64,000 nucleotides of DNA, taken from the NCBI RefSeq assembly GCF_031195445.1, contig NZ_CP133480.1, forward strand, positions 4,022,501-4,086,500, written 5' to 3'. Positions 1 through 64,000 of this stretch are shown piece after piece (position 1 is the first letter of the stretch; every line of letters begins with the position of its first letter). Position numbers and translations under genes: made by a program. Below the pieces are notes generated by a model. The model was given only the letters and a program-made list of their open reading frames with translations. It was not told the DNA's origin and ran no database searches. Source of the stretch: Acuticoccus sp. MNP-M23 (GTDB lineage: Bacteria; Pseudomonadota; Alphaproteobacteria; Rhizobiales; Amorphaceae).

Positions 1-65
1 ACGCGGCGGCACTGGACGATCCGCTGGCTGTGGAAGCGCTTGCGGCGATCGAAAATGCGCGCTGA
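1..65 (+). CDS. C-terminal end of an unidentified protein (5' partial)
   Basis: An open frame runs in from the left edge and stops at TGA 63-65. The visible 20 residues (AAALDDPLAVEALAAIENAR) are Ala-rich, helical in character and use the same GC-rich third positions as the neighbouring genes. Too little is present to assign a family. It ends 69 bases before the dipeptidase gene on the same strand, so the two could be co-transcribed. Confidence 0.5.
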   Translation, partial: AAALDDPLAVEALAAIENAR

Positions 66-134
66 GGCGCGGATCAGTATGGGGCGCCGGGGTGGACGCG
101 GAAGCGCACCGCGGCGCATGGGAAGGACCGGCCG

Positions 135-1205
135 GTGACACAGCGTATCTTCGACGGGCACAACGACGCGCTCCTGCGCCTCTCGCGCAAGGACCGCACC
201 GGCGCCATTTTCCTGGGCGAAGGCAATGATGGCCACATCGACCTTGGCCGTGCCGCCCGCGGCGGCATGACCGGCGGCATTTTCGCAACCTTCGTTCCGC
301 CCGAAAGCACCGACCGCGCCAGTGCCGACATGCGCCAGACCATGCCGGACGGCAGCACCGGCGTGCCGGACATCCAGCGTGAGGGCCAGCAGCGTGCCCT
401 TGCGGTGACCCTTGCCCAGCTTGCGATTGCGCTGCGCATCGAGCGCAAGTCCGCCGGCGCGGTCCGGATCTGCCGCACGCCTGCGGAGGTCGAGGCCGCC
501 AACGCGGATGATGCCTTCGCCATGATGCTGCACATGGAGGGCGCCGAAGCCATCGGCCCCGACCTCGACGAGCTGGAAGTCCTTTATTCGTGCGGGATGC
601 GTTCGCTCGGCCTCGTGTGGAGCCGGCCGACCATCTTCGGCCACGGCGTGCCGTTCCGCTTTCCGGCGACGCCGGACATTGGTGAAGGGCTGACCGAGCG
701 CGGCCTTGCGCTGGTGAAAAGCTGCAACCAGCTCGGCATCATGGTGGATTGCAGCCATCTCAACGAAAAAGGCTTCTGGGACGTGACGCGCCATTCGCAG
801 GCGCCGGTCGTGGCCACCCACTCCAACGCCCACACCATCTGCCCGGTGTCGCGCAACCTGACCGATGCGCAGATGGACGCCATCCGCGACAGCGAAGGTG
901 TGGTCGGCCTCAACTTTGCGACCTTCTTCCTGCGCGAGGACGGCAAGCGCATTGCCGCAACCCCGCTGGAAACCATGACCCGGCACCTCGACCACATGCT
1001 GAACAAGCTCGGCCCCAAGGGCGTGGCGCTCGGCTCCGACTTCGACGGCGCGCTTGTGCCGGTGGGGATCGGCGATGCGGCGGGCCTACCCAACCTCGTC
1101 GCGGCCATGCGTGTATCCGGCTACGACGACGCGCTGATCGACGCCATCTGCTACCGCAACTGGCTGAGCGTTCTTGCCCGCACCCAGAGTTGTGCAACCC
1201 TCTGA
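135..1205 (+). CDS. Membrane dipeptidase, peptidase family M19
   Basis: Zinc-dependent dipeptidase of the renal dipeptidase family, expected to hydrolyse dipeptides, including some with a D-residue at the C-terminal position. The family's metal ligands are visible in order: HND near residue 9 (GHNDALLRL), Glu in MLHMEGAE near residue 137, His in VDCSHL, His in VATHSNAH, and Asp in LGSDFDGA near residue 300. Length (356 aa) is normal. The start is GTG at 135, chosen because GGAAGGA lies 8 bases upstream; no in-frame ATG fits better. No clear signal peptide is seen, so a cytoplasmic place is likely despite the family name. The substrate cannot be told from the sequence. Confidence 0.9.
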   Translation: MTQRIFDGHNDALLRLSRKDRTGAIFLGEGNDGHIDLGRAARGGMTGGIFATFVPPESTDRASADMRQTMPDGSTGVPDIQREGQQRALAVTLAQLAIALRIERKSAGAVRICRTPAEVEAANADDAFAMMLHMEGAEAIGPDLDELEVLYSCGMRSLGLVWSRPTIFGHGVPFRFPATPDIGEGLTERGLALVKSCNQLGIMVDCSHLNEKGFWDVTRHSQAPVVATHSNAHTICPVSRNLTDAQMDAIRDSEGVVGLNFATFFLREDGKRIAATPLETMTRHLDHMLNKLGPKGVALGSDFDGALVPVGIGDAAGLPNLVAAMRVSGYDDALIDAICYRNWLSVLARTQSCATL

Positions 1206-1283
1206 TCCGGCAAGACGATTGCCACGGAACGCATGACCGGCGCCGACCATTGGTTCGGGCAACCAACACCGAATGGAGCGATC

Positions 1284-1727
1284 ATGGGCAAGATCCCAGC
1301 CAACGCGTGGGTCATGGTGGGGGACGGTGAAAAGGCGCTGTTCCTCAAGAACGAGGGCGACGAGAAATTTCCGAGCCTCGTGGTGGTGCGCGAGATGACG
1401 CAGGACAACCCGCCAACGCACGAGCAGGGCACCGACGCGCCCGGACGCGGCAGCGACGGCCCCAGCGGTCACAAGAGTGCCTTCGAAGAGACCGACTGGC
1501 ACCGGCTTGAAAAAGAGCGCTTTGCCAAGGAGATTGCCGAGCGGCTCTACACCGCCGCGCACCGCGGCGCCTATCACGACCTGATTGTTGTGGCGCCGCC
1601 CGTGGTTTTGGGCGAACTTCGAAAAGAGTTTCACAAGGAGGTCGAGCAGCGCATTGTCTTCGACCTCGACAAGGAGCTGACCAACCACCCGGTCGGCGAC
1701 ATCGAAAAGGCGCTTGCCAAAGCCTGA
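1284..1727 (+). CDS. Host attachment family protein
   Basis: A 147-residue cytoplasmic protein resembling the 'host attachment protein' family, named after a gene affecting attachment of a rhizobial bacterium to plant cells; the biochemical role is unknown. It opens with the family-typical segment WVMVGDGEKALFLKNEGDE, has a Gly/Pro/Asp-rich insert (residues about 47-70), then a helical RLEKERFAKEIAERL segment and the conserved LIVVAPPVVLGELRKE. Start taken at ATG 1284 with GGAG about 5 bases upstream; an in-frame ATG at 1233 has no ribosome binding site. It stands alone between the dipeptidase and dxs. Confidence 0.75.
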   Translation: MGKIPANAWVMVGDGEKALFLKNEGDEKFPSLVVVREMTQDNPPTHEQGTDAPGRGSDGPSGHKSAFEETDWHRLEKERFAKEIAERLYTAAHRGAYHDLIVVAPPVVLGELRKEFHKEVEQRIVFDLDKELTNHPVGDIEKALAKA

Positions 1728-1849
1728 GCCGCGCAGAGCGCCGGGTGACATGAACGCGCACTGGAGCGGTTCCATCGCCGCTCTGGTGGACGGCGGCCCC
1801 GACAATCGCTATGCCCCGCACCTGTATCTGAAGTTGGTGTAATTCTCGA

Positions 1850-1898
1850 TTTACATTCTTGAGTGTCTATTCTAGTTTACACTCGTTGATTAGGAGGG
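1850..1898 (+). promoter_or_regulatory. AT-rich upstream region of dxs with paired repeats
   Basis: Directly upstream of dxs the composition turns AT-rich. TTTACA occurs twice (1850-1855 and 1876-1881) and GAGTGT at 1861-1866 faces its inverse ACACTC at 1879-1884 across 12 bases. AGGAGG at 1893-1898 is the dxs ribosome binding site, 7 bases before the GTG start. Repeats and position suggest a promoter with an operator; no factor can be named. Confidence 0.35.
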
Positions 1899-1905
1899 CG
1901 CCAGA

Positions 1906-3804
1906 GTGGGCGATCTGCTTGACCGGGTGAACAGCCCCAAAGACCTGCGCCACCTCTCCGAGAAGGAGTTGCGCGTCCTTGCCGACGAGCTGCGCACCGA
2001 ACTCATCGACGTGGTGTCGGTCACTGGCGGGCATCTTGGGTCAGCCCTCGGTGTGGTCGAGCTGACCGCGGCGCTCCACTATATCTTCGACACGCCGCGC
2101 GACGTTCTGATCTGGGACGTTGGCCATCAGTGCTACCCGCACAAGATCCTCACCGGCCGCCGCGACCGGATGAAGACTCTGCGCCAGGCAGACGGCCTGT
2201 CAGGCTTTACCAAGCGCGCCGAAAGCGATTACGACCCGTTCGGCGCGGCGCATTCGTCCACCTCCATTTCCGCAGGCCTCGGCTTTGCGACCGCACGCGA
2301 TCTGATGGGCGGGGACAACGAGGTTGTTGCGGTGATCGGTGACGGCGCCATGTCCGCCGGCATGGCCTACGAGGCGATGAACAACGCCGGCGCACGCGAT
2401 GCGCGGCTCATCGTCATCCTCAACGACAACGACATGTCGATTGCCCCGCCGGTGGGCGCCATGTCCGCCTATCTCGCCCGGCTTGCCTCGGGCGAGCCTT
2501 ACGTGACCCTGCGCGACGCGATGAAGGGCCTCGTGCGCCATCTGCCGCGCTTTGTGGAGCGGGGCGCTGCGCGGGCCGAGGAGTTCGCCAAGGGCATCGC
2601 CATGGGCGGCACCCTGTTCGAGGAGCTTGGCTTCTACTACGTCGGTCCCATCGACGGCCATAATCTCGACCATCTTCTCCCGGTCCTGCGCAACGTGCGC
2701 GACACCAACAACAAGCCGGTGCTGGTCCACGTCGTCACCCAGAAGGGCAAGGGCTACGCGCCGGCCGAGAATTCAGCCGACAAGTATCACGGCGTCTCCA
2801 AGTTCGACGTGATCACCGGCAAGCAGGCCAAGGGCAAGTCCAACGCGCCCAGCTACACCAAGGTGTTCGGCGAGAGCCTTGTGGCCGAGGCACGCAAGGA
2901 CGACCGGATTGTCGGCATCACCGCCGCCATGCCCAACGGCACCGGCATCGACGTGTTCGAGAAGGTGTTTCCGGAACGCACGTTCGACGTCGGCATCGCC
3001 GAGCAGCATGCCGTCACGTTTGCCGCCGGCCTTGCCGCCGCCGGCATGAAGCCGTTCTGCGCCATCTACTCCACCTTCCTGCAGCGCGCGTACGACCAGA
3101 TCGTCCACGACGTTTCGATCCAGAAGCTGCCCGTGCGCTTCGCCATCGACCGCGCCGGCTATGTGGGCGCCGACGGGTCCACCCATGCCGGTTCGTTCGA
3201 TGTGGCGTATCTCTCCTGCCTGCCGGGCATGGTTGTGATGGCGGCTGCCGACGAGGCCGAGCTGGTTCACATGGTGGCCACCGCTACCGCCTACGACGAT
3301 GGCCCCATCGCGTTTCGCTATCCGCGCGGCGAGGGGGTCGGAACCGAAATGCCGGCCGAAGGCGTCCCGCTGGAAATCGGCCGCGGCCGCATTGTCCGGG
3401 AAGGGTCGACCATCGCGATCCTGTCGCTGGGCAGCCGCCTTGCCGCCGCCATCGAGGCGGCCGAGGAGCTTGGCGCCAGAGGCCTGTCGACCACCGTTGC
3501 CGACGCGCGGTTCGCCAAGCCGCTCGACCGCGAGATGATCATCGACCTTGCCCGCTCCCACGACGTGCTGATCACGGTGGAGGAGGGGTCCGACGGCGGC
3601 TTCGGCGCCCATGTCCTGACACTCCTTGCACGCGAAGGTTTGCTGGACAGCGGCCTCAAGGTGCGTCCGCTGACGATGCCAGACCGCTACGTCGATCAGG
3701 ACAAGCCCGAGCGGATGGTTGCAGATGCCGGCCTCGATGCGGCAGGAATGGTGGAGACCGCGCTGATTGCCCTTGGGGTGGAGGCGCTCGCAAACCGGGC
3801 CTGA
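1906..3804 (+). CDS. dxs: 1-deoxy-D-xylulose-5-phosphate synthase
   Basis: First enzyme of the methylerythritol phosphate route to isoprenoids: condenses pyruvate and glyceraldehyde 3-phosphate to 1-deoxy-D-xylulose 5-phosphate using thiamine diphosphate; its product also feeds thiamine and pyridoxal synthesis. The N-terminal half holds [13 protein letters not shown] (about residue 69) and the diphosphate-binding [18 protein letters not shown]; the middle has the transketolase-type [16 protein letters not shown] with the catalytic Glu; the C-terminal third is the transketolase C domain. Length (632 aa) is typical. Start is GTG at 1906 behind a strong AGGAGG. The SMP-30 gene follows 6 bases after the stop, so the two form a transcription unit. 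Identification is secure. Confidence 0.97.
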
Positions 3805-3810
3805 TCCAAT

Positions 3811-4689
3811 ATGCCGACTGTCGAATGCGTCCTCGAAGCCAAAGCGCGCGTGGGCGAAAGCGCCATCTGGGACGATGCCGAGAAGGCCCTGTTCTGGACG
3901 GACATCGAGGGCGGCCACATCCACCGCTTTGATCCCGCCATCGGCGCCAACGTCACCTTCGACATGGGGGAGCGGACCGGCTGCATGGCGATCCGCCAGG
4001 GTGGCGGCGCCGTGGTCGGCACCGAAAGCGGGATCTACACCTACGATTTCGAGTCCCGCACAAAGACGCGGATTGCGGACCCCGAGGCGCACCGCCCGGA
4101 AAACCGCTTCAACGACAGTTGCACCGACCGGCAGGGCCGCTGGTGGCTGGGGTCGTGCGGGATGATGCAGCCGCCACGCAACGAATCGGCGTTCTACCGG
4201 CTTGATGCGGACCATTCGGTCACCCGCTGGCGCGAAGAGTTCTACACCACCAACGGTCTCGCCTTCTCCCCCGACGGGCGGACCATGTATTTTTCCGACT
4301 CGAACCCGATGGTGCGCAAGATCTGGGTCTGCGACTACGACCCGCAGACAGGCACCCCCGGCGAGCCGCGCCTGTTCTTCGACACCAACGGCGTGCCCGG
4401 CCGGCCCGATGGCGGCACCGTCGACAATGACGGGTGCTACTGGATGGCCGGCGTGTCCGGCTGGCAGATGCTGCGGCTCACCCCGGCTGGCGAGATCGAC
4501 ATGATCGTCGACATGCCGGTCGAAAAGCCCTCCAAACCGGCATTTGGCGGGCCCGACAACGACATCCTGTTCGTCACCTCCATCGGCATCATGCCGACGC
4601 CGGGGCGCGAGCAGCCACTGGCCGGCGGCCTCTTCGCCATCACTGGGCTCCCCTGCGGCGGACTGCCTTCGGTCCGTTTCGCGGGCTGA
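3811..4689 (+). CDS. SMP-30/gluconolactonase family protein
   Basis: A six-bladed beta-propeller of the SMP-30/gluconolactonase/LRE group, enzymes that hydrolyse sugar or related lactones using one divalent metal. The ligand positions of the family can be seen: Glu in VGESAIW (about residue 17), Asn in RFNDSCTD, Asn in TNGLAFSPD and the catalytic Asp in GRPDGGTVD. Length (292 aa) is usual. Only 6 bases separate it from dxs, suggesting co-transcription, although the family has no known part in isoprenoid synthesis. A second, distinct family member lies at 57754. The substrate is unknown; sugar-acid lactones are the likeliest. Confidence 0.85.
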   Translation: MPTVECVLEAKARVGESAIWDDAEKALFWTDIEGGHIHRFDPAIGANVTFDMGERTGCMAIRQGGGAVVGTESGIYTYDFESRTKTRIADPEAHRPENRFNDSCTDRQGRWWLGSCGMMQPPRNESAFYRLDADHSVTRWREEFYTTNGLAFSPDGRTMYFSDSNPMVRKIWVCDYDPQTGTPGEPRLFFDTNGVPGRPDGGTVDNDGCYWMAGVSGWQMLRLTPAGEIDMIVDMPVEKPSKPAFGGPDNDILFVTSIGIMPTPGREQPLAGGLFAITGLPCGGLPSVRFAG

Positions 4690-4732
4690 CGCCATCTTGC
4701 CATCGGGGCGGTGTTTGACCCATGTGGGGGCG

Positions 4733-5809
4733 ATGAAATCGCGCATGATCCCCGACAGCGTCCGGCGCCTTGCCGTTGCGCCCATGATGGACTGGACGGA
4801 CCGGCACTGCCGCGTGTTCCACCGGCAGCTCCACCCGTCCACCCAGCTGTTCACCGAGATGGTGACGGCCAAGGCGATCCTGTTCGGTGACCGCGCGCGT
4901 CTTCTGGGGTTCTCGCCGCAGGAAGAGCCGCTGGCGCTGCAGCTTGGCGGCGCGGAGCCCGGCGAACTTGCAAAGGCCGCCCGCATTGCCGCCGAGTGGG
5001 GCTACGGCGAAGTGAACCTCAATGTCGGCTGCCCGTCGGACAGGGTGCAGGGGGGCAGCTTCGGCGCCTGCCTCATGCGCGAACCGTTGCTGGTCGGCGA
5101 ATGCCTGGCAGCGATGGGCGAGGCGGGCATTGCCGTCACCCTCAAGTGCCGCATTGGCGTTGATGACCAAGACCCCGAGGAAGCGCTGGACCGTGTGGCC
5201 GATGCAGCCGTTGGCGCCGGTGTCGAAGCCATCTGGGTCCATGCCCGCAAGGCGTGGCTGGAGGGCCTTTCGCCTGCCCAGAACCGCGATATTCCGCCGC
5301 TCGACTACGCCCGCGTCTTCCGCCTCAAGGCGCGGCTGCCGGTGTTTGTGGGTCTGAATGGCGGCATTGGCACGGCGGCGGAGGCGATGGCGCATCTGGC
5401 GGAGGTGGATGGGGTGATGATCGGCCGGGCCGCCTACCAGCGGCCGGCAATTCTCTCCGTCCTTGCAGGTTACGAGGGCGCTGCGGACAAGGCGCACCGG
5501 CTGAATGCGGCGCGCGCCATGGTGCCCTACGCTGCGGAATGGATTGCGCAGGGCGGGCGCCTTTCCAACGTGGTGCGGCACATGCTGGGCCTCTTCCACG
5601 GCGAGCCCGGCGCGCGTGCCTACCGCCGCACGCTGACGGTGGCCGGCCAGGCGCCGGGTGCTGACGCCGGCCTTCTGGCAGATGCGATCGACGCTGTGGA
5701 GGCCGCCGGCATTGCCGCCGCCACCGCCCGCGCCGCGGCGTTTGCCGCCCGCCCCGACGAACCGCGCGCGACTGGTGACGAAGCCGGCGCCGTCCGGGAG
5801 CCCGCATGA
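4733..5809 (+). CDS. dusA: tRNA-dihydrouridine(20/20a) synthase DusA
   Basis: FMN-dependent enzyme that reduces uridine to dihydrouridine in the D-loop of tRNA. It opens with the Dus signature VAPMMDWTDRHCR and carries NLNVGCPSDRVQGG with the catalytic cysteine at residue 100; LQLGGAEP and GLNGGI fit the TIM-barrel flavin site. The DusA-type second domain follows (RHMLGLFHGEPGAR). At 358 residues it is slightly long, with an Ala-rich C-terminal extension. Start ATG 4733 follows GGGGGC; the in-frame ATG 4745 is possible. Its stop overlaps the cobS start by four bases (ATGA), so translation of the two is likely coupled. Confidence 0.93.
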   Translation: MKSRMIPDSVRRLAVAPMMDWTDRHCRVFHRQLHPSTQLFTEMVTAKAILFGDRARLLGFSPQEEPLALQLGGAEPGELAKAARIAAEWGYGEVNLNVGCPSDRVQGGSFGACLMREPLLVGECLAAMGEAGIAVTLKCRIGVDDQDPEEALDRVADAAVGAGVEAIWVHARKAWLEGLSPAQNRDIPPLDYARVFRLKARLPVFVGLNGGIGTAAEAMAHLAEVDGVMIGRAAYQRPAILSVLAGYEGAADKAHRLNAARAMVPYAAEWIAQGGRLSNVVRHMLGLFHGEPGARAYRRTLTVAGQAPGADAGLLADAIDAVEAAGIAAATARAAAFAARPDEPRATGDEAGAVREPA

Positions 5810-6570
5810 CGGCGCGCCTCAACCGCGTCACCACCGCGCTTGCATTCTTCTCCCGCTTTCCGGTTCCGGCGCGGTTTTGCGGCGAACCGCTGCTCCAGTC
5901 CCTGCCGATGGCACCGCTTGCCGGGGTGCTGATTGCGCTGCCCGCTGCTGCGCTGATGGTGGTGGCGCACTGGATGGGCGCACAGCCGCTCCTTTCGGCA
6001 GCCCTTGCCACCGTTGCCATGGTCATCGCCACCGGCGCGCTGCACGAAGACGGGCTTGCCGATTGTGCCGACGGCTTCTGGGGCGGGGCAACCCGCGAGC
6101 GGCGGCTCGAAATCATGCACGACAGCCGCGTCGGCACCTACGGCGTTCTGGCGCTGGTGGCGGGCGTGCTCCTCAAGGTCGCGATCCTGCAAACCGCGCT
6201 TTCCGGCGGGGTGCTGTTTGCGGCCCTGTCGCTCATCGCCTCCGCGGCTGCGGCGCGCGCCGTTGCGCTTTATGCGTGGACCGGCCTTGGCCCGGCAAGG
6301 GCGGACGGGCTGGCGGTGGCGGTGGGGCGGCCCACAATCAGCACCTTCCGCAACGCGCTTCTGGTCGCGATTGCGGTCACCGCGGTTCTCACCGTGTGGT
6401 GGGCGCCGCTGGGCTTTGTGCTGGCGGCAATGGCGGCCGCCGCTGCGGCAAAGGGCTGCGCCAGCCTTGCCGATGCCAAGATCGGCGGCCACACCGGGGA
6501 CGTGATCGGTGCAGGCATCATCGTCGCAGACCTTTCCTACCTCCTCGTTCTCACTATCTGGACAGTGTGA
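5806..6570 (+). CDS. cobS: Adenosylcobinamide-GDP ribazoletransferase (cobalamin synthase)
   Basis: Membrane enzyme joining adenosylcobinamide-GDP to alpha-ribazole (or its phosphate) in the last assembly step of vitamin B12. Family motifs are visible: FFSRFPVP near the N-terminus, HEDGLADCADGFWGG at about residue 82 and EIMHDSRVGTYG directly after, which bind metal and substrate phosphates. The rest is hydrophobic, with about six membrane segments. Length 254 aa is typical. It overlaps dusA upstream and the aspartic protease gene downstream by four bases each. cobT, which makes the alpha-ribazole phosphate, lies one gene further on. Confidence 0.95.
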   Translation: MTARLNRVTTALAFFSRFPVPARFCGEPLLQSLPMAPLAGVLIALPAAALMVVAHWMGAQPLLSAALATVAMVIATGALHEDGLADCADGFWGGATRERRLEIMHDSRVGTYGVLALVAGVLLKVAILQTALSGGVLFAALSLIASAAAARAVALYAWTGLGPARADGLAVAVGRPTISTFRNALLVAIAVTAVLTVWWAPLGFVLAAMAAAAAAKGCASLADAKIGGHTGDVIGAGIIVADLSYLLVLTIWTV

Positions 6571-7277
6571 CCGCAGCTTTCCCCCTCCGCCGCACGCTCG
6601 CGTCTTGCGCCGTCCTGTGCGCCGCTTCTGTTGCCGGCCGCGCCCCGGCGGCGGCGCAGGCGGTCGAGCCCGTCTCGCTCGATACGTCCGGGCCCCATGC
6701 GGCAAAGCTGATCATTCTTCTTGTGGTGCTGGGCGCCATCCTGTTCGGGATGCGGCAGGTGCGGCTGCCGGAGGTCGTGCGTGCAGCCGCCATCTGGCTG
6801 GGCGCGCTTGCTGTCCTCCTCGGCGTCTACGCTTACCGCGTGCCGCTGGAGACGGCGGGGCGCGAGATTGCCTCCGTGCTGGTCCCCGGCATGGCGGTGA
6901 ACGACGGCAACAAGGTGATGGTGCGGCGCGGCTTTCAGGGCCATTTCGTGATTGGCGGCGCGGTGGATGGCGCGCCGGTGAATTTCATTTTCGACACGGG
7001 CGCCAGCCTCGTGGTTCTTGCCGCCGAGGATGCCAGCAGGGCCGGCTTTCACCCCGAGGGGCTCGATTACCGCGTTCCGGTGATGACGGCCGCGGGGATG
7101 ACCGAAGTCGCGCCCGTGATCCTCGATGAAATTTCCGTCGGCTCGATCAGGCTTTCGCGCGTGCGGGCGGCCATTGCCAAGCCGGGGGATCTCGGCACAA
7201 GTCTCCTCGGCATGACCTTTCTCAACAGACTTTCCGGCTATGAGGTGCGGCGCGACCGCCTTGTTCTGAACCCATGA
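6567..7277 (+). CDS. Membrane-anchored retropepsin-like aspartic protease
   Basis: A 236-residue protein of the retropepsin-like 'TIGR02281 family' of alphaproteobacteria. Residues 1-31 look like a signal or anchor, a second hydrophobic stretch lies at about 47-61 and a third at 76-90; the soluble C-terminal domain carries the aspartic protease motif FDTGASLV with Asp143, followed by LLGMTFLNRL, normal for this fold. As in retropepsins only one active-site Asp is present, so it should act as a dimer. Start is GTG 6567, overlapping the cobS stop as GTGA; an upstream extension of the open frame runs through cobS and is not coding. Its stop overlaps the cobT start. The target is unknown. Confidence 0.8.
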   Translation: MTAAFPLRRTLASCAVLCAASVAGRAPAAAQAVEPVSLDTSGPHAAKLIILLVVLGAILFGMRQVRLPEVVRAAAIWLGALAVLLGVYAYRVPLETAGREIASVLVPGMAVNDGNKVMVRRGFQGHFVIGGAVDGAPVNFIFDTGASLVVLAAEDASRAGFHPEGLDYRVPVMTAAGMTEVAPVILDEISVGSIRLSRVRAAIAKPGDLGTSLLGMTFLNRLSGYEVRRDRLVLNP

Positions 7278-8299
7278 CAGACATCACCACCCAATCCCCC
7301 CTTGAGGATTTCCGCCAGCTGGCGCTCGCTCCGCTGCCCGATCGCTCCGCTGCCCGCGCTGCAACGCTTGCGCGCGAAGCGGCACTCACCAAGCCGGCAG
7401 GCTCTCTGGGCCGGCTGGAAGAAATCTCCCTCTGGCTGACCGAGGTGAGCGGAAAGGCGCCGCCCACCGTTGCCAAGCCGCGCGTGGTCATCTTTGCCGC
7501 TGCGCACGGGGTGGCCGATGCTGGCGTGTCGGCGTTCCCCTCCAGCGTGAACCAGCAGATGCTGGCGGCCTTCCAGGCCGGCAAGGCGGCCATCAACCAG
7601 ATCTGCTCCACCGGCAATATCGGCCTTTCGGTGTTCGATCTTGCGGTGGACATTCCGTCCGGAAACATCGTCAGCGAAGACGCATTCGCCAGCGAGAAGG
7701 ACCTTGCCGCAACGCTCGCCTTCGGCCTTGAAGCGATTGCCGGCGGGATCGACTGCCTTGGCATCGGCGAGATGGGCATCGGCAACACCACCGTGGCCGC
7801 AGCCATCTATGCCGCCCTTTACGGCGGTTCGGCGGCGGACTGGTGCGGCGCCGGCACGGGCGTGACCGGGGAGGGGCTGCGCCGCAAGATCGACGCGGTG
7901 GACGCCGCGCTCGCCCGGATCGGACCGGAGCGCGACCCGTTGACCATTCTCCAGCGGATCGGCGGCCGCGACATTGCCGCGATGGCCGGCGCCATTCTGG
8001 CCGCCCGCACGGAAGGCGTGCCGGTTGTGGTGGACGGCTTTGTGGCCAGCGCCGCAGCCGCGATCGTTCATGCCATGGGGCCGGACGCCACCGCGCATTG
8101 CCTCTTTGCCCACTGCTCTGCCGAGAGCGCCCACGGGCGGGCGCTGGAGGCGATGGGCGGCAAGCCGCTGCTCGACCTTGGCATGCGCCTTGGCGAAGGC
8201 ACCGGGGCAGCCCTTGCCATCGGCATCCTCAAGGCAGCGGCGGCCTGCCATTCCGGCATGGCGACGTTTGCGGAGGCTGGCGTCGACGGACCGGCGTGA
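7274..8299 (+). CDS. cobT: Nicotinate-nucleotide-dimethylbenzimidazole phosphoribosyltransferase
   Basis: Makes alpha-ribazole phosphate from nicotinate mononucleotide and dimethylbenzimidazole, the lower-ligand nucleotide of vitamin B12. Motifs: TKPAGSLGRLE near residue 40, FAAAHGVADAGVSAFPSSV, GIGEMGIGNTT, and the C-terminal LGEGTGAALA whose Glu308 matches the catalytic glutamate of the family. Length 341 aa is typical. ATG 7274 overlaps the preceding stop by four bases. With cobS two genes upstream and cobO at 17216, the window holds late B12 assembly genes but none of the corrin-ring genes. Confidence 0.95.
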   Translation: MTDITTQSPLEDFRQLALAPLPDRSAARAATLAREAALTKPAGSLGRLEEISLWLTEVSGKAPPTVAKPRVVIFAAAHGVADAGVSAFPSSVNQQMLAAFQAGKAAINQICSTGNIGLSVFDLAVDIPSGNIVSEDAFASEKDLAATLAFGLEAIAGGIDCLGIGEMGIGNTTVAAAIYAALYGGSAADWCGAGTGVTGEGLRRKIDAVDAALARIGPERDPLTILQRIGGRDIAAMAGAILAARTEGVPVVVDGFVASAAAAIVHAMGPDATAHCLFAHCSAESAHGRALEAMGGKPLLDLGMRLGEGTGAALAIGILKAAAACHSGMATFAEAGVDGPA

Positions 8300-8952
8300 C
8301 ACGGGACGGGGTTCCGGCGGACGGAGCGCCGCTCGAGGCGTTTCTAGGCGCCATGTCACGCTGCCGGATCTGCCGCGACACGCCGACCGGCGAGCCGCTT
8401 CCTCACGAACCCCGGCCGATCTTCCAGATCTCGTCCACCGCCCGGATTGCCATTTGCAGCCAGGCGCCCGGCAACAAGGCGCACGTCGCGGGGTTGCCGT
8501 TCTACGACCCGTCCGGCGTTCGCCTGCGCGACTGGATGGGCCTCGACGAGACGCAGTTCTACGACTGGTCGAAGATTGCGATCATTCCCATGGGGTTCTG
8601 TTTTCCAGGGTATGATCGCCACGGCGGGGACCTGCCGCCGCGGCGCGAGTGCGGCGCCACCTGGCATGACCGCCTGTTCCAGCGCCTGCCGCAGCTTTCG
8701 CTGTTCCTGTGCATCGGCAAATATTCGCTGTCCTACCATCTGCCGCACACACGCCGCGCATCTCTCACCGACACGGTCGGCGCATGGCGCGACATTGTGA
8801 CGCAGACTGCGCCGCGCACCGTGATGGCACTGCCGCACCCGTCCTGGCGCAACAACGTCTGGCTGAAGCGAAATCCGTGGTTCGAGGCCGAGGTGCTGCC
8901 CGAGTTGCGCCGCCGCGTCGCGGACGCGTTGAGTGCGACAGATTCGACATGA
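8296..8952 (+). CDS. Uracil-DNA glycosylase family protein
   Basis: A 218-residue member of the uracil-DNA glycosylase superfamily. Seen: an N-terminal CRICRDTP, ICSQAPGNKAH (the water-activating/DNA-binding loop), GLPFYDPSG, a hydrophobic LFLCIGKYSL strand and LPHPSWRNN, the family's HPS leucine-loop motif. The usual four-cysteine iron-sulfur pattern of family 4/5 enzymes is not complete, so this is a divergent subgroup whose base specificity is open. Start GTG 8296 overlaps the cobT stop (GTGA) and supplies the helix before CRIC; ATG 8353 is the alternative. It closes the five-gene overlapped run begun by dusA. Confidence 0.8.
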   Translation: MTRDGVPADGAPLEAFLGAMSRCRICRDTPTGEPLPHEPRPIFQISSTARIAICSQAPGNKAHVAGLPFYDPSGVRLRDWMGLDETQFYDWSKIAIIPMGFCFPGYDRHGGDLPPRRECGATWHDRLFQRLPQLSLFLCIGKYSLSYHLPHTRRASLTDTVGAWRDIVTQTAPRTVMALPHPSWRNNVWLKRNPWFEAEVLPELRRRVADALSATDST

Positions 8953-8999
8953 TTGCACGGCGCTGGCCGCTTGCGCGGCGCCAGTGTGGCAATTCTTTA
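8952..8999 (+). terminator. Possible terminator after the dusA-UDG run
   Basis: ATTGC at 8952-8956 pairs with GCAAT at 8989-8993 and an inner CTGGCCGC pairs with GCGG and CCAG around a TTGC loop, followed by TCTTTAT. The stem is imperfect (internal loop and a two-base bulge) and the T-run is short. Confidence 0.35.
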
Positions 9000-9056
9000 T
9001 CAACAGATTAATCTGTTCGTGCGGAATTGCGACCGGTGGAATGCGGAGTCTTGGTT

Positions 9057-9686
9057 ATGCGTAATGAAATCGGGCTGTTCGGGGCGGTGCTGAGCGCCGG
9101 ATTGATGCTGGGCGGCAACGCGCTGGCGCAGACGGCAGGCGGCGGCCAACAGGCGCCGGTGCGCGCCGAGGTGGTGCAGGTGGCGCCCGGCCAGCCGGCC
9201 TCTGCCGCCGTGGTGGTGACGGAGCCGGGGATCCGTGCGGTGGATGTGGCGCCTTCCGACCCTGCGTCCAATGACGCGCGCCGCATCTTCATCGACACGG
9301 GTGTGTCCGACGTCCGGGTCAACGACCTTCTGACGCAGGTGACCATGAACCGGTCGGAGCTGAGCCCGTGCCCCTCCAACGATTATATCTATGAGCGGGC
9401 GCGGCCCAAGTGGCTGTACCAGACCGGGCGGCTTATGGTCGCCATGGAGGAGGGCGCGACAGTGCGCGTTTCCTTCTCCTGCATCGAGGGTCTGCAGAGC
9501 ATCAACGCCGTCCAGTTCCTGTCACTCCCGGGCGAGCGGGTGGCGCAGGTCATGCCGGTGCGGGCCGATTCGCTGGAAGCGTTCGCGAACCGGCAGCGCA
9601 ATGTGCCGAGCCTTGCCGCGCCCACGGGCACCAACACTGCCGGCCAGTCCGCGCAACAGCGCGCACGCGGCGTTCCGCTGCCCTGA
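9057..9686 (+). CDS. Hypothetical exported protein
   Basis: A 209-residue protein I do not recognise. The first 25 residues form a signal peptide (MRNEIGLFGAVLSAGLML.., then ALAQT). The mature part is Ala/Gln/Val-rich to about residue 60, then has a folded-looking segment with two cysteines (SPCPSND and SFSCIEG) that could form a disulfide in the periplasm, and ends in a Pro/Thr/Gln-rich tail. Start ATG 9057 with GGAG 8 bases upstream is preferred over TTG 9027. It stands alone, converging with the Lrp-type gene. Function unknown. Confidence 0.7.
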   Translation: MRNEIGLFGAVLSAGLMLGGNALAQTAGGGQQAPVRAEVVQVAPGQPASAAVVVTEPGIRAVDVAPSDPASNDARRIFIDTGVSDVRVNDLLTQVTMNRSELSPCPSNDYIYERARPKWLYQTGRLMVAMEEGATVRVSFSCIEGLQSINAVQFLSLPGERVAQVMPVRADSLEAFANRQRNVPSLAAPTGTNTAGQSAQQRARGVPLP

Positions 9687-9729
9687 TCGGGCAGCGCTGC
9701 GCGCCCGGCAGCAAATGGCCGGTGTGCGG

Positions 9730-9966
9730 TCAGAAGGCCTTGAAGGTGATGATGGTCTTGGTGTCGAGGATACCGGGCAGCGTCTGCACCTTTTCCTGCA
9801 CGAAGTGGCCGATGTCGTTGTCACGCTCGACATAGAATTTGACCAGCAGGTCGTAGTCGCCTGCGGTGGAGTAGATCTCCGAGGCGATCTCCGCGTCGGC
9901 CAGGGCGTTGGCCACATCGTAGGCGCGGCCAAGCTGCGCTTTGATCAGCACGAAAAACGGCGTCAT
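9730..9966 (-). CDS. Stand-alone Lrp/AsnC ligand-binding (RAM) domain protein
   Basis: A 78-residue protein made only of the effector-binding domain of Lrp/AsnC regulators, without the helix-turn-helix. Typical features: an opening FFVLIKAQLG strand, a helix (AYDVANALADAE), IYSTAGDYDLLVKFYV, and the closing LPGILDTKTIITFKAF. Such proteins form oligomers and may bind amino acids or modulate full-length Lrp proteins; no regulator gene adjoins it. The start at 9966 is set by the family's usual N-terminus; the open frame extends to 10029 but that part is Arg-rich and unlike the domain. It diverges from the thiamine operon. Confidence 0.8.
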   Translation of the reverse strand: MTPFFVLIKAQLGRAYDVANALADAEIASEIYSTAGDYDLLVKFYVERDNDIGHFVQEKVQTLPGILDTKTIITFKAF

Positions 9967-10104
9967 CACATCCTCCATACGCCGCTGCGGGCTTCGGCCT
10001 CTTTTGTGCCACCGGCGCCGATAGCACAAGGGTTGGCGTGCGCGGTATGGACCGGTTTGCGGATCTGTCTTGCGCCACGAGCGCGCGATCCCTAATTACC
10101 CACC

Positions 10105-10187
10105 ATCCAAGGGGGCGCCTTCGGGCTGAGAGGCATCGTGCCGACCCCTCGCACCTGATCCGGGTCATGCCGGCGGAGGAATTGGAT
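10105..10187 (+). promoter_or_regulatory. TPP riboswitch (THI element)
   Basis: The conserved core of the thiamine pyrophosphate aptamer is clear: GGGGGCGCC, then GGGCTGAGAGG at 10122-10132, and CACCTGATCCGGGTCATGCC at about 10152-10171. The closing P1 helix is ATCCAA at 10105-10110 with TTGGAT at 10182-10187. A ribosome binding site, GGAGGA at 10175-10180, lies inside the 3' side of the aptamer, so TPP binding should hide it and block translation. It precedes thiM-thiE-thiD, as expected for feedback by the pathway's end product. Confidence 0.93.
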
Positions 10188-10238
10188 TTGCAACGCCTGC
10201 TGCGCTCGCGCGCCACCCCAGCCGAACCGCGCCAATGA
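10188..10238 (+). CDS. Putative 16-codon leader ORF between riboswitch and thiM
   Basis: TTG at 10188 sits 7 bases after the riboswitch-embedded GGAGGA and opens a 16-residue frame (LQRLLRSRATPAEPRQ) whose TGA overlaps the thiM ATG as ATGA. thiM has no ribosome binding site of its own, so a short translated leader that hands ribosomes to thiM would explain the layout. The alternative is that thiM starts at a rare codon in its own frame (ATT at 10181 is the nearest); no ATG, GTG or TTG fits there. The peptide itself probably has no function. This is inference from spacing. Confidence 0.4.
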   Translation: MQRLLRSRATPAEPRQ

Positions 10239-10981
10239 GCGCGCCCGCTACCGTCAGCGTGCCAGCCGATGCCCACGCCCTGCGTGAGGCGGCCGGCGCC
10301 GCGCTGGACCGGATGCTTTCCCGCCGCCCGCGCGTTCACGCCATGCTGTCGCCCGTGGCGCAGCCCCTGGCCGCCAACATTGCCGCGGCGCTGGGGATCG
10401 ACGTGTCCATGTCCCACGACCCCGTGGATGCACCGCAGATGGTCGCCCGGTCGCACAGCGCATTGATCAACCTTGGCATGCTCGATCCGGTCCGCCGCGA
10501 AGGTGCCGCAAAAGCTGTCCTCACCGGAACACCGTTCGTGCTTGATCCGGTGAAGATCGACCGCGCCAGCGAGCGTTTCGCCTTTGCGCAGAAGCTCATT
10601 CAGGCTGGCCCCTCTGTGATCAAGGGCAACCGCGCGGAAATGGCGGCCCTTGGCGCCATCGCCGACGATTTTGTCACCGTCACCACCGGCGCGCAGGACC
10701 TCGTCAGGGACGGGCGCCGGTGCGCGACGCTCCACAACGGCACGCCGATGCTGGACCGCGTCATCGCCACCGGCTGCGCTGCCGGCCTGCTGGTGGCGGC
10801 CATGGTTGCGGTGGAGACCGACCCCTTCGTGGCGGCAACGGCGGGCGCCGGGCTGATGGCCTTCGCCGGCGAGCTTGCCGCCGACGGCTCGCACGGCCCC
10901 GGCAGTTTTGCCGTCTCGCTGATCGACCACCTTGCCGCGCTGGACGGTGCGGCGCTCACCAAAGGCCTCCGGATAGACTGA
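10235..10981 (+). CDS. thiM: Hydroxyethylthiazole kinase
   Basis: Salvage kinase phosphorylating 4-methyl-5-(2-hydroxyethyl)thiazole for thiamine synthesis. Recognisable parts: HAMLSPVAQPLAANIAAALG (family NxxxxxxxxN region), SHSALINLGMLD, FVLDPVKI, SVIKGNRAEMAAL and the ATP/active-site loop ATGCAAGLL with the conserved cysteine. At 248 residues it is a little shorter than most ThiM. ATG 10235 overlaps the leader stop and lacks a Shine-Dalgarno sequence. The stop TGA shares one base with the thiE ATG. Expression should be repressed by TPP through the upstream riboswitch. Confidence 0.88.
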   Translation: MSAPATVSVPADAHALREAAGAALDRMLSRRPRVHAMLSPVAQPLAANIAAALGIDVSMSHDPVDAPQMVARSHSALINLGMLDPVRREGAAKAVLTGTPFVLDPVKIDRASERFAFAQKLIQAGPSVIKGNRAEMAALGAIADDFVTVTTGAQDLVRDGRRCATLHNGTPMLDRVIATGCAAGLLVAAMVAVETDPFVAATAGAGLMAFAGELAADGSHGPGSFAVSLIDHLAALDGAALTKGLRID

Positions 10982-11604
10982 TGCTTGATCCCAGTGTGTA
11001 CCTCGTCATGGGCCCGGATGTGGCCGACCCCGTGGCGCTTGCCCGCAAGGCGGTGGCCGGAGGCGTCAGCCTGATCCAGTGGCGCGACAAGACCGGCAGC
11101 ACGGCCGAACAGGTGGCGCTGGTGCGCGCGCTGGTGGCGGCTGTCCCCGTGCCTGTGCTGGTGAACGACCGGGCCGACGTGGCGCTGATTGCCGGGGCAG
11201 CGGGCGTTCACGTCGGTCACGGCGATCTCACGCCGGGGGAGGCCCGCCGCATTGTGGGCGACGAGGCCATCGTCGGCCTCACCATCCACACCATGGCGGA
11301 GGCTGAGGCGGCGCTCCGTCAGCCCATCGACTATGGCTCGGTCGGCGGCGTCTTCGAAACGCACAGCAAGGTGAACCCCAACCCGCCCATCGGCATCGAC
11401 GGGTTTGCCGCCATTGCGGCCTATCTCAAGGCCGAACGTGCCATGAAGGTGGTCGCCATCGCCGGCATCGATGCCGAGCGTGCCGCGCTGCTCCGCGCCG
11501 CCGGGGCAGACGGTGTGGCGGTCATGAGTGCGATCACCAGGGCGGCGGACCCGGCGCAGGCGGCCCGCACCCTCGCCACGGTATTTGCGGAGAAGGCGGC
11601 GTGA
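10981..11604 (+). CDS. thiE: Thiamine phosphate synthase
   Basis: Joins hydroxymethylpyrimidine diphosphate and thiazole phosphate to thiamine phosphate; a TIM-barrel protein of 207 residues. Motifs: SLIQWRDKT (substrate pyrophosphate site), VLVNDRADVAL, GVHVGHGDL, GLTIHTMAEA, and a phosphate-binding GVAVMSAI near the end. The loop GGVFETHSKVNPNPPIG replaces the more common P-x-TxTK sequence, a modest divergence. ATG 10981 overlaps the thiM stop by one base (TGATG), and its stop overlaps the thiD start by four, so the operon is tightly coupled. Confidence 0.92.
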   Translation: MLDPSVYLVMGPDVADPVALARKAVAGGVSLIQWRDKTGSTAEQVALVRALVAAVPVPVLVNDRADVALIAGAAGVHVGHGDLTPGEARRIVGDEAIVGLTIHTMAEAEAALRQPIDYGSVGGVFETHSKVNPNPPIGIDGFAAIAAYLKAERAMKVVAIAGIDAERAALLRAAGADGVAVMSAITRAADPAQAARTLATVFAEKAA

Positions 11605-12392
11605 TTGCGCTGACGATCGCCGGATCTGATTCGGGCGGTGGCGCCGGCATTCAGGCGGACCTGAAGACCATGAGCGCGCTTGGCGTTTACGGCGCCAGCG
11701 TGATCACGGCAATAACGGCGCAGAACACCCGCGGCGTGACGGCAGTGCACGGCATTCCGGCCGACATTGTCACCGCGCAGCTGGATGCCGTGCTGTCGGA
11801 CCTCGACGTGAAGGCGATCAAGATCGGCATGGTGGGCGACCGCGCGGTGATCAGCGCCATCGCCCGCGCCCTTGCAGGCAGCCGGATCCCCATCGTGCTC
11901 GACCCGGTGATGATCGCCACCTCCGGCGACCGGCTGATCGGGGAAGGGGCGGAGAAGGCGCTCTTCAGCGAACTTTTGCCGCTCGCGACGCTGGTGACGC
12001 CCAACGTGCCGGAGGCCGGCGTTCTTCTCAATGCCAAGAGCGCGGTAGACGTCCCGCAGATGCGTGAGCAGGCCCGTGAGCTGGCGGCCCTCGGTCCGGC
12101 CATTCTGCTCAAGGGCGGACACCTGACGACCGGCGATGCCACCGATGTATTCTTCCACGAAGGGCGCCCGGAACTCTTGAGTGCGGCGCGGATCGCATCG
12201 CCCAACACCCACGGGACGGGGTGTACGCTGTCGAGCGCCGTGACCGCATTCCTTGCCCGCGGCATGGCGCTGCGTGCCGCAGTGCACGCGGCGAAGGAAT
12301 ATATTTCTGCCGCCATTGCAGCGTCCGACCAGCTCCAGATCGGCAGCGGACACGGGCCTGTCCATCATTTTCATGCCGTCTGGCCGCGTTAG
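11601..12392 (+). CDS. thiD: Hydroxymethylpyrimidine/phosphomethylpyrimidine kinase
   Basis: Phosphorylates hydroxymethylpyrimidine twice to the diphosphate used by ThiE. The ribokinase-fold signatures are clear: TIAGSDSGGGAGIQADLKTM at the N-terminus, KIGMVGD, VLDPVMIATSGD, LVTPNVPEAGVLL, ILLKGGH and the C-terminal anion hole NTHGTGCTLSSAV with the catalytic region. Length 263 aa is typical. GTG 11601 overlaps the thiE stop (GTGA). With ThiM and ThiE it gives a complete salvage route from the two precursor moieties; no de novo genes (thiC, thiG) lie nearby. Confidence 0.95.
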   Translation: MIALTIAGSDSGGGAGIQADLKTMSALGVYGASVITAITAQNTRGVTAVHGIPADIVTAQLDAVLSDLDVKAIKIGMVGDRAVISAIARALAGSRIPIVLDPVMIATSGDRLIGEGAEKALFSELLPLATLVTPNVPEAGVLLNAKSAVDVPQMREQARELAALGPAILLKGGHLTTGDATDVFFHEGRPELLSAARIASPNTHGTGCTLSSAVTAFLARGMALRAAVHAAKEYISAAIAASDQLQIGSGHGPVHHFHAVWPR

Positions 12393-12441
12393 GGATCGTT
12401 GCCGGGGCGTAAAATTACCTGCTCATTCGGGTACCCGAACC

Positions 12442-12467
12442 GGAACCTCCACCTTCTGGGCGACGTT
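12442..12467 (+). promoter_or_regulatory. EcfG-type general stress promoter (perfect match)
   Basis: GGAAC at 12442-12446 and CGTT at 12464-12467 are 17 bases apart, exactly the GGAAC-N16/17-CGTT consensus of alphaproteobacterial EcfG sigma factors. Transcription should begin near 12474, just ahead of the 24-aa peptide gene and the envelope-protein operon. The cognate ecfG gene is in this window at 36413-36949. Confidence 0.75.
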
Positions 12468-12507
12468 CAGCCACCAGAATACGCATCTATCGCGATAGGA
12501 GACGACG

Positions 12508-12582
12508 TTGAATAGCTTGATTTATCTTGTGGGCCTTGTGGTTGTTGTTCTTTTCATTCTCAGCATTCTAGGCCTCGCGTAA
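12508..12582 (+). CDS. 24-residue hydrophobic membrane peptide
   Basis: TTG at 12508 follows AGGAGA (12497-12502) by 5 bases and opens a 25-codon frame ending at TAA 12582. The peptide is a single membrane helix: a short polar start (LNS), then IYLVGLVVVVLFILSILGLA. Very small one-helix proteins of this look are found in rhizobial genomes; I do not know an assigned function. It lies 34 bases downstream of the expected start of a general stress promoter and 44 bases before the YqjD-like gene, so it is probably the first gene of that operon. Confidence 0.65.
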   Translation: MNSLIYLVGLVVVVLFILSILGLA

Positions 12583-12626
12583 CCGTATTACGGCGAATCT
12601 AAAATCCTCGAGGAGGGGTTAGATCA

Positions 12627-13199
12627 ATGTCCACCAAACAACAGATCGATCGCGAAGCAGCATCCGCCAAGGATAAGCTTAATGAGGCTTCCGACGAAAT
12701 AAAGAATCAGGCTCGGTCCGCGGTCGATGAAGCGCAGCGCGCTGCGACCAATTATGCCGAAGACGGCAAGAACGTTGCCGCTGGAAGCCTCACCGACTTT
12801 GCCAAGGCTGTGCGCAGCGCGTCTGACGAACTGTCCAGCCGCGACCAGGGCATGGCAGCACGTTTCGTGACCGAAGCGGCTGACGGGCTGGAGCGCGTTG
12901 CAAATTCCGTTTCCGGAACGTCAGTGGAAGAGATGGCGGGTTCCGTCACCGATTTCGCCCGCCGCAATCCCGGTCCGTTCCTTGTCGGCACCGTTCTGGC
13001 TGGCGTCGCGCTCGGCCGGTTCGTGAAGGCGTCGTCGGAGCGCTCCCATGATGCGCCGAGCCACGCCGGCCCTGCGGGCACGCCCTACCGCCCCACCGGC
13101 ACTGCACCGGCCGCATCGCCAGTCCGTCCGGCATCGTCCGCACCGGCGGGCAGCACGGTTGGCACGCCGACGCGTCCCAACGTCAAAACCACCAGCTAA
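12627..13199 (+). CDS. YqjD/ElaB-like envelope protein
   Basis: A 190-residue protein. The N-terminal 120 residues are heptad-like and charged (KDKLNEASDEIKNQARSAVDEA..), probably coiled coil. The segment RRNPGPFLVGTVLAGVALGRFVKAS (about 110-134) resembles the single C-terminal membrane anchor of the YqjD/ElaB group, which binds membranes and ribosomes in E. coli. A Pro/Thr/Ser/Ala-rich tail follows. Start ATG 12627 has GAGGAGG about 9 bases upstream. It is 14 bases before the holin-like gene. Placement behind an EcfG promoter suggests a stress-induced membrane protein; the assignment to YqjD/ElaB rests on architecture rather than strong motifs. Confidence 0.65.
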   Translation: MSTKQQIDREAASAKDKLNEASDEIKNQARSAVDEAQRAATNYAEDGKNVAAGSLTDFAKAVRSASDELSSRDQGMAARFVTEAADGLERVANSVSGTSVEEMAGSVTDFARRNPGPFLVGTVLAGVALGRFVKASSERSHDAPSHAGPAGTPYRPTGTAPAASPVRPASSAPAGSTVGTPTRPNVKTTS

Positions 13200-13213
13200 G
13201 GGGCCCCGCTTGC

Positions 13214-13663
13214 ATGACCAATATTCCTAACCCTCCGCATGATCCTGCTGCGCGGATGGCCGCTGGCCTCTCGCTGCCGGAACTCGCGCAGAAGCTCTTC
13301 CGTGATGTGACAGATCTCTTCCGCAAGGAAGGCGAGCTGATCCGCTCGGAAATGAACGACAAGGTCAGCCAGCTGCAGGTCGGCGTCGGCAAGCTCGCGG
13401 CTGGTGCCGTTGTGCTTCTGGTGTCGCTCATCGTCCTTTCGGACGCGCTTGTGGTCGCGGTTGCCGAACTGATCGGCACTGTCGAGCCCAGCACCGACAA
13501 CACCGGCTGGGCGGCCCTCATTGTTGGCGGCATCTTTGCCGCAGTCGGCGCATTCTTGATCCGCAGCGGATCCAGTGACCTGACGCCTGAAAACCTGACG
13601 CCGGACCGCACTGCAATGCAGGTGCGCCGCGACGGCGAACTTGCCAAGGAGCAGATCCGATGA
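13214..13663 (+). CDS. Holin-like YqjE/Holin-X family membrane protein
   Basis: A 149-residue protein with the build of the 'phage holin family/YqjE' group: an amphipathic N-terminal region (LPELAQKLFRDVTDLFRKEGELIRSEM), then two membrane helices at about 57-80 and 95-115 separated by a short loop, and a polar C-terminus. Despite the name there is no phage context here; members typically accompany YqjD-like and DUF3618 genes, as they do in this operon. Its stop overlaps the next start by four bases. A role in envelope stress is likely, mechanism unknown. Confidence 0.78.
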   Translation: MTNIPNPPHDPAARMAAGLSLPELAQKLFRDVTDLFRKEGELIRSEMNDKVSQLQVGVGKLAAGAVVLLVSLIVLSDALVVAVAELIGTVEPSTDNTGWAALIVGGIFAAVGAFLIRSGSSDLTPENLTPDRTAMQVRRDGELAKEQIR

Positions 13664-14847
13664 CTGAACGGTCCACGACCCAGATCGAACGCGAGGTCGA
13701 GGCCCAGCGCTACGAGGTCGAGGAAACCCTCGACGCACTGCGCAACAAGCTCTCGGCTGGCCAGATGCTCGACACCCTTTCCCGCTCGTTCACGACCGCA
13801 GGCGGGCAGGGCGGCGAGTTCTTCAACAATCTTGGCCGTCAGGTGAAGGAAAACCCGCTGCCGATCGCCATCACCGGCATCGGCCTGGCGTGGCTCCTGA
13901 TGGGCCAGAACCAGAAGCAGACCCCGCCTGCGCTTCCGGCGCCTCGCCGCACGTATCCGCCGCAGTTCACGGCCTACGACCGTGCGCGCTATGCGGCCGA
14001 CGAGACCAGCCACGGTGCCGAGTATGCCGTGAACCGGCTTCGCGGCGGCTATTATGACGTGAAGGCGGAAGCCCGCAATTCTGCCCATGCCGCTTATGAC
14101 CACGCCCGCTACGCTGCGGACGAGGCCAAGCACGGCGCAGAATATGCCGTCGGCCAGATGAAGGCAGGCGCTTACGCGGTGCAGGACGGCGCATCCAATG
14201 CCGCCGGCCGGGTCTACGACAAGGCGCGGCTTGCTGCCGACGAGACCAAGCACGGCGCCAAGTACGTGGGCGACCAGATGAAGGCCGGCGCTTACGCCGT
14301 GAAGGATTCTGCGTCTTCCGCAGCCGATGCGATGTACGACCGGGCGCGCATTGCGGCCGACGAAGTGTCCCACGGCGCTGCGTATGTGAGCGATCAGCTG
14401 AAGAGCGGCGCCTATGCCGTGTCCGACGCAGCGCACAGCGCATACGAAAGCGCCCGCGACACTGCGTATGACGCCGCGGACACCGCCGGTGTCTACGGCC
14501 GCCGCGCACAGCGCACTGTGGTCGATTTCGTCAAGGAAGAGCCGCTGATCGCTGGTGCCGTCGGTCTTGCGCTTGGCGCCGCACTCGGCGCGATCATGCC
14601 GGCCACCCGTCAGGAAGACGAGTTGATCGGCCCGTACCGCGACCGTGCCCGCGATGAGGCGATCGACTACGCCTCCGCGCAGGCCGACAAGGCGAGCCAC
14701 GTTGCCGAGGAGTCCTTCAAGGCTGCCGAGGCCAAGGCCCACGAAGAAGGCCTGATCCCGGAAGAGGGCGACAAGACGGTTGCCGAAAAGGCCGAGGATG
14801 TCGTCAAGGCGGCCAAGACGAAGGCCCGCGAAGAAGCCAAATCCTGA
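13660..14847 (+). CDS. DUF3618 protein with four 40-residue repeats
   Basis: A 395-residue protein. Residues 1-90 match the DUF3618 pattern: TQIEREVEAQRYEVEETLDALRNKLS, then FTTAGGQGGEFFNNLGRQVKENPLPIAITGIGLAWLLMG with one membrane helix. Residues about 106-261 are four tandem repeats built on Y-D-x-A-R-x-A-A-D-E-x-x-H-G-A-x-Y, spaced by 40 residues, Ala/Tyr/Lys-rich and helical, resembling LEA-like or apolipoprotein-like amphipathic repeats. A second hydrophobic helix (LIAGAVGLALGAALGAIMP) and a charged tail follow. It is last in the operon, before a strong terminator. It may tether or coat the membrane under stress; function not established. Confidence 0.75.
   Translation: MTERSTTQIEREVEAQRYEVEETLDALRNKLSAGQMLDTLSRSFTTAGGQGGEFFNNLGRQVKENPLPIAITGIGLAWLLMGQNQKQTPPALPAPRRTYPPQFTAYDRARYAADETSHGAEYAVNRLRGGYYDVKAEARNSAHAAYDHARYAADEAKHGAEYAVGQMKAGAYAVQDGASNAAGRVYDKARLAADETKHGAKYVGDQMKAGAYAVKDSASSAADAMYDRARIAADEVSHGAAYVSDQLKSGAYAVSDAAHSAYESARDTAYDAADTAGVYGRRAQRTVVDFVKEEPLIAGAVGLALGAALGAIMPATRQEDELIGPYRDRARDEAIDYASAQADKASHVAEESFKAAEAKAHEEGLIPEEGDKTVAEKAEDVVKAAKTKAREEAKS
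13975..14442 (+). repeat. Tandem 120-bp coding repeats in the DUF3618 gene
   Basis: Repeat units begin at the TAC/TAT-GAC codon pair at 13975, 14095, 14215 and 14335, exactly 120 bases apart; the fourth is cut to about 108 bases and runs into a shorter related stretch (YESARDTAYDAAD). Units differ at many third positions, so the array is old rather than a recent slippage product. Confidence 0.85.
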
Positions 14848-14873
14848 AGCCAACGCTTCAAGGCAAGACGAAG

Positions 14874-14901
14874 AAGGGCGCCCTTGTGGCGCCCTTTTTT
14901 T
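14874..14901 (+). terminator. Rho-independent terminator of the stress operon
   Basis: AAGGGCGCC at 14874-14882 pairs perfectly with GGCGCCCTT at 14888-14896 around a CTTGT loop, and the T-run continues to 14901. It closes the operon 27 bases after the DUF3618 stop. Confidence 0.92.
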
Positions 14902-14932
14902 GTGCCAGCTCATATTTTGGACGCCAACCGAC

Positions 14933-14957
14933 GGAACTTCACCGCGAGTTGTGCGTC
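14933..14957 (+). promoter_or_regulatory. Weak EcfG-like promoter before the MscS gene
   Basis: GGAAC at 14933-14937, 16 bases, then CGTC at 14954-14957: one mismatch to the EcfG -10 element with acceptable spacing. It lies 95 bases before the MscS start and after the preceding terminator. One mismatch makes this tentative. Confidence 0.3.
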
Positions 14958-15051
14958 GGTTTCACATGACGCTGCGTTGAACGATTCTTTCGTTGGCGTA
15001 GCCGGCGACGCGGCAGCTTCAACACCGTTGCTGCCAAAGGCGGGAGAAATC

Positions 15052-16803
15052 GTGACGATGAGATGGACCAGAATTTTGGCGGCGTTGGTCGCATCAGTCT
15101 GCCTTTGGGGCGGCGGTGCGCTGGCGCAGGGGAGCGGACCGGACGTCTTCAAGGTGGACGCGCTCAATGCAGGCCTGCCGGCGCCGCCGCAGGGGCTGGA
15201 CCGCACGACGCCGCAGTCCACCCTTGAGGCCTTCCTCCGGGCCAATGGCCGGACCGACTATCGCACCGCCGCCTATCTTCTTGATCTCGCCGACATACCG
15301 GACGCCGAGCAGGCCGCGCGCGGCCCGGAACTCGCCCGCAAGCTCGGCCTCGTCATTGAACGCAAGATCCCGCTCGACCTGGCTGCGATCCCGGACCGGC
15401 CGGACGGGATGGAAACGATGGGCACCAGCCGCGAGCCGATGGTCGGCGAGCCGCGCAAGAGCATCAGCCTCGGACAGCTCGATCTGGAGCGCTGGCCGGT
15501 CTCCGTGCGCATCAACCGTGTCCAGGCGGGGGATGACGCGTCCCCGGTGTGGGTGTTCTCCCGCCAGAGCGTCGAGCACATCGACGCGCTGTTCAAGCGC
15601 TACGGCCCGACACCGCTTGAAAAGGCAATGCCCGGCGCCCTGCGGACCGATGCCTTCTGGGGGCTGATGTGGTGGGAGGTGATCGCCATCCCGCTGATTT
15701 TCGCCGCCACGGTGCTGATCGGCTACATCTTCTACCGCCTCTTCGGGATTGTGGAGCGGCGCGTGCCGTTCGGGCCTGTGGAGGATGTGGTGCGCCTGCT
15801 GAAGCTGCCCATCATCCTCATCATCCTTGCCGCCTTTGTGCAGGTGGTGGTGATGAAGACGTTCGTGTTCTCCGCAGGGGCCGACACGTCGGTGAGCACG
15901 GTCTTCTGGCTTCTGATCCTTGTGGCGCTCGTGGTGGGCGTATCGCGGGTGATGGACGCCATCATCGACAACACGTCGGACAGGTACCTCGAGCGCATCG
16001 ACAAGCCCGAGAACACCCGCGCGCGCATGTGGTACACCAATCTTTCGGCGGCCAAGCGCATCGGCATCATTATCGTCCTGGTGGTCGGCGTTGCGATCGC
16101 ATTCTCGTCGTTGCGTCTGTTCTCCAGCTTCGGACTCAGCCTGCTGGTGTCGGCTGGTGTCGCCACGGCCGTGTTGGGCCTTGCCGCACAGACGGTGCTC
16201 GGCAACATCTTCGCCTCGCTGCAGCTCGCGATCGCCCAGCCCATCCGGATCGGCGATTCGGTTTTGTATGACGGGCAGTGGGCGCATGTGGAGAAGATCA
16301 ACTACACCTTCGTCCAGCTTCGCACGTGGGACCAGAAGCGCTTCATCGTCCCGGTCAAGAATTTCATTTCCAACGCTTTCGAGAACTGGACGATGGAAGA
16401 GCCGGAGATGATCAAGCCGGTGGAGCTGAAGCTCGACCACCGGGTCGACGTGGAGTTTCTGCGCCGGGAGTTCCGCAAGATGGCGGAGGAGGACGAGGAT
16501 TTCGTCGATCACGCCGACCCGAAGGTGCAGGTGATCAGTCAGGACGAGGACGGCATCATGCTGCGCTTCTACTGCACCGCCGCCGACCCGAGCACTGCCT
16601 GGGACCTGCACTGCCGCATCCGCGAGCGGCTGATGGCCGTTGTGCGCACGCTGGACGAGCCCTCCGGCCTGCCCCGCACCCGGATTGCCTACGTGTCGAA
16701 CACGGTGGACAGCGATGCCGCCGGGCCGCGCACCGACACCGGCAAGCCCAATCCCGACACCGGCGAGCCCGGCGAAAAGACGGTGGAACAAGCGGCGCAG
16801 TGA
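15052..16803 (+). CDS. MscS-family mechanosensitive ion channel
   Basis: A 583-residue inner-membrane channel expected to open under membrane tension during osmotic downshock. A signal peptide (residues 1-25, ending ALAQ) precedes a periplasmic domain of about 180 residues (LDRTTPQSTLEAFLRANGR..). Then come membrane helices from about residue 200 and the MscS core: LSLLVSAGVATAVLGLAAQTVLGNIFASLQLA is the pore-lining helix, followed by the QPIRIGDSV beta domain and a Lys/Pro-rich polar tail. Start GTG 15052 is 5 bases after GGGAG; ATG 15058 two codons on is equally possible. An upstream open extension to 14884 overlaps the terminator and is not coding. Confidence 0.9.
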   Translation: MTMRWTRILAALVASVCLWGGGALAQGSGPDVFKVDALNAGLPAPPQGLDRTTPQSTLEAFLRANGRTDYRTAAYLLDLADIPDAEQAARGPELARKLGLVIERKIPLDLAAIPDRPDGMETMGTSREPMVGEPRKSISLGQLDLERWPVSVRINRVQAGDDASPVWVFSRQSVEHIDALFKRYGPTPLEKAMPGALRTDAFWGLMWWEVIAIPLIFAATVLIGYIFYRLFGIVERRVPFGPVEDVVRLLKLPIILIILAAFVQVVVMKTFVFSAGADTSVSTVFWLLILVALVVGVSRVMDAIIDNTSDRYLERIDKPENTRARMWYTNLSAAKRIGIIIVLVVGVAIAFSSLRLFSSFGLSLLVSAGVATAVLGLAAQTVLGNIFASLQLAIAQPIRIGDSVLYDGQWAHVEKINYTFVQLRTWDQKRFIVPVKNFISNAFENWTMEEPEMIKPVELKLDHRVDVEFLRREFRKMAEEDEDFVDHADPKVQVISQDEDGIMLRFYCTAADPSTAWDLHCRIRERLMAVVRTLDEPSGLPRTRIAYVSNTVDSDAAGPRTDTGKPNPDTGEPGEKTVEQAAQ

Positions 16804-16826
16804 ACCGCGTTCTCGGCCGATGACAG

Positions 16827-16856
16827 CGCCGGCAGCCTTCGGGTTGCCGGCGTTTT
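16827..16856 (+). terminator. Rho-independent terminator after the MscS gene
   Basis: CGCCGGCAGCC at 16827-16837 pairs with GGTTGCCGGCG at 16842-16852 around a TTCG tetraloop (one G-T pair), followed by TTTT. Strong stem, short T-run. Confidence 0.85.
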
Positions 16857-16986
16857 GCGTTGCGGCATCCGGCAGGGAATTGCGCGATCGAGGGGAGGGG
16901 CGGATTGTTGGGTGTGCGCGCGTTCGCGCTTACCGCAGGCCTTTGACGGCTGCGCCATAAACCAGCTGTGATGTGGAATGGCGGCG

Positions 16987-17061
16987 TGGCTCCCCGGGAC
17001 GGATTCGAACCATCGACCAACCGGTTAACAGCCGGTTGCTCTACCGCTGAGCTACCGGGGA
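16987..17061 (-). tRNA. tRNA-Asn (anticodon GUU)
   Basis: On the minus strand the acceptor stem TCCCCGG (17061-17055) pairs with CCGGGGA (16997-16991), followed by discriminator G and an encoded CCA (16989-16987). The D-arm (GTAGCTCAGCGGTAGAGC), anticodon loop CTGTTAA with GTT, and T-arm (GGTTCGAATCC) are all present. No intron or damage is seen. Confidence 0.97.
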
Positions 17062-17215
17062 AAGGCGCACGCGCTGGAGGCCGTATAGCAATGGGTTCTC
17101 CGCGACGCAACACGCAAAGCCGATGAATTTCGCCTTATTCACCCGGGGTCGCGGCGAGGCTTGCGCGGCACTAAGGTCGCCGGCGCGCCATAGCGGACGC
17201 AGCCGAAGGAGTGAC

Positions 17216-17824
17216 ATGAACACCAGCGACGATGATGCGCGTCATGCCGAGAAAATGCGCAAGATCAAGGATGCCCGAGACAAGATGATGGCGGCCAAGA
17301 CCATCGAGAAAGGCCTGCTCATTGTTCACACCGGCAAGGGGAAGGGCAAATCCACCGCAGCATTCGGCATGGCGATGCGGGGGATCGGCCACCAGATGCG
17401 CATCGGTATCGTGCAATTCATCAAGGGTGCCATCGAAACCGGCGAAAGCGCGGTGCTGAATGCGTTCCCGGAGCAGGTGACGATGAAGCGGATGGGGGAG
17501 GGGTTCACCTGGGAAACCCAGGACAAGACGCGCGACATTGCCGCCGCGGGCGCCGCCTGGGCGGAGGCAAAGTCGATGATCGCGTCAGGAGACTACGACA
17601 TGGTCATCCTGGACGAGCTGAACATCGCGCTGCGCTACGACTATGTGGATATCGACGAGGTGGTGGCGTTCCTGAAGGCGCGGCCTGCTGGTGTCCATGT
17701 GGTGGTCACCGGGCGCAATGCGAAGGAACCGCTGATCGAGGCGGCGGATCTCGTCACCGAGATGACGATGGTCAAGCATCCGTTCCGCGACGGGGTGAAG
17801 CCTCAGGCCGGCATCGAGTTCTGA
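17216..17824 (+). CDS. cobO: Cob(I)yrinic acid a,c-diamide adenosyltransferase
   Basis: Attaches the adenosyl group of ATP to the cobalt of reduced corrinoids, in B12 synthesis and salvage. The P-loop is TGKGKGKSTAAFG at about residue 40; IGIVQFIKGA, MVILDELNIALRYDY and HVVVTGRNAKEPLIEAADLVTEM are characteristic of CobO/BtuR. Length 202 aa is typical. Start ATG 17216 lies 4 bases after AAGGAG; the open frame extends to 17123 without support. It is separate from cobS-cobT (9 kb away) and converges on the lipoprotein gene. No cobalamin riboswitch is visible upstream. Confidence 0.95.
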   Translation: MNTSDDDARHAEKMRKIKDARDKMMAAKTIEKGLLIVHTGKGKGKSTAAFGMAMRGIGHQMRIGIVQFIKGAIETGESAVLNAFPEQVTMKRMGEGFTWETQDKTRDIAAAGAAWAEAKSMIASGDYDMVILDELNIALRYDYVDIDEVVAFLKARPAGVHVVVTGRNAKEPLIEAADLVTEMTMVKHPFRDGVKPQAGIEF

Positions 17825-17848
17825 GCGGCCTGAGGCTTCGTCAGTGCC

Positions 17849-18115
17849 TTAGTAGGGGCAGTTGACCGGGTCGCCGTACTGGTTGACGCAGCGGCGGCCG
17901 CGCGGCGTGGTCGCGGCGCCGACGATGGCACCACCAGCAGCACCGATGCCGGCACCGACGAGTGCGCCGCCAGCGTTGGCGCCGGCAGCCGTGGCAACCA
18001 CGGCACCGGTCGCTGCGCCGAGACCGGCGCCGACCAGAGCGCGGTCACCCTCGTTGTTGGAGTTGCAGCCAGCCAGACCGGCGATCATGGCGATTGCGAG
18101 TAGCGTTTTCTTCAT
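17849..18115 (-). CDS. Glycine-zipper lipoprotein
   Basis: An 88-residue outer-envelope lipoprotein. MKKTLLAIAMIAGLAGC is a lipoprotein signal with lipobox LAGC, so Cys17 should be lipidated. The mature part has repeated GxxxG-type stretches (ALVGAGLGAATGAVV, AGGALVGAGIGAAGGAIVG) typical of glycine-zipper membrane helices of the 17-kDa antigen/YmgG type, then a short tail with two cysteines (RRCVNQYGDPVNCPY). Start at 18115 with GGAGGG upstream on the minus strand. A palindromic EcfG-like promoter lies 60 bases upstream. Such small lipoproteins are often stress-induced; the precise role is unknown. Confidence 0.85.
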   Translation of the reverse strand: MKKTLLAIAMIAGLAGCNSNNEGDRALVGAGLGAATGAVVATAAGANAGGALVGAGIGAAGGAIVGAATTPRGRRCVNQYGDPVNCPY

Positions 18116-18174
18116 TGGAGCCCTCCTTACGAGCGCCGCGGAGCGCGAGCGCATGTGGTGTCATTCGACGGCGG

Positions 18175-18200
18175 AACATTAATGACAGGTGAAGGGTTCC
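18175..18200 (-). promoter_or_regulatory. Candidate EcfG-type promoter of the lipoprotein gene
   Basis: On the minus strand GGAAC (18200-18196), 17 bases, then TGTT (18178-18175): one mismatch to GGAAC-N17-CGTT. With the adjoining bases it forms a palindrome GGAAC-N18-GTTCC at 18173-18200, the same form as in the nepR-phyR gap. Predicted start of transcription is about 50 bases before the lipoprotein ATG. Confidence 0.5.
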
Positions 18201-18373
18201 GCCCCCCGGCCGGTCACGATGCTTTCCGTTTTCCATGGTGTCACGAGTGGTGCAAAAAAGCATCGATCGTGGCTCACCCCTACACCAAGACGCGCAATTG
18301 TGGCGAGGATTTGTGGCCTGTCTGCAGCGGACCGGGAGAGCACTGATCCACCGGGATTCCCCCGCGCAGGAAC
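18201..18373. other. Non-coding gap between lipoprotein promoter and glnA terminator
   Basis: About 170 bases with no frame showing family motifs, a ribosome binding site or a start in a sensible place on either strand. Together with the flanking promoter and terminator it makes up the 18116-18436 gap. Confidence 0.5.
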
Positions 18374-18403
18374 AAAAAAAGCCAGGGGCAAACCCCTGGC
18401 TTT
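18374..18403 (-). terminator. Rho-independent terminator of glnA
   Basis: GCCAGGGG at 18381-18388 pairs with CCCCTGGC at 18393-18400 around CAAA; read on the minus strand it is followed by a run of seven T (A-run 18374-18380). It lies 33 bases after the glnA stop. Confidence 0.92.
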
Positions 18404-18436
18404 CGTTTCGTCGAAGATGCGCCGTGGCGCCGCGGA

Positions 18437-19846
18437 TCAGACCGAGTAGTAGAGGTCGAATTCCACGGGGTGCGGGGTCATCTCGTAACGCATGTTCTCT
18501 TCCATCTTCAGCTCGATGTAGGCATCGATCTGATCGTCGTCGAACACGCCGCCAGCCGTCAGGTAGGTGCGGTCGGCGTCGAGCGAGGCGAGGGCTTCGC
18601 GCAGCGAACCGGCAACGGTCGGGATGTTCTTCAGCTCTTCCGGCGGCAGGTCGTAGAGATCCTTGTCCATCGGCTCGCCCGGATGGATGCGGTTCTTGAT
18701 GCCGTCTAGGCCGGCCATGCACATTGCCGCGTAGGCGAGGTACGGGTTGGCCGAAGGATCGGGGAAGCGGACTTCGAGGCGCTTGCCCTTGGGCGAAGAC
18801 GCGATCGGGATACGGCAGGAGGCCGAACGGTTGCGCGCCGAGTAGGCGAGCAGCACGGGGGCTTCATAGCCCGGGACCAGACGCTTGTAGGAGTTGGTCG
18901 ACGGGTTGGTGAAGGCGTTCAGCGACTTGGCGTGCTTCAGGATGCCGCCGATGTAGAAGAGGCACATCTCGGAGAGGTCGGCGTAGCCGTCGCCAGCGAA
19001 GAGTGGCTTGCCCTCGTTCCAGATCGACTGGTGAACGTGCATTCCGGTGCCGTTGTCGCCGAAGACGGGCTTGGGCATGAAGGTTGCCGTCTTGCCGTAG
19101 GCGTTGGCGACCTGGTGAACCACGTACTTGTAGACCTGCATGTGGTCGCCGATGCGGGTCAGCGTGTCGAACTTGAGGCCAAGTTCGTGCTGGGCCGCGG
19201 CCACTTCGTGGTGGTGCTTTTCGACCGACACGCCCATTTCGGTCATCACCGAGAGCATCTCGGAGCGCATGTCCTGCGCCGAATCGATCGGCGGCACGGG
19301 GAAGTAGCCGCCCTTGGTGCGCGGACGGTGGCCAAGGTTACCGGTCTCGTACTCGGTGCCCATGTTGGTGGGCAGCTCGGTCGAGTCCAGCTGGAAGCCG
19401 GTGTCGTACGGGTTCACCGCAAAGCGCACGTCGTCGAACACGAAGAACTCGGCTTCCGGGCCCATGGTGATGGTGTCGCCGATGCCGGACGACTTCACGT
19501 AGGCTTCGGCCTTCTTGGCGGTGGTGCGCGGGTCGCGGTTGTAGGCCTCGCCGGTCGACGGCTCCAGGATGTCGCAGAAGAGCGCCATCGTGGTCTGCGC
19601 GAAGAACGGGTCGATGTGGGCGGTTTCGGGGTCCGGCATCAGAAGCATGTCGGACTCGTTGATCGCCTTCCAGCCGGCGATGGACGAGCCGTCGAACATC
19701 GTGCCGTCGGCGAAGATGTCTTCGTCGACCATGCTGACGTCCATCGTGACGTGCTGCATCTTCCCGCGCGTGTCGGTGAAGCGCAGGTCGACGAATTTGA
19801 CGTCCTTGTCGCTGAGGTCCTTGAGGATGTTCTGGGCTGTGCTCAT
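18437..19846 (-). CDS. glnA: Type I glutamine synthetase
   Basis: ATP-dependent amidation of glutamate, the main ammonia-assimilating enzyme, working as a dodecamer in the cytoplasm. Motifs: [31 protein letters not shown] (metal ligands), the ATP-site [16 protein letters not shown], the flap region [20 protein letters not shown], and KDLYDLP with Tyr398, the residue adenylylated by GlnE. Length 469 aa is exactly typical. It follows glnB on the same strand, 218 bases downstream, the standard alphaproteobacterial glnBA pair, so nitrogen control through PII, GlnD and GlnE is expected. A second glutamine-synthetase-like gene at 49738 lacks the adenylylation site. Confidence 0.98.
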
Positions 19847-19988
19847 TCGGTTCCGCTTTCCGTAGCGTTTCTTAAAAAGTGGGGCGTCCGCAGATCCCGC
19901 GGTCTGCCTTCTTATGCACCGCGCGTGCCAACGCGATAGGCGGGAGCGGCCGACGCCAGCGCACTACGCCTGCGCAACGCGGCAGCCG

Positions 19989-20015
19989 GCGTGTGCACGA
20001 TAAACCGGCACACGC
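19989..20015 (-). repeat. Hairpin between glnB and glnA
   Basis: GCGTGTG at 19989-19995 is the inverse of CACACGC at 20009-20015 with 13 bases between. It lies in the 218-base gap between glnB and glnA and has no following T-run, so it could be a processing or attenuation structure or a binding site; I cannot choose. The rest of the gap shows no gene. Confidence 0.35.
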
Positions 20016-20064
20016 AAATTGACAGGGCGGCGACCGCTCGGGCCGCCACGCCAGGCTGTTTGTC

Positions 20065-20409
<345 letters not shown>

Positions 20410-20457
20410 CTATTGGAAGATGCCCGCCGCAGAAATCGAAAACGGCTCGGGCAAAAA

Positions 20458-20473
20458 TGCATGGCCCGTGCCA
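20458..20473 (-). promoter_or_regulatory. Sigma-54 promoter of glnB
   Basis: Read on the minus strand the sequence is TGGCACGGGCCATGCA: the -24 element TGGCACG is perfect and the -12 element ATGCA differs from TTGCA by one base, with the correct GG-to-GC spacing of 10. Transcription would start about 12 bases downstream, giving a leader of roughly 40 bases before the glnB ATG. I saw no clear NtrC site further upstream. Confidence 0.75.
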
Positions 20474-20547
20474 GTTGAAAAAAATGGCTGTTTGTTCGGT
20501 CTCAATGCATGTGACGCGGCAATGAGCATGGGCGATGCCTAATATAT

Positions 20548-22089
20548 ATGCTGACAGATGAAAAAGACGGCAATGGTTTGTGGGGGGCTGCGCTGGTTTC
20601 CCCCGGTGACATTGCAAAACTCGATCGGCTTTGTGCCGAAAGCGGAATTCCCGTTGCGACATTGATGGACCGTGCCGGTCACGCCGTGGCCAATGCGGTG
20701 GCAGCGCGGCATCCCGCCGGAACGCGGGTCGATGTGCTGGTTGGCCCTGGCAACAATGGCGGGGACGGCGCCGTGGCGGCCGAAGTCCTGCGCAGGCGCG
20801 GTTTCGACGTCGTGCTGCTCGATGCGTCGGAGGGGAAGGGGGCAACGGTCGCGCGTGATGCGCTCGCTGCGTACCGTGGGCCCCGATTGGCGGCAGAGCC
20901 GGCGTCCCTGCGGCGCGGCGCGGTGGTGGTCGACGGGTTGTTCGGCGTCGGGCTCTCCCGGCCGCTCGACGGGGAGATGGCCGCGCTGGTGGAGGCAGCC
21001 AATACACTGGCGGCGACCATTTATGCGGTGGATATTGCCAGTGGCATCAATGGAGGAAACGGGGCGGTGGACGGGCCTGCCATCCGTGCCGACTGGACGG
21101 TGGCGCTGCATGCGATGAAGCCCGGCCATGCACTTTCGCCGGGTGCGCGCCATGCGGGCAGGGTGGTGGTGGAGGATATCGGCATTCCGCCCCGCATTGC
21201 GCGCGCGATCACACCGGCAGCGTTTCTCAACAAGCCCGGACGGGACCGGCTCGCGGCGTGCCCGCTCCTGGCCGAAGCCGGCCACAAATATGATCGCGGG
21301 TCCGTGTATGTTTTGTCCGGCCCCATCGACGCGACCGGGGCGGCGCGGCTGGCGGCCACGGCGGCCCTGCGCTGCGGGGCGGGCCTTGTGACGGTGCTGA
21401 CGCCGCCTTCCGCGCTGATGGTGAATGCCATGCACCTCACTGCCGTGATGGTGAAGGCGGTGGAGGGGGCGGATGCGCTGCGGGCCCGGATCGACGGCGC
21501 GTCGCGGCCGCCCGTGGTTCTCCTTGGCCCCGGGCTGCCGCCCGATGCCAGAACACGGGACATGGTGCTGGCTGCGCTGTCCAGCACGGCAAGGGTCGTG
21601 CTGGACGCAGGGGCGCTCACCGCCTTCGCAGACGAACCGGAGACGCTGAAAGCAGCGCTTCGTGCCAAGGGCAAGACGGGACAGCCGGCCATTTTGACCC
21701 CGCACGGCGGCGAATTTTCCCGCCTTTTTGCAAGCGGCAGCTACAAGCTCAGCCGCGGCCGGGCTGCTGCCGCCGAATCGCGGGCCGTGGTGGTGGAGAA
21801 GGGCGCCGATACGGTGATCAACGGAGAGATTGTGGATATTGGCGGGCCGCCGTGGCTCGCCACCGCAGGCACCGGCGACGTGCTCGCCGGGTTGATCGCC
21901 GGGCTCCATGCGCAGGGCTTCACGGCCGAGGATGCCGCCTGCCTTGGAGTGGAGATGCAAGGGGAGATGGCACGCCGGCTCGGGCCGGGCCTGATCTCTG
22001 AAGATCTCCTGACAGCGATTGCGCCGGTACGGTCCGCTTTGGAAGAGCGATTGACCGCGGCACGTCCCCGCCCGTACATCTGGCGCTGA
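20548..22089 (+). CDS. nnrDE: Bifunctional NAD(P)H-hydrate epimerase / ADP-dependent dehydratase
   Basis: Repairs hydrated NADH and NADPH. The N-terminal epimerase domain (about residues 10-215) has the motif VGPGNNGGDGAVAAEVLRRRG and DGLFGVGLSRPL; the C-terminal ribokinase-fold dehydratase (about 225-505) has GLVTVLTPPSALMVNAM, VVLLGPGLPP, ILTPHGGEFSRLF, VVVEKGADTVI and LATAGTGDVLAGLIAGLHAQG. Length 513 aa is usual for the fused enzyme. The start is uncertain: ATG 20548 has no obvious ribosome binding site, and a TTG at about 20577 would shorten it by ten residues. It is transcribed away from glnB and followed by tRNA-Leu. Confidence 0.93.
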   Translation: MLTDEKDGNGLWGAALVSPGDIAKLDRLCAESGIPVATLMDRAGHAVANAVAARHPAGTRVDVLVGPGNNGGDGAVAAEVLRRRGFDVVLLDASEGKGATVARDALAAYRGPRLAAEPASLRRGAVVVDGLFGVGLSRPLDGEMAALVEAANTLAATIYAVDIASGINGGNGAVDGPAIRADWTVALHAMKPGHALSPGARHAGRVVVEDIGIPPRIARAITPAAFLNKPGRDRLAACPLLAEAGHKYDRGSVYVLSGPIDATGAARLAATAALRCGAGLVTVLTPPSALMVNAMHLTAVMVKAVEGADALRARIDGASRPPVVLLGPGLPPDARTRDMVLAALSSTARVVLDAGALTAFADEPETLKAALRAKGKTGQPAILTPHGGEFSRLFASGSYKLSRGRAAAAESRAVVVEKGADTVINGEIVDIGGPPWLATAGTGDVLAGLIAGLHAQGFTAEDAACLGVEMQGEMARRLGPGLISEDLLTAIAPVRSALEERLTAARPRPYIWR

Positions 22090-22110
22090 CCGGCGCCAGC
22101 GCGGGTCATC

Positions 22111-22195
22111 GCGGGTGTGGCGGAACTGGTAGACGCACTTGGTTTAGGTCCAAGCGCCGAGAGGTTTGGGGGTTCGAGTCCCTCCACCCGCACCA
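22111..22195 (+). tRNA. tRNA-Leu (anticodon UAG)
   Basis: Acceptor GCGGGTG (22111-22117) pairs with CACCCGC (22185-22191), followed by A and an encoded CCA. Anticodon arm CTTGG-TTTAGGT-CCAAG gives TAG. The long variable arm (CGCCGAGAGGTTTG) and T-arm GGTTCGAGTCC are typical of leucine tRNAs. Length 85 with CCA. Confidence 0.97.
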
Positions 22196-22254
22196 AGGCC
22201 ACCATTCCCGATCGCAGCGACCGGTTCGAAAGGGCCTGCGGCGCGGCGTTGCCT

Positions 22255-22770
22255 TTATTCGACTTCCAGCGCGCTCAGCTGCCAGATGCTCCGTGAATAG
22301 ACCACCTCCGAACGATATTCGGGATCGCTGTCGTAAGGGTAGATGATCCACAACGGACCCTTGTTGCGCACGGACATCGTTTCACCGTTGAGGCGATAGG
22401 CGAGGACGGGCGCGCCGCTCATGGCCTCGGCCATGGGGATTTCCACCGCATAATCATTGAGTGCGATGGCGCGCAGGGTGGACCCGTCTGCGGCGACGGC
22501 GTCCATCAACGCCTTCAGGGAGACGCCGACAAAGGTCTGCTCACCCTCGGTCCAGATCGTCTTGGTGGTGATTGTGGTCGCCGGCATGGCTTCGAGCATC
22601 GCCCGATCGAAGACGGCAGTACCATCTTCGTTCGTGTTGCCGATATCGCCGCGCACCGTCAGGAGCGGTTCGCCTGTGGGCGCGGCGAGTTGGTCCGCGA
22701 GCGCAAGCGGTGCGCCAAGGCACAGCGTGATGGCAAGGGCGAACGAAGCGAGGCGATTGAGAAAAAACAT
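22255..22770 (-). CDS. Exported molybdopterin-oxidoreductase-fold protein lacking a cofactor cysteine
   Basis: A 171-residue secreted protein: signal peptide MFFLNRLASFALAITLCLGAPLALA, then a small domain resembling the sulfite-oxidase-type molybdopterin-binding fold (LLTVRGDIGNTNEDGTAVFDRAMLEAMP, TIWTEGEQTFVGVSLKALMDAV, LRAIALNDYAVEIP, MSVRNKGPLWIIYPYD). No cysteine is present in the mature part, so the usual molybdenum ligand is missing and it is unlikely to be a standard oxidoreductase. It lies 114 bases downstream of a response regulator gene on the same strand. Proteins of this kind occur beside signalling genes in alphaproteobacteria, perhaps as ligand-binding partners; this is inference. 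Confidence 0.75.
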   Translation of the reverse strand: MFFLNRLASFALAITLCLGAPLALADQLAAPTGEPLLTVRGDIGNTNEDGTAVFDRAMLEAMPATTITTKTIWTEGEQTFVGVSLKALMDAVAADGSTLRAIALNDYAVEIPMAEAMSGAPVLAYRLNGETMSVRNKGPLWIIYPYDSDPEYRSEVVYSRSIWQLSALEVE

Positions 22771-22884
22771 GGCAGGCTCCGGTGTGGGATGATGCGTTTG
22801 TACAGGACCGCCACACGATCTGGCGGTTCTGATCGCACAGTTTGCCTATCCTTATGGATAGTTCGACCGGTGGCGGCCGGGCGA

Positions 22885-23499
22885 TCAGAACAGGCCGGCT
22901 GCGCTTGCCGCCATCGCAGCCTGCGTGCGGTTGCGGGCATCCAGCTTGCGGCAAAGGGTTTTGACGTGGAGTTTGATGGTAACCTCCTGCAATCCGAGAT
23001 CGCGGGCGATTTCCTTGTTGGTTTTCCCTTTTGAGAGGCCCTCCAGCACCTGCATCTCGCGGCGGCTGAGCTTGCTGACGAGCGGGTGAGCGGGGACGTC
23101 CGCAGTCTCGGTCAGGTAGCGCACCGGCGCGTATTGTTCGCCAGATGCCATGAAGCGCAGGGCATTGACGAGCGATCGCGCCGGCATGGTCTTGGGCAGG
23201 AAGCCGGCGGCACCGATGGCAAGCGCCTCCTCGGCGGCAGCGCGCGGTATGGTGCCGGAAATGATGGCGACGGGGTTGTTGAAATTCAGCAGCATCGCGT
23301 CGCGTAGACCATCGAGGCCGTTCATGCCGGGCATCGCAAAGTCGAGCACCACGAGGTCGAACGGGCCGTCGCGGGTGATCAGTTCGGCCGCCTGCGGATA
23401 GTCGCACGCAACCGTGACCGCAATGCCGGGCTCCCGTTCCAGAAATGCGCAGACAGTATCGCGAACGAGGCCATGATCGTCGGCGAAGAGAACCTTCAT
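22885..23499 (-). CDS. NarL/FixJ-type response regulator (receiver + LuxR HTH)
   Basis: A 204-residue two-component regulator. Receiver domain: KVLFADDHGLVRD (acidic pair), phospho-acceptor Asp in DLVVLDFAMPGMNG at about residue 54, and conserved Lys in GFLPKTMP. The C-terminal LuxR helix-turn-helix is LSRREMQVLEGLSKGKTNKEIARDLGLQEVTIKLHVKTLCRKL. Start at 23499 (MKVLFADD); the open frame upstream to 23697 is unsupported. No sensor kinase adjoins it, so the partner is elsewhere. It is followed by the exported molybdopterin-fold gene and diverges from tig. Confidence 0.92.
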   Translation of the reverse strand: MKVLFADDHGLVRDTVCAFLEREPGIAVTVACDYPQAAELITRDGPFDLVVLDFAMPGMNGLDGLRDAMLLNFNNPVAIISGTIPRAAAEEALAIGAAGFLPKTMPARSLVNALRFMASGEQYAPVRYLTETADVPAHPLVSKLSRREMQVLEGLSKGKTNKEIARDLGLQEVTIKLHVKTLCRKLDARNRTQAAMAASAAGLF

Positions 23500-23829
23500 G
23501 GACCCGCCCCGTCGGCTTTGGTTGCAACCAGAGGGTACACGCAGGGCGTGCAGCTGACGAACCCATAGCGCGCCAGGATGGCGCGAGCCCGTCCCTGCCA
23601 TTGCGCGCTGCACTTGGGGGCCGGGGGCGCGAAACCGGGGCGGCAATGTTTCGGCTGGGCGGAACGGCGCATTTGCCTCGCGCAACGGCCGGGGCAAGCG
23701 GGGTGCTGGCTGAATGTTCGCCTCTATTCAATGCCTTGCACAATTTTCGAGCTGGAATGCGCCGCCGGCTTTTGCGGCAAAACGGACCGATTGACCACCG
23801 CAGGCTGTGCGGCGGGCGCAAGCGGCCCA
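23500..23829. other. Divergent gap between response regulator and tig
   Basis: The first 330 bases of the 402-base divergent gap show no gene with motifs or a ribosome binding site on either strand. Long frames crossing it are extensions of the two flanking genes. It should contain the response regulator promoter, which I could not pinpoint. Confidence 0.45.
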
Positions 23830-23858
23830 TTGACACTTCGGCTTGCGGACGCGACATG
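23830..23858 (+). promoter_or_regulatory. Candidate housekeeping promoter of tig
   Basis: TTGACA at 23830-23835 is a perfect -35 element; 17 bases on, GACATG (23853-23858) is a poor -10, as often in alphaproteobacteria. The tig ATG is 43 bases further down. Confidence 0.4.
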
Positions 23859-23901
23859 GTGCGCCGTTCCCCGAAAACCGAGCTTTGTCGAAAGTAGCCC
23901 C

Positions 23902-25308
23902 ATGGAAGTGACGGAAACCCGCTCTGAAGGCCTTGCGCGGGAGTTGAAGGTAGTGGTCCCCGCCACGACGCTGAACGAGCGTCTGACCGCCTACCTCGAT
24001 GATATGCGCGGTAAGGTGCGTCTCAAGGGATTCCGCCCCGGCAAGGTCCCGATGGCGCATCTCCACAAGATGTACGGCAAGTCCGCGATGGCCGAGGTCA
24101 TCAACACGGTCCTGACCGAAAGCGTGCAGCAGGCGGTCGAAGGCCGTTCCGAGACCCCTGCGCTGCAGCCTGACATCGATCTTGACGAGGCGGCGATGCC
24201 CGAGGTCATCGACGGCAAGAGCGATCTCGCCTTCGATATCAAGTACGAAGTGCTGCCCGCCATCGAGGTCACCGGCCTTGACCAGATCAGCGTCGAGCGG
24301 CCCGTGGTCGTGGTTTCCGACGAGGAAGTCGATGCCGAGATCACGACGCTTGCCGAGCGCAACCGCTCGTTCGAGACTGCCGAGCGCCCCGCCGAATCCG
24401 GCGACCGCGTCACGATTGATTTCGTCGGCAAGGTCGATGATGTGGCGTTCGACGGCGGCACCGCCGAGGACGTCGACGTGGAGATCGGCGCCAACCGGTT
24501 CATTCCCGGCTTCGAAGAGCAGCTGATCGGCGCCAAGGCTGGCGAACCGGCCGTCATCACCGTGACGTTCCCGGAGGATTATCCGGCCGAGCAGCTCGCC
24601 GGCAAGGAAGCCAAGTTCGACGTGACGGTGAAGTCTGTCAGCGCTGCACAGGACGCCGTTGCCGACGACGCGCTTGCCGAGCGCCTTGGCCTTGAATCGC
24701 TGGACAAGCTGAAGGACGCGATGCGTCAGCAGATCGAAAGCGCCTACGGTCAGGCCAGCCGCCAGAAGACCAAGCGCGCGCTGCTTGATGCGCTGGACGA
24801 GAAGTTCACGTTCGAACTGCCCCAGAAGCTGGTGGAAACCGAGTTCAACAACATCTGGAACCAGGTCCAGCAGGACATGGCGAAGGAGAACGAGACCTTC
24901 GAGGCTGAGGGCGAGAAGTCCGAGGAATCGGTTCGCGCCGACTACACCAAGATTGCCGAGCGCCGGGTGCGACTCGGTCTCCTGTTGTCCGAGGTTGGCC
25001 AGAATGCCAACGTCGAGGTGACGGACGAGGAGGTCCAGGGCGCCCTGCAGGAGCGTCTGCGCCAGTACCCCGGCCGCGAACGCGAGGTTTTCGAGATCTA
25101 CCGCAAGAACCCCCAGGCGATTGCCGGGCTTCGTGCGCCGATCTTCGAGGACAAGGTGATCGACTACATGCTCGAACTGGTGACCGTTACTGACAAGCCG
25201 GTGTCCAAGGAAGAGCTTCTGAAGCCGGACGAGGACGACCTGCCCGGACACGATCATGACCACGACCATCATCACGATCATGACCACAACCATGATCACG
25301 ACCACTAG
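23902..25308 (+). CDS. tig: Trigger factor
   Basis: Ribosome-bound chaperone with peptidyl-prolyl isomerase activity. N-terminal ribosome-binding domain with the signature GFRPGKVP (residues 43-50), a FKBP-type domain at about 165-250 (GDRVTIDFVGKVDDVAFDGG..FIPGFEEQLIGAKAGE), and the long helical C-terminal arms. Length 468 aa. The last 19 residues are a His/Asp tail (11 His, 7 Asp, 1 Asn), which could bind divalent metals; similar tails are known on other alphaproteobacterial trigger factors. ATG 23902 is set by the family N-terminus; the frame is open to 23578 without support. clpP begins 9 bases after the stop. Confidence 0.96.
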   Translation: MEVTETRSEGLARELKVVVPATTLNERLTAYLDDMRGKVRLKGFRPGKVPMAHLHKMYGKSAMAEVINTVLTESVQQAVEGRSETPALQPDIDLDEAAMPEVIDGKSDLAFDIKYEVLPAIEVTGLDQISVERPVVVVSDEEVDAEITTLAERNRSFETAERPAESGDRVTIDFVGKVDDVAFDGGTAEDVDVEIGANRFIPGFEEQLIGAKAGEPAVITVTFPEDYPAEQLAGKEAKFDVTVKSVSAAQDAVADDALAERLGLESLDKLKDAMRQQIESAYGQASRQKTKRALLDALDEKFTFELPQKLVETEFNNIWNQVQQDMAKENETFEAEGEKSEESVRADYTKIAERRVRLGLLLSEVGQNANVEVTDEEVQGALQERLRQYPGREREVFEIYRKNPQAIAGLRAPIFEDKVIDYMLELVTVTDKPVSKEELLKPDEDDLPGHDHDHDHHHDHDHNHDHDH

Positions 25309-25317
25309 GCAGGCGCG

Positions 25318-25950
25318 ATGAAAGATCCGGTTGAATTTTACATGAACGCGCTCGTGCCGATGGTCGTCGAACAGACGAACCGCGGCGAGCGTGCCTACGA
25401 CATCTTCTCCCGGCTGTTGTCGGAGCGGATCATCTTCATCACCGGTCCCATCGAGGACACGGTGGCGACGGTGGTCTGCGCCCAGCTCCTTTATCTGGAG
25501 GCCGACAACCCCAACAAGGAGATCTCGCTCTACATCAACTCTCCGGGCGGTGTGGTGACCTCGGGCCTTGCGATCTACGACACGATGCAGTTCGTCCGTC
25601 CGAAGATTGCCACCCTGTGCATCGGCCAGTCGGCATCCATGGGCGCCATGCTCCTTGCTGCGGGCGAGAAGGGGATGCGGTTCTCGCTCCCCAACGCGCG
25701 CATCATGGTGCACCAGCCCTCCGGCGGCTTCCGCGGCACGGCGGCCGACATCCAGCTTCAGGCCAACGAAATCCTGTCGCTGAAGCGCCGGCTGAACGAG
25801 ATCTACCGCAAGCACACCGGCCAGGCGCTGGACGTGATTGAAAAGACGCTCGAGCGGGACCACTTCATGGCGCCGGACAAGGCGCAGGAGTTCGGCATCA
25901 TCGATCAGGTGATCGAGAGCCGGGCAGCCATGGATCTGGCGGACAACTAA
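25318..25950 (+). CDS. clpP: ATP-dependent Clp protease proteolytic subunit
   Basis: Serine peptidase forming the tetradecameric chamber fed by ClpX or ClpA. The triad is complete: Ser107 in GQSASMGA, His132 in MVHQPSGG and Asp181 in ERDHFM, with the same spacings as E. coli ClpP. The N-terminus ([21 protein letters not shown]) has the short propeptide and axial-loop region typical of rhizobial ClpP1. Length 210 aa is normal. It sits between tig and clpX, the standard arrangement. A 285-base gap to clpX, with no gene in it, probably holds a separate clpX promoter. Confidence 0.98.
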
Positions 25951-26235
25951 AGGTAGTGGCGGTCTTGCGGTCACTGGCCTTGATGTTTAATGGTCTGTGA
26001 CTGCTATGACGCGAACGTCGCTTCACCTCAGCGCGAAGCGGCGCGATTAAAATGATGCGCGCAATTTTCGATTTTGTAACGAGAAGAAGCGTTGAGTAGT
26101 GCGGACGGCGTTTGCATCGGGGGATCCCCCGTTTCATGATGTGGCCGCCGCCGGAAAAAAGGCCCATTACGGGCAAGGTGGTTCGTCTCGTTGCCGCATG
26201 TGCGGCGAGACGAAAGCGATGCAAAGGGTGTGTTG

Positions 26236-27516
26236 ATGAGCAAAGCGACCAGCGGCGGCAGTGGCGAAGGGCGTAATAACACCTTGTATTGCTCATTCTG
26301 CGGCAAGAGCCAGCATGAAGTTCGCAAGCTGATCGCCGGCCCGACCGTTTTCATCTGCGACGAGTGCGTCGAGCTGTGCATGGACATCATCCGCGAGGAG
26401 AATAAATCCTCGCTGGTGAAGGCGCGCGACGGGATTCCGACCCCGCTTGAGATCCGCAAGGTGCTGGACGATTACGTCATCGGCCAGCACGGGGCCAAGA
26501 AGGTCCTGTCGGTGGCGGTCCACAACCACTACAAGCGGCTGAACCATGCCTCCAAGTCCAACGACGTGGAGCTGGCGAAGTCCAACATTCTCCTTATCGG
26601 CCCGACCGGTTGCGGCAAGACGCTGCTGGCGCAGACCCTGGCGCGGATCCTCGACGTTCCGTTCACCATGGCCGACGCCACCACGCTGACCGAAGCCGGC
26701 TATGTGGGCGAGGATGTTGAGAACATCATCCTGAAGCTGCTGCAGTCGGCGGACTACAATGTTGAGCGGGCTCAGCGCGGCATCGTCTACATCGACGAGG
26801 TCGACAAGATCTCCCGCAAGTCCGACAACCCGTCCATCACGCGCGACGTGTCGGGTGAGGGCGTGCAGCAGGCCCTTCTGAAGATCATGGAAGGCACGGT
26901 CGCTTCCGTGCCGCCGCAGGGTGGGCGTAAGCATCCCCAGCAGGAATTCCTGCAGGTGGACACGACCAACATCCTGTTCATCTGCGGCGGTGCCTTCTCG
27001 GGCCTCGAGAAGATCATTTCCGACCGTGGCCGTGGCACGTCCATCGGGTTCAAGGCGCAGGTGTTTGCGCCGGAGGACCGGAAAACCGGCGAACTGTTCG
27101 GCGAAGTCGAGCCGGAGGATCTCCTCAAGTTCGGCCTCATTCCCGAATTCGTCGGCCGTCTGCCCGTTCTGGCAACGCTCGAAGACCTCGACGAGCCGGC
27201 GCTGGTGCAGATCCTGTCCGAACCGAAGAACGCGCTGGTGAAGCAGTATCAGCGCCTTTTCGAGATGGAAGGCGTCGAGCTGACATTCCATGCCGATGCG
27301 ATGAGCGCCATCGCGCGGCGAGCAATCGAGCGCAAGACGGGCGCCCGCGGCCTGCGCTCGATCCTCGAATCGATCCTGCTCGACACCATGTACGAGCTGC
27401 CCGGTCTCGACGGTGTGCGTGAAGTCGTGATTTCCGAAGAGGTGATCAGCGGTACCGCACGGCCGCTCTACATCTACGAGGATCGCGCGTCCGAGCAGTC
27501 GCGCACGTCCGCGTAA
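26236..27516 (+). CDS. clpX: ATP-dependent Clp protease ATP-binding subunit ClpX
   Basis: AAA+ unfoldase that recognises substrates and threads them into ClpP. N-terminal zinc domain with CSFCGKS and [10 protein letters not shown] (four cysteines), Walker A GPTGCGKT at about residue 120, Walker [11 protein letters not shown], pore loop GYVGEDVEN, the IGF-type ClpP contact loop (SIGFKAQ region), sensor 2 [10 protein letters not shown]. Length 426 aa is typical. Start ATG 26236 is taken from the family N-terminus; the Shine-Dalgarno (AAAGGG) is weak and some upstream in-frame starts exist. Followed by a strong hairpin. Confidence 0.98.
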
Positions 27517-27558
27517 CGCTTGCGGTCAAGCCGGGCTCGCATGGCAGCCCGGCATTTC

Positions 27559-27591
27559 GGCAAAACCGGCTCTTTCAGGGCCGGTTTTGCC
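27559..27591 (+). terminator. Terminator after clpX
   Basis: GGCAAAACCGGC at 27559-27570 pairs perfectly over 12 bases with GCCGGTTTTGCC at 27580-27591, loop TCTTTCAGG. The T-run is inside the stem rather than after it, so it should work in either direction. Confidence 0.75.
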
Positions 27592-27598
27592 AGCGTTC

Positions 27599-27739
27599 CT
27601 AGGTCTGCATTCCCAGCTTCTGCTTCAGCTGGATGCCGCTGCCAGCGCCACAGAGATCACGCACGAAGCGCGAGATCGAATTTGCCGGGGCGCTCGTTCT
27701 GGCGAGAGGCGTGCCGGGCAGGGCGCTTGCACCAGGCTT
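27599..27739 (-). pseudogene. Possible decayed C-terminal coding fragment
   Basis: On the minus strand a frame from 27739 to a TAG at 27601-27599 encodes a protein-like tail that includes SISRFVRDLCGAG and, right after it, SGIQLKQKLGMQT. It is cut by an upstream in-frame TGA (27742-27740) and has no usable start. It reads like the end of a real protein but I do not recognise the family, so it may be a remnant or chance. It occupies part of the 467-base gap between clpX and lon. Confidence 0.25.
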
Positions 27740-27983
27740 TCATCGTGCCTGCGTCAACCGGCCTCATGTGTAAAACTCCGCGTAAAGCCTGCGTCTGTTG
27801 CGTCTCTTGAATTGACGTATGTCCAGCGCCACTTCAGCTTTGCGGGGTAAAAATCCCATCCCCACACCGCCGCCTCACTCGACTTCGGTGGGTGGCATCG
27901 CAATGATGCGCTGGCGCGCGGTGACCGGTGGTTCGACTCGTGCATGATTGGCGAGGCCGAGCCAAGCTGAAAAGGAAGTGTCC
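27740..27983. other. Non-coding upstream region of lon
   Basis: No gene is supported here on either strand. The region must carry the lon promoter; CTTGAA at 27808-27813 resembles a sigma-32 -35 element but no good -10 lies at the right distance. AAGGAAG at 27972-27978 is the lon ribosome binding site. Confidence 0.4.
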
Positions 27984-30428
27984 ATGACAAAGTCCGACGA
28001 GACCAAGGCGAGCTCGGGCCACGAGCGCGAAGCGGGGGCGTTTCCTGTTCTTCCGTTGCGCGACATCGTGGTGTTTCCCCACATGGTCGTGCCGCTGTTC
28101 GTTGGCCGCGAGAAGTCGATTCGCGCTCTCGAAGAAGTGATGCGCGCCGACAAGCAGATCCTGCTCGTCACCCAGCGCGAAGCGACCGACGACGATCCGG
28201 CCCCCAAGGGCCTGTTCGACATCGGCACTCTGGCGACCGTTCTCCAGCTCCTCAAACTGCCCGACGGCACCGTCAAGGTGCTGGTCGAAGGCACGCAGCG
28301 CGCGGCCATCACCGCATTCACCGAGCGCTCGGAATATTTCGAGGCCGACGTCGAGCCCGTGGCCGATGCCACCTTCGACAACACGGAGGCGCTGGCGCTG
28401 TCCCGCTCCGTGGTTTCGGAATTCGAAAGCTACGTCAAACTCAACAAGAAGATTTCGCCTGAGGTGATTTCCGCGGTCAGCCAGATCGAGGATTACGCCA
28501 AGCTTGCCGACACCGTGGCCTCTCACCTTGTCGTGAAAATCCCGGTGAAGCAGGAGATTCTCGCAACCCCGTCCGTGATCGAGCGCTTCGAGAAGGTGCT
28601 CGGAATCATGAACGGCGAGATTTCCGTTCTGCAGGTGGAAAAGCGCATCCGCAGCCGTGTGAAGCGGCAGATGGAGAAGACCCAGCGCGAGTATTACCTC
28701 AACGAGCAGATGCGCGCGATCCAGAAGGAGCTGGGCGACGGCGAGGACGGCAAGGACGAACTCGCCGAACTCGAAGAGCGGATCAAGACCACCAAATTCT
28801 CCAAGGAAGCCCGCGAAAAGGCCGAGGCGGAGCTGAAGAAGCTGCGCTCCATGAGCCCGATGTCGGCCGAGGCGACCGTGGTGCGCAACTACCTCGACTG
28901 GATGCTCTCCATCCCGTGGAAGAAGCCGAGCCGCATCAAGAACGACCTGGAGCACGCCGAGCACGTCCTCGAAACCGATCATTTCGGCCTCGAGAAGGTG
29001 AAGGAGCGCATCCTCGAATATCTCGCCGTGCAGGCCCGCGCCAACAAGCTGAAGGGGCCGATCCTGTGCCTCGTCGGCCCGCCCGGCGTCGGCAAGACCT
29101 CGCTCGGCAAGTCCATCGCCAAGGCGACGGGGCGTGAGTTCGTGCGCATGTCGCTCGGCGGGGTGCGGGACGAGGCGGAAATCCGCGGTCACCGGCGCAC
29201 CTATATCGGCTCGATGCCCGGCAAGGTCATCCAGTCGATGAAGAAGGCGAAGAAGTCCAACCCGCTCTTCCTGCTCGACGAGATCGACAAGATGGGCATG
29301 GATTTCCGCGGTGATCCGTCGTCCGCGCTTCTCGAAGTGCTGGACCCGGAGCAGAACTCCTCGTTCATGGACCACTATCTCGAGGTCGAGTACGACCTTT
29401 CGAACGTGATGTTCATCACCACGTCCAACACGCTGAACATCCCCGGACCGCTGCTGGACCGGATGGAAGTGATCCGCATCGCCGGTTACACCGAGGACGA
29501 GAAGATCGAGATCGCGCGCCGCCATCTCATCGACAAGTCCGTGGCCGACCATGGTCTGAAGGGCGGCGAGTTCGCCATCGACGACGATGCGCTGCGCATG
29601 ATGATCCGCCGCTACACCCGCGAATCGGGCGTGCGTAACCTTGAGCGCGAAATCTCCACGCTGGCCCGCAAGGCGGTCAAGGAGATCCTGTCCTCCAAGG
29701 GCGAGGTGACGACCATCCTCGTGAACACCGAGAAGCTGGAAGAATATCTCGGTGTGCCGCGCTACCGCTACGGTCAGGCGGAGCTGGAAGACCAGGTGGG
29801 TGTCGCAACCGGCCTTGCCTGGACCGAGGTCGGCGGCGAACTTCTCACCATCGAAGGCCTGATGATGCCCGGCAAGGGCAAGATGACGGTCACCGGCAAC
29901 CTGCGCGATGTGATGAAGGAGTCCATCTCCGCAGCGGCATCCTACGTTCGCTCGCGTGCGCTCGACCTTGGTGTCGAACCGCCGATGTTCGAGCGGCGTG
30001 ACATCCACGTGCACGTGCCGGAGGGGGCCACGCCCAAGGACGGGCCGTCCGCGGGCATCGCCATGGCGACGGCCGTCGTCTCGGTGATCACCGGCATTCC
30101 GATCCGGCGTGACCTGGCGATGACGGGTGAGATCACCCTGCGTGGCCGCGTCCTCCCGATCGGCGGCTTGAAGGAAAAGCTGCTTGCTGCATTGCGCGGC
30201 GGGATCACGACAGTCCTGATCCCCGAGGAGAACGCCAAGGACCTTGCGGACATTCCGGACAACGTGAAAAACGTTCTGGAGATCGTTCCGGTGAGCCGGA
30301 TGGATGACGTCCTGCAGCGTGCGCTGGTGCGGATGCCGGAGGCGATCGAATGGACCGAGCCGGCGCCGAACCCGAAGGACGCCAGCCGTTCGATCGAGGA
30401 CGACGATACGATGTTCCGCGCCCACTAG
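27984..30428 (+). CDS. lon: Lon protease (ATP-dependent endopeptidase La)
   Basis: Homo-oligomeric AAA+ protease degrading misfolded and regulatory proteins. N-terminal substrate domain beginning [23 protein letters not shown], Walker [15 protein letters not shown] at about residue 366, Walker [13 protein letters not shown], and the C-terminal Ser-Lys dyad: Ser689 in [11 protein letters not shown] and Lys near 732 in [11 protein letters not shown]. Length 814 aa is typical. ATG 27984 follows AAGGAAG; an upstream in-frame start at 27948 is less likely. It continues the tig-clpP-clpX-lon-HU order. The long opposite-strand frame across it is a codon-bias shadow. Confidence 0.98.
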
Positions 30429-30443
30429 GCGGACACGCAAACC

Positions 30444-30467
30444 GGCGCGGCCAGAGGAGGCCGCGCC
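30444..30467 (+). repeat. Hairpin just after lon
   Basis: GGCGCGGCC at 30444-30452 pairs perfectly with GGCCGCGCC at 30459-30467, loop AGAGGA. No T-run follows. With the next hairpin it may form a double terminator. Confidence 0.6.
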
Positions 30468-30481
30468 GCAAGACGGCCATC

Positions 30482-30509
30482 AGACCCGTGCCTCAGGCGC
30501 GGGTCTTTT
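30482..30509 (+). terminator. Rho-independent terminator of lon
   Basis: AGACCCGTGCC at 30482-30492 pairs with GGCGCGGGTCT at 30496-30506 (one T-G pair), loop TCA, then TTT. About 55 bases after the lon stop. Confidence 0.85.
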
Positions 30510-30795
30510 GCGTCCGGTTGGCGCAGAAGGCGCAGTTTCCCTGGCTCCACCGCCAAAACGTGGTGGGAGTGTGATTCGCACGCAGATGTGAACCCGTGAA
30601 ACGCGAATTCTTCACTTTTATTGCGCCTTACTTCCCCGGTTCCTGAACAAATTATCTCGTCAAAATGGGAATTTTTCTCTTTCGTAATGTTTGAGGTGCA
30701 GATTCTCTAGGAAAACTGCGGCAAATCGGTATCGGTGCGCTTGCGCCGCAGCATTTGAATGCCAAAGTAAATCTGGCATTGTGGAATGGAGAATC
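30510..30795 (+). promoter_or_regulatory. AT-rich upstream region of the HU gene with a 7-bp hairpin
   Basis: This 286-base stretch is clearly richer in A and T than the genes around it, as expected for a strong promoter region. AATGCCA at 30758-30764 is inverted as TGGCATT at 30774-30780 with 9 bases between, 7 bases before the GGAG of the HU ribosome binding site. The hairpin could affect HU translation or be a binding site. No gene seen. Confidence 0.4.
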
Positions 30796-31074
30796 ATGAT
30801 GAAGAAGTCAGAACTCGTAGCAGAGGTGGCGACGTCCACCGAGCTCAACCAGAAAGACGCGACGAAGGCGGTTGACGCCACCTTCACCGCAATCATCGAG
30901 GCGCTGAAGAGCGGCGACGAGGTTCGTATCTCGAACTTCGGTGTTTTTGCCGTGCAGCAACGCCCCGAGTCCCAGGGGCGCGACCCGCGCTCGGGCGAGG
31001 CGATCACCATCAAGGCCGCCAAGGTCCCCAAATTCCGTCCGGGCAAGCCCCTGAAGGACGCGCTGAACGCGTAA
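30796..31074 (+). CDS. DNA-binding protein HU
   Basis: Small histone-like protein that bends DNA and shapes the nucleoid; works as a dimer. The sequence is canonical: MMKKSELVAEVATSTELNQKDATKAVDATFTAI, GDEVRISNFGVFAV, the DNA-gripping arm QRPESQGRDPRSGEAITI with the conserved proline region, and KVPKFRPGKPLKDALN. Length 92 aa (91 if the second ATG is used). GGAG precedes the start. Placed just after lon, the usual site for hupB. The frame is open upstream to 30691 but that part is not HU-like. Confidence 0.96.
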   Translation: MMKKSELVAEVATSTELNQKDATKAVDATFTAIIEALKSGDEVRISNFGVFAVQQRPESQGRDPRSGEAITIKAAKVPKFRPGKPLKDALNA

Positions 31075-31124
31075 GCCTTCAATAATGAGAAGTGCCGTGG
31101 CGCGCCCCGCGCCCCGGCAAGCAG

Positions 31125-31157
31125 AAGGGCCTGCGCCATTCATGGCGCAGGCCCTTT
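31125..31157. terminator. Bidirectional terminator between HU and the AI-2E gene
   Basis: AAGGGCCTGCGCCAT at 31125-31139 pairs perfectly over 15 bases with ATGGCGCAGGCCCTT at 31142-31156, loop TC. The A-start and T-end let it act on both the HU transcript (plus) and the converging AI-2E family transcript (minus). Confidence 0.88.
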
Positions 31158-31197
31158 GTCGTTCTGGCCTGCCGCTCGTGCGGCAGGGGCGCTGTGA

Positions 31198-32403
31198 TCA
31201 GGCGGCAGTCTTGCTGGATATCTCTCCGGCCTCGGAATCCTTCTCGGCCCTTTCCTCCGCTTTCTCCTCAGCAGCGGTCGCCCCGGACAGGAAGACGCCG
31301 AGGCCCGCAAGCGGCGGCACATTATCGGCCACCACCTTGGTGATGATGAGAATAGGCACGGCGATGATCACGCCGGGGACACCCCACAGAAAACCCCACA
31401 GCGCGATGGACAGAAGGATCGCAACCGGGTTGATTTCCAGCCGGTGGCCCAGCACCGCCGGTGTGATGAAGTGGCCCTCAATGGTGGTGATGGTGAAATA
31501 GGCGATCGGTGGAACAAGCGCCCACTCGATGGAATCGAACGCGATCAGCGCGACCAATGCTGACGATACGGTGCCCACCAGCGAACCGACGAACGGCAGG
31601 AAGTTCAGCAGGAAGGCGGCCAACCCCCAGACGGCAGGGCTCGGCATCCCGGCAATCCAGAATGCGAAGAAGATACACACGCCGAAACCGGCATTGATCA
31701 GCGTAATGGTCAGCAAGTATTTCGATACGATCGTGACGATATTGTTGACGACCGTCAGCGATCTTTTCTTGTCCGATAATTTGGGTGATGAATGGACGAT
31801 CTTTTCGTAGATCAGCCGATTGGTCACGAGCAGGAAGTAGGTGAGGGCGATTGCCACCACCACGGTTGATGCAATGCTGCTGAGGTTGGTCGCGGCGCGG
31901 TTGAGGAGACCCGGCTGGCGGACCACCACCTCGCCGACATTGGTGTCGGTTGTAGACTGGGTGATCTCGTCGACTTCGCGGCTGGCGCGCGTGATCGAAT
32001 CAACCGGCCCACGGAAATCCTTCAACCGCTCGCGCAGCTGCGCCCCGATGCGCGGCGCGTCATCGATCCAGGAGGAGATGGGCGTGGACAGCGTTGCGAC
32101 AGCAAGGCCGACGCCAATCGTCAGGACGCCCACCAGAAGGAGTGCCGAGAGGCCGGCCCAGATCCGCTTTTGAAGCCACAGGTTGATCGGGGTGAGTGTC
32201 AGCGAGATCACGAAGGCCAGAACCACCGGCAAAAGGAGGCTCTGGGCATAATCGAGCGCGGCAAAAGAGGCGATTGTCGCTAGGATGATGAGCGGGACTT
32301 TAACGCCGCTTCCCACATTCACCCTTTCAGGTTTGGGTGGAGGTGAGGCCTGCCCGTTATTGGTATCTTCTCCAGGCGCGGAGGTTGGCGAAACGGCAGT
32401 CAA
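31198..32403 (-). CDS. AI-2E family transporter (PerM/YdiK-like permease)
   Basis: A 401-residue inner-membrane protein with the AI-2E/UPF0118 layout: a Pro/Ser-rich N-terminus, two or three membrane helices (about 38-100), a polar extra-membrane domain (about 105-185) and five further helices. Family signatures: TPAVLGHRLEINPVAILLSIALWGFLWGVPGVIIAVPIL. Members include a putative AI-2 exporter and Na+/H+ antiporter-like proteins, so the substrate is open. An Ala/Glu-rich tail follows. It diverges from the BrkB-type gene. A weak EcfG-like promoter (32447-32472) precedes it. Confidence 0.88.
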   Translation of the reverse strand: MTAVSPTSAPGEDTNNGQASPPPKPERVNVGSGVKVPLIILATIASFAALDYAQSLLLPVVLAFVISLTLTPINLWLQKRIWAGLSALLLVGVLTIGVGLAVATLSTPISSWIDDAPRIGAQLRERLKDFRGPVDSITRASREVDEITQSTTDTNVGEVVVRQPGLLNRAATNLSSIASTVVVAIALTYFLLVTNRLIYEKIVHSSPKLSDKKRSLTVVNNIVTIVSKYLLTITLINAGFGVCIFFAFWIAGMPSPAVWGLAAFLLNFLPFVGSLVGTVSSALVALIAFDSIEWALVPPIAYFTITTIEGHFITPAVLGHRLEINPVAILLSIALWGFLWGVPGVIIAVPILIITKVVADNVPPLAGLGVFLSGATAAEEKAEERAEKDSEAGEISSKTAA

Positions 32404-32446
32404 TGGTCACGCTCCTATGGCGGCGCCGAATGGCGATCCATATGGT

Positions 32447-32472
32447 AACGCAGCGAGTCGCCTGTACGTTCT
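32447..32472 (-). promoter_or_regulatory. Weak EcfG-like promoter before the AI-2E gene
   Basis: On the minus strand AGAAC (32472-32468), 17 bases, CGTT (32450-32447): a perfect -10 and spacing, with one mismatch in the -35. It ends 44 bases before the ATG of the AI-2E family gene. Confidence 0.35.
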
Positions 32473-32508
32473 GTGCAAGTTGCGATGAATCAGGGTTAGG
32501 GTCACAAA

Positions 32509-33543
32509 GTGGATGACGCGCCGCGCAAAAGCGCGAAGCTGAACGCCAATGGCGGTGCGCACGACGGCCTGGCGCCTGAGCGTCTGCCCTATCACGAACG
32601 CCAGCATGGCCGCGCAGCGCACAGCCCACTCGATATCGGGTGGCGCGGCTGGTGGGACATCCTGCGCCGTGTCTTCCAGCGCATTGCCATCGACAATCTC
32701 GGCCTCGTGACGGCAGGGGTCACCTTCTACATCTTCCTTGCGCTCATTCCGGCTGTGATTGCGGTGGTCTCCTTCTACGGCATCATGACCGACGCGGTGA
32801 CGCTCGCGAACCATGTCAGCTTCCTGCACGGCTACGTGCCGGATCAGGCGCTGGAGTGGATCGGCGGCGAGATCGGGCGCATCGGCAAGTTCCAGAGCCA
32901 GGGGCTGACCGTTGCCTTTGCGCTCAGTCTCGGGCTTTCGCTGTGGTCGATGAACAACGCCGTGGTGGCCTGGTTCAGCGCGATGAACGTCGCCTACGGC
33001 GAGGTGGAGAAGCGCAGCACCGTCGGTCTTTATCTGCGCTGTTTCGCCTTCACGCTGGTCTCGCTGATCATCGGGATGATGATGATCGGCTTCATCGTCC
33101 TGCTGCCGCTTCTCATGCACGCGTCCACGCCGGGCGGGTTCGATTATGGCGGGCGGCGGGTGTCTGCACCGGCGCTTTTCGTGGTTGTGGCGGTGGGCGC
33201 TGCGGCCATTTACCGGATCGGCCCGAGCCGGCGGCCGGCTAAGGCGCGCTGGCTTGCCGTTGGCGCGATCTTTTCGGCGGTCGGCTGGATCTCAGCGTCG
33301 ACACTTCTGTCTTGGTATCTGTCCAATATTGCAAATTACGCCGCGATGTATGGTTCGCTTGGAACGATAATCGCGCTCATGTTTTGGCTCTATATCTCTG
33401 TCTACATTTTGATGACAGGGGCGTGGCTGAACTCGGAAGTGGAGCACCAGACCATGGTTGACACCACAATCGGGCCTCCTCGCCCGATGGGAAGACGCGG
33501 TGCGTATGTTGCTGATACGGTAGGGAAAAAGGCATCGCGTTGA
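32509..33543 (+). CDS. YihY/BrkB family membrane protein
   Basis: A 344-residue inner-membrane protein of the YihY/BrkB ('virulence factor BrkB', formerly RNase BN) family. It has a polar N-terminus of about 60 residues, then six membrane helices. Family sequence features: DNLGLVTAGVTFYIFLALIPAVIAVVSFYG, LSLGLSLWSMNNAVVAWFSAMNVAYGE, and MYGSLGTIIALMFWLYISVYILMTGAWLNSEVE. The biochemical function of the family is not settled; the RNase name is an old misattribution. Start GTG 32509 is weakly supported (AGGG upstream). It diverges from the AI-2E gene. Confidence 0.88.
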   Translation: MDDAPRKSAKLNANGGAHDGLAPERLPYHERQHGRAAHSPLDIGWRGWWDILRRVFQRIAIDNLGLVTAGVTFYIFLALIPAVIAVVSFYGIMTDAVTLANHVSFLHGYVPDQALEWIGGEIGRIGKFQSQGLTVAFALSLGLSLWSMNNAVVAWFSAMNVAYGEVEKRSTVGLYLRCFAFTLVSLIIGMMMIGFIVLLPLLMHASTPGGFDYGGRRVSAPALFVVVAVGAAAIYRIGPSRRPAKARWLAVGAIFSAVGWISASTLLSWYLSNIANYAAMYGSLGTIIALMFWLYISVYILMTGAWLNSEVEHQTMVDTTIGPPRPMGRRGAYVADTVGKKASR

Positions 33544-33905
33544 ATGATCGCATCTCGATCCCCTTCCAAGCCAAAGGATCGAGGTATCTTGAATACGGAG
33601 CAGCGTCCTGCCGCCCCGAGCACAATTCAGCTGACCCGGTCCGCACTATATTTTGCGACTATGTGCCATGCCGCTGCTGGACGGGTCAGGTCCGCTGATC
33701 TACCCGAGACGGCGCTGGGGCGTTTTTCGGGGCTCGGGCCGAATCAGTCAGGCTGGCGGCAGATGCTGTTCGAACTGCAGACCAAGACGCCGAAGCCTGG
33801 ACTATGGCCGGACGGGAAAGAGTTTAAATTGAAAGCCTCGGGTTCATCCACTGACGGGGGCGCAGCGCTGCTGCCTGCTTGGTGGTGTGGCGGCGGTCGC
33901 GCGCG
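33544..33905 (+). other. Gap between the BrkB-type gene and the HWE kinase
   Basis: A 362-base stretch. CTCGATCC at 33554-33561 is inverted as GGATCGAG at 33576-33583 and could be a weak terminator for the BrkB-type gene. A frame from 33544 to 33909 is open, but it starts right after the previous stop without a ribosome binding site and its product has no family-like features, so I do not call it a gene. The kinase promoter should be here. Confidence 0.45.
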
Positions 33906-35693
33906 ATGACGGCTGCCGGCGTCGTCCTTCCTGCCACGGTGTTCGTGCTGCTTGCGATGACTTTGCTCGTTTCGGCACTGTGCGTCCGGGCCGTGTCCAC
34001 GCGGGTGGCTTTGTCGGCCGCGGCCACAGGCGTCTTCGGCCTTGTTCTGGTTCGGATTGCGGCGCTCGACCCGTTGCTTGCCGGCGGCTGGTTCCAGTTC
34101 GCCGTGCAGTCCACAATCTTCTCGCTCGGTATCGCAGTGCTCATGCTGGCGGCGTTCATCAGCGCGCTTGTCAGCCTCAGAGCCCGGTTCCGCCGGCGCG
34201 ACTCCCTCGCCCTGATCCCGTCTGTCGATCTTGTGGAGCGCTCGGAAGACACGCGGACCGCGCGATTGCGCCGCCTGTTGCGGGGCGAGCACGACAAGGC
34301 GGTCACCGCGAACGAGATGCACCGCTACCTTGAGATGGCCACGGCCAATTCGCAGATCACCATCTACCTGCAAAACACCCGGCTTCAATATCTCTGGATC
34401 GTCAACCCGCGCATGAACCTTGGTTCGGGCAACGTCCTCGGGCTGACCGATGAGGACCTCATTCCGCCGGACATGCAGCCGCTTGTGATCGGCCACAAGA
34501 TGCGTGCGATCAAGACCGGCACAAAACAGACATTCGAGCTCGAGCTGCCGGATGGCGCTGATTCAGCGTGGTTCCGTGTCGACGTCGTGCCGATCCGCGA
34601 GGACGGGGAGGATGTCACCGGGATTGTCTGCGCAGCAATCGATATCACCCGTGCCAAACGTCTCGACATGATGCGAACCGACCTGTCGCGCCGTCTGGCC
34701 GAAACGCTCCAGCGGTTCAACCTGGCGCTGCGCAGCGAGAAGATCAGCGTGTTCAGCCAGGATCTGACCATGCGCTACACGTGGGCCAATGCCGACGAAA
34801 CGCTTGTGGGCTCGCTGATCGGGCGCACGGATGAAGACGTGCTGCTGCCGTCGGATCTCGGCCCCATCGCCAAGCTGAAGCGCGGTGCCATCGAGAGCAA
34901 GCGGCCGCAGTCCGGTGAGATCGGCGTCGGGGAGGGTGGCGACCGCCGCTGGTACGATCTGCATGTGGAGCCGAACATCCGCACGGACGGGCAGGTGACG
35001 GGGATCACCTGCGCGTCGATCGACATTACGGATCGCAAGCGCAACGAGGAGCATATGCGGCTCGTCATGCGCGAGCTGACGCACCGGACCAAGAATCTGC
35101 TGGCTGTGGTCATTGCCATTGCACGCCAGACATCCGCCAACGCGACCGATACCGAAGCGTTCGTGACGGCGTTGATCGGCCGGCTGCGTGCGCTGTCGGC
35201 CGCGCAGGACCTCATCGTGGCCGACGACTGGGCCGGCGTTGCGGTGGACGACCTCGTCAATGTTCTGCTGCGCCAGAGCGTTGCCAGCGGCAACGCCCGC
35301 GTGAAGGTCGACGGGCCGCGGCTGATCATCTCGCCGGAGGCGGCGCAGAATTTCGGTCTGGCGATCCACGAGTTGATCACCAACGCCGTCAATTATGGCT
35401 CCCTGTCGTCACCGACGGGCCTTCTTTCCGTCTCCTGGACCGTGCGGCCGGACGAGAACGGGGAGGAAGAAATTTCGCTGCACTGGAGCGAAGAGAAGGG
35501 GCCAGCGGCCAAGGAGCCTGACCGGCGCGGCTTCGGGATGATGGTCATCGAACGCAGCCTTGCCCGTGCCCTCAAGGCCAAGGTGACGCTGGACTTTGCG
35601 CCGGACGGGCTATGCGCCGAGATCCGCATGCCCACGGCGGGGCTGCTGCCGCAAACGCGCGGAGACCAGGAAAAGCTCGCGCAAGTCAATTGA
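33906..35693 (+). CDS. HWE-family sensor histidine kinase with two PAS domains
   Basis: A 595-residue membrane kinase. Residues 1-100 contain three hydrophobic helices; two PAS domains follow (about 135-255 and 270-380), each ending in the ITGI/VTGI..DIT element. The kinase core has the phospho-acceptor His393 in ELTHRTKNLLAVV and an HWE-type ATPase domain: FGLAIHELITNAVNYGSLS (N box), EISLHWSEEKGP (the HW-E motif) and RRGFGMMVIERSL. It lies 720 bases from ecfG-nepR-phyR, so it is a good candidate for the kinase that phosphorylates PhyR. ATG 33906 is my choice; GTG 33882 or 33885 would add eight residues. No strong ribosome binding site. Confidence 0.88.
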   Translation: MTAAGVVLPATVFVLLAMTLLVSALCVRAVSTRVALSAAATGVFGLVLVRIAALDPLLAGGWFQFAVQSTIFSLGIAVLMLAAFISALVSLRARFRRRDSLALIPSVDLVERSEDTRTARLRRLLRGEHDKAVTANEMHRYLEMATANSQITIYLQNTRLQYLWIVNPRMNLGSGNVLGLTDEDLIPPDMQPLVIGHKMRAIKTGTKQTFELELPDGADSAWFRVDVVPIREDGEDVTGIVCAAIDITRAKRLDMMRTDLSRRLAETLQRFNLALRSEKISVFSQDLTMRYTWANADETLVGSLIGRTDEDVLLPSDLGPIAKLKRGAIESKRPQSGEIGVGEGGDRRWYDLHVEPNIRTDGQVTGITCASIDITDRKRNEEHMRLVMRELTHRTKNLLAVVIAIARQTSANATDTEAFVTALIGRLRALSAAQDLIVADDWAGVAVDDLVNVLLRQSVASGNARVKVDGPRLIISPEAAQNFGLAIHELITNAVNYGSLSSPTGLLSVSWTVRPDENGEEEISLHWSEEKGPAAKEPDRRGFGMMVIERSLARALKAKVTLDFAPDGLCAEIRMPTAGLLPQTRGDQEKLAQVN

Positions 35694-35746
35694 GGACGGC
35701 GCGGCTTCGAGGCATGCCGGCTCCCGCAAATTTGAATATATGACAA

Positions 35747-35772
35747 GGAACTTGGTGCGAGCCGGGCTCGTT
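35747..35772 (+). promoter_or_regulatory. EcfG-type general stress promoter (perfect match)
   Basis: GGAAC at 35747-35751, 17 bases, CGTT at 35769-35772. It lies in the gap after the kinase and directs transcription into the unknown gene at 35843, with an expected start near 35779. Confidence 0.75.
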
Positions 35773-35842
35773 GGTCGAGAGTGTGTGATTGCAGTAATCG
35801 AGTGAGCGCGGTGCAAATCCGCCTCATCGTCCGAGGTCTTTG

Positions 35843-36310
35843 ATGGAGTTCGAAGCGAAGGAACGATGCTGGCAGGAGATCGACCGAATCTCCACTGGGG
35901 TTCTCGTCCATCAGCCAGCCGCTGACCGACGGGCGCTTCCTGTGAACGGCTTTTGCTGCCGTCGCTCCAGTGTCATTGAGCTTTACGCCTCCCTGGACGC
36001 AGCCGAGGGCCTGGAACTCCAGCAGGGGATGACGGTCTGCATCAATTTTGCCGACGCCATCGAATGCGTGTTCGTTTCGCTTCAGGCGAGCATCTCCGGA
36101 GTTGATTGCTCAGGAAACGCCCGGCCGGCTGCTGACCGGAAAAAGAGCACGCCGTGCAGCGTTGGCAGCGGTGTCATGATTGCGGTCCGCCCTTTGACGG
36201 CCGAGTTCTGGGAGCCGCCGGGCCGCGGCTTCATGGATGCGCTTGATATTCTCACCCAGGGCACGAACGACTCGCACACCCTGTCGGCACCGCGGACAAT
36301 CAGGTTCTGA
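35843..36310 (+). CDS. Unknown protein inside the general stress locus
   Basis: A 155-residue soluble protein I do not recognise. It starts MEFEAKERCWQEIDR, has a strand-rich middle (SVIELYASLDAAEGLELQQGM, TVCINFADAIECVFVSLQA) that could be a small beta-barrel, and ends in a Pro/Thr-rich tail. It has seven cysteines, high for a cytoplasmic protein of this size. GAGG lies 6 bases before ATG 35843. Third-position GC is high, as in real genes nearby. A perfect EcfG promoter directly upstream and a terminator directly downstream support it as an expressed single gene of the stress regulon. Confidence 0.6.
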   Translation: MEFEAKERCWQEIDRISTGVLVHQPAADRRALPVNGFCCRRSSVIELYASLDAAEGLELQQGMTVCINFADAIECVFVSLQASISGVDCSGNARPAADRKKSTPCSVGSGVMIAVRPLTAEFWEPPGRGFMDALDILTQGTNDSHTLSAPRTIRF

Positions 36311-36347
36311 GCGGAGAGCGCTGCCAACCCCGAAATGATCGCGTAAT

Positions 36348-36381
36348 AAGAAAGGGCCTGCCGTGCGGCAGGCCCTTTCTT
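36348..36381. terminator. Bidirectional terminator between the unknown gene and ecfG
   Basis: AAGAAAGGGCCTGCC at 36348-36362 pairs perfectly over 15 bases with GGCAGGCCCTTTCTT at 36367-36381, loop GTGC. It serves the plus-strand unknown gene and, in reverse, the ecfG end at 36413. Confidence 0.9.
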
Positions 36382-36412
36382 GTTGCTGGTCAGGCGTCCT
36401 CGCGGCAGCGCA

Positions 36413-36949
36413 TCAGAACTTGCGCGAATCGACCACCGAACGGCTGTGATGGTCCGGCCCATACTCGCCACCCGACTGGACGGACAGAAGCTCTGCCAGC
36501 TTGGTGCGCGCCCGGTTCACCCGGCTTTTCACCGTGCCGACGGCGCAGCCACAGATTTCGGCGGCTTCGTCGTACGAGAAGCCGGACGCGCCGACCAGAA
36601 CCAGCGCCTCGCGCTGGTCAGACGCCAGCTTCCCGAGCGCTTCGCGGAAATCCACCATGTCGAGGTGGCCCAGCTGCTCGGGATGCGTGGCAAGGTTGGC
36701 GGCCATCTTGCCGTCGGCATCCTCCACCTCGCGCCGCTTTTTCCGAAAATCGGAATAGTAGACGTTGCGCAGGATGGTGAAGAGCCATGCGCGCATGTTG
36801 GTGCCGGGTTCGAACATGTCGATGCTTGCCCATGCCTTCATCAGGGCTTCCTGCACCAGATCGTCCGCCCGCTCGGCATTGCCGCTGAGGCTGACAGCGA
36901 ATGCGCGCAGATTGGGGATCTGCCGGATGAGTTCTTCGCGGACAGTCAT
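36413..36949 (-). CDS. ecfG: EcfG-type general stress RNA polymerase sigma factor
   Basis: A 178-residue ECF15-group sigma factor, master of the alphaproteobacterial general stress response. Region 2: LIRQIPNLRAFAVSLSGNAERADDLVQEALMKAWASIDMFEPGTNMRAWLFTILRNVYYSDFRKKRREVED; region 4: LASDQREALVLVGASGFSYDEAAEICGCAVGTVKSRVNRARTKLAELL. The C-terminal tail (GEYGPDHHSRSVVDSRKF) is short. Its ATG overlaps the nepR stop (ATGA), the standard nepR-ecfG operon, and an autoregulatory-looking EcfG promoter lies upstream of nepR. In unstressed cells NepR is expected to hold it inactive. Confidence 0.95.
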   Translation of the reverse strand: MTVREELIRQIPNLRAFAVSLSGNAERADDLVQEALMKAWASIDMFEPGTNMRAWLFTILRNVYYSDFRKKRREVEDADGKMAANLATHPEQLGHLDMVDFREALGKLASDQREALVLVGASGFSYDEAAEICGCAVGTVKSRVNRARTKLAELLSVQSGGEYGPDHHSRSVVDSRKF

Positions 36950-37143
36950 TGTTTGTCGGCCGTCCCGGAATCGTCGCTTTCTGGGTTTTGCGGCAGGTCG
37001 ATCGCGTCAAGCTGGGTCAGAAGCTCGACGATGCGGTCGGGAATGGGTTCGGTCAGAACGGATTCGTACATGACCTTGAGCTGGGTGCCGATCACGTCCT
37101 GCAGAGGATCATCCTCTTCTTTCCCTCTGGGATCGTCTGACAT
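36946..37143 (-). CDS. nepR: Anti-sigma factor NepR
   Basis: A 65-residue anti-sigma factor that binds EcfG, and is itself bound by phosphorylated PhyR in a partner switch. The NepR core is clear: IGTQLKVMYESVLTEPIPDRIVELLTQLDAID, with the two helices joined by a Pro-containing turn; both ends are acidic and probably disordered, as usual. It is first in the operon, with the stop overlapping the ecfG start by four bases, so sigma and anti-sigma are made together. Confidence 0.95.
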   Translation of the reverse strand: MSDDPRGKEEDDPLQDVIGTQLKVMYESVLTEPIPDRIVELLTQLDAIDLPQNPESDDSGTADKQ

Positions 37144-37242
37144 TGGGGTCCTTTATGTCGTTCTCAAGCAGGCTGGACGGAGGTGCAGAAAGTGCACGCT
37201 GATGCACATTGCCACCAAACGGTTTTTTTTGCGTTCGCACAT

Positions 37243-37270
37243 GGAACGATAGTGGCAGGAGAATTGTTCC
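37243..37270. promoter_or_regulatory. Palindromic divergent EcfG promoter of nepR-ecfG and phyR
   Basis: The sequence is GGAAC-N18-GTTCC (37243-37247 and 37266-37270). Read on the minus strand it is GGAAC-N17-CGTT, a perfect EcfG promoter toward nepR-ecfG (starting about 90 bases before the nepR ATG). Read on the plus strand it is GGAAC-N17-TGTT, one mismatch, toward phyR about 100 bases away. Both readings use the same bases, so polymerase cannot occupy both at once. Confidence 0.75.
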
Positions 37271-37376
37271 CAGACCCTAGTGGACTGTCGGTTCCCACCG
37301 AGTTCAATTTTCCAGCTTTAAGCAAGCTATCGGTGGTCATGTCAGGCCACGGCGCGTCGAAACCTGAAAGGCTGCC

Positions 37377-38153
37377 ATGTCGCTGGCTCAGACTATTGCT
37401 CCCCATATCCCCTATCTGCGCCGGTTTGCGCGATCCCTGACCGGGAGCCAGCCGAGCGGTGACGCCTATGTCGAAGCTGTGCTGCAGGCTCTTGTCGCCG
37501 ACTCGGCCCTTTACGAGACCAAGCTGCCGCCGCGCGTCGCCCTCTACCGGATCCTCATCAAGGTGTGGGACTCGGTGGCCGTCAACAACGATGTGGAAGA
37601 GCGGACCGAGCTGTTCGAGAAGCGGCTTGATTCCATGGTGCCGCGTGCGCGCCAGGCGTTTCTCCTCACCACGGTCGAAGGGTTTTCCGTTCAGGAAGCG
37701 GCGGCCATCCTCAACACCGATGTTGCAGGCGTCCGCGGGCTGATCGACGATGCCGGCCGCTCCATTGCCGATCAGGTGGCCACCAGCGTCCTCATCATCG
37801 AGGATGAGCCGATGATCGCGCTCGACCTTGAATCCCTGGTGGAGAGCCTCGGTCACGAGGTTGCCGGCATTGCCCGGACCCACACCGAGGCGATTGACGC
37901 GGTCAATTCTCGCCAGCCCGGCCTCGTCCTGGCCGACATTCAGCTGGCCGACGGCAGCTCAGGCCTCGATGCGGTCAACGAGATTCTTTCCACCATGAAT
38001 GTGCCGGTGATCTTCATCACCGCCTATCCGGAACGTCTCCTCACCGGCGACCGGCCGGAGCCTGCATTCCTCATCACCAAGCCGTTCGAAACCGACACGG
38101 TGAAGGCCGTCATCAGTCAGGCGCTGTTCTTCAGCACGGGTGCTGCCGGCTGA
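37377..38153 (+). CDS. phyR: Stress response regulator PhyR (sigma-mimic + receiver)
   Basis: A 258-residue protein joining an EcfG-like but DNA-binding-incompetent domain (residues 1-125: IAPHIPYLRRFARSLTGSQPSGD.., VPRARQAFLLTTVEGFSVQEAAAILN) to a C-terminal receiver (about 136-250). The acidic pair is at 142-144 (IIEDEP), the phospho-acceptor is Asp187 in VLADIQLADG, and FITAYPE/ITKPFE match the FAT-GUY type receivers used with HWE kinases. On phosphorylation the sigma-like domain captures NepR and frees EcfG. It diverges from nepR-ecfG across a 233-base gap with a palindromic EcfG promoter. Confidence 0.96.
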   Translation: MSLAQTIAPHIPYLRRFARSLTGSQPSGDAYVEAVLQALVADSALYETKLPPRVALYRILIKVWDSVAVNNDVEERTELFEKRLDSMVPRARQAFLLTTVEGFSVQEAAAILNTDVAGVRGLIDDAGRSIADQVATSVLIIEDEPMIALDLESLVESLGHEVAGIARTHTEAIDAVNSRQPGLVLADIQLADGSSGLDAVNEILSTMNVPVIFITAYPERLLTGDRPEPAFLITKPFETDTVKAVISQALFFSTGAAG

Positions 38154-38190
38154 CATTGCCGTGAAGCCCGGCAACGGGCGTGACGCAAAC

Positions 38191-38222
38191 AAAAAGCCGC
38201 GCCTCACAGCGCGGCTTTTTTG
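38191..38222 (+). terminator. Rho-independent terminator of phyR
   Basis: AAAAAGCCGCGC at 38191-38202 pairs with GCGCGGCTTTTT at 38209-38220, loop CTCACA, T-run to 38221. It is 38 bases after the phyR stop. Confidence 0.92.
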
Positions 38223-38276
38223 CTGTCTCGCAGCCCGGCAACCGCCGCCATCCGCGGATGGGGCGGCGCGACGCGG

Positions 38277-38545
38277 CTAGAGCGTTTCTCGCTCATCTTG
38301 ACCCACACGATGGCCCGCTGACGCAGAGTGGCAAGGAGCGTCGCGCAGCCGGTAGCGGTGCTACCGGCAAGCGGTGTGACGCTGTCCACTCTGCCTCAGC
38401 GGGCCACCCGGAGGGCGCCGCCAGGGCGCTTGCCGGACTGCGTTGCAGCGTTTGGCCGTGCGGCCGGCACGTCCGGCACGCTGCGCCTTGCCGGCAAACG
38501 CCCTGACGACGTCGAGTGGGCCAATATGAGCGAGAAACGCTCTAG
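38277..38545. repeat. Palindromic, cloverleaf-like MITE-type element
   Basis: A 269-base non-coding element bounded by perfect 20-base inverted repeats: CTAGAGCGTTTCTCGCTCAT at 38277-38296 and its inverse at 38526-38545; the arms extend to 30 bases (38277-38306 and 38516-38545) with two mismatches. Inside are two more hairpins. Hairpin A: 38311-38331 against 38386-38406, 21 bases with one mismatch, with an inner CCGGTAGC/GCTACCGG. Hairpin B: CAGGGCG, TTGCCGG and GCAGCGT (38422-38451) against ACGCTGC, CCGGCAA and CGCCCTG (38478-38505). No transposase is encoded. The right end overlaps the last bases and stop codon of the photolyase gene. Confidence 0.85.
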
Positions 38546-39903
38546 AGCGCGTTGGCCCATTTGACGTAACCATCCACGTCGAATTTTCGCTTGAGGCCGC
38601 CGGGTGTCATGGAGCGGACCTTGCCGAAGATCTCGCGCTCGGGCCAGCCGCGATCGTGAACGCCGAAGAGCCAGCCGACATTGGCGTAGGAATTACAGTC
38701 CCGCCCGTCGAGCAAATATTTGTTGTTCAGCGCCAGGGCGGTCCGGTACGCGTGACCCGGCGTGTTGGTGTAGGTGATGATCCGCTTGCCCCAGTACATG
38801 CGCAGGTGGTTGTGCAGGTAGCCGGTGAGCCGCATCTCGCGCATTGCAGCGTTCCAGTAGGGGTCGTCGGTCTTGGAGTGCTCCATCTCGCTTGCCGTGA
38901 AGACGGCGGGCCGTTCGTCGCTGGCATGGGCCTCCAGCGTGTCACGGGCCCACCCGGGCAGGCCGCTCACGCTGTCATAGTCCTTGTTGTAGTGGACGAA
39001 GTTCACCGCCAGTTCGCGGCGCACCAGCATTTCGTCCACGTATCCCGCCTTGTCATCGTCGCCCGCGCCGGAAGCCTTGACCGCACGGTAGATGGTCACC
39101 GGCGAGATCTGGCCGAAGTGCAGATAGGGGCTGAGGTGGGAGACGTTGCGGTTGACGATATCCGACCGTCCTTCGCCGTAGGCGTCCAGCGCATCGTCCG
39201 CAAAGGCCTTGAGGCGGGCCATGGCCATCCGCGTGCCCCCCTTGAAGCCATCCACCGGGCCGACGCTGGCGTCGATCTCCAGCGCCTCGATAAAGGCCGC
39301 CACGTCGTCGATCGCGCGATCGTCGGCATGGTCCAGGCCCTTGGCCTTGTGCTCCAGCGTGACGGTGTCGGGCAGGGTGGCAAACTCGTCGGTCCGGTCG
39401 TGCAGCTTGCGGCGGATGGTGCGCGCTGCGCTTTCAAGCTTATCGGATGCGGCCTCCACGGGCACGATCACGTCGCCCTCCACCATTTCGGCGAGGCAGG
39501 GCGCGTCTTCGGCCAGTTGATCGCGCCACGCGGCAAGATGGCGCAGATATCCGCGATCGGTCACTGCAACGCTGGCGTTTCGTGCTTCCGCGGCGGCAAT
39601 TTCGGGTGGTGACCCCAGCCGCAATGCAAAGTGGATCCCGCGCCGCTCCACCGCCTGTTTGGTTTCCGCGATTCCCTCCAGCATGAAGGTGTAGTGGCGC
39701 GCGTTGGCCTCGGGGTAGGTTGGGTCGACGACAAACAGCACTTTCAACGGCTTACCGCATTCGTTGGCGCGTGCTGCCGCGTGCTCCAAAGCCGGATTGT
39801 CAGTGGCGCGCTGGCTGTGCTGCATCCAGTACAGCACGTAGTTGCCGTCGTTCGAAGGCGTCAGCGCGTTGAGCGCCTTCACCCGAGCGTGAGCGCGCGT
39901 CAT
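38542..39903 (-). CDS. Class II deoxyribodipyrimidine photolyase
   Basis: Light-driven repair of cyclobutane pyrimidine dimers with FADH-. A 453-residue enzyme of the class II type: N-terminal antenna domain (GNYVLYWMQHSQRATDNPALEHA), and the FAD domain with LVRRELAVNFVHYNKDYDS, DPYWNAAMREMRLTGYLHNHLRMYWGKRII and NVGWLFGVHDRGWPEREIFGKVR, all diagnostic of class II. Start at 39903 (MTRAHARVKALN) with AAGGTGG upstream; the longer frame to 39933 is less likely. The gene ends KWANAL and the stop lies inside the palindromic element. Photolyases are common members of EcfG regulons, but no good EcfG site reads toward this gene. Confidence 0.95.
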   Translation of the reverse strand: MTRAHARVKALNALTPSNDGNYVLYWMQHSQRATDNPALEHAAARANECGKPLKVLFVVDPTYPEANARHYTFMLEGIAETKQAVERRGIHFALRLGSPPEIAAAEARNASVAVTDRGYLRHLAAWRDQLAEDAPCLAEMVEGDVIVPVEAASDKLESAARTIRRKLHDRTDEFATLPDTVTLEHKAKGLDHADDRAIDDVAAFIEALEIDASVGPVDGFKGGTRMAMARLKAFADDALDAYGEGRSDIVNRNVSHLSPYLHFGQISPVTIYRAVKASGAGDDDKAGYVDEMLVRRELAVNFVHYNKDYDSVSGLPGWARDTLEAHASDERPAVFTASEMEHSKTDDPYWNAAMREMRLTGYLHNHLRMYWGKRIITYTNTPGHAYRTALALNNKYLLDGRDCNSYANVGWLFGVHDRGWPEREIFGKVRSMTPGGLKRKFDVDGYVKWANAL

Positions 39904-39961
39904 TGAACGCCACCTTGAAAGATGGGCGCACAATAGTTAAATTTATTAACCATAGAGAGCT

Positions 39962-39987
39962 GGAACCAGATCACTTGTTACTCTGTT
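39962..39987 (+). promoter_or_regulatory. Candidate EcfG-like promoter
   Basis: GGAAC at 39962-39966, 17 bases, TGTT at 39984-39987: one mismatch in the -10. With GTTCT at 39985-39989 it is again near-palindromic. It reads toward the exported protein gene at 40169, with about 170 bases of leader, in which a 26-codon frame (39999-40079) is open but lacks a ribosome binding site. Confidence 0.4.
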
Positions 39988-40168
39988 CTAGTGAACGAAT
40001 GAATGACGAGGCCGTTAAAAATTTCTCAAAACTGCCTCGTTCCACAGTCTTGTGGCGGTTGTGCAACATCGCCATGTGACATCCCGGCGCGGCATTCCTC
40101 GCGCAGTATAATCGGGCACCGGACAACGGCTGCCCAGCGGGCCACAGGTTCGCAGGAAGGAGAGGTCG

Positions 40169-40690
40169 ATGTCATATTTCAGTCGGATCACCCTCGCCGC
40201 AGCTGTATTTACGGGCTCGGTCGCAGCGGCGGCTTTCGCAGCCAACAACGAACGTTTTTATGAGACCGTGACAACGTCCGTTGGCGACGTTGCCGGCAAT
40301 TTCGTCATTGCGGGGGGCATGCTTTCGGGCGATCGCCATCTCGAATACCCCGCCTACGAAGAATCCGGGGACAAGATGTACGATGACCGCATTTCGGCAT
40401 CGTCCGTCGTGACCCACGTGGAAGTGGTGGGCGGCACGGGCCGCCAGCGGATCGTCCTACTGAACCCGCAAGGCCAGGAAGTCTTCACCCACGACCCCGA
40501 AAACAACACCACCATCGTTGCCAAGGACGTGATGATCCCGTCCATCACCTTCCGCGATGCGCCCGATGCAATGGCTGAGCTTCGACTGGTGACGGCCGCG
40601 CCGAAGATCGAGGCGCCCGCGGCGCTGCGCGAGCAGCTGGTGGCTGGCGTGACCGAGCAGCCCGAGCTGTTCTACCGCGAAGACCTCTGA
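40169..40690 (+). CDS. Hypothetical exported protein
   Basis: A 173-residue periplasmic protein I do not recognise. Signal peptide MSYFSRITLAAAVFTGSVAAAAFA, then a strand-rich domain with no cysteines (VVTHVEVVGGTGRQRIVLLNPQGQEVFTHDPENNTTIVAKDVMIPSITFRD) and an Ala/Glu/Pro-containing end. AGGAAGGAGAGG just before the ATG is a very strong ribosome binding site, suggesting abundant expression. It diverges from the photolyase gene. A near-palindromic EcfG-like site lies upstream, so stress induction is possible. Function unknown. Confidence 0.75.
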   Translation: MSYFSRITLAAAVFTGSVAAAAFAANNERFYETVTTSVGDVAGNFVIAGGMLSGDRHLEYPAYEESGDKMYDDRISASSVVTHVEVVGGTGRQRIVLLNPQGQEVFTHDPENNTTIVAKDVMIPSITFRDAPDAMAELRLVTAAPKIEAPAALREQLVAGVTEQPELFYREDL

Positions 40691-40734
40691 TCCCGCCGCG
40701 GCGTTCAGCGCCGCGCTGGGACCGGATTTCCGAC

Positions 40735-40781
40735 AAACGCCGTCTGCGTTGGGCATATTGCTTTGCATGGACGGCGTTTTT
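40735..40781 (+). terminator. Probable terminator after the exported protein gene
   Basis: AAACGCCGTC at 40735-40744 pairs perfectly with GACGGCGTTT at 40770-40779, followed by TT and a further T-rich stretch. The 25-base loop is long. Confidence 0.5.
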
Positions 40782-40859
40782 GCTTGTTTTCTGGGCGTGA
40801 CCCCGTTGTAACGTTCCGCTTTACTGAAGCGGTCGGCGAACACGGGGTGGGGCGCAGTC

Positions 40860-42389
40860 ATGACACAGCCTGCGCTGCTAGAGGCGCGCCATATCACCAA
40901 ATCGTTCGGTCCCGTGCGCGCGTCCGATGACGTGTCGCTTTCGGTGAGCGAGGGCGAGATCGTCGCTCTTCTGGGCGAGAACGGCGCGGGCAAGTCGACC
41001 CTCGTCAAGATGATGTTCGGCACCCTCCAGCCAGACGATGGCGCCTTCTACTGGCGCGGCAAGGCGGCCAGGCTTGGCGAGCCCGCCGATGCCCGTGCCC
41101 TCGGCATTGCCATGGTGCACCAGCATTTCTCGCTGTTCGAGGCGTTCACCGCAGCGCAGAACATTGCCCTTGCCCTGCCTGACCTGCCGATGGCGGAAAT
41201 TGCCGAGCGCACCCGCACGGTCAGCCGCGCCTACGGCCTGGCGCTGGACCCCGATGCGCTGGTCGCGGACCTTTCGGTGGGGGAGCGGCAGCGCATCGAA
41301 ATCGTCCGCTGCCTCCTCCAGAACCCGAAGCTCATCATCATGGATGAGCCGACGTCGGTGCTGACGCCGCAGGAGGTGGAGCGCCTGTTTGCGGTGCTGC
41401 GCCGGCTGGCCAGCGAAGGCTGCGCCGTCCTCTACATCTCCCACAAGCTGGACGAGGTGCGCGACCTTTGCTCCCGCGCCGTGGTGATCCGCGCCGGCCG
41501 CGTGGTTGCCGAAGCCGACCTTGCCGCCACAACCTCCGCAGCCCTTGCCGAAGCGATGGTGGGCGCTGCCATCAACACGGTGGAGCGGGCTGCCCCGGCG
41601 CAAATGCAAACCCCCGCGCTGGTGGTGAACGCGCTGACACAGGCCAGCAACCGCCCCTTCGGCACCGAGCTTCGGGACGTGACGTTCACCGTCCACGAGG
41701 GCGAGGTGTTCGGCATTGCGGGGATGGCCGGCAACGGGCAGGCGGAGCTCTTTGCCTGTCTCTCCGGCGAAAACCCGTCGCAGCGCGATGCCATCAGCCT
41801 CTTCGGCACCAGCGTGGGCGCAGGCGGCGTCGATGCCCGCCGGTCGCTGGGCGCTGCCTTCGTGCCGGAGGAGAGGCTCGGCCATGGCGCGGTGCCGGGG
41901 TTCGACCTTGTCGAGAACATCATCCTGTCCCGCCACCTGCCTGGTGACGGGACGGTGGGGCCGGGGGGGCTTGTCCGCCGCGGTGCGGCGCGGCGCGCGC
42001 TGGACCGGGTTGTCAGCCACATGGATGTGCGCGGTCCGGGGGCAAAGGCGCCCGCCCGCGCGCTGTCCGGCGGCAACCTGCAAAAATTCGTCATGGGCCG
42101 GGAGCTGGACCGCGCACCGCGCCTGCTGGTGGTCGACCAGCCCACATGGGGCGTGGACGCCGGGGCCGCCGCCAACATCCGCCAGGCCATCATCGACCTT
42201 GCAGCGGCCGGCGCCGCGGTGCTGGTAATTAGCCAGGATCTGGACGAGCTGTTCGAGATTGCGGGGCGCATTGCCGTCATCTCACAGGGGCGGCTTAGCG
42301 AAGCGCGGCCGGCCGGCGAGCTGACGCGCGTGGAGGTCGGCATTCTGATGGGCGCCGGGCACAATGAGGAGGCAAGCGTTGCGCATTGA
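40860..42389 (+). CDS. ABC transporter ATP-binding protein, nucleoside/sugar type (two NBDs)
   Basis: A 509-residue protein with two fused nucleotide-binding domains, as in RbsA, XylG and the BMP-linked nucleoside importers. First domain: Walker A LLGENGAGKSTLVKM at about residue 38, signature LSVGERQRIEIVRCL, Walker B LIIMDEPTSVLTP. Second domain: degenerate Walker A GIAGMAGNGQAEL, signature LSGGNLQKFVMGREL, Walker B LLVVDQPTWGVD. The asymmetry is normal for the family. It starts a four-gene importer operon with two permeases and a BMP-type binding protein. Substrate is likely a purine nucleoside or related compound, by analogy only. Confidence 0.92.
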   Translation: MTQPALLEARHITKSFGPVRASDDVSLSVSEGEIVALLGENGAGKSTLVKMMFGTLQPDDGAFYWRGKAARLGEPADARALGIAMVHQHFSLFEAFTAAQNIALALPDLPMAEIAERTRTVSRAYGLALDPDALVADLSVGERQRIEIVRCLLQNPKLIIMDEPTSVLTPQEVERLFAVLRRLASEGCAVLYISHKLDEVRDLCSRAVVIRAGRVVAEADLAATTSAALAEAMVGAAINTVERAAPAQMQTPALVVNALTQASNRPFGTELRDVTFTVHEGEVFGIAGMAGNGQAELFACLSGENPSQRDAISLFGTSVGAGGVDARRSLGAAFVPEERLGHGAVPGFDLVENIILSRHLPGDGTVGPGGLVRRGAARRALDRVVSHMDVRGPGAKAPARALSGGNLQKFVMGRELDRAPRLLVVDQPTWGVDAGAAANIRQAIIDLAAAGAAVLVISQDLDELFEIAGRIAVISQGRLSEARPAGELTRVEVGILMGAGHNEEASVAH

Positions 42390-43491
42390 ACTGAGGCGGC
42401 GCACCGGCGGTGCCAGCCTGCTGCGCGAGGTGGCATCGCCCGTCATTGCGGTGGCCTTCACCGCGCTGGTGGGGGCAGGGCTCTTCGCACTTCTGGGCAA
42501 GCCGCCGCTCAGCGCACTCCACGCCTATTTCATCGAGCCATTGTCGGACATCTGGTCGCTTCACGAGCTTGCGGTGAAGGCGGCGCCGCTCATCCTCATC
42601 GCAGTCGGCCTCAGCGCCTGCTACCGCGCCAATGTGTGGAACATCGGCGCGGAAGGCCAGCTTGTGGCAGGCGCCATTGCCGGCAGCGCCATTCCGGTTC
42701 TCTTTCCGGCAGCCACAGGGCCGTGGCTGATGCCGGCGATGATCGTGATGGCGATGGCCGGGGGGGCGGCATGGGCCAGCATTCCCGCGGTGCTGAAAAA
42801 CCGTTTCGGCGCCAGTGAAATCCTCGTCTCGCTCATGCTGGTCTACGTTGCCGAACTTCTGCTCGACTATCTGGTGCGTGGCCCCTGGCGCAATCCCGAG
42901 GGCTACAACTTTCCCGAAACGCGGCAGTTTCCGCCGTCGGCGCGGATCGGCGAGCTGTTTTCCGCCGGGGACTGGGGCGGCCGCGCCAACTGGGGCATCG
43001 TGATTGCGATCGCCATTGCGGTGCTGACCTGGCTGCTCCTGTCGCGCACCCTCAAGGGGTTCGAGATTTCGGTGAGTGGCGCCAGCCCGCGGGCCGCCCG
43101 CTTCGCCGGCTTCGACGCCCGCGCCACCGCGCTCTTCGTGTTCCTGTTCTCCGGCGCCCTGGCAGGGCTGGCGGGGATGATCGAGGTGTCGGGCGCCATC
43201 GGCCAGCTGCGGCCTTCCATCAGCCCCGGATACGGGTTTGCCGCCATCATCGTGGCGTTTCTGGGCCGGCTCAATCCGCTGGCGGTCATTCTGGCGGGGC
43301 TTCTTCTGGCGCTCACCTATCTGGGCGGGGAGGCGGCGCAGATGTCGCTCGGCCTGTCGGACCGGACGACGCGGGTCTTTCAGGGTGTTCTCCTTTTCAG
43401 CGTCCTGGCGAGCGAAACCCTCGTGCGTTACCAGATCCGCATCGTGCGGAACCGTCCGGCGGACGCCGCCCTGCCGGAGGCTGCGCGATGA
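42379..43491 (+). CDS. ABC transporter permease (BMP/nucleoside type), subunit 1
   Basis: A 370-residue permease with about eight to ten membrane helices, BPD-transp-2 family (VRGPWRNPEGYNFPETRQFPPSAR periplasmic loop, ASPRAARFAGFDARATALFVFLFSGALAGLAGMIEVSGAIGQL, typical of the YufP/NupP-like subunit). The start is best placed at TTG 42379: a perfect AGGAGG lies 6 bases before it, at 42367-42372, whereas the in-frame ATG 42364 precedes that site and has none of its own. Its first bases overlap the end of the ATP-binding gene, and its stop overlaps the next permease by four bases. Confidence 0.9.
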   Translation: MRIELRRRTGGASLLREVASPVIAVAFTALVGAGLFALLGKPPLSALHAYFIEPLSDIWSLHELAVKAAPLILIAVGLSACYRANVWNIGAEGQLVAGAIAGSAIPVLFPAATGPWLMPAMIVMAMAGGAAWASIPAVLKNRFGASEILVSLMLVYVAELLLDYLVRGPWRNPEGYNFPETRQFPPSARIGELFSAGDWGGRANWGIVIAIAIAVLTWLLLSRTLKGFEISVSGASPRAARFAGFDARATALFVFLFSGALAGLAGMIEVSGAIGQLRPSISPGYGFAAIIVAFLGRLNPLAVILAGLLLALTYLGGEAAQMSLGLSDRTTRVFQGVLLFSVLASETLVRYQIRIVRNRPADAALPEAAR

Positions 43492-44405
43492 TGGTCGAAG
43501 CTCTGCTCCTCACCGTCATCACCGCCGCAACGCCGCTTTTGCTTGCCGCCATCGGCGAGCTTGTGGCCGAGCGCTCCGGCGTTCTCAACCTTGGTGTGGA
43601 GGGCATGATGGTGGTGGGCGCGGTTGCCGCGTTTGCGGCCTCCCAGTCCACCGGCTCCACCTATGTGGGCATTCTGGCAGCGGTGCTGGCGGGCTCGGCC
43701 ATGGCGCTCTTGTTCGCCATCCTTGCGGTGTGGATGGCCACCAACCAGGTCGCGACGGGGCTGGCACTTACGCTGTTCGGGCTTGGCGTTTCGGGGCTGG
43801 TGGGCGAATCGTTCGTGGGTCTGCCCGGTCTGCGCCTCGCGCCAATCGAGATCCCGCTCCTGTCGGACATTCCCTTCATCGGAGAAGCGCTGTTCGGACA
43901 GGACATCCTGTTTTACGCATCAATCGCGCTCACCATCGGCGTTTCGTGGTTCCTGTTTCGCACGCGCGCGGGGCTGCGGCTGCGTGCCGTGGGCGACGCG
44001 CCGGTGGCGGCCCATGCCATCGGCATCAATGTTCTTCTGACGCGAACGCTGGCGGTGGTGTTCGGTGGCGCCTGCGCCGGTCTGGCCGGAGCGCAGCTGA
44101 CCCTTGTGTACACGCCCCAGTGGATCGAGAACATCAGCGCCGAGCGGGGCTGGATCGCCTTGGCGCTGGTGGTGTTCGCCAGCTGGCGGCCGGCCCGGCT
44201 TGTGGTGGGGGCGTACCTTTTCGGGGCTGTGACCAACCTTCAGTTCCAGGCGCAGGGGCTTGGCATTCCGGTCGCATCGCAGTTCCTGTCGGCGCTGCCT
44301 TATGTGGCCACCATCGTGGTACTGGTCGTGATCGCCTCCAACAGGCGCTTCACGATGATCAATACACCGGCCGCCCTCGGCCAGCCTTTCGTTCCGGATC
44401 GCTAG
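43488..44405 (+). CDS. ABC transporter permease (BMP/nucleoside type), subunit 2
   Basis: A 305-residue inner-membrane permease, partner of the preceding one (NupQ/YufQ-like). Family features: LLAAIGELVAERSGVLNLGVEGMMVVGAVAAFA near the N-terminus, LFGLGVSGLVGESFVG, and the cytoplasmic loop GLRLRAVGDAPVAAHAIGINV that contacts the ATPase; ERGWIALALVVFASWRP is the conserved late segment. ATG 43488 overlaps the upstream stop (ATGA). The binding-protein gene follows after 71 bases. Confidence 0.92.
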   Translation: MMVEALLLTVITAATPLLLAAIGELVAERSGVLNLGVEGMMVVGAVAAFAASQSTGSTYVGILAAVLAGSAMALLFAILAVWMATNQVATGLALTLFGLGVSGLVGESFVGLPGLRLAPIEIPLLSDIPFIGEALFGQDILFYASIALTIGVSWFLFRTRAGLRLRAVGDAPVAAHAIGINVLLTRTLAVVFGGACAGLAGAQLTLVYTPQWIENISAERGWIALALVVFASWRPARLVVGAYLFGAVTNLQFQAQGLGIPVASQFLSALPYVATIVVLVVIASNRRFTMINTPAALGQPFVPDR

Positions 44406-44476
44406 AATTGCTGCACCGATCCGGTCCGGAATTTGCATCCGTTCCTATTCGACCCACGAACAAGAGGTTCAATTTG

Positions 44477-45547
44477 ATGAGACGCGCCCTCATACTTGCC
44501 GCGACGCTTGCCGTTGCCGCGCCCGGCCTTGCGAGCGCCCAGGACGATCCGACCAAGGCCTGCTTCGTCTATGTCGGCCCCATCGGCGACTTTGGCTGGT
44601 CCTACCAGCACGATCAGGCCCGGCTCGATGCCGAAGAGAAGTTCGGCGACAAGCTGGAGACCGCCTACCTCGAATCAGTGCCCGAGGGCGCCGATGCGGA
44701 ACGCGCCATCGAGCGTTTCGCCCGTTCCGGCTGCGACATCATCTTCACGACATCGTTCGGTTACATGGACGCGACCAACAAGGTTGCCGGCCGTTTCCCC
44801 GGCATCAAGTTCGAGCACGCCACCGGCTACAAGCGCGAGCACCCCAACGTCTCGACCTACAATTCCAAGTTCTACCAGGGTCGCTATATTATCGGACAAA
44901 TTGCCGCATCGGTTTCGGAAACCGGCACTGCAGGCTACATCGCGTCCTTTCCGATCCCGGAAGTCATTCGCGGCATTGACGCCTTCCTGCTCGGCGCACA
45001 ATCGGTCGATCCGGACTTCGCGCTCAAGATCGTGTGGGTGAACTCCTGGTTCGACCCGGGCCGCGAGGCCGACGCTGCCAAAGCGCTGATCAGCCAGGGC
45101 GCCGATATTCTGACCCAGCACACCGATTCCACAGCCCCCATGCAGGTGGCGGCGGAGGAGGGCGTCCACGCCTTCGGTCAGGCGTCCGACCAGATCAAGT
45201 TCGGCCCGGAAACGCAGCTGACCTCCATCATCGACGACTGGGGTCCTTATTATATCGAGCGTATTCAGGCGGTTATGGACGGAACGTGGGAGCAGTCCGA
45301 CACCTGGCACGGCCTCGCCGAGGGCAACGTCGCCATGGCGCCCTACACCAACATGAGCGATGAAGTTGCGGCAAAGGCCAAGGAAACCGAGGAGGCCATC
45401 AAGTCCGGCGCCCTCGAGCCTTTCACCGGACCGATAAACAAGCAGGACGGCAGCGAGTGGCTGGCCGACGGAGCCACCGCCGACATCGGAGAACTGCTCG
45501 GCCTCAATTTCTATGTTGAAGGCGTAGACGGTTCCATTCCGAACTAA
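44477..45547 (+). CDS. BMP family ABC transporter substrate-binding protein
   Basis: A 356-residue periplasmic binding protein of the BMP/PnrA (Med) family. Signal peptide MRRALILAATLAVAAPGLASAQ; the mature part begins with the family strand KACFVYVGPIGDFGWSYQHDQ, then CDIIFTTSFGYMDAT, GRYIIGQIAASVSETGTAGYIASFPIPEVIRGIDAFLLGA, ADILTQHTDSTAPM and a C-terminal FTGPINKQDGS. A single early cysteine (Cys at about 30) is not in a lipobox, so it is soluble rather than lipid-anchored. Related proteins bind purine nucleosides or, in some proteobacteria, other small molecules. Last gene of the operon, before a hairpin. Confidence 0.92.
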   Translation: MRRALILAATLAVAAPGLASAQDDPTKACFVYVGPIGDFGWSYQHDQARLDAEEKFGDKLETAYLESVPEGADAERAIERFARSGCDIIFTTSFGYMDATNKVAGRFPGIKFEHATGYKREHPNVSTYNSKFYQGRYIIGQIAASVSETGTAGYIASFPIPEVIRGIDAFLLGAQSVDPDFALKIVWVNSWFDPGREADAAKALISQGADILTQHTDSTAPMQVAAEEGVHAFGQASDQIKFGPETQLTSIIDDWGPYYIERIQAVMDGTWEQSDTWHGLAEGNVAMAPYTNMSDEVAAKAKETEEAIKSGALEPFTGPINKQDGSEWLADGATADIGELLGLNFYVEGVDGSIPN

Positions 45548-45555
45548 TAAGACGC

Positions 45556-45587
45556 AGCAGAGCGGATCGAAACGGTCCGTTCTGCTT
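45556..45587 (+). terminator. Probable terminator of the BMP operon
   Basis: AGCAGAGCGGA at 45556-45566 pairs with TCCGTTCTGCT at 45576-45586 (one G-T pair), loop of 9, followed by only TCAACC. Good stem, no real T-run. Confidence 0.5.
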
Positions 45588-45719
45588 CAACCATGTGTTA
45601 TTCGTCAAAATTGTTCGTAATTGGATCTAATTTCCTTTCATTGGAAACAATTTTGCGCCACAGTAATTGCGTGCGCTACGCTTTCATGCGGCCGTTCGAG
45701 AGCGACTTCGAGGGCGATA

Positions 45720-47423
45720 ATGGCAAGAACGAACCGACTGCGGATCCGTTTGTACGGACCGTTTACCCTGTGCTGGGACGACGGCGAAGAAATCGACCTT
45801 CGCAGCAACAAGGCGAAGGCGATCCTGGCGTTGCTTGCAACTGCGCCTGAAGGAAAGCGGACCCGTACCTTCATTCAGGATATTCTCTGGCAACTTTCGG
45901 GGCCGGATCATCGGCGCGCCAGTCTGCGGCAGGCGCTGAGCTCAATGAAACGCCTGCTGGGCACAGACGCCTTCAGCACGATCTTCCTCGTCTCCAACGA
46001 TACGATCCGCCTTCGGCCGGAGTGTTTCGTGATGGTTGGCGGGCCGAAGGACGGTGTTTTCCTCGAAGGTCTCGACGTGACGTCGAAGGAATTCAACGAA
46101 TGGGTCGGCGAGCAGCGCGCTGCAACGCCCGATACGGCACGCCTTCCGGCATCCCCCATCGGGGCGGACGAGACGGCCGGTGCGTGGCGCAATGGCGCGG
46201 TCAAGGCCGAGGTCCTTCGTGAGCGGCTGCTGCCTGTCGTGGCTGTCATCCCCTTCGCGGGCGTGGACGGGCAGGGGCTTGGCTCCCATTTCGGCGATGC
46301 CGTCGCCCAGGACATCACGCGCAGCCTGTCGCGCTCGCCCTTCATTGCCGTCATCTCGCACCTGTCCAGCCGCAACGAGCGCCTGCGCAGCGCGCAGCTC
46401 AGTGAGCTGAAAGACCTCCTCAACGCCGATTACGTGATCTACGGTCAGGTGCGCCTCGGCGACGACCGTTTCCGTCTCGACGTGGATTTTGTCGACGCCG
46501 CCACCGGCCGCCTGTGCTGGACCGAGGATTTCACGGGCAAGGTGAAACACTTCTTCGAGGGCAGCGACGAGGTGGTCCACACCGTCGCCGACGCCATCAC
46601 CCGCGCGGTGCTGAGCGAGGCCATCGGGCCGCTCACCACCATGCGCCTGCCCGACATCGAGACGCATCGCCTCCTCAGCGCCGGCATCACGCTGATGCAC
46701 CGGCAGGCGCCCTCCAGCTTCAAACAGGCACGGGAGTGTCTGGAAGAGGTTGTCGGCCGGGCACCGCGGCACAGCCTGCCGCGCGCCTGGCTCGCCAAAT
46801 GGTATGTGCAGCACATCAAGCAGGGGTGGAGCACCAACGAGACGGCAGACATCGCCGTGGCCAAGGACACCGCGGCCCGCGCGCTGGACTGCAACCCGTC
46901 GTGCCCGTTCTCGCTGGCCGTGAACGGTTTCGTGCGCCACCACACCGCAAGTTTCGACAGGGCATTCGCCTTCCACGAGGAAGCGCTGGCCCACGATCCC
47001 AACAACTCGCTGGCGTGGCTTCTCACCGGTGTCCTGCACACCTTCATCGGTGAAGGCGAACAGGCCGTGCTGCACACCCAGCGGGCGCGCAAGCTGTCGC
47101 CGATGGACCCGTACCAATACTTCTACGATTCGATGGCCGCTGGTGCGGCCGCGGTCAACGGCGACTTCGAGAATGCGCTGGAGCTTGCGGATCTCTCGCT
47201 GCAGGCAAACCGGCGCTATCCCTCAACCTTGCGCGTGCGCACCTACTCCCTGGCGATGCTGGGCCGCGAGCGGGAGGCGGAGGCATGCGCTGCCGATCTG
47301 ATGCGCGCCGACCCCGGCTTCTCCATTGCGAAATATCGGGCAAGCCACCCCGCTGCCACCTACGACACCGGCCGTCAGTGGGGCGAAGTGCTTCACGGTG
47401 CAGGCGTTCCGCTCAACGCCTGA
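45720..47423 (+). CDS. Winged-helix / TolB-like / TPR transcriptional regulator (SARP-like)
   Basis: A 567-residue cytoplasmic regulator. Residues 1-95 form an OmpR/SARP-type winged helix (LRIRLYGPFTLCWDDGEEIDLRSNKAKAILALLATAPEGKRTRTFIQDILW, then RRASLRQALSSMKRLLG). Residues about 155-300 are a TolB-like alpha/beta domain (LPVVAVIPFAGVDGQGLGSHFGDAVAQDITRSLSRSPFIAVIS). The C-terminal part is helical with TPR-like repeats (about 340-530: AFAFHEEALAHDPNNSLAWLLTGVLHTFIGEGEQAVLHTQRARKLSPMD). Such regulators sense an unknown signal through the C-terminal part. GAGGG precedes ATG 45720. It follows the BMP importer and could control it. Confidence 0.8.
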   Translation: MARTNRLRIRLYGPFTLCWDDGEEIDLRSNKAKAILALLATAPEGKRTRTFIQDILWQLSGPDHRRASLRQALSSMKRLLGTDAFSTIFLVSNDTIRLRPECFVMVGGPKDGVFLEGLDVTSKEFNEWVGEQRAATPDTARLPASPIGADETAGAWRNGAVKAEVLRERLLPVVAVIPFAGVDGQGLGSHFGDAVAQDITRSLSRSPFIAVISHLSSRNERLRSAQLSELKDLLNADYVIYGQVRLGDDRFRLDVDFVDAATGRLCWTEDFTGKVKHFFEGSDEVVHTVADAITRAVLSEAIGPLTTMRLPDIETHRLLSAGITLMHRQAPSSFKQARECLEEVVGRAPRHSLPRAWLAKWYVQHIKQGWSTNETADIAVAKDTAARALDCNPSCPFSLAVNGFVRHHTASFDRAFAFHEEALAHDPNNSLAWLLTGVLHTFIGEGEQAVLHTQRARKLSPMDPYQYFYDSMAAGAAAVNGDFENALELADLSLQANRRYPSTLRVRTYSLAMLGREREAEACAADLMRADPGFSIAKYRASHPAATYDTGRQWGEVLHGAGVPLNA

Positions 47424-47446
47424 GGCCGAAGCCGGCAGCAACTTTG

Positions 47447-47480
47447 AAAGGCTCGCACCTTCGCGGTGCGGGCCTTTTTT
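47447..47480 (+). terminator. Rho-independent terminator of the SARP-like gene
   Basis: AAAGGC and CGCACC (47447-47459) pair with GGTGCG and GCCTTT (47465-47477), with one T-G pair between, loop TTCGC, T-run to 47480. Confidence 0.88.
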
Positions 47481-47912
47481 GCTTGTCGAGATCCCTGGTC
47501 ATGGGGGCGTGCGAGAGCGTGAGGTGAACCATCCGTGACAGCGTGAATTCACACCGTTTGCGACTACTTTTTCGGTAAAGTCACTGAATCCATTGAGGTG
47601 GTTCGTGTTTCACGCACATTTCACGGTCGCGTTACGGTGGTGTTGCATCAACGTGATTGTCGATGCGCTATTGTTTTCATGTGGATTGAACAAAAAGCGC
47701 GAATAACTGTCGTTCGATAGCTAAACGTTTCGTTTAACCACCACCGGTCGCGGTCCAGCGCCTCGCCTGTTCAAGCATCGGCTGACAGGCGTATCTCGGG
47801 TCGCTCTGTCCGGTGCGAAGGTGTGAAGACTTTGTGGCATCCGTCCGCCAGCACAAATGCGCTGCGGCTGGATCGAGAACCACGCCACATGGTGTGAGGT
47901 CGGAGAAAAACG
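47481..47912. other. Intergenic region without a recognisable gene
   Basis: A 432-base gap, noticeably AT-richer than its surroundings between about 47540 and 47740. No frame has a ribosome binding site and family-like product. A short palindrome-like element AAACGTTTCGTTT lies at about 47724-47736 and might be an operator. The region should carry the promoter of the small gene at 47913. Confidence 0.4.
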
Positions 47913-48149
47913 ATGAACGTGCGTCTGGAATTGCTGACGGGTTACGACGATTTCGGCAACCTCATTTTCCTCCCGTCCGCGGCAAACGCCTGCGGGCTGG
48001 AGCTTCTTGACGATCTGAACACCTGTCCGGCCTGCGGCAACGCCATCGGCGGTGAAGGCGATTGCGCAATCCAGAAGGCCGAGAGAGCCGAAGCCCCCGG
48101 CATCCGGGCGTCTGATCCAAGGCTTGCCGTGGCCGGCGAAGACGCCTGA
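47913..48149 (+). CDS. Small cysteine-containing hypothetical protein
   Basis: A 78-residue protein starting MNVRLELLTGYDDFGNLIFLPSAANACGLEL. Four cysteines are present (27, 38, 41, 51), with CPACGNAIGGEGDC resembling half of a zinc ribbon. The C-terminal third is Ala/Glu-rich and probably disordered. GGAG lies about 9 bases before the ATG. It converges on the aminotransferase gene. I do not recognise a family; it could bind zinc. Confidence 0.55.
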   Translation: MNVRLELLTGYDDFGNLIFLPSAANACGLELLDDLNTCPACGNAIGGEGDCAIQKAERAEAPGIRASDPRLAVAGEDA

Positions 48150-48246
48150 CCCATCAGGAAAAGGCGCACAGGCCCATAGCCGGCGCGCCCCATGATGATG
48201 GCACCCCAGCAGCTTGATCGGCGACCGGGGCAAGAGGTTATCGCGT

Positions 48247-49620
48247 TCAGTCGAGAACGTCAGCCACCGCGCCCTTCACGGCGTCTGCGATCTGGTGCGC
48301 TTCGGCCGTGGTGAGGCAGAGCGGCGGTGCAAACCCGAGGATGTCCCCGCCCGGCATCGCGCGGGCGATGACGCCGCGTGCCGCCATCGCAGCAGCAAGC
48401 TTGGGGCCGATCTTTCTGGCCGGATCGAATGCCTTGCGCGCGGCCACGTCCTCGTGGAACTCGACAGCGGCCAGGAGGCCCTCGCCGCGCACTTCGGCAA
48501 CGTGGTTGTGGGCGCCGACAGCATCAGACAGCGCACCGAGGAGCTCGGGGCCGACCTTGCGGGTATTTTCCAGAAGGCCCATCTCGTCGACCAGCTTGAG
48601 GTTGGCCACACCTGCGGCAGCGCCGAGCGGGTGCGCCGAGTAGGTCCAGCCGTGGCCGATCGCACCGCCGGAATCGTCCGTTCCCTTGGCCAGCACCTTG
48701 AACACCTTGTCCGACACGATCGTGCCCGACATTGGTGCGTAGGCCGAGGTGAGCCCCTTCGCGATGGTCATGAAGTCCGGTTCCATGCCGTAGTGGATCG
48801 AGCCGAACATCGAGCCGAGGCGCCCGAAGCCGCAGACGACTTCGTCCGCAATCAACAGGATGTCATGCTTTTTGAGGATAGGCTGGATTGCCTCCCAGTA
48901 ACCGGCGGGCGGGGGGACGATGCCGCCGGTGCCCAGCATCGGCTCGCCGATGAAGCCGGCGATGGTGTCCGCACCCTCGCGCTCGATCATCGCTTCCAGC
49001 TCACGGGCGCAGTAGGCGACGAAGTCCGCCTCGCTCATATCCGCGTCCGGGCGGTGCAGGTAGGACGGGGCCACCGTGTGGTGCACGCGGTCGAGCGGCA
49101 GGTCGTAGGTCTTGTGGAACAGCGGCAGGCCGGTCAGCGATCCGGTCATCAGGCCGGAGCCGTGATAGCCGCGCCAGCGCGAGATGATCTTCTTCTTCTC
49201 GGGCTTGCCGATGAGGTTGTGGTAGGACCACAGCAGCTTGATGTTGGTCTCGTTGGCGTCCGAACCTGACAGGCCGAAATACACCTTCGACATGTGCTCG
49301 GGCGCACGGTCCATCACCATTTTCGACAGGGTGATGGACGCTTCCGTGCCGTGCCCTGCGTAAGCGTGGTAGTAGGCGAGGGTCTTGGCCTGCGCGGCGA
49401 TGGCGTCTGCAATCTCCTGCCGGCCGTAGCCGACATTGACGCAGTAGAGGCCGGCAAATCCGTCGAGCATCTCGCGGCCGTCGCGGTCGCGGATCACACA
49501 GCCTTCACCGCCTTCGATGATCCGGCTGGTGGCGTCGCCGCGGGCGAATTCGCCAAGGGCGGTGCTTGGATGGAAGAAATTGTCGCGGTCCCACGCGGCG
49601 AGCTGGTCGTTGGTCAGCAT
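48247..49620 (-). CDS. Class III (omega-type) aminotransferase, PLP-dependent
   Basis: A 457-residue aspartate aminotransferase family (class III) enzyme. It opens FFHPSTALGEFARGDATSRIIEGGEGCVIRDRDGREMLDGFAGLYCVNVGYG, has VYFGLSGSDANETNIKL (phosphate binding), ISRWRGYHGSGLMTGSLTGL, and DILLIADEVVCGFGRLGSMFG with the PLP Asp, then FMTIAKGLTSAYAPMSG with the Schiff-base lysine. The sequence resembles polyamine/beta-alanine:pyruvate transaminases. AAAGGAGG precedes the ATG. It lies upstream-adjacent in an amine-type catabolic island with a glutamine-synthetase-like ligase 117 bases away. Amine donor unknown; putrescine-like amines or beta-amino acids are plausible. Confidence 0.9.
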   Translation of the reverse strand: MLTNDQLAAWDRDNFFHPSTALGEFARGDATSRIIEGGEGCVIRDRDGREMLDGFAGLYCVNVGYGRQEIADAIAAQAKTLAYYHAYAGHGTEASITLSKMVMDRAPEHMSKVYFGLSGSDANETNIKLLWSYHNLIGKPEKKKIISRWRGYHGSGLMTGSLTGLPLFHKTYDLPLDRVHHTVAPSYLHRPDADMSEADFVAYCARELEAMIEREGADTIAGFIGEPMLGTGGIVPPPAGYWEAIQPILKKHDILLIADEVVCGFGRLGSMFGSIHYGMEPDFMTIAKGLTSAYAPMSGTIVSDKVFKVLAKGTDDSGGAIGHGWTYSAHPLGAAAGVANLKLVDEMGLLENTRKVGPELLGALSDAVGAHNHVAEVRGEGLLAAVEFHEDVAARKAFDPARKIGPKLAAAMAARGVIARAMPGGDILGFAPPLCLTTAEAHQIADAVKGAVADVLD

Positions 49621-49737
49621 CACGGCCTCCTTTGGTCGCACGGCCCGGACAGCGGCGCACGCCGTCCTCACGGTGCGGCCGTCGGAGCCTGTCTTCAATG
49701 GTTGTACAGGCGCGGGACGAGTGCGCCAGAGTTGCTC

Positions 49738-51042
49738 CTAGATGGCACGGGCGAGCTGCGCCGGATAGTGCGCGCCCGCTTTCTCGGCATCGTTGACTTC
49801 GTTACGGCGAACGGAATCGTACGCCTGCCAGAAGGTTTCGCCAAACCATGCGGTGGCAATTGGCGCGGCAGCGGTGAGGCAAGGCTGCAGCTCGTGCGGC
49901 ACCCGCCGATAGCCCCGTTCCGCCCGCGCCTCGGGCGTCATCTTGGCCGGGTCCATATCAGCGCTGACGGGCGGGTCCAGCGCTTCGTCGAGGCCCATCA
50001 TGCCGGCGCGGACGATGGCGGCCAGCGCCAGGTAGGGGTTCGCGGCGCCATCGCAAAGCCGGTATTCAAGCGATGCGCCGGGGTGGGAGCCGTCCGCCTT
50101 CGGGCTGCGCGGGCATAGGCGGATGGCAGCCTCGCGGTTGCGCACGCCCAGGCAGGCGAACACGCCGACCCAGCTTGATTCGGAAATGCGCTGGAAGGAG
50201 TTGGGGGAGGGCGTCGCAAACGCCATCACCGCCTCGATGTTTTTGAGGATGCCGGCCGCAAACGCGCCTGAGGTTGCGGTCAGCGCGCCGCTGTGCGCGG
50301 TGCGCGGGCCATCTTCATCCCACAGGCTGAAGTGGATGTGGATGCCGCTGCCGGCCTGCGCCATGTCGGGCTTGGGCGCAAAGGTGGCGTGGGCGCCGTG
50401 GCCTCTGGCGGTGTCGCGGATGGCCTCGCGCGCCAGCACCACGTCGTCGCAGCCGCGCAGTGCATCGCGCACGGGGTGCGAGATCTCGAACTGGTGCTCG
50501 CCATATTCGGCGGCAAACTGGTCCACCCGCGTGTTGGCGGTGCCGAGGATCTGCTGCACCTCTGCCGCAAAGCCCGAAACGCGGCGGGAGCCTGCCAGGG
50601 AGTAGGCGGGGGTGTGAACGTTTTCCAGCCCGGAGATGTAGAGCTCCTGCTCGAAGCCGATCTTCATGGTGAGGCCGTGCCTGGTCTTCAGCTCATCCAG
50701 CGCACGGCGGAGCTGCGAGCGGGCGCAGACCTCCCAGAATGCACCGTCGTGGTGCGTGATTTCGGACAGGTACAGCGCCATGGTGGGGCGGTCGTCGCGG
50801 GACGGCAGGAGCATCCGCGTTTCGGGGATGGCGACGAGTTTGGTTTCGCCGATGGGGCCGAACGGGTTGTCCGGCGGAATGCTGTTGGATGCGGAGATGC
50901 AGCTGTTGGTCGGCACCCACGGGAGGCCGGCGGACAGGATGTCGTCCAGCCGCTCGATGGGGAAGGAGCGGCCGCGCAGCACCGCCGAAAGCTCCACGTT
51001 GCCCACCATTGCCGCGCGGGGGTCCTCGAAACGGATGGTCAT
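49738..51042 (-). CDS. Glutamine-synthetase-like gamma-glutamyl ligase
   Basis: A 434-residue member of the glutamine synthetase superfamily, not a housekeeping GlnA. Metal and substrate features are kept: MKIGFEQELYISG, YGEHQFEISH, GSGIHIHFSLWD with the conserved His, SFQRISESSWVGV and NREAAIRL. The C-terminus lacks the Tyr adenylylation loop, as in gamma-glutamylpolyamine synthetase (PuuA) and related amine ligases. Its start is coupled by a four-base overlap to the stop of the N-formylglutamate amidohydrolase gene upstream. With the transaminase next to it, it may glutamylate an amine before breakdown; the exact substrate is not shown by sequence. Confidence 0.85.
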   Translation of the reverse strand: MTIRFEDPRAAMVGNVELSAVLRGRSFPIERLDDILSAGLPWVPTNSCISASNSIPPDNPFGPIGETKLVAIPETRMLLPSRDDRPTMALYLSEITHHDGAFWEVCARSQLRRALDELKTRHGLTMKIGFEQELYISGLENVHTPAYSLAGSRRVSGFAAEVQQILGTANTRVDQFAAEYGEHQFEISHPVRDALRGCDDVVLAREAIRDTARGHGAHATFAPKPDMAQAGSGIHIHFSLWDEDGPRTAHSGALTATSGAFAAGILKNIEAVMAFATPSPNSFQRISESSWVGVFACLGVRNREAAIRLCPRSPKADGSHPGASLEYRLCDGAANPYLALAAIVRAGMMGLDEALDPPVSADMDPAKMTPEARAERGYRRVPHELQPCLTAAAPIATAWFGETFWQAYDSVRRNEVNDAEKAGAHYPAQLARAI

Positions 51043-51839
51043 GGGAGTTTCCTTTCGCACGCAGCCATGGCCCTCGGCAGCGCCAGGCTGAGCCGCTCGG
51101 CCCATTCGCGCTGTCCGGCCTCGTCGCCGATGAGATCCTGCCGGACCTCGATGAGAGTGTGGGGAATTTTGCGCCGCTCCCCGTGCACGGGGACGGTATA
51201 GTCGCCCAGCGCGCCGACCTGGTAGGGCACGTTCTCGCCCACCAGAACACCGTCCTCCGCCAGAACCCTGGACAGCGCCAGCGACAGTGACGGATCCTTG
51301 TCGAACAGCACGCACACCGGCCAGGGGCGCGGCTCCGGATGTTCGCCGTGGGCAGGGGTGTAGGAGTGGACTGCCACCAGATGGGTCGCGACGCCCGCAT
51401 CCGCCCGCCGGTCGAGCGCCGCCTCGATCGCGGCGTGATAGGGGTGAAAGATCTCGGCAGTGCGCGACGCGCCGTCGCGGCCCGTGAGATCGATATTGCC
51501 CAAGATTTCGGTGCCGTCGGAACGCTCCGGAAAGGCGCTCGGCTCGCTGGGCGGGCGGTTGCAGTCGATCACCAGGCGCGAATAAATCTGGATCACAAGT
51601 TCGGCAGCAAGGCGCGTGGCCATGATCCGCGCCACGGCCGCAGCGCCGATATCGTAGCCGATGTGACGGGCAAGGTCCGCGTCGCCGACGCCAAGGTCCA
51701 GCGCTGCCGGGACATGGTTGCCCCCATGGTCGCAGGTGAGAAACCACGGGCTCAGCGGCGGGCCGGTCCGCTCAACCGGGGCGGGATCGTCAGGCCCCAG
51801 GAGGCCGAAGGGAAAAGTGGGCAGAGGGAGTTGGCGCAT
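51039..51839 (-). CDS. N-formylglutamate amidohydrolase family protein
   Basis: A 266-residue FGase-family hydrolase. Seen: PWFLTCDHGGNHVPAAL (metal His/Asp region), HIGYDIGAAAVARIMATRLAA, YSRLVIDCNRPP, HPYHAAIEAALDRR, LVAVHSYTPAHGEHPEPRPWP and PHTLIEVRQDLIGD, all typical. The classic reaction is release of formate from N-formylglutamate in histidine breakdown, but no hut genes are here; paralogues beside glutamine-synthetase-like genes may act on other N-acyl or gamma-glutamyl compounds. First gene of the minus-strand operon. ATG 51839 is chosen by the family N-terminus. Confidence 0.88.
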   Translation of the reverse strand: MRQLPLPTFPFGLLGPDDPAPVERTGPPLSPWFLTCDHGGNHVPAALDLGVGDADLARHIGYDIGAAAVARIMATRLAAELVIQIYSRLVIDCNRPPSEPSAFPERSDGTEILGNIDLTGRDGASRTAEIFHPYHAAIEAALDRRADAGVATHLVAVHSYTPAHGEHPEPRPWPVCVLFDKDPSLSLALSRVLAEDGVLVGENVPYQVGALGDYTVPVHGERRKIPHTLIEVRQDLIGDEAGQREWAERLSLALPRAMAACERKLP

Positions 51840-51943
51840 CGGCTCCCAATAGGGCCAACGCGGCCGCTGTTCAACGCTTTGGGTTGATTGACAATTGGGC
51901 ACTGCTTCTTTTTGTTGCTCGCTTCTCAAACTCCCGGAGCCCC

Positions 51944-53794
51944 ATGTCGGGATCGTCGGTCGACCTCACCAAACTGTCCAAACACCGCGCCGGTGCCCAG
52001 ATCGGCGAGACGGTGCTTCTTGTCGCGCTGATTGCCGCGGTCTCGCTCGGGATGTGGCTGATTCTCGGCCGCACCGGCGAGCGGATCGCCACGCAGATGT
52101 GCGTCAACATTGCAGCGGTGGTGGCGCTTTCCGTGTTCACCGGCAATTCGGGGATCGTTTCGTTCGGCCATTCGGCCTTCATGGCCATCGGCGCCTATAC
52201 GGCCGGGCTTCTGACCATGCCGGCGACCCTTCAGAAAATGGCCGTGCCCCTGTTGCCGGCCTTCATGGCGGGCCATGAGCTTTCCTTTGCGCTGGCGCTC
52301 GTGGGGGTGGTGATTGTCGGGCTGGCGGTTGCCTTCGCCAGCGGCCTGCCGATTGCGCGGCTGAATGGCGCCTCCGCCACCATCGCGACGCTGGGGCTTC
52401 TGATCATCGTCCACAGCGTTCTCATCGGCGCGCGTGAAATAACCCGCGGGAGCCAGACATTTTACGGCGTGCCACGCGTGACCGGTTTCTGGGTGGCGCT
52501 GGCGGCGGCGATCGTATTTGCGATTCTGGCGCGGCTCTTTCGCGAAAGCCGCTGGGGGCTTGAGCTGCGCGCGGTGCGCGACAACGAGTCCGCCGCCGAG
52601 GCACTGGGCATCAACGCGCAGCGGGCGCGGCTTGTGGGATGGACCGTGTCGGGCGCACTGGCCGCCGTTGCGGGCGCTCTGTACGGGCACATGCTGGGCG
52701 CATTCTCGCCGCACACATTTTATTTCGGGCTGATGTTCGCGATGGTGGCGATGCTGATCGTCGGCGGCATGGCGACCGTTTCGGGCGCTGTGGTCGGCGT
52801 GGTGGTCGTCACCATCCTGCAGGACACGGTGCGCCAGTTCGAGGGCGGGTTCGCCGTTGGCGGGTTCCAGATGCCGGCTGTGTTCGGCCTCACCACGGTG
52901 GCGCTCAGCGTTGCGATCCTGCTCGTCATCTGGCTGCGGCCCGAGGGGTTGCTCGGCCGGCGCGAACTTCGCGTGCCGGGGCTTGGGGGCCTGTTTGCCG
53001 CGTTCGGCCCGAAGGCGGCACCTGCGCCGCCGGTTGCGGTGCGCGAAGCCGTCCCGCTCGACGTTGCAGGCATCTCGCGCAGCTTTGCCGGGCTGAAAGC
53101 GGTGGACAGCGCAACGTTCGACGTGCCGCCTGCAACCGTGACCGGCCTCATCGGGCCGAACGGTGCCGGCAAGTCCACTTTGGTCAACCTTCTCACCGGC
53201 CAGTTCCGGGCCGACGAGGGCCGCGCGCGCTTCGGCGAGACCGACATCACCGCGCTGTCGCCGCACGCGATCGCCAAGCTTGGCCTGTCGCGCACATTCC
53301 AGAACCTGCGCCTGTTCGCCAATCTCACCGTGTTCGAGAACGTGCTGGTGGCCGCCCTCCCGCACGCGCCGAACCGGGCGGCCGCCAGAGCGCGCGCGCT
53401 GCGCGAGATCGAAGCGCTCAACCTTGGGGCCGAAGCCGGCACCTTTGCCGATGCGCTACCCTATGGCGCCCGCAAGCGGCTCGAAATTGCCCGCTGCCTT
53501 GCCATGGAGCCGGCGATGATCCTGCTCGACGAGCCCGCCGCCGGCATGAACCCCGAGGAAACGTCCGATCTGGCCGACCGGCTGGTGGCACTCACCGAAG
53601 CGCGCGGCATCGGGCTTCTCCTCATCGACCACGACCTCGAGTTCGTGAACCGACTTTCGTCCTCCATCGTCGTCATCAACCGCGGCGCGGTGATTGCACG
53701 CGGCACGCCGGAGGAAATCCGGCACGATGATGCGGTGATCGAAGCCTACATCGGCCGCGGCCGCAAAACGGAAACCAAAGGAGCAATGGCATGA
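51944..53794 (+). CDS. Fused branched-chain-type ABC permease and ATPase (LivM-LivG)
   Basis: A 616-residue fusion. Residues 1-335 are a LivM-type permease (CVNIAAVVALSVFTGNSGIVSFGHSAFMAIGAYTAGLL; GLELRAVRDNESAAEALGIN) with about ten membrane helices; residues about 365-610 are a LivG-type ATPase with Walker A IGPNGAGKSTLVNLL near 404, the LivG-typical SRTFQNLRLF, signature YGARKRLEIARCL, Walker B MILLDEPAAGMNP near 525 and the switch His in LLIDHDLEFV. In most genomes these are two genes; fusions do occur. Start ATG 51944 follows GGAG; an upstream in-frame start at 51884 is less likely. First gene of the operon. Confidence 0.92.
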   Translation: MSGSSVDLTKLSKHRAGAQIGETVLLVALIAAVSLGMWLILGRTGERIATQMCVNIAAVVALSVFTGNSGIVSFGHSAFMAIGAYTAGLLTMPATLQKMAVPLLPAFMAGHELSFALALVGVVIVGLAVAFASGLPIARLNGASATIATLGLLIIVHSVLIGAREITRGSQTFYGVPRVTGFWVALAAAIVFAILARLFRESRWGLELRAVRDNESAAEALGINAQRARLVGWTVSGALAAVAGALYGHMLGAFSPHTFYFGLMFAMVAMLIVGGMATVSGAVVGVVVVTILQDTVRQFEGGFAVGGFQMPAVFGLTTVALSVAILLVIWLRPEGLLGRRELRVPGLGGLFAAFGPKAAPAPPVAVREAVPLDVAGISRSFAGLKAVDSATFDVPPATVTGLIGPNGAGKSTLVNLLTGQFRADEGRARFGETDITALSPHAIAKLGLSRTFQNLRLFANLTVFENVLVAALPHAPNRAAARARALREIEALNLGAEAGTFADALPYGARKRLEIARCLAMEPAMILLDEPAAGMNPEETSDLADRLVALTEARGIGLLLIDHDLEFVNRLSSSIVVINRGAVIARGTPEEIRHDDAVIEAYIGRGRKTETKGAMA

Positions 53795-54945
53795 CCCTTC
53801 GCACTGCAACGGCGCTGACCCTGCTGGCCACTGTCGGCCTCGCAGGCCCCGCGTTCGCCGAGGACTACAAGATCGGCGTGATGAGCGCGCAGTCCGGCTA
53901 CCTGACGCCGTATGACCAGCCGTCCTACGCCGGCTTCAAGTACTGCATCGACAAGATGAACGAAGCTGGCGGCATGGCCGGCAAATACAATGTCGTCCTC
54001 GACGTGCGCGACACCCGCTCCGACATGGCCGAAAGCGTGAAGGTCACGCAGGAGATGATCGACAACGGCGCGCAGTTCATCGTGTCGTCCGCCGATGCCG
54101 ACCCCACCATCGCCGCCGGCCAGATCTCCGAGCCCGCACAGATCCCGACCATGACGTTTGCCGGCACCGCGCCGGTGATGACGCAGGTGGGCGAATACAT
54201 CTTCGGCTCTTACCCGGCGGATAACCAGCAGGGCACCGTGCTCGCCGACTTTGCCTCCGAGCAGGGCCTTTCCAAGGTCTATATCCTGAAGTCGCCGGAT
54301 GCGGCCTACACCATGGGCGGCCCCGAGTATTTTGCCGAAGTGTTCGAGGCCAACGGCGGCGAAGTGGTCGGCGAGAGCCTTTATTCGCTCAACCAACCGG
54401 ACTTTTCGGCCATCGTCACCACCATCAAGAACACCGAGCCGGCGCCGGACGTGATTGTCACGTGGGCATGGGAGCCTGACTTCCCGGCCTTCATCAAGGC
54501 GCTGCGCGGCGCGGGCGTGGACACCCAGGTGATGGGCGGCGACGTGCTCGACACCCCCACCGTGCGCGGCCTTGGCGACGTTGTGGCCGGCACCTACCAC
54601 ACCTCCGGCGGCTTCCCCGAAGAGGGCAGCGCCTATGGCGACTTCATGAAGGAATATGAAGCGGCCACCGGCACCGAGCCCGACAACAACTACTATGTGA
54701 ACGGCTGCGACATTGCCCACATGATCGAGCAGGCCGTGGAAGCGGCCGGCACCACCGACCCCGTGGCCGTGCGCGACGCGCTTGCCAACATCGAGGACGG
54801 CGAGGGCATCATGTCCAACTTCACCTTCAAGGGCACGGACCGGATGCCGCTCCGCCCCGTGGTGATCGCCAAGATCAATGCCGACGGTTCCAAGGACTTC
54901 GTGTCTCGCGGCACCGCCGATCCCGACAAGCTGCCGAAGCCCTGA
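53791..54945 (+). CDS. Branched-chain-type ABC transporter substrate-binding protein
   Basis: A 384-residue periplasmic binding protein (LivK type, peripla_BP_6). Signal peptide MTLRTATALTLLATVGLAGPAFA; mature start EDYKIGVMSAQSGYLTPYDQPSYAGFKYCIDKMNEAGGMAG, then VTQEMIDNGAQFIVSSADADPTIAA and the hinge segments FAGTAPVMTQ and LYSLNQPDFSAIVTTIKNTEPAPDVIVTWAWEPDFPAFIKAL. Two cysteines (CIDKM and GCDIAHM) may form a disulfide. The family binds amino acids, amides, urea or aromatic acids; the specificity is not readable. ATG overlaps the upstream stop by four bases. Confidence 0.92.
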   Translation: MTLRTATALTLLATVGLAGPAFAEDYKIGVMSAQSGYLTPYDQPSYAGFKYCIDKMNEAGGMAGKYNVVLDVRDTRSDMAESVKVTQEMIDNGAQFIVSSADADPTIAAGQISEPAQIPTMTFAGTAPVMTQVGEYIFGSYPADNQQGTVLADFASEQGLSKVYILKSPDAAYTMGGPEYFAEVFEANGGEVVGESLYSLNQPDFSAIVTTIKNTEPAPDVIVTWAWEPDFPAFIKALRGAGVDTQVMGGDVLDTPTVRGLGDVVAGTYHTSGGFPEEGSAYGDFMKEYEAATGTEPDNNYYVNGCDIAHMIEQAVEAAGTTDPVAVRDALANIEDGEGIMSNFTFKGTDRMPLRPVVIAKINADGSKDFVSRGTADPDKLPKP

Positions 54946-54951
54946 GCTGAC

Positions 54952-55656
54952 ATGCTGACCGTCACGGATCTTTCCGTCCATTACGGCCCCGTCCACGCCG
55001 TTCGCGGCGTGGACCTCACCGTACGCGCGGGCTCCGTGACGGCGCTGCTGGGCGCCAACGGCGCCGGCAAGACCACAACGCTGATGGCCGTCGCCGGTGC
55101 CCGCAAGGTGTCCGGCGGTGACATTAACCTGGACGGCACGTCCATCGTCGGCACGGCGCCGGAGGACATCATCCGCGCCGGCGTCGCGGTGGTGCCGGAG
55201 GGGCGGCGGGTGTTTGCCTCCCTCAGCGTTCTGGAAAACCTCGTCGTCTCCGGCTCCATCGCCGGGGACGCCGCGCTTTCCCGCACAAGGCGCGACGAGA
55301 TGATGAGCCGCTTTCCCATTCTCGCCGAACGCCGCCACCAGAAGGCCGGGCTTCTGTCCGGCGGCGAACAGCAGATGCTGGCGGTCGCCCGCGCCCTGAT
55401 GTCAGCGCCGCGGCTGTTGCTTCTGGACGAGCCGTCGCTCGGCCTCGCGCCGCAGATGGTGGACCATGTGTTCGACCTTATCGAAGGCCTCAAGGCGGAG
55501 GGGCTTGCGATCCTTCTTGTGGAGCAGAACGTGCCGCTTTCGCTCGAAATTGCCGACGAGGCCGTGGTGCTTGCCAACGGCCGCGTCTCCATCGCCGGCA
55601 CCGCTGCCGAGCTTGCGGATAGCGACCTTGTCCGCTCCGCCTATATGGCAGCCTGA
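54952..55656 (+). CDS. livF: Branched-chain-type ABC transporter ATP-binding protein (LivF)
   Basis: A 234-residue ATPase: Walker A LLGANGAGKTTTLMAVAG at about residue 33, Q-loop region with the LivF-typical GVAVVPEGRRVFASLSVLENL, signature LSGGEQQMLAVARALMS, Walker B LLLLDEPSLGLAPQMV and the switch VEQNVPLSLEIAD. It pairs with the LivG half of the fusion protein. It starts 6 bases after the binding-protein stop, and the permease gene begins 3 bases after its own stop. Confidence 0.93.
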   Translation: MLTVTDLSVHYGPVHAVRGVDLTVRAGSVTALLGANGAGKTTTLMAVAGARKVSGGDINLDGTSIVGTAPEDIIRAGVAVVPEGRRVFASLSVLENLVVSGSIAGDAALSRTRRDEMMSRFPILAERRHQKAGLLSGGEQQMLAVARALMSAPRLLLLDEPSLGLAPQMVDHVFDLIEGLKAEGLAILLVEQNVPLSLEIADEAVVLANGRVSIAGTAAELADSDLVRSAYMAA

Positions 55657-55659
55657 GCG

Positions 55660-56547
55660 ATGGACGTCGTCATCCAGCAATTCGTCAACGCGCTGTCGCT
55701 GGGCGGGATCTACGCGCTTCTGGCGCTCGGCCTTGCCATCGTGTTCTCCATCGTCCGCCTCATCAACTTTGCCCATGGCGAGATCATGACCGTGGGGGGC
55801 TACGGCGTCTTCGTCTGCCTCCTGTTCGGCCTGCCGATCCCGGTTGCGATCATCGTCGGCATTGTCGCCTCCGTCGCCACGGCGATGCTGATGGAGCGCG
55901 TTGCCTTCCGCGCCATGCGCGGCGCCAGCGTCGTTTCGCTGCTGATTACCAGCTTTGCCATCAGCGAGATTTTGAAGGTGCTGTTCCAGAACGGCATTTC
56001 TGCGCGCCCCAAACCCATCCAGCTCCCCGCCAGCCTGTCCGGCAGCTACGAGCTTGCCGGCCTCACCATCGGCGTCATCCCCACAATCTCGATCCTCACG
56101 ACCCTTTGTGCGCTGACCGGCCTCACGCTGTTCCTGCGCCGCACCGAGACCGGGATGGCGATGCGCGCTGCAGCCGAAGACTTCGAGATGCTGCGCCTCC
56201 TTGGCGTGCGCGCCAACCGCGTTGTGGCGGCAGCGTTTGCGCTGTCGGGGCTGCTCGCCGGCATCGCGGCGGTGGTGTGGACGGCGCAGCGCGGCTCGGT
56301 CGACCCGCTGATGGGCTTCTACCCCGTGCTGAAGGCATTCATCGCAACGGTGCTGGGCGGTCTCGGCAGCCTTTCAGGCGCGGTGCTCGGCGGTTTTCTG
56401 GTGGGCATCTTCGAGGTGTTCAGCCAGGCGTTTTTGCCCGCCAGCCTGTCGCCTTACCGCGATGCGATTGTGCTATCGGCAGTCATCGCGGTTCTTCTTG
56501 TGCGGCCGGACGGGCTGATCCCCGCCGCCAAGGTCGACCGCAGCTAA
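55660..56547 (+). CDS. livH: Branched-chain-type ABC transporter permease (LivH)
   Basis: A 295-residue permease with about eight membrane helices, partner of the LivM half of the fusion. Typical LivH segments: FVNALSLGGIYALLALGLAIVFSIVRLINFAHGEIMTVGGYGVF at the start, the cytoplasmic loop GMAMRAAAEDFEMLRLLGVRANRVVAAAFALSGLLAGIAAVVW, and FIATVLGGLGSLSGAVLGGFLVGIFEVF. The operon order (MG fusion, K, F, H) is rearranged from the common K-H-M-G-F. It is followed 21 bases later by the cysteine hydrolase gene, which is probably co-transcribed. Confidence 0.94.
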   Translation: MDVVIQQFVNALSLGGIYALLALGLAIVFSIVRLINFAHGEIMTVGGYGVFVCLLFGLPIPVAIIVGIVASVATAMLMERVAFRAMRGASVVSLLITSFAISEILKVLFQNGISARPKPIQLPASLSGSYELAGLTIGVIPTISILTTLCALTGLTLFLRRTETGMAMRAAAEDFEMLRLLGVRANRVVAAAFALSGLLAGIAAVVWTAQRGSVDPLMGFYPVLKAFIATVLGGLGSLSGAVLGGFLVGIFEVFSQAFLPASLSPYRDAIVLSAVIAVLLVRPDGLIPAAKVDRS

Positions 56548-56568
56548 CCCAGTTTTCAGGAGAGACCC

Positions 56569-57231
56569 TTGGCCCACCCCAGCGTCGAGAACGCGTCCGT
56601 TGCAGACCGCGAGAAGCCCATCGTCAAAGGCAAGACGGCGCTTTTGTCCATCGACATGCAGTACACCGAGTGGACGCCCGAGACGGCAGCCGCCGCCAAG
56701 GCCGGCACCGGCGACACCTCGAAGCACGCCTACCTCAACCGCCTCAGCGATGTGGTCATTCCCAACCAGCAGCGCCTGCAGGCCGCCGCCCGCGCCGCCG
56801 GCGTGGAGGTGATGTTCACCGTGATCGAGGCGCTGACCGCCGATGGCCGCGACATCAGCCTCGACCACAAGATCTCCGGCATCTTCGTGCCCAAGGGATC
56901 CTATGAGGCAAAGGTGATCGAGGAGGTGGGGCCGGAGGGCGACGAAATCGTCATCCCGAAGACCGCGTCCGGCATCTTCAACTCCACCAACGTGGAATAT
57001 GTGCTGCGCAATCTCGGCGTCGAGCAGCTCGTCATCTATGGCGTGTGTTCGGACCAGTGCGTCGAAACATCGGTCCGCGATGCCTGCGACCGCGGCTTCC
57101 TGGTGACGCTCCTGCCGGACTGCTGCGCCACCCACGACAAGGGCCGCCACGACCGCGCCATGGATGCGCTCGACGGTCATTACGCCCGCACGCGCACCAC
57201 CGATGAGCTGATCGCAGAACTCGAAGCCTGA
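56569..57231 (+). CDS. Isochorismatase-family cysteine hydrolase
   Basis: A 220-residue amidohydrolase of the isochorismatase-like fold. The triad of the family can be placed: Asp29 in LLSIDMQYTEW, Lys131 in EIVIPKTASGIF and Cys164 in YGVCSDQCVETSVRDA. Related enzymes hydrolyse nicotinamide, biuret, ureidoacrylate, N-carbamoyl amines or other amides. Start is TTG 56569 with AGGAGA just upstream. It follows the ABC importer genes by 21 bases, so the imported compound is likely an amide or ureide that this enzyme cleaves; that is inference from context. The 3' end overlaps a small opposite-strand frame. Confidence 0.88.
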   Translation: MAHPSVENASVADREKPIVKGKTALLSIDMQYTEWTPETAAAAKAGTGDTSKHAYLNRLSDVVIPNQQRLQAAARAAGVEVMFTVIEALTADGRDISLDHKISGIFVPKGSYEAKVIEEVGPEGDEIVIPKTASGIFNSTNVEYVLRNLGVEQLVIYGVCSDQCVETSVRDACDRGFLVTLLPDCCATHDKGRHDRAMDALDGHYARTRTTDELIAELEA

Positions 57232-57353
57232 TCGCCCGGCGCTGGCGGTGCCGCGGACGGCCCGGCCAGCGTCGGCACACTGAGAAGGGCGGTGAGCAGC
57301 GCCGCTGCCACCGCTTCGGCCACGGTGACGGCAGGATGGCGGGGAAAGATCAT
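57180..57353 (-). CDS. Possible small exported peptide overlapping the hydrolase 3' end
   Basis: On the minus strand ATG 57353-57351 overlaps the stop of the preceding small gene (ATGA) and opens a 57-residue frame. Its first half looks like a signal peptide (MIFPRHPAVTVAEAVAAALLTALLSVPTLA), the rest is Pro/Ser/Ala-rich. The last 52 bases overlap the hydrolase gene antisense. The coupled start favours a real gene; the small size and overlap argue against. Function unknown. Confidence 0.35.
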   Translation of the reverse strand: MIFPRHPAVTVAEAVAAALLTALLSVPTLAGPSAAPPAPGDQASSSAISSSVVRVRA

Positions 57354-57583
57354 TTCGGCCCCCCATACAATTCTCTGCCGTGGCCCTTGAGAACGAAATG
57401 ATCGCGATCACCGGCCAGTACCCACGCCAGTTCGTCGATGTTGCGGATCATCTGGTCCGCCGCAGCGCGGCTCAGCGAGCGCGGCGGCGAACCTGCGGCA
57501 AGTTCGATCATGGCAATCCGGCAGGCGCCAAGGCGGTCCATGACCGCGGGAACGTTGATTGGGGGAAGGGGGCGTTTGCTCAT
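57350..57583 (-). CDS. Small hypothetical protein
   Basis: A 77-residue soluble protein: MSKRPLPPINVPAVMDRLGACRIAMIELAAGSPPR, then SLSRAAADQMIRNIDELAWVLAGDRDHFVLKGHG. The helix-rich sequence with balanced charge looks like a real protein; I know no family function. Start at 57583, with only a weak GGGA upstream on the minus strand. It may be the first gene of a two-gene unit with the exported-peptide frame that overlaps its stop. Codon use is like that of the neighbours. Confidence 0.6.
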   Translation of the reverse strand: MSKRPLPPINVPAVMDRLGACRIAMIELAAGSPPRSLSRAAADQMIRNIDELAWVLAGDRDHFVLKGHGRELYGGPK

Positions 57584-57753
57584 GTCCCGAGATTAGTCGA
57601 TGTTCCTGATATGTTCCAGCCCTTTCATGCGGTGACGGGGCACGATCGAGACCGATGGCAATTTCCCGTGCTTGCAGCCACGGCTGAGTTAAGCCACTGA
57701 AAGATTGCGGCTGAGTGCCGCGGAAAGAACAATAAGCAGCAGGAGACGCGCCC

Positions 57754-58671
57754 ATGCCGACATCTCATTTCGAGGTTCTGGACAAGGAATTCCAAAAGTT
57801 CGTGCTGGGCACGGCCTACCTGGACACGCTGTGGACCGGGGGGCGGTGGGCCGAAGGGCCGGCCTATTTCGGCGGCGGCCGCTATCTGGTGTTCTCCGAT
57901 ATTCCGAACAACCGGATGATCCGCTACGACGAGACGGACGATTCCACCTCGGTGTTTCGTGCGCCGTCCAACAACTCCAACGGCAACACGGTGGACCGCG
58001 AGGGCCGGCTCGTCACCTGCGAGCACCTCGGCCGCCGCGTCACCCGCACCGAGCATGACGGCACCCTCACGGTGCTGGCCGACACCCACGAGGGCAAGCG
58101 CTTCAACTCGCCCAACGACGTGATCGTCCACCCCGACGGCGGCATCTGGTTCACCGACCCCACCTACGGGATCGACCAGAACTACGAGGGCATCAAGGCC
58201 GACAGCGAGATCGGCGCCTCCCACGTCTACCGGATCGACCCGCAGACGGGAGAAACCCACGCCGTCGCCACCGACTTCGTGAAGCCCAACGGCCTCGCCT
58301 TCACGCCGGACTATTCAAAGCTGGTGGTGGTCGACACCGGCGCCACGCACGTGGAGGACGGCCCGCGCCACATGCGCACCTTCAACGTGGTGGACGGCAA
58401 GCGGCTCACCGGCGGCGAGCTTCTCGCCACCTGCACCGAAGGTCTGTTCGACGGTTTCCGCTTCGACGAGGACGGCTACATCTGGACCAGCGCCGCCGAT
58501 GGCGTCCACTGTCTCACGCCAACGGGCGAGCTGATCGGCAAGATCCGCATTCCGGAGGTGGTGGCCAACGTGTGCTGGGGCGACTGGAAGCGCCACCGCC
58601 TCTACATCTGCGGCACGTCCAGCCTCTATGCGACCTTCGTGCGCACCACCGGGATGCCCTACGCCCGCTAG
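57754..58671 (+). CDS. SMP-30/gluconolactonase family lactonase
   Basis: A 305-residue beta-propeller lactonase, a different branch from the one at 3811. Motifs: GGRWAEGPAYFGGGRYLVFSDIPNNRMIRYD with the metal Glu, GNTVDREGRLVTCEHLGRRVTRTE, RFNSPNDVIVHPDGGIWFTDPTYG with the Asn ligand, KPNGLAFTPDYS and FDGFRFDEDGYIWTSAADGVH with the catalytic Asp. Gluconolactonases of this type act in sugar-acid breakdown. GCAGGAGA lies just upstream of the ATG. It follows the importer/hydrolase operon by 520 bases; whether it shares a pathway with it is unclear. Confidence 0.9.
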   Translation: MPTSHFEVLDKEFQKFVLGTAYLDTLWTGGRWAEGPAYFGGGRYLVFSDIPNNRMIRYDETDDSTSVFRAPSNNSNGNTVDREGRLVTCEHLGRRVTRTEHDGTLTVLADTHEGKRFNSPNDVIVHPDGGIWFTDPTYGIDQNYEGIKADSEIGASHVYRIDPQTGETHAVATDFVKPNGLAFTPDYSKLVVVDTGATHVEDGPRHMRTFNVVDGKRLTGGELLATCTEGLFDGFRFDEDGYIWTSAADGVHCLTPTGELIGKIRIPEVVANVCWGDWKRHRLYICGTSSLYATFVRTTGMPYAR

Positions 58672-58680
58672 GTGCAGGTG

Positions 58681-58703
58681 AGGGCGGCCCGGACGGCCGC
58701 CCT
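58681..58703. terminator. Hairpin between converging lactonase and manC genes
   Basis: AGGGCGGCC at 58681-58689 pairs perfectly with GGCCGCCCT at 58695-58703, loop CGGAC. It sits in the 45-base gap between converging genes; only TT follows, so it is a probable rather than certain terminator. Confidence 0.5.
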
Positions 58704-58716
58704 TGTCAGGCCGCGC

Positions 58717-60126
58717 TCAGGCGCGGCCCCATTCGTCCTGCAGGCGCTCGATGTCGTCCTCGCCCAGATAGCTGCCGGTCTGCACCTCGATCACTTCCAG
58801 GCGGATGCGGCCCGGGTTGGCGAGCCGGTGGACGGCCCCCAGCGGAATGTAGGTGGACTGGTTCTCCGACAACGTCTTCACCTCGCCGTCGATGGTGACT
58901 TCGGCGGTGCCGCGCACAACCACCCAGTGCTCGGAGCGGTGGTGGTGCTTTTGCAGCGACAACCGCTTGCCCGGCGAAACGAACAGGTGCTTCACCTGAA
59001 AACGCTCCCCGTTCATGATTGACGTGTAGCCGCCCCACGGGCGGTTCACCGTCGGCGATACGTCGAGAAGGTCGTTGCGGCCGGCCTTCTTCAGGTGGGC
59101 GACGACCGTCTTCACGTCCTGCGCGCGGTCGAGCGGACAGATCAGGATCGCATCGGTGGCCGCGACAATGGCCAGATCGTTGACGCCGAGCGCAATCACG
59201 TCTGTCTGTTCGGACACGATCAGCGAATTGTGCGATTCGACCGCGACACCCTTGCCGCGCACGGCATTGCCTGCGTCGTCCTTGTCGAGCGTGTCCCAGT
59301 AGGCGCGCCACGAACCGACGTCCGACCAGCGGCACGAGATCGGCGCGACGGATGCCTTCTCGGTGCGCTCGAAGAGGGCGTAATCGATGGAAATATCCGG
59401 CGCGGTGCTGAACTGCGCTTCCGGCAGGCGGAGGAGGTTGCCGGTGCGCACCGCCTCGTCTGCGGCAGCTTCGGCGGCGGCCGCAACGTCCGGCGCAAGG
59501 CGGCCGAGCTCGTCGAGCAGGGCGCGGGCGGAGAAGGCGAAGAACCCGGCATTCCAATAATAGTTGCCGTCAGCCACCATGCGGCCGGCTTCTTCCACCG
59601 GGGGCTTTTCCACAAAACGCTCGACCTTGCGCACCAGCGCGTCGCCGTTGGCCGCCTTGATGTAGCCGTAGCCGCTCTCCGGGTACGTCGGCGCAATGCC
59701 GAAGGTGACCATTTCGCCCGCCCGCGCTGCGTCGAATGCTGCGGCCAGCGTGTCGAAATAGGCAGAATCGGTGGTGATGAGGTGGTCTGACGGGAGCACC
59801 AGCATCAGCGCGTCCGGGTCCGAGCGCACCAGCAGCGCGGCGACGGTTGCAATGGCCGGTGCAGTGTTGCGGGCCACCGGCTCCAGCACCACGGTGGCGT
59901 CGTCCACACCTATCGCCATCAGCCCGTCATCCACCTGAAAACGGTCCTGCTCGCCGCACACGATCCACGCCGGCGCAACGTCGAGCGAGGCGTGGCGCAG
60001 GACGGTGCGCTGAAACAGGCTGCGCTCGCCATGCATCGGCAGGAACTGCTTGGGCTTGTCCGCCCGAGACAGCGGCCACAGACGCGTTCCGCGACCTCCG
60101 GCAAGAATGACGGGGTAGATGCTCAT
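58717..60126 (-). CDS. Mannose-1-phosphate guanylyltransferase / mannose-6-phosphate isomerase
   Basis: A 469-residue type II bifunctional enzyme making GDP-mannose for surface polysaccharides. N-terminal nucleotidyltransferase: VILAGGRGTRLWPLSRADKPKQFLP, VLPSDHLI, TFGIAPTYPESGYGYIK and VERFVEKP. C-terminal cupin isomerase domain (about 350-469): RPWGGYTSIMNGERFQVKHLFVSPGKRLSLQKHHHRSEHWVVVRGTAEV with metal-binding His, and YIPLGAVHRLANPG. Length is typical of ManC/AlgA. Start at 60126 (MSIYPVILAGG). It stands alone, diverging from sqdB. Confidence 0.93.
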   Translation of the reverse strand: MSIYPVILAGGRGTRLWPLSRADKPKQFLPMHGERSLFQRTVLRHASLDVAPAWIVCGEQDRFQVDDGLMAIGVDDATVVLEPVARNTAPAIATVAALLVRSDPDALMLVLPSDHLITTDSAYFDTLAAAFDAARAGEMVTFGIAPTYPESGYGYIKAANGDALVRKVERFVEKPPVEEAGRMVADGNYYWNAGFFAFSARALLDELGRLAPDVAAAAEAAADEAVRTGNLLRLPEAQFSTAPDISIDYALFERTEKASVAPISCRWSDVGSWRAYWDTLDKDDAGNAVRGKGVAVESHNSLIVSEQTDVIALGVNDLAIVAATDAILICPLDRAQDVKTVVAHLKKAGRNDLLDVSPTVNRPWGGYTSIMNGERFQVKHLFVSPGKRLSLQKHHHRSEHWVVVRGTAEVTIDGEVKTLSENQSTYIPLGAVHRLANPGRIRLEVIEVQTGSYLGEDDIERLQDEWGRA

Positions 60127-60340
60127 CTAACGCTCTCCAATGCAGCTGCGCCTGTTATCATCGCCACTTCCGCTGAGCCAGATCCACGTGCATTGCAGCA
60201 AACCGAAGGGAGAATGTGACAGACCCTTCCATCAGCGGAGGAATTGCGTGTAATTCCGGCTTCCCGGCTGCAACCGCGACCGGGATGGGGCTGGTGTACA
60301 CGAAGGCCCCACGCGCGGGCGACCTATTGGAGCGGACTTC

Positions 60341-61501
60341 ATGGCGAAAATTATCGTTCTCGGCGGTGACGGATTTTGCGGGTGGCCAACGGCCCTGCAT
60401 CTGTCCGACAAGGGTCACGATGTCATTATCGTGGATAATTTGTCCCGCCGGAAGATCGACATCGAGCTCGAAGTCGAATCGCTCACCCCGATCAGGCCGC
60501 TGGGCGAACGGCTGCAAGCCTGGAAGGAAGTGTCGGGCAATACGATCCGCCATGTGAATTTCTCCGTCGGCGAACACTACCACCGCCTTCTTTCGCTGAT
60601 TGTCGAGGAGAAGCCGGACTCCATCGTTCATTTCGCCGAGCAGCGCGCCGCCCCCTATTCGATGAAGTCGCCGGACCGCAAGCGGTACACCGTGCGCAAC
60701 AACCTGACGGCAACGCACGACGTCCTGTGCGCCATCGTCGATTCGGGAATCGACGTTCATCTGGTCCACCTCGGCACCATGGGCGTTTACGGCTACGGCA
60801 CAGCGGGGATGAAGATTCCGGAAGGCTACCTGCACATCAAGGTGCCGACCGATCATGGGCTTGAAGATCAGGAGATCCTTTATCCTGCCAATCCGGGGTC
60901 GATCTACCACATGACCAAGACCCAGGATCAGCTGTTCTTCTTCTACTACAACAAGAATGACGGCGTAAAAATCACCGACCTGCACCAGGGCATCGTCTGG
61001 GGCACGCAGACCGACCAGACCATGAAGGACGAGCGCCTCATCAACCGGTTCGACTATGACGGTGACTACGGAACGGTGTTGAATCGCTTCCTGATGCAGG
61101 CTGCGATCGACTATCCGCTCACCGTGCATGGCACCGGCGGCCAGACCCGCGCCTTCATCAACATCCGCGACACCTGCCGCTGCGTCGAGCTTGCCATCGC
61201 GAACCCGCCCCAGGCCGGCGAGCGCGTCAACATCCTCAACCAGATGACCGAGACCCACCGCGTGCGCGACCTCGCGCAGATGATTTCCGACCGCACCGGC
61301 GCCGAGATCGCCTACCTCGACAATCCGCGGCACGAGGCGCCGGAAAACGAGCTGCACGTGTCGCACGACCGCTTTCTCAACCTCGGCCTCCAGCCGATCA
61401 CGCTGGCCGACGGGCTGATGGAGGAGGTCACCGAAATCGCCAAGCGTTTCGCCGACCGCTGCGACCGTTCGAAGATCCCGTGCGTTTCCAAGTGGCGCTG
61501 A
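60341..61501 (+). CDS. sqdB: UDP-sulfoquinovose synthase
   Basis: Makes UDP-sulfoquinovose from UDP-glucose and sulfite, the head-group donor of sulfolipid SQDG. A 386-residue short-chain dehydrogenase with the SqdB/SQD1-specific glycine motif [17 protein letters not shown] (instead of GxxGxxG), [57 protein letters not shown] with the Tyr/Lys pair and [15 protein letters not shown]. The C-terminal part ends PCVSKWR. ATG 60341 is preceded by GGAG (GGAGCGGACTTC). Other sqd genes are not adjacent, so lipid assembly genes must lie elsewhere. Confidence 0.93.
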
Positions 61502-61547
61502 CCGAGCGCCGATCCTGCGGGTTGTTTTCGGTGCGCTGATTGCACTC

Positions 61548-61959
61548 ATGCAGCTTGTGGCGGTGTCGGCGCTGGCTCTTGGCGCGCTCGGCACCGTCCA
61601 AGTCTTGCGCGAGACCAAGCGGTTGGCAGCCGATGCGGACTGGCCGATTGCGGCAGTCGTCGGACCGGGCGGGCTGGAAATGCGCGTTGTCAGAGCGGTG
61701 ATCTGGCTGGCGACCGTCGAGATGGGGCGGGGGGCCAGAGGGCTGGCTTCTACCACACAGCCTGTGGTCGCCCTGTGCCAGACCTCTCGGCCGCCAATTT
61801 CCTGTCGGTGACGATCGCGCCGTGACGACTCACGCTGGCGGAAGAGGGCGATGGTCGCGCCGAGCGCCTGCGCTGGCTCATGCGCCGCGTCCGGGGCGAA
61901 TGCGCACCGAACGACCATTGCGAAATCTGGCTTGAAGGCTGCGCCTGGAGCGCAGCCGC
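61548..61959 (+). pseudogene. Decayed coding region between sqdB and the outer-membrane protein
   Basis: This gap carries coding-like pieces that do not make one gene. A frame from ATG 61548 gives MQLVAVSALALGALGTVQVL and then a non-protein-like end at 61811. In another frame, GFYHTACGRPVPDLSAANFL and the directly following SVTIAP run into TGA at 61823-61825; the same frame then continues with RLTLAEEGDGRAERLRWLM and, from GECAPNDHCEIWLEG on, to a stop at 61993. An in-frame stop plus a frame change suggests a pseudogene of a small exported protein. The family is not recognised. Confidence 0.3.
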
Positions 61960-62754
61960 TCAGTTCTTGAAGAGATCGAAGCCGAAGCGGTAGGTGAGGC
62001 CGATCCCGAAGGTGAGTTCCTGGTCGTTGCCAGCCTTCACGATGGGGCTGTCGGCCGCATCGAACACGTATTTGCGGTACTCGACGCCGCCGGTGAGGCG
62101 GATCTTTTCGTTGAAGGACCAGGTCGCTTCGAGCCCAAGGCCGATATCCTTGATGCCGCCGTCCGCGTCGTAGGTGGGGAGCCGTGTGGCGGAGGCGGGG
62201 ACGCCGAAATAGGTGTCCATGTATTCGCCGTCGGCAAAGCCCATCCGCGGGCCGAACGAGACTTCCAGCGGTGCGACCGGCTTGGCGATAAAGTCCGCGC
62301 CCACCTGACCGACGAAGCCGTTGTGGCCGATAATGCCATAACGCAGTTCGGCAAAGGCGCGGAACGGGCCATGGCGGAACGCGGCGCCGGGGCCGACTTC
62401 GACGGAGAAGTCCCTGTCGGGAATGCCGGCGAGGTACGACGCGTCGGAGCTGTTGCGCTCACCCACGGTGTTGAATGCGGGGTAGAGCGTGAACTGCGTC
62501 ACACGGCCGCTCACCACTTCGCCGATGACCGGAAGCCGCAGGAATTTCAACCCGAAGAACGGCAGCGGGGCAAAGCGGTATTCCTTGGACGACGGAAACG
62601 CCGGCTGCAGCAGCACGCCGCCACCAAGGTCGAACACGATGTCCCGCATTTCGACCGCGGCCGGCACTTCATACTCCTCGACCGTGCCGATATCCGCCGC
62701 AATTGCGGGGGCAGCGAGGCACAGCGACAGGGCGGCTGCAAGAATAATACGCAC
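61960..62754 (-). CDS. MipA/OmpV-family outer-membrane protein
   Basis: A 264-residue outer-membrane beta-barrel. Signal peptide VRIILAAALSLCLAAPAIAA, then repeated amphipathic strands with GxG-type turns: VFDLGGGVLLQPAFPSSKEYRFAPLPFFGLKFL, VEVGPGAAFRHGPFRAFAELRYGIIGHNGFVGQVGADFI, SFGPRMGFADGEYMDTYFGV, and the C-terminal LTFGIGLTYRFGFDLF, fitting the MipA/OmpV scaffold-protein family (cell-wall enzyme scaffolding in E. coli MipA). Start GTG 62754 has GGAG 9 bases upstream; ATG 62787 would place that site inside the gene. No partner genes adjoin. Confidence 0.85.
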   Translation of the reverse strand: MRIILAAALSLCLAAPAIAADIGTVEEYEVPAAVEMRDIVFDLGGGVLLQPAFPSSKEYRFAPLPFFGLKFLRLPVIGEVVSGRVTQFTLYPAFNTVGERNSSDASYLAGIPDRDFSVEVGPGAAFRHGPFRAFAELRYGIIGHNGFVGQVGADFIAKPVAPLEVSFGPRMGFADGEYMDTYFGVPASATRLPTYDADGGIKDIGLGLEATWSFNEKIRLTGGVEYRKYVFDAADSPIVKAGNDQELTFGIGLTYRFGFDLFKN

Positions 62755-62997
62755 AGGCGGACACTCCGGTTCAACGCCGACGACCATGCGCTCAAAACGG
62801 GCGTTCCGGAAGCAATTGCAGCCGCTTGACGGCCCCCTGAGCTTGTTCTTGGCTGGCTCGTGACATGGCGGCCACAACGCCACTCCCCTTGAGAGACGGC
62901 CCGATGTGGATATGTAGCATTGCGAGAGACAACGGCGTGCCTTTGTGGGCGCCAAGGACAATCTTGGCGCCCAAGCGCCACCATCGAGGAGTGAACC

Positions 62998-63213
62998 ATG
63001 TCGCCTGAACCCACACCAACCGATGCCAGGCAAGGGGAACGGGGCAAGTCGATGCTCCGCGTGCTCCTGATCAGCACCATTGTGGCAGCGGCCCTTGCGG
63101 TCGGCGCATATCTCTACGTCTTCAACACCGAAGACGAGATGCTGGACGGCCCGGCGCCCTCAGCCGGCACGGTGGAACAGACACCCGCAACGACAAGCGG
63201 CACGGCCAACTGA
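62998..63213 (+). CDS. Small single-helix membrane protein
   Basis: A 71-residue protein with a polar N-terminus (MSPEPTPTDARQGERGKS), one membrane helix (MLRVLLISTIVAAALAVGAYLYVF, about 19-42) and an acidic then Thr/Ala-rich tail outside. GAGGAG precedes the ATG by 6 bases. It is followed immediately by a strong bidirectional terminator, so it is a single-gene unit. Similar small proteins are common in rhizobial genomes; no function is known to me. Confidence 0.7.
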   Translation: MSPEPTPTDARQGERGKSMLRVLLISTIVAAALAVGAYLYVFNTEDEMLDGPAPSAGTVEQTPATTSGTAN

Positions 63214-63224
63214 CCGACACCACG

Positions 63225-63257
63225 AAAAAAGCCGGCTGAATTTCAGCCGGCTTTTTT
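63225..63257. terminator. Bidirectional terminator between small membrane protein and DUF1476
   Basis: AAAAAAGCCGGCTGA at 63225-63239 pairs perfectly over 15 bases with TCAGCCGGCTTTTTT at 63243-63257, loop ATT. Six A on one side and six T on the other make it work for both converging genes. Confidence 0.93.
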
Positions 63258-63266
63258 ATGTTGGAT

Positions 63267-63581
63267 TCAGGACAGCTGCTCGGCGGCCTGGATCAGAAGT
63301 TCACGCATCTTCAGCCGCAGCGCCTGGTCGTCCACAGGAACATCGGCCGCATCGAAATCGGCGCGAATCTTCCGGTAGACATCCTCCTCACCGGGCTCCT
63401 CGAAATCTGCACGGACGACGGAGCGGGCATAGGCGTCCGCCGCCTCGCCGGTGTGGCCCAGACGTTCCGCAGCCCAGGCGCCCAGCAGCTTGTTGCGCCG
63501 CGCCGTTGCCTTGAAGCGGAGCTCTTCGTCGTGGGCGAACCGCGATTCGAAGGCATTTTCGCGTTCGTCGAATGTAGCCAT
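63267..63581 (-). CDS. DUF1476 protein, ATP synthase zeta-type inhibitor
   Basis: A 104-residue protein of DUF1476, known in alphaproteobacteria as the zeta subunit that inhibits the F1 ATPase. The conserved opening FDERENAFESRFAHDEELRFKATARRNKLLGAWAAERLG contains the inhibitory N-terminal segment; the rest is a four-helix domain (YARSVVRADFEEPGEEDVYRKIRADFDAA, VDDQALRLKMRELLIQAAEQL). Length is exact for the family. It diverges from purC, the common arrangement in Rhizobiales. Confidence 0.94.
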   Translation of the reverse strand: MATFDERENAFESRFAHDEELRFKATARRNKLLGAWAAERLGHTGEAADAYARSVVRADFEEPGEEDVYRKIRADFDAADVPVDDQALRLKMRELLIQAAEQLS

Positions 63582-63816
63582 TTCAGCATCCTCTTGGTCG
63601 TTGGCGCCAATCTATCGGTGCAGGCTGTGAAAGCAACGCGTTCGGCAGGGAGGATTGTTCAAAAGCGCCGGATGGGGTAGCTGTCGCTTGCGTGCGGGTG
63701 TCTGCGGCCCAATCGTCGGCGCAAGGCCTGTCTCTTATGGTCAGACCGGAGCGCACCTCACTTGAGACTTTCAACCGCAGGCCATGAAACACAAAGACCC
63801 GATTCGGATCATCCCC
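63582..63816. other. Divergent promoter region of DUF1476 and purC
   Basis: No gene is supported in this 235-base gap. It must hold the promoters of both flanking genes; I could not pick clear -35/-10 pairs. An in-frame ATG for purC at 63784 lies within it. Confidence 0.4.
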
Positions 63817-64000
63817 ATGAGCCGCCGCCGCCGCATCTACGAAGGCAAAGCCAAGATCCTCTACGAGGGGCCTGAGCCAGGAACGCTGGTCCAGCACTTC
63901 AAGGACGACACCACCGCGCACAATGCGCGGATGCATCAGGTGATCGACGGGAAGGGCGTGCTGAACAACCGCATCTCCGAGCATATCTTCAACCACCTGA
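63817..64000 (+). CDS. purC: Phosphoribosylaminoimidazole-succinocarboxamide synthase (3' partial)
   Basis: The first 61 codons of SAICAR synthase, which joins CAIR and aspartate in purine synthesis; the gene runs off the right edge. [37 protein letters not shown] is the canonical N-terminus, with the ATP-binding lysines, followed by [20 protein letters not shown] 63817 matches the family start; ATG 63784 in the same frame would add 11 residues. Next to DUF1476 it is expected to begin the purC-purS-purQ-purL group. Confidence 0.93.

Follow-up and report, generated by a model that had tools for sequence, protein, structure and literature searches.

The window analysed here is a stretch of 64,000 nucleotides from the marine bacterium Acuticoccus sp. 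MNP-M23. It resembles the PhyR-NepR-EcfG response of Alphaproteobacteria in its three genes, their divergent order, the presence of a candidate HWE kinase and sites of the form GGAAC-N16/17-CGTT. The anti-sigma factor gene nepR (36946..37143, minus strand; 65 amino acids) is identified by PF18557 (50.1 bits, cut-off 25.7) and scores 23.1 against NF051865, under the cut-off of 100. The adjacent ecfG (36413..36949, minus strand; 178 amino acids) encodes an EcfG-type ECF sigma factor with Sigma70_r2 and r4_2 domains. It matches NF009199 at 270 bits (cut-off 219), and four further equivalog models of this type give strong matches, all under their own cut-offs. In the opposite direction, phyR (37377..38153, plus strand; 258 amino acids) encodes the anti-anti-sigma response regulator (NF006623, 363 bits, cut-off 240), with PhyR_sigma2, PhyR sigma-like and receiver domains. 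A PAS-containing HWE histidine kinase of 595 amino acids (33906..35693, plus strand; HWE_HK 3.6e-21, PAS_4 1.3e-20) is a candidate PhyR kinase, and we infer that it acts on PhyR. These profile matches bear out the first-pass annotation, which had placed ecfG, nepR, phyR and a candidate HWE kinase in the window.

Genes downstream of the candidate promoter sites

A perfect site (12442..12467, plus strand), kept in six of the seven other genus members, precedes the envelope operon. The first gene 3' of the site, overlooked by the first-pass annotation, encodes a single-helix membrane peptide of 24 amino acids (12508..12582, plus strand). Codon differences in 15 pairs drawn from six genus copies are mostly synonymous (178 versus 25 non-synonymous); the peptide is conserved and stands at the start of the operon. 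A search of 150 genomes found it in 36, and it has no match in the protein family libraries searched. It is followed on the same strand by an apolipoprotein-like helical protein of 190 amino acids (12627..13199; PF01442, 28.2 bits, under the cut-off of 90), a Phage_holin_3_6 family membrane protein of 149 amino acids (13214..13663; PF07332, 3.2e-21; start placed at 13256 by the gene caller) and a DUF3618 protein of 395 amino acids (13660..14847; PF12277, 25.7 bits, cut-off 24.9). As an order-wide EcfG target the micropeptide is only suggestive: among 24 loci from beyond the genus, seven have a site no more than 400 bp away on the coding strand and three have one on the other strand.

The second perfect site (35747..35772, plus strand) precedes an ORF of 155 amino acids (35843..36310, plus strand) in what had been described as an unknown gene of the stress locus. 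The ORF has a recognisable family connection, being related to general stress protein 26. Its homologues (24-33% identity) are present in six of the seven other genus genomes, and PF16242 (Pyrid_ox_like/general stress protein 26) is matched by all seven homologues tested. The ORF itself matches no Pfam family, PF16242 included, at E values up to 1. Its alignment shows a nine-column insertion and is gapped within the conserved WxPxxDAWF stretch. The predicted model (pLDDT 77.1) has 2qea as its best structure match (TM 0.61) and general stress protein 26 structures as its closest folds, although relatives in the alignment may steer such a model. The ORF thus resembles PF16242 members through its homology to genus proteins and its predicted split-barrel fold, and differs from them in being too diverged for the Pfam model. 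Because that model is unmatched we class it, on homology and predicted fold, as a diverged relative of PF16242 and not as a member. Conservation of the site is only partial: it is perfect in G001, has TGTT in G003, carries one mismatch in G002 and G005, and no usable site occurs at the equivalent place in G004 or G006.

A further site, imperfect (GGAAC-N17-TGTT; 39962..39987, plus strand) and also missed initially, lies 181 bp before a gene for a protein of 173 amino acids (40169..40690, plus strand). The protein has an N-terminus that resembles a signal peptide, as judged by eye, and matches no Pfam family. The site is present in five of six orthologous regions (with CGTT in four and TGTT in one) and absent from L162; G001 was outside this sample.

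The listed targets of Sphingomonas melonis (PMC6599016) also include PRC-barrel and general stress protein 26-type genes.

Motif matches in the window and the genome

A pattern scan of the window recovered the three GGAAC-N17-CGTT sites at the coordinates and on the strands first reported: 12442-12467 (plus), 35747-35772 (plus) and 37245-37270 (minus). A fourth match, with an 18-base spacer (16785-16811), was left out of that count. With spacers of 16 to 18 bases there are four matches in the window against 1.75 expected, and at least four in 10 of 100 shuffles; the number of sites alone is unremarkable. In the whole genome GGAAC-N16-17-CGTT occurs 58 times, the same pattern read backwards 100 times and the pattern with a wrong spacer (N20-21) 62 times. 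Judged by shuffles, the backward pattern and the wrong spacer, there is no overall motif excess in the window or in the genome. Motif counts alone were rejected as evidence, since the wrong-spacer and backward patterns are equally common or commoner.

Placement gives a different result. Among 57 distinct correct-spacer sites (58 minus L018, which shares an identical context of 86 bases with L006 and is a copy of it), 32 are intergenic, and 21 of these precede a start on the same strand by no more than 250 bp. For 61 wrong-spacer sites the corresponding numbers are 14 and 1 (Fisher p 3e-4 and 4e-7). One further wrong-spacer site, inside L042 (a locus fetched for a correct-spacer site), was missed; when it is counted against the claim, the values become 7e-4 and 3e-6. 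The genome-wide comparison of intergenic and coding DNA that the first-pass annotation had asked for thus shows placement above chance for the correct spacer (21/57 versus 1/61). The sites at 12442 and 37245 (minus) lie upstream of a gene start. The 35747 site precedes an ORF that the gene caller did not call and is for this reason outside the 21.

The genome contains two more symmetric sites between divergent genes, at a PRC-barrel gene (L024) and at trkH (L033). The trkH site is absent from all six other genus genomes scanned and the PRC-barrel site from all five scanned, a scan that left out matches L303 (G001) and L304 (G010). Both were considered as further two-way promoters and rejected, as they were not found in relatives. 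With these two sites lost in relatives and 25 of the 57 perfect genome matches in coding DNA, the idea that a regulon can be read directly from the motif is not supported.

It is very probable that the window sites are EcfG (general stress) promoters, because correct-spacer sites are found at promoter positions far more often than wrong-spacer sites and because the 12442 and nepR-ecfG sites are kept across the genus. That they are chance matches in GC-rich DNA would agree with the lack of an overall excess and with the loss of the trkH and PRC-barrel sites, but placement, and the fact that two of the three window sites are conserved across the genus, make this very improbable. For the 35747 site the product is a separate matter. 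It could drive a non-coding RNA instead of the ORF, in the manner of ReC64 of Rhizobium etli, which PMC3892343 describes as lying downstream of the phyR-kinase genes with an EcfG1 promoter; the weak coding potential of the ORF (uncalled by the gene caller) and its lack of a Pfam match would fit. However, homologous frames occupy the same place in six of the seven other genus genomes, all six genus homologues tested or aligned carry PF16242, and an Rfam search of 35500-37500 gave only a sub-threshold mir-3158 match. We consider the RNA unlikely.

The palindromic box between nepR-ecfG and phyR

The third perfect site is one reading of a palindrome, GGAACG-N16-TGTTCC (37243..37270, both strands). 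Leftwards, GGAAC-N17-CGTT (37245..37270, minus strand) lies 101 bp before nepR-ecfG; rightwards, GGAAC-N17-TGTT (37243..37268, plus strand), which the first-pass annotation did not report, lies 108 bp before phyR. A single symmetric sequence therefore holds promoter elements for both strands. The leftward site is kept in all seven other genus members, and the form GGAACG-N15/16-YGTTCC occurs in eight of eight. In the genus alignment 14 of the 159 ungapped columns between the nepR and phyR start codons are invariant. Eleven of these are the box arms GGAACG and GTTCC and three fall outside the box; the spacer has no invariant column. The background was measured on poorly alignable DNA and its invariance is possibly understated. 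Such a box arose by chance in one of 16000 Markov-resampled regions. Use by nepR-ecfG alone would leave the first GG of the box unconstrained, and use by phyR alone would do the same for the final CC and the G at the sixth base; yet all are invariant. We read 37243-37270, on this pattern of conservation, as one shared bidirectional promoter for the sigma and anti-sigma factors on one side and the anti-anti-sigma factor on the other.

The rightward -10 is CGTT in six of the eight genus members; in the window and in G001 it is TGTT, and this TGTT is a point against a two-way box. The -10 box of the EcfG sigma family is described as flexible in PMC7083833. In three of the eight members a second rightward site lies 42 bp away, so that phyR could be independent of the box there. 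Symmetric boxes as a genome-wide class were rejected: the genome has five per strand against ten for the pattern read backwards, and thus no enrichment.

The commonest arrangement, according to PMC4814048, is for ecfG-nepR and phyR to diverge and for EcfG promoters to drive both, a co-regulation that probably maintains stoichiometry. We sampled 50 phyR upstream regions from other genera, one per genus, chosen among the PhyR matches listed. A phyR-facing site is present in 34 and sites in both directions in 20, with an overlap as in Acuticoccus in only two, which may be coincidence. Unlike 18 of the 20 sampled genera with two directions, where no such overlap was found, Acuticoccus has a single overlapping, palindromic box for both arms of the circuit. 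No palindromic or two-way EcfG promoter was found among the matches listed in the openly licensed literature, which is no proof of novelty, and neither 'bidirectional promoter' nor 'palindrom' occurs in the EcfG papers among those matches.

The box shares its symmetry, and would share two exclusive orientations, with the bidirectional promoters of Escherichia coli described by Warman, Grainger and colleagues, which polymerase can bind facing either way because they are symmetric (PMC12825309). Those promoters have a symmetric shared -10 element, whereas in Acuticoccus each -35 overlaps the -10 of the other strand and the sigma factor is of the ECF type. The same source states that basal two-way transcription in E. 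coli is too weak for polymerase competition, a point against the two-way model proposed below.

Proposed control of the stress response

During stress PhyR would capture NepR and free EcfG, which would then transcribe from GGAAC-N16/17-CGTT sites; an HWE kinase, for example the neighbouring one, probably phosphorylates PhyR. The control genes would be driven from the shared palindrome, nepR-ecfG leftward and phyR rightward. With the -35 GGAAC of one strand overlapping the complement of the other strand's -10, one box of 27-28 bp could recruit EcfG polymerase facing either way, but never both ways at once. A bias toward nepR-ecfG would be expected in Acuticoccus sp. MNP-M23, because only the leftward -10 has the consensus CGTT, the rightward one being TGTT. 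The remaining sites would drive the peptide-led envelope operon, the general stress protein 26-like gene and probably 40169. Taken as a whole, the best explanation, which we consider probable, is that the central genes of the alphaproteobacterial general stress response lie in the window together with some of its targets, and that nepR-ecfG and phyR are expressed from one exclusive two-way palindrome. Sequences, gene identities, placement statistics and conservation are observed directly; from them we infer EcfG use of the sites, two-way activity, exclusivity and bias.

The box might instead be a one-way nepR-ecfG promoter whose rightward reading is coincidental, phyR having another promoter. 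The rightward TGTT of the window and the additional rightward site in three members would suit this, but the bases used only by the rightward reading are invariant in all eight members, against three invariant columns outside the box, and both the rightward CGTT of six members and the phyR-facing sites of other genera argue for use in that direction; we regard a one-way promoter as improbable. Still less probable is a role for the palindrome as the binding site (operator) of a dimeric regulator, instead of or besides a promoter. Its conserved inverted repeat and its place between divergent genes would suit an operator, but the arms match the EcfG -35 and -10 at a spacing of 16-17 whichever way they are read, and separate EcfG sites facing both ways occur in the same interval in other genera.

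Returning to the shared promoter, we suggest tentatively, with somewhat less confidence than even, that two back-to-back EcfG promoters have merged in this genus into one palindrome from which polymerase fires one way at a time, which would hard-wire the ratio of sigma plus anti-sigma to anti-anti-sigma and damp its noise. With the 24-amino-acid peptide the stress regulon would include a very small membrane protein that is missing from family libraries. The stress switch depends on the EcfG:NepR:PhyR ratio. A single symmetric promoter would be a very compact coupling of the divergent units, and it would extend two-way promoters, a class described for -10 symmetry, to an ECF sigma factor with cross-strand overlap of -35 and -10. 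If the fusion is real, partner-switch stoichiometry would be set by one DNA element of 28 bp.

Counts and placement of the EcfG motif

A pattern scan of the window recovered all three GGAAC-N17-CGTT sites proposed in the first-pass annotation, at 12442-12467 (+), 35747-35772 (+) and 37245-37270 (-), the last 101 bp before the anti-sigma factor gene nepR. With spacers of N16-18, the window contains 4 matches against 1.75 expected; at least 4 occurred in 10 of 100 shuffles. The host genome (5.16 Mb) contains 58 matches to the N16-17 motif, compared with 100 for the pattern read backwards and 62 for a wrong spacer (N20-21). As these controls are as frequent as the motif or commoner, there is no overall enrichment. 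Two copies of one perfect, intergenic EcfG-like match share an identical 86-base context in the genome, as a repeated element would.

Placement was classified for 57 distinct correct-spacer and 61 wrong-spacer sites of the host genome with a simple, purpose-written gene caller, for which the window and the retrieved loci served as training data. Intergenic sites make up 32/57 of the former and 14/61 of the latter (Fisher p 3e-4). Those that also precede a gene start on the same strand by at most 250 bp number 21/57 and 1/61 (Fisher p 4e-7). If the dropped duplicate and a missed control site are counted against the claim, these values become 7e-4 and 3e-6, respectively. Given this excess, GGAAC-N16/17-CGTT is a real promoter signal in this genome. 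The initial interpretation was right in kind but incomplete. Since 25 of the 57 perfect matches fall in coding DNA, the motif alone is insufficient to define a regulon.

Predicted targets in the window and the genome

The envelope operon site at 12442 is kept in six of the seven other genus members (N17 in five, N16 in G007) and was not found in G001, where the operon is poorly conserved. The first gene, at 12508, has a good ribosome site and encodes a 24-amino-acid hydrophobic peptide; genes for a helical protein, a holin-3-6 family membrane protein and a DUF3618 protein follow in that order. Over 15 pairs of six genus copies, the peptide codons show 178 synonymous and 25 non-synonymous differences; by codon position, the third accounts for 188 differences and the second for only 5. 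At E up to 1, the peptide has matches in 36 of the 150 genomes searched. Outside the genus, an EcfG site lies within about 100 bp of the peptide at 5 of 24 loci and within 400 bp at 7 (opposite strand, 3/24). In G007, a matching peptide (E 0.0165) is upstream of the site, not downstream.

The 35747 site precedes an ORF (35843-36310), the 'unknown gene' of the first reading, which has no Pfam match and was not called by our gene caller. Homologues with 24-33% identity occupy the same place in six of the seven other genus genomes, where EcfG is 87-92% identical. Every homologue tested matches PF16242, general stress protein 26-like; the seven comprise six genus sequences and that of G083, a genome of another family. 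A structure model of the ORF, built with four named relatives (pLDDT 77.1), is closest to the GSP26 crystal structure 2qea (E 1.5e-5, TM 0.61). Aligned with its homologues, the window copy carries an insertion of 9 columns and is missing part of a conserved stretch; it may therefore be degenerating or shifting in function. A perfect copy of the site is shared by the window and G001. G003 has TGTT, and G002 and G005 deviate at one position; in G006 the only site is distant, with one mismatch, and none was found in G004. A TGTT site lies 62 bp before the G083 homologue. That the site would instead serve a non-coding RNA remains a rival reading, by analogy with ReC64 of Rhizobium etli (excerpt of PMC3892343).

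Gene 40169 is a further predicted target. Its imperfect site (39962-39987, GGAAC-N17-TGTT) has counterparts in five of six orthologous regions examined, from genomes other than G001, with CGTT in four; the region in locus L162 has none. A near-symmetric imperfect site at 18173-18200 reads GGAAC-N17-TGTT leftward, 59 bp before a small gene (17849-18115) with a weak, below cut-off glycine-zipper match, and GGAAC-N17-GGTT rightward. L162 carries a CsbD-like gene (PF05532) between a BrkB-family gene and the HWE kinase gene, and L163 and L165 contain similar sequences. The corresponding window interval (33544-33905) has no called gene and one ORF without a Pfam match; CsbD may have been lost here.

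Elsewhere in the genome, Pfam was searched with 20 proteins encoded downstream of the sites: 19 from the set of 21, whose remaining two lie in the window, and one at 270 bp. Four matched PRC-barrel; the others include DUF892, DUF305, ExoD, a CBM48/alpha-amylase protein and short-chain dehydrogenases. Genes for PRC-barrel and GSP26-type proteins also appear on the EcfG list of Sphingomonas melonis (excerpt of PMC6599016). Among the 20, the sites of trkH (L033) and of one PRC-barrel gene (L024) are symmetric EcfG-like boxes between divergent genes; scans of other genus genomes found no such site in six of six for trkH and in five of five for the PRC-barrel gene.

A proposed two-way box between nepR-ecfG and phyR

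The site at 37245-37270 is half of a palindrome, whose rightward reading (37243-37268, +, GGAAC-N17-TGTT) lies 108 bp before phyR. The box is present in 8/8 genus genomes with spacers of 16 or 17 bases in both readings; the rightward -10 is CGTT in six and TGTT in the window and G001. Relatives of EcfG occur at 88-92% identity in Acuticoccus yangtzensis, A. mangrovi and A. kalidii; two metagenome genomes have them at 87-90%. The window species is probably itself an Acuticoccus. The start codon to start codon alignment has 159 ungapped columns, of which 14 are invariant; the arms GGAACG and GTTCC account for 11, and the spacer for none. First-order Markov resampling produced the box in 1 of 16000 regions. 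In three genus members a second rightward site is present, 42 bp to the left. A DNA photolyase-family gene (PF00875; 38542-39903, -) adjoins phyR; the scan found no perfect EcfG site for it.

Outside the genus, none of 22 loci has the box between nepR and phyR. Among 50 further genomes, one per genus, in which the leftward gene was not confirmed as nepR genome by genome, 20 have sites in both directions, 14 toward phyR only, 6 away from phyR only and 10 none. Overlapping boxes occur upstream of phyR in two, L201 (with an additional separate leftward site) and L216, and may be of independent origin or coincidental.

The arms overlap because GTTCC, the complement of GGAAC, includes the GTT of the -10 CGTT. 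It follows from the sequence that three to five bases would make a one-way EcfG site two-way. ECF promoter geometry is established; from this and the two-way promoters of E. coli we infer that EcfG polymerase would use the box in both orientations, one at a time. In E. coli, strong activation of one direction can come at the expense of the opposite one, and noise was seen to be reduced (excerpt of PMC12825309). Both the general stress response and its promoters were known before. On the evidence seen, what the genus conserves appears to be a new variation on them, a fused and probably two-way EcfG box, and this reading is directly testable.
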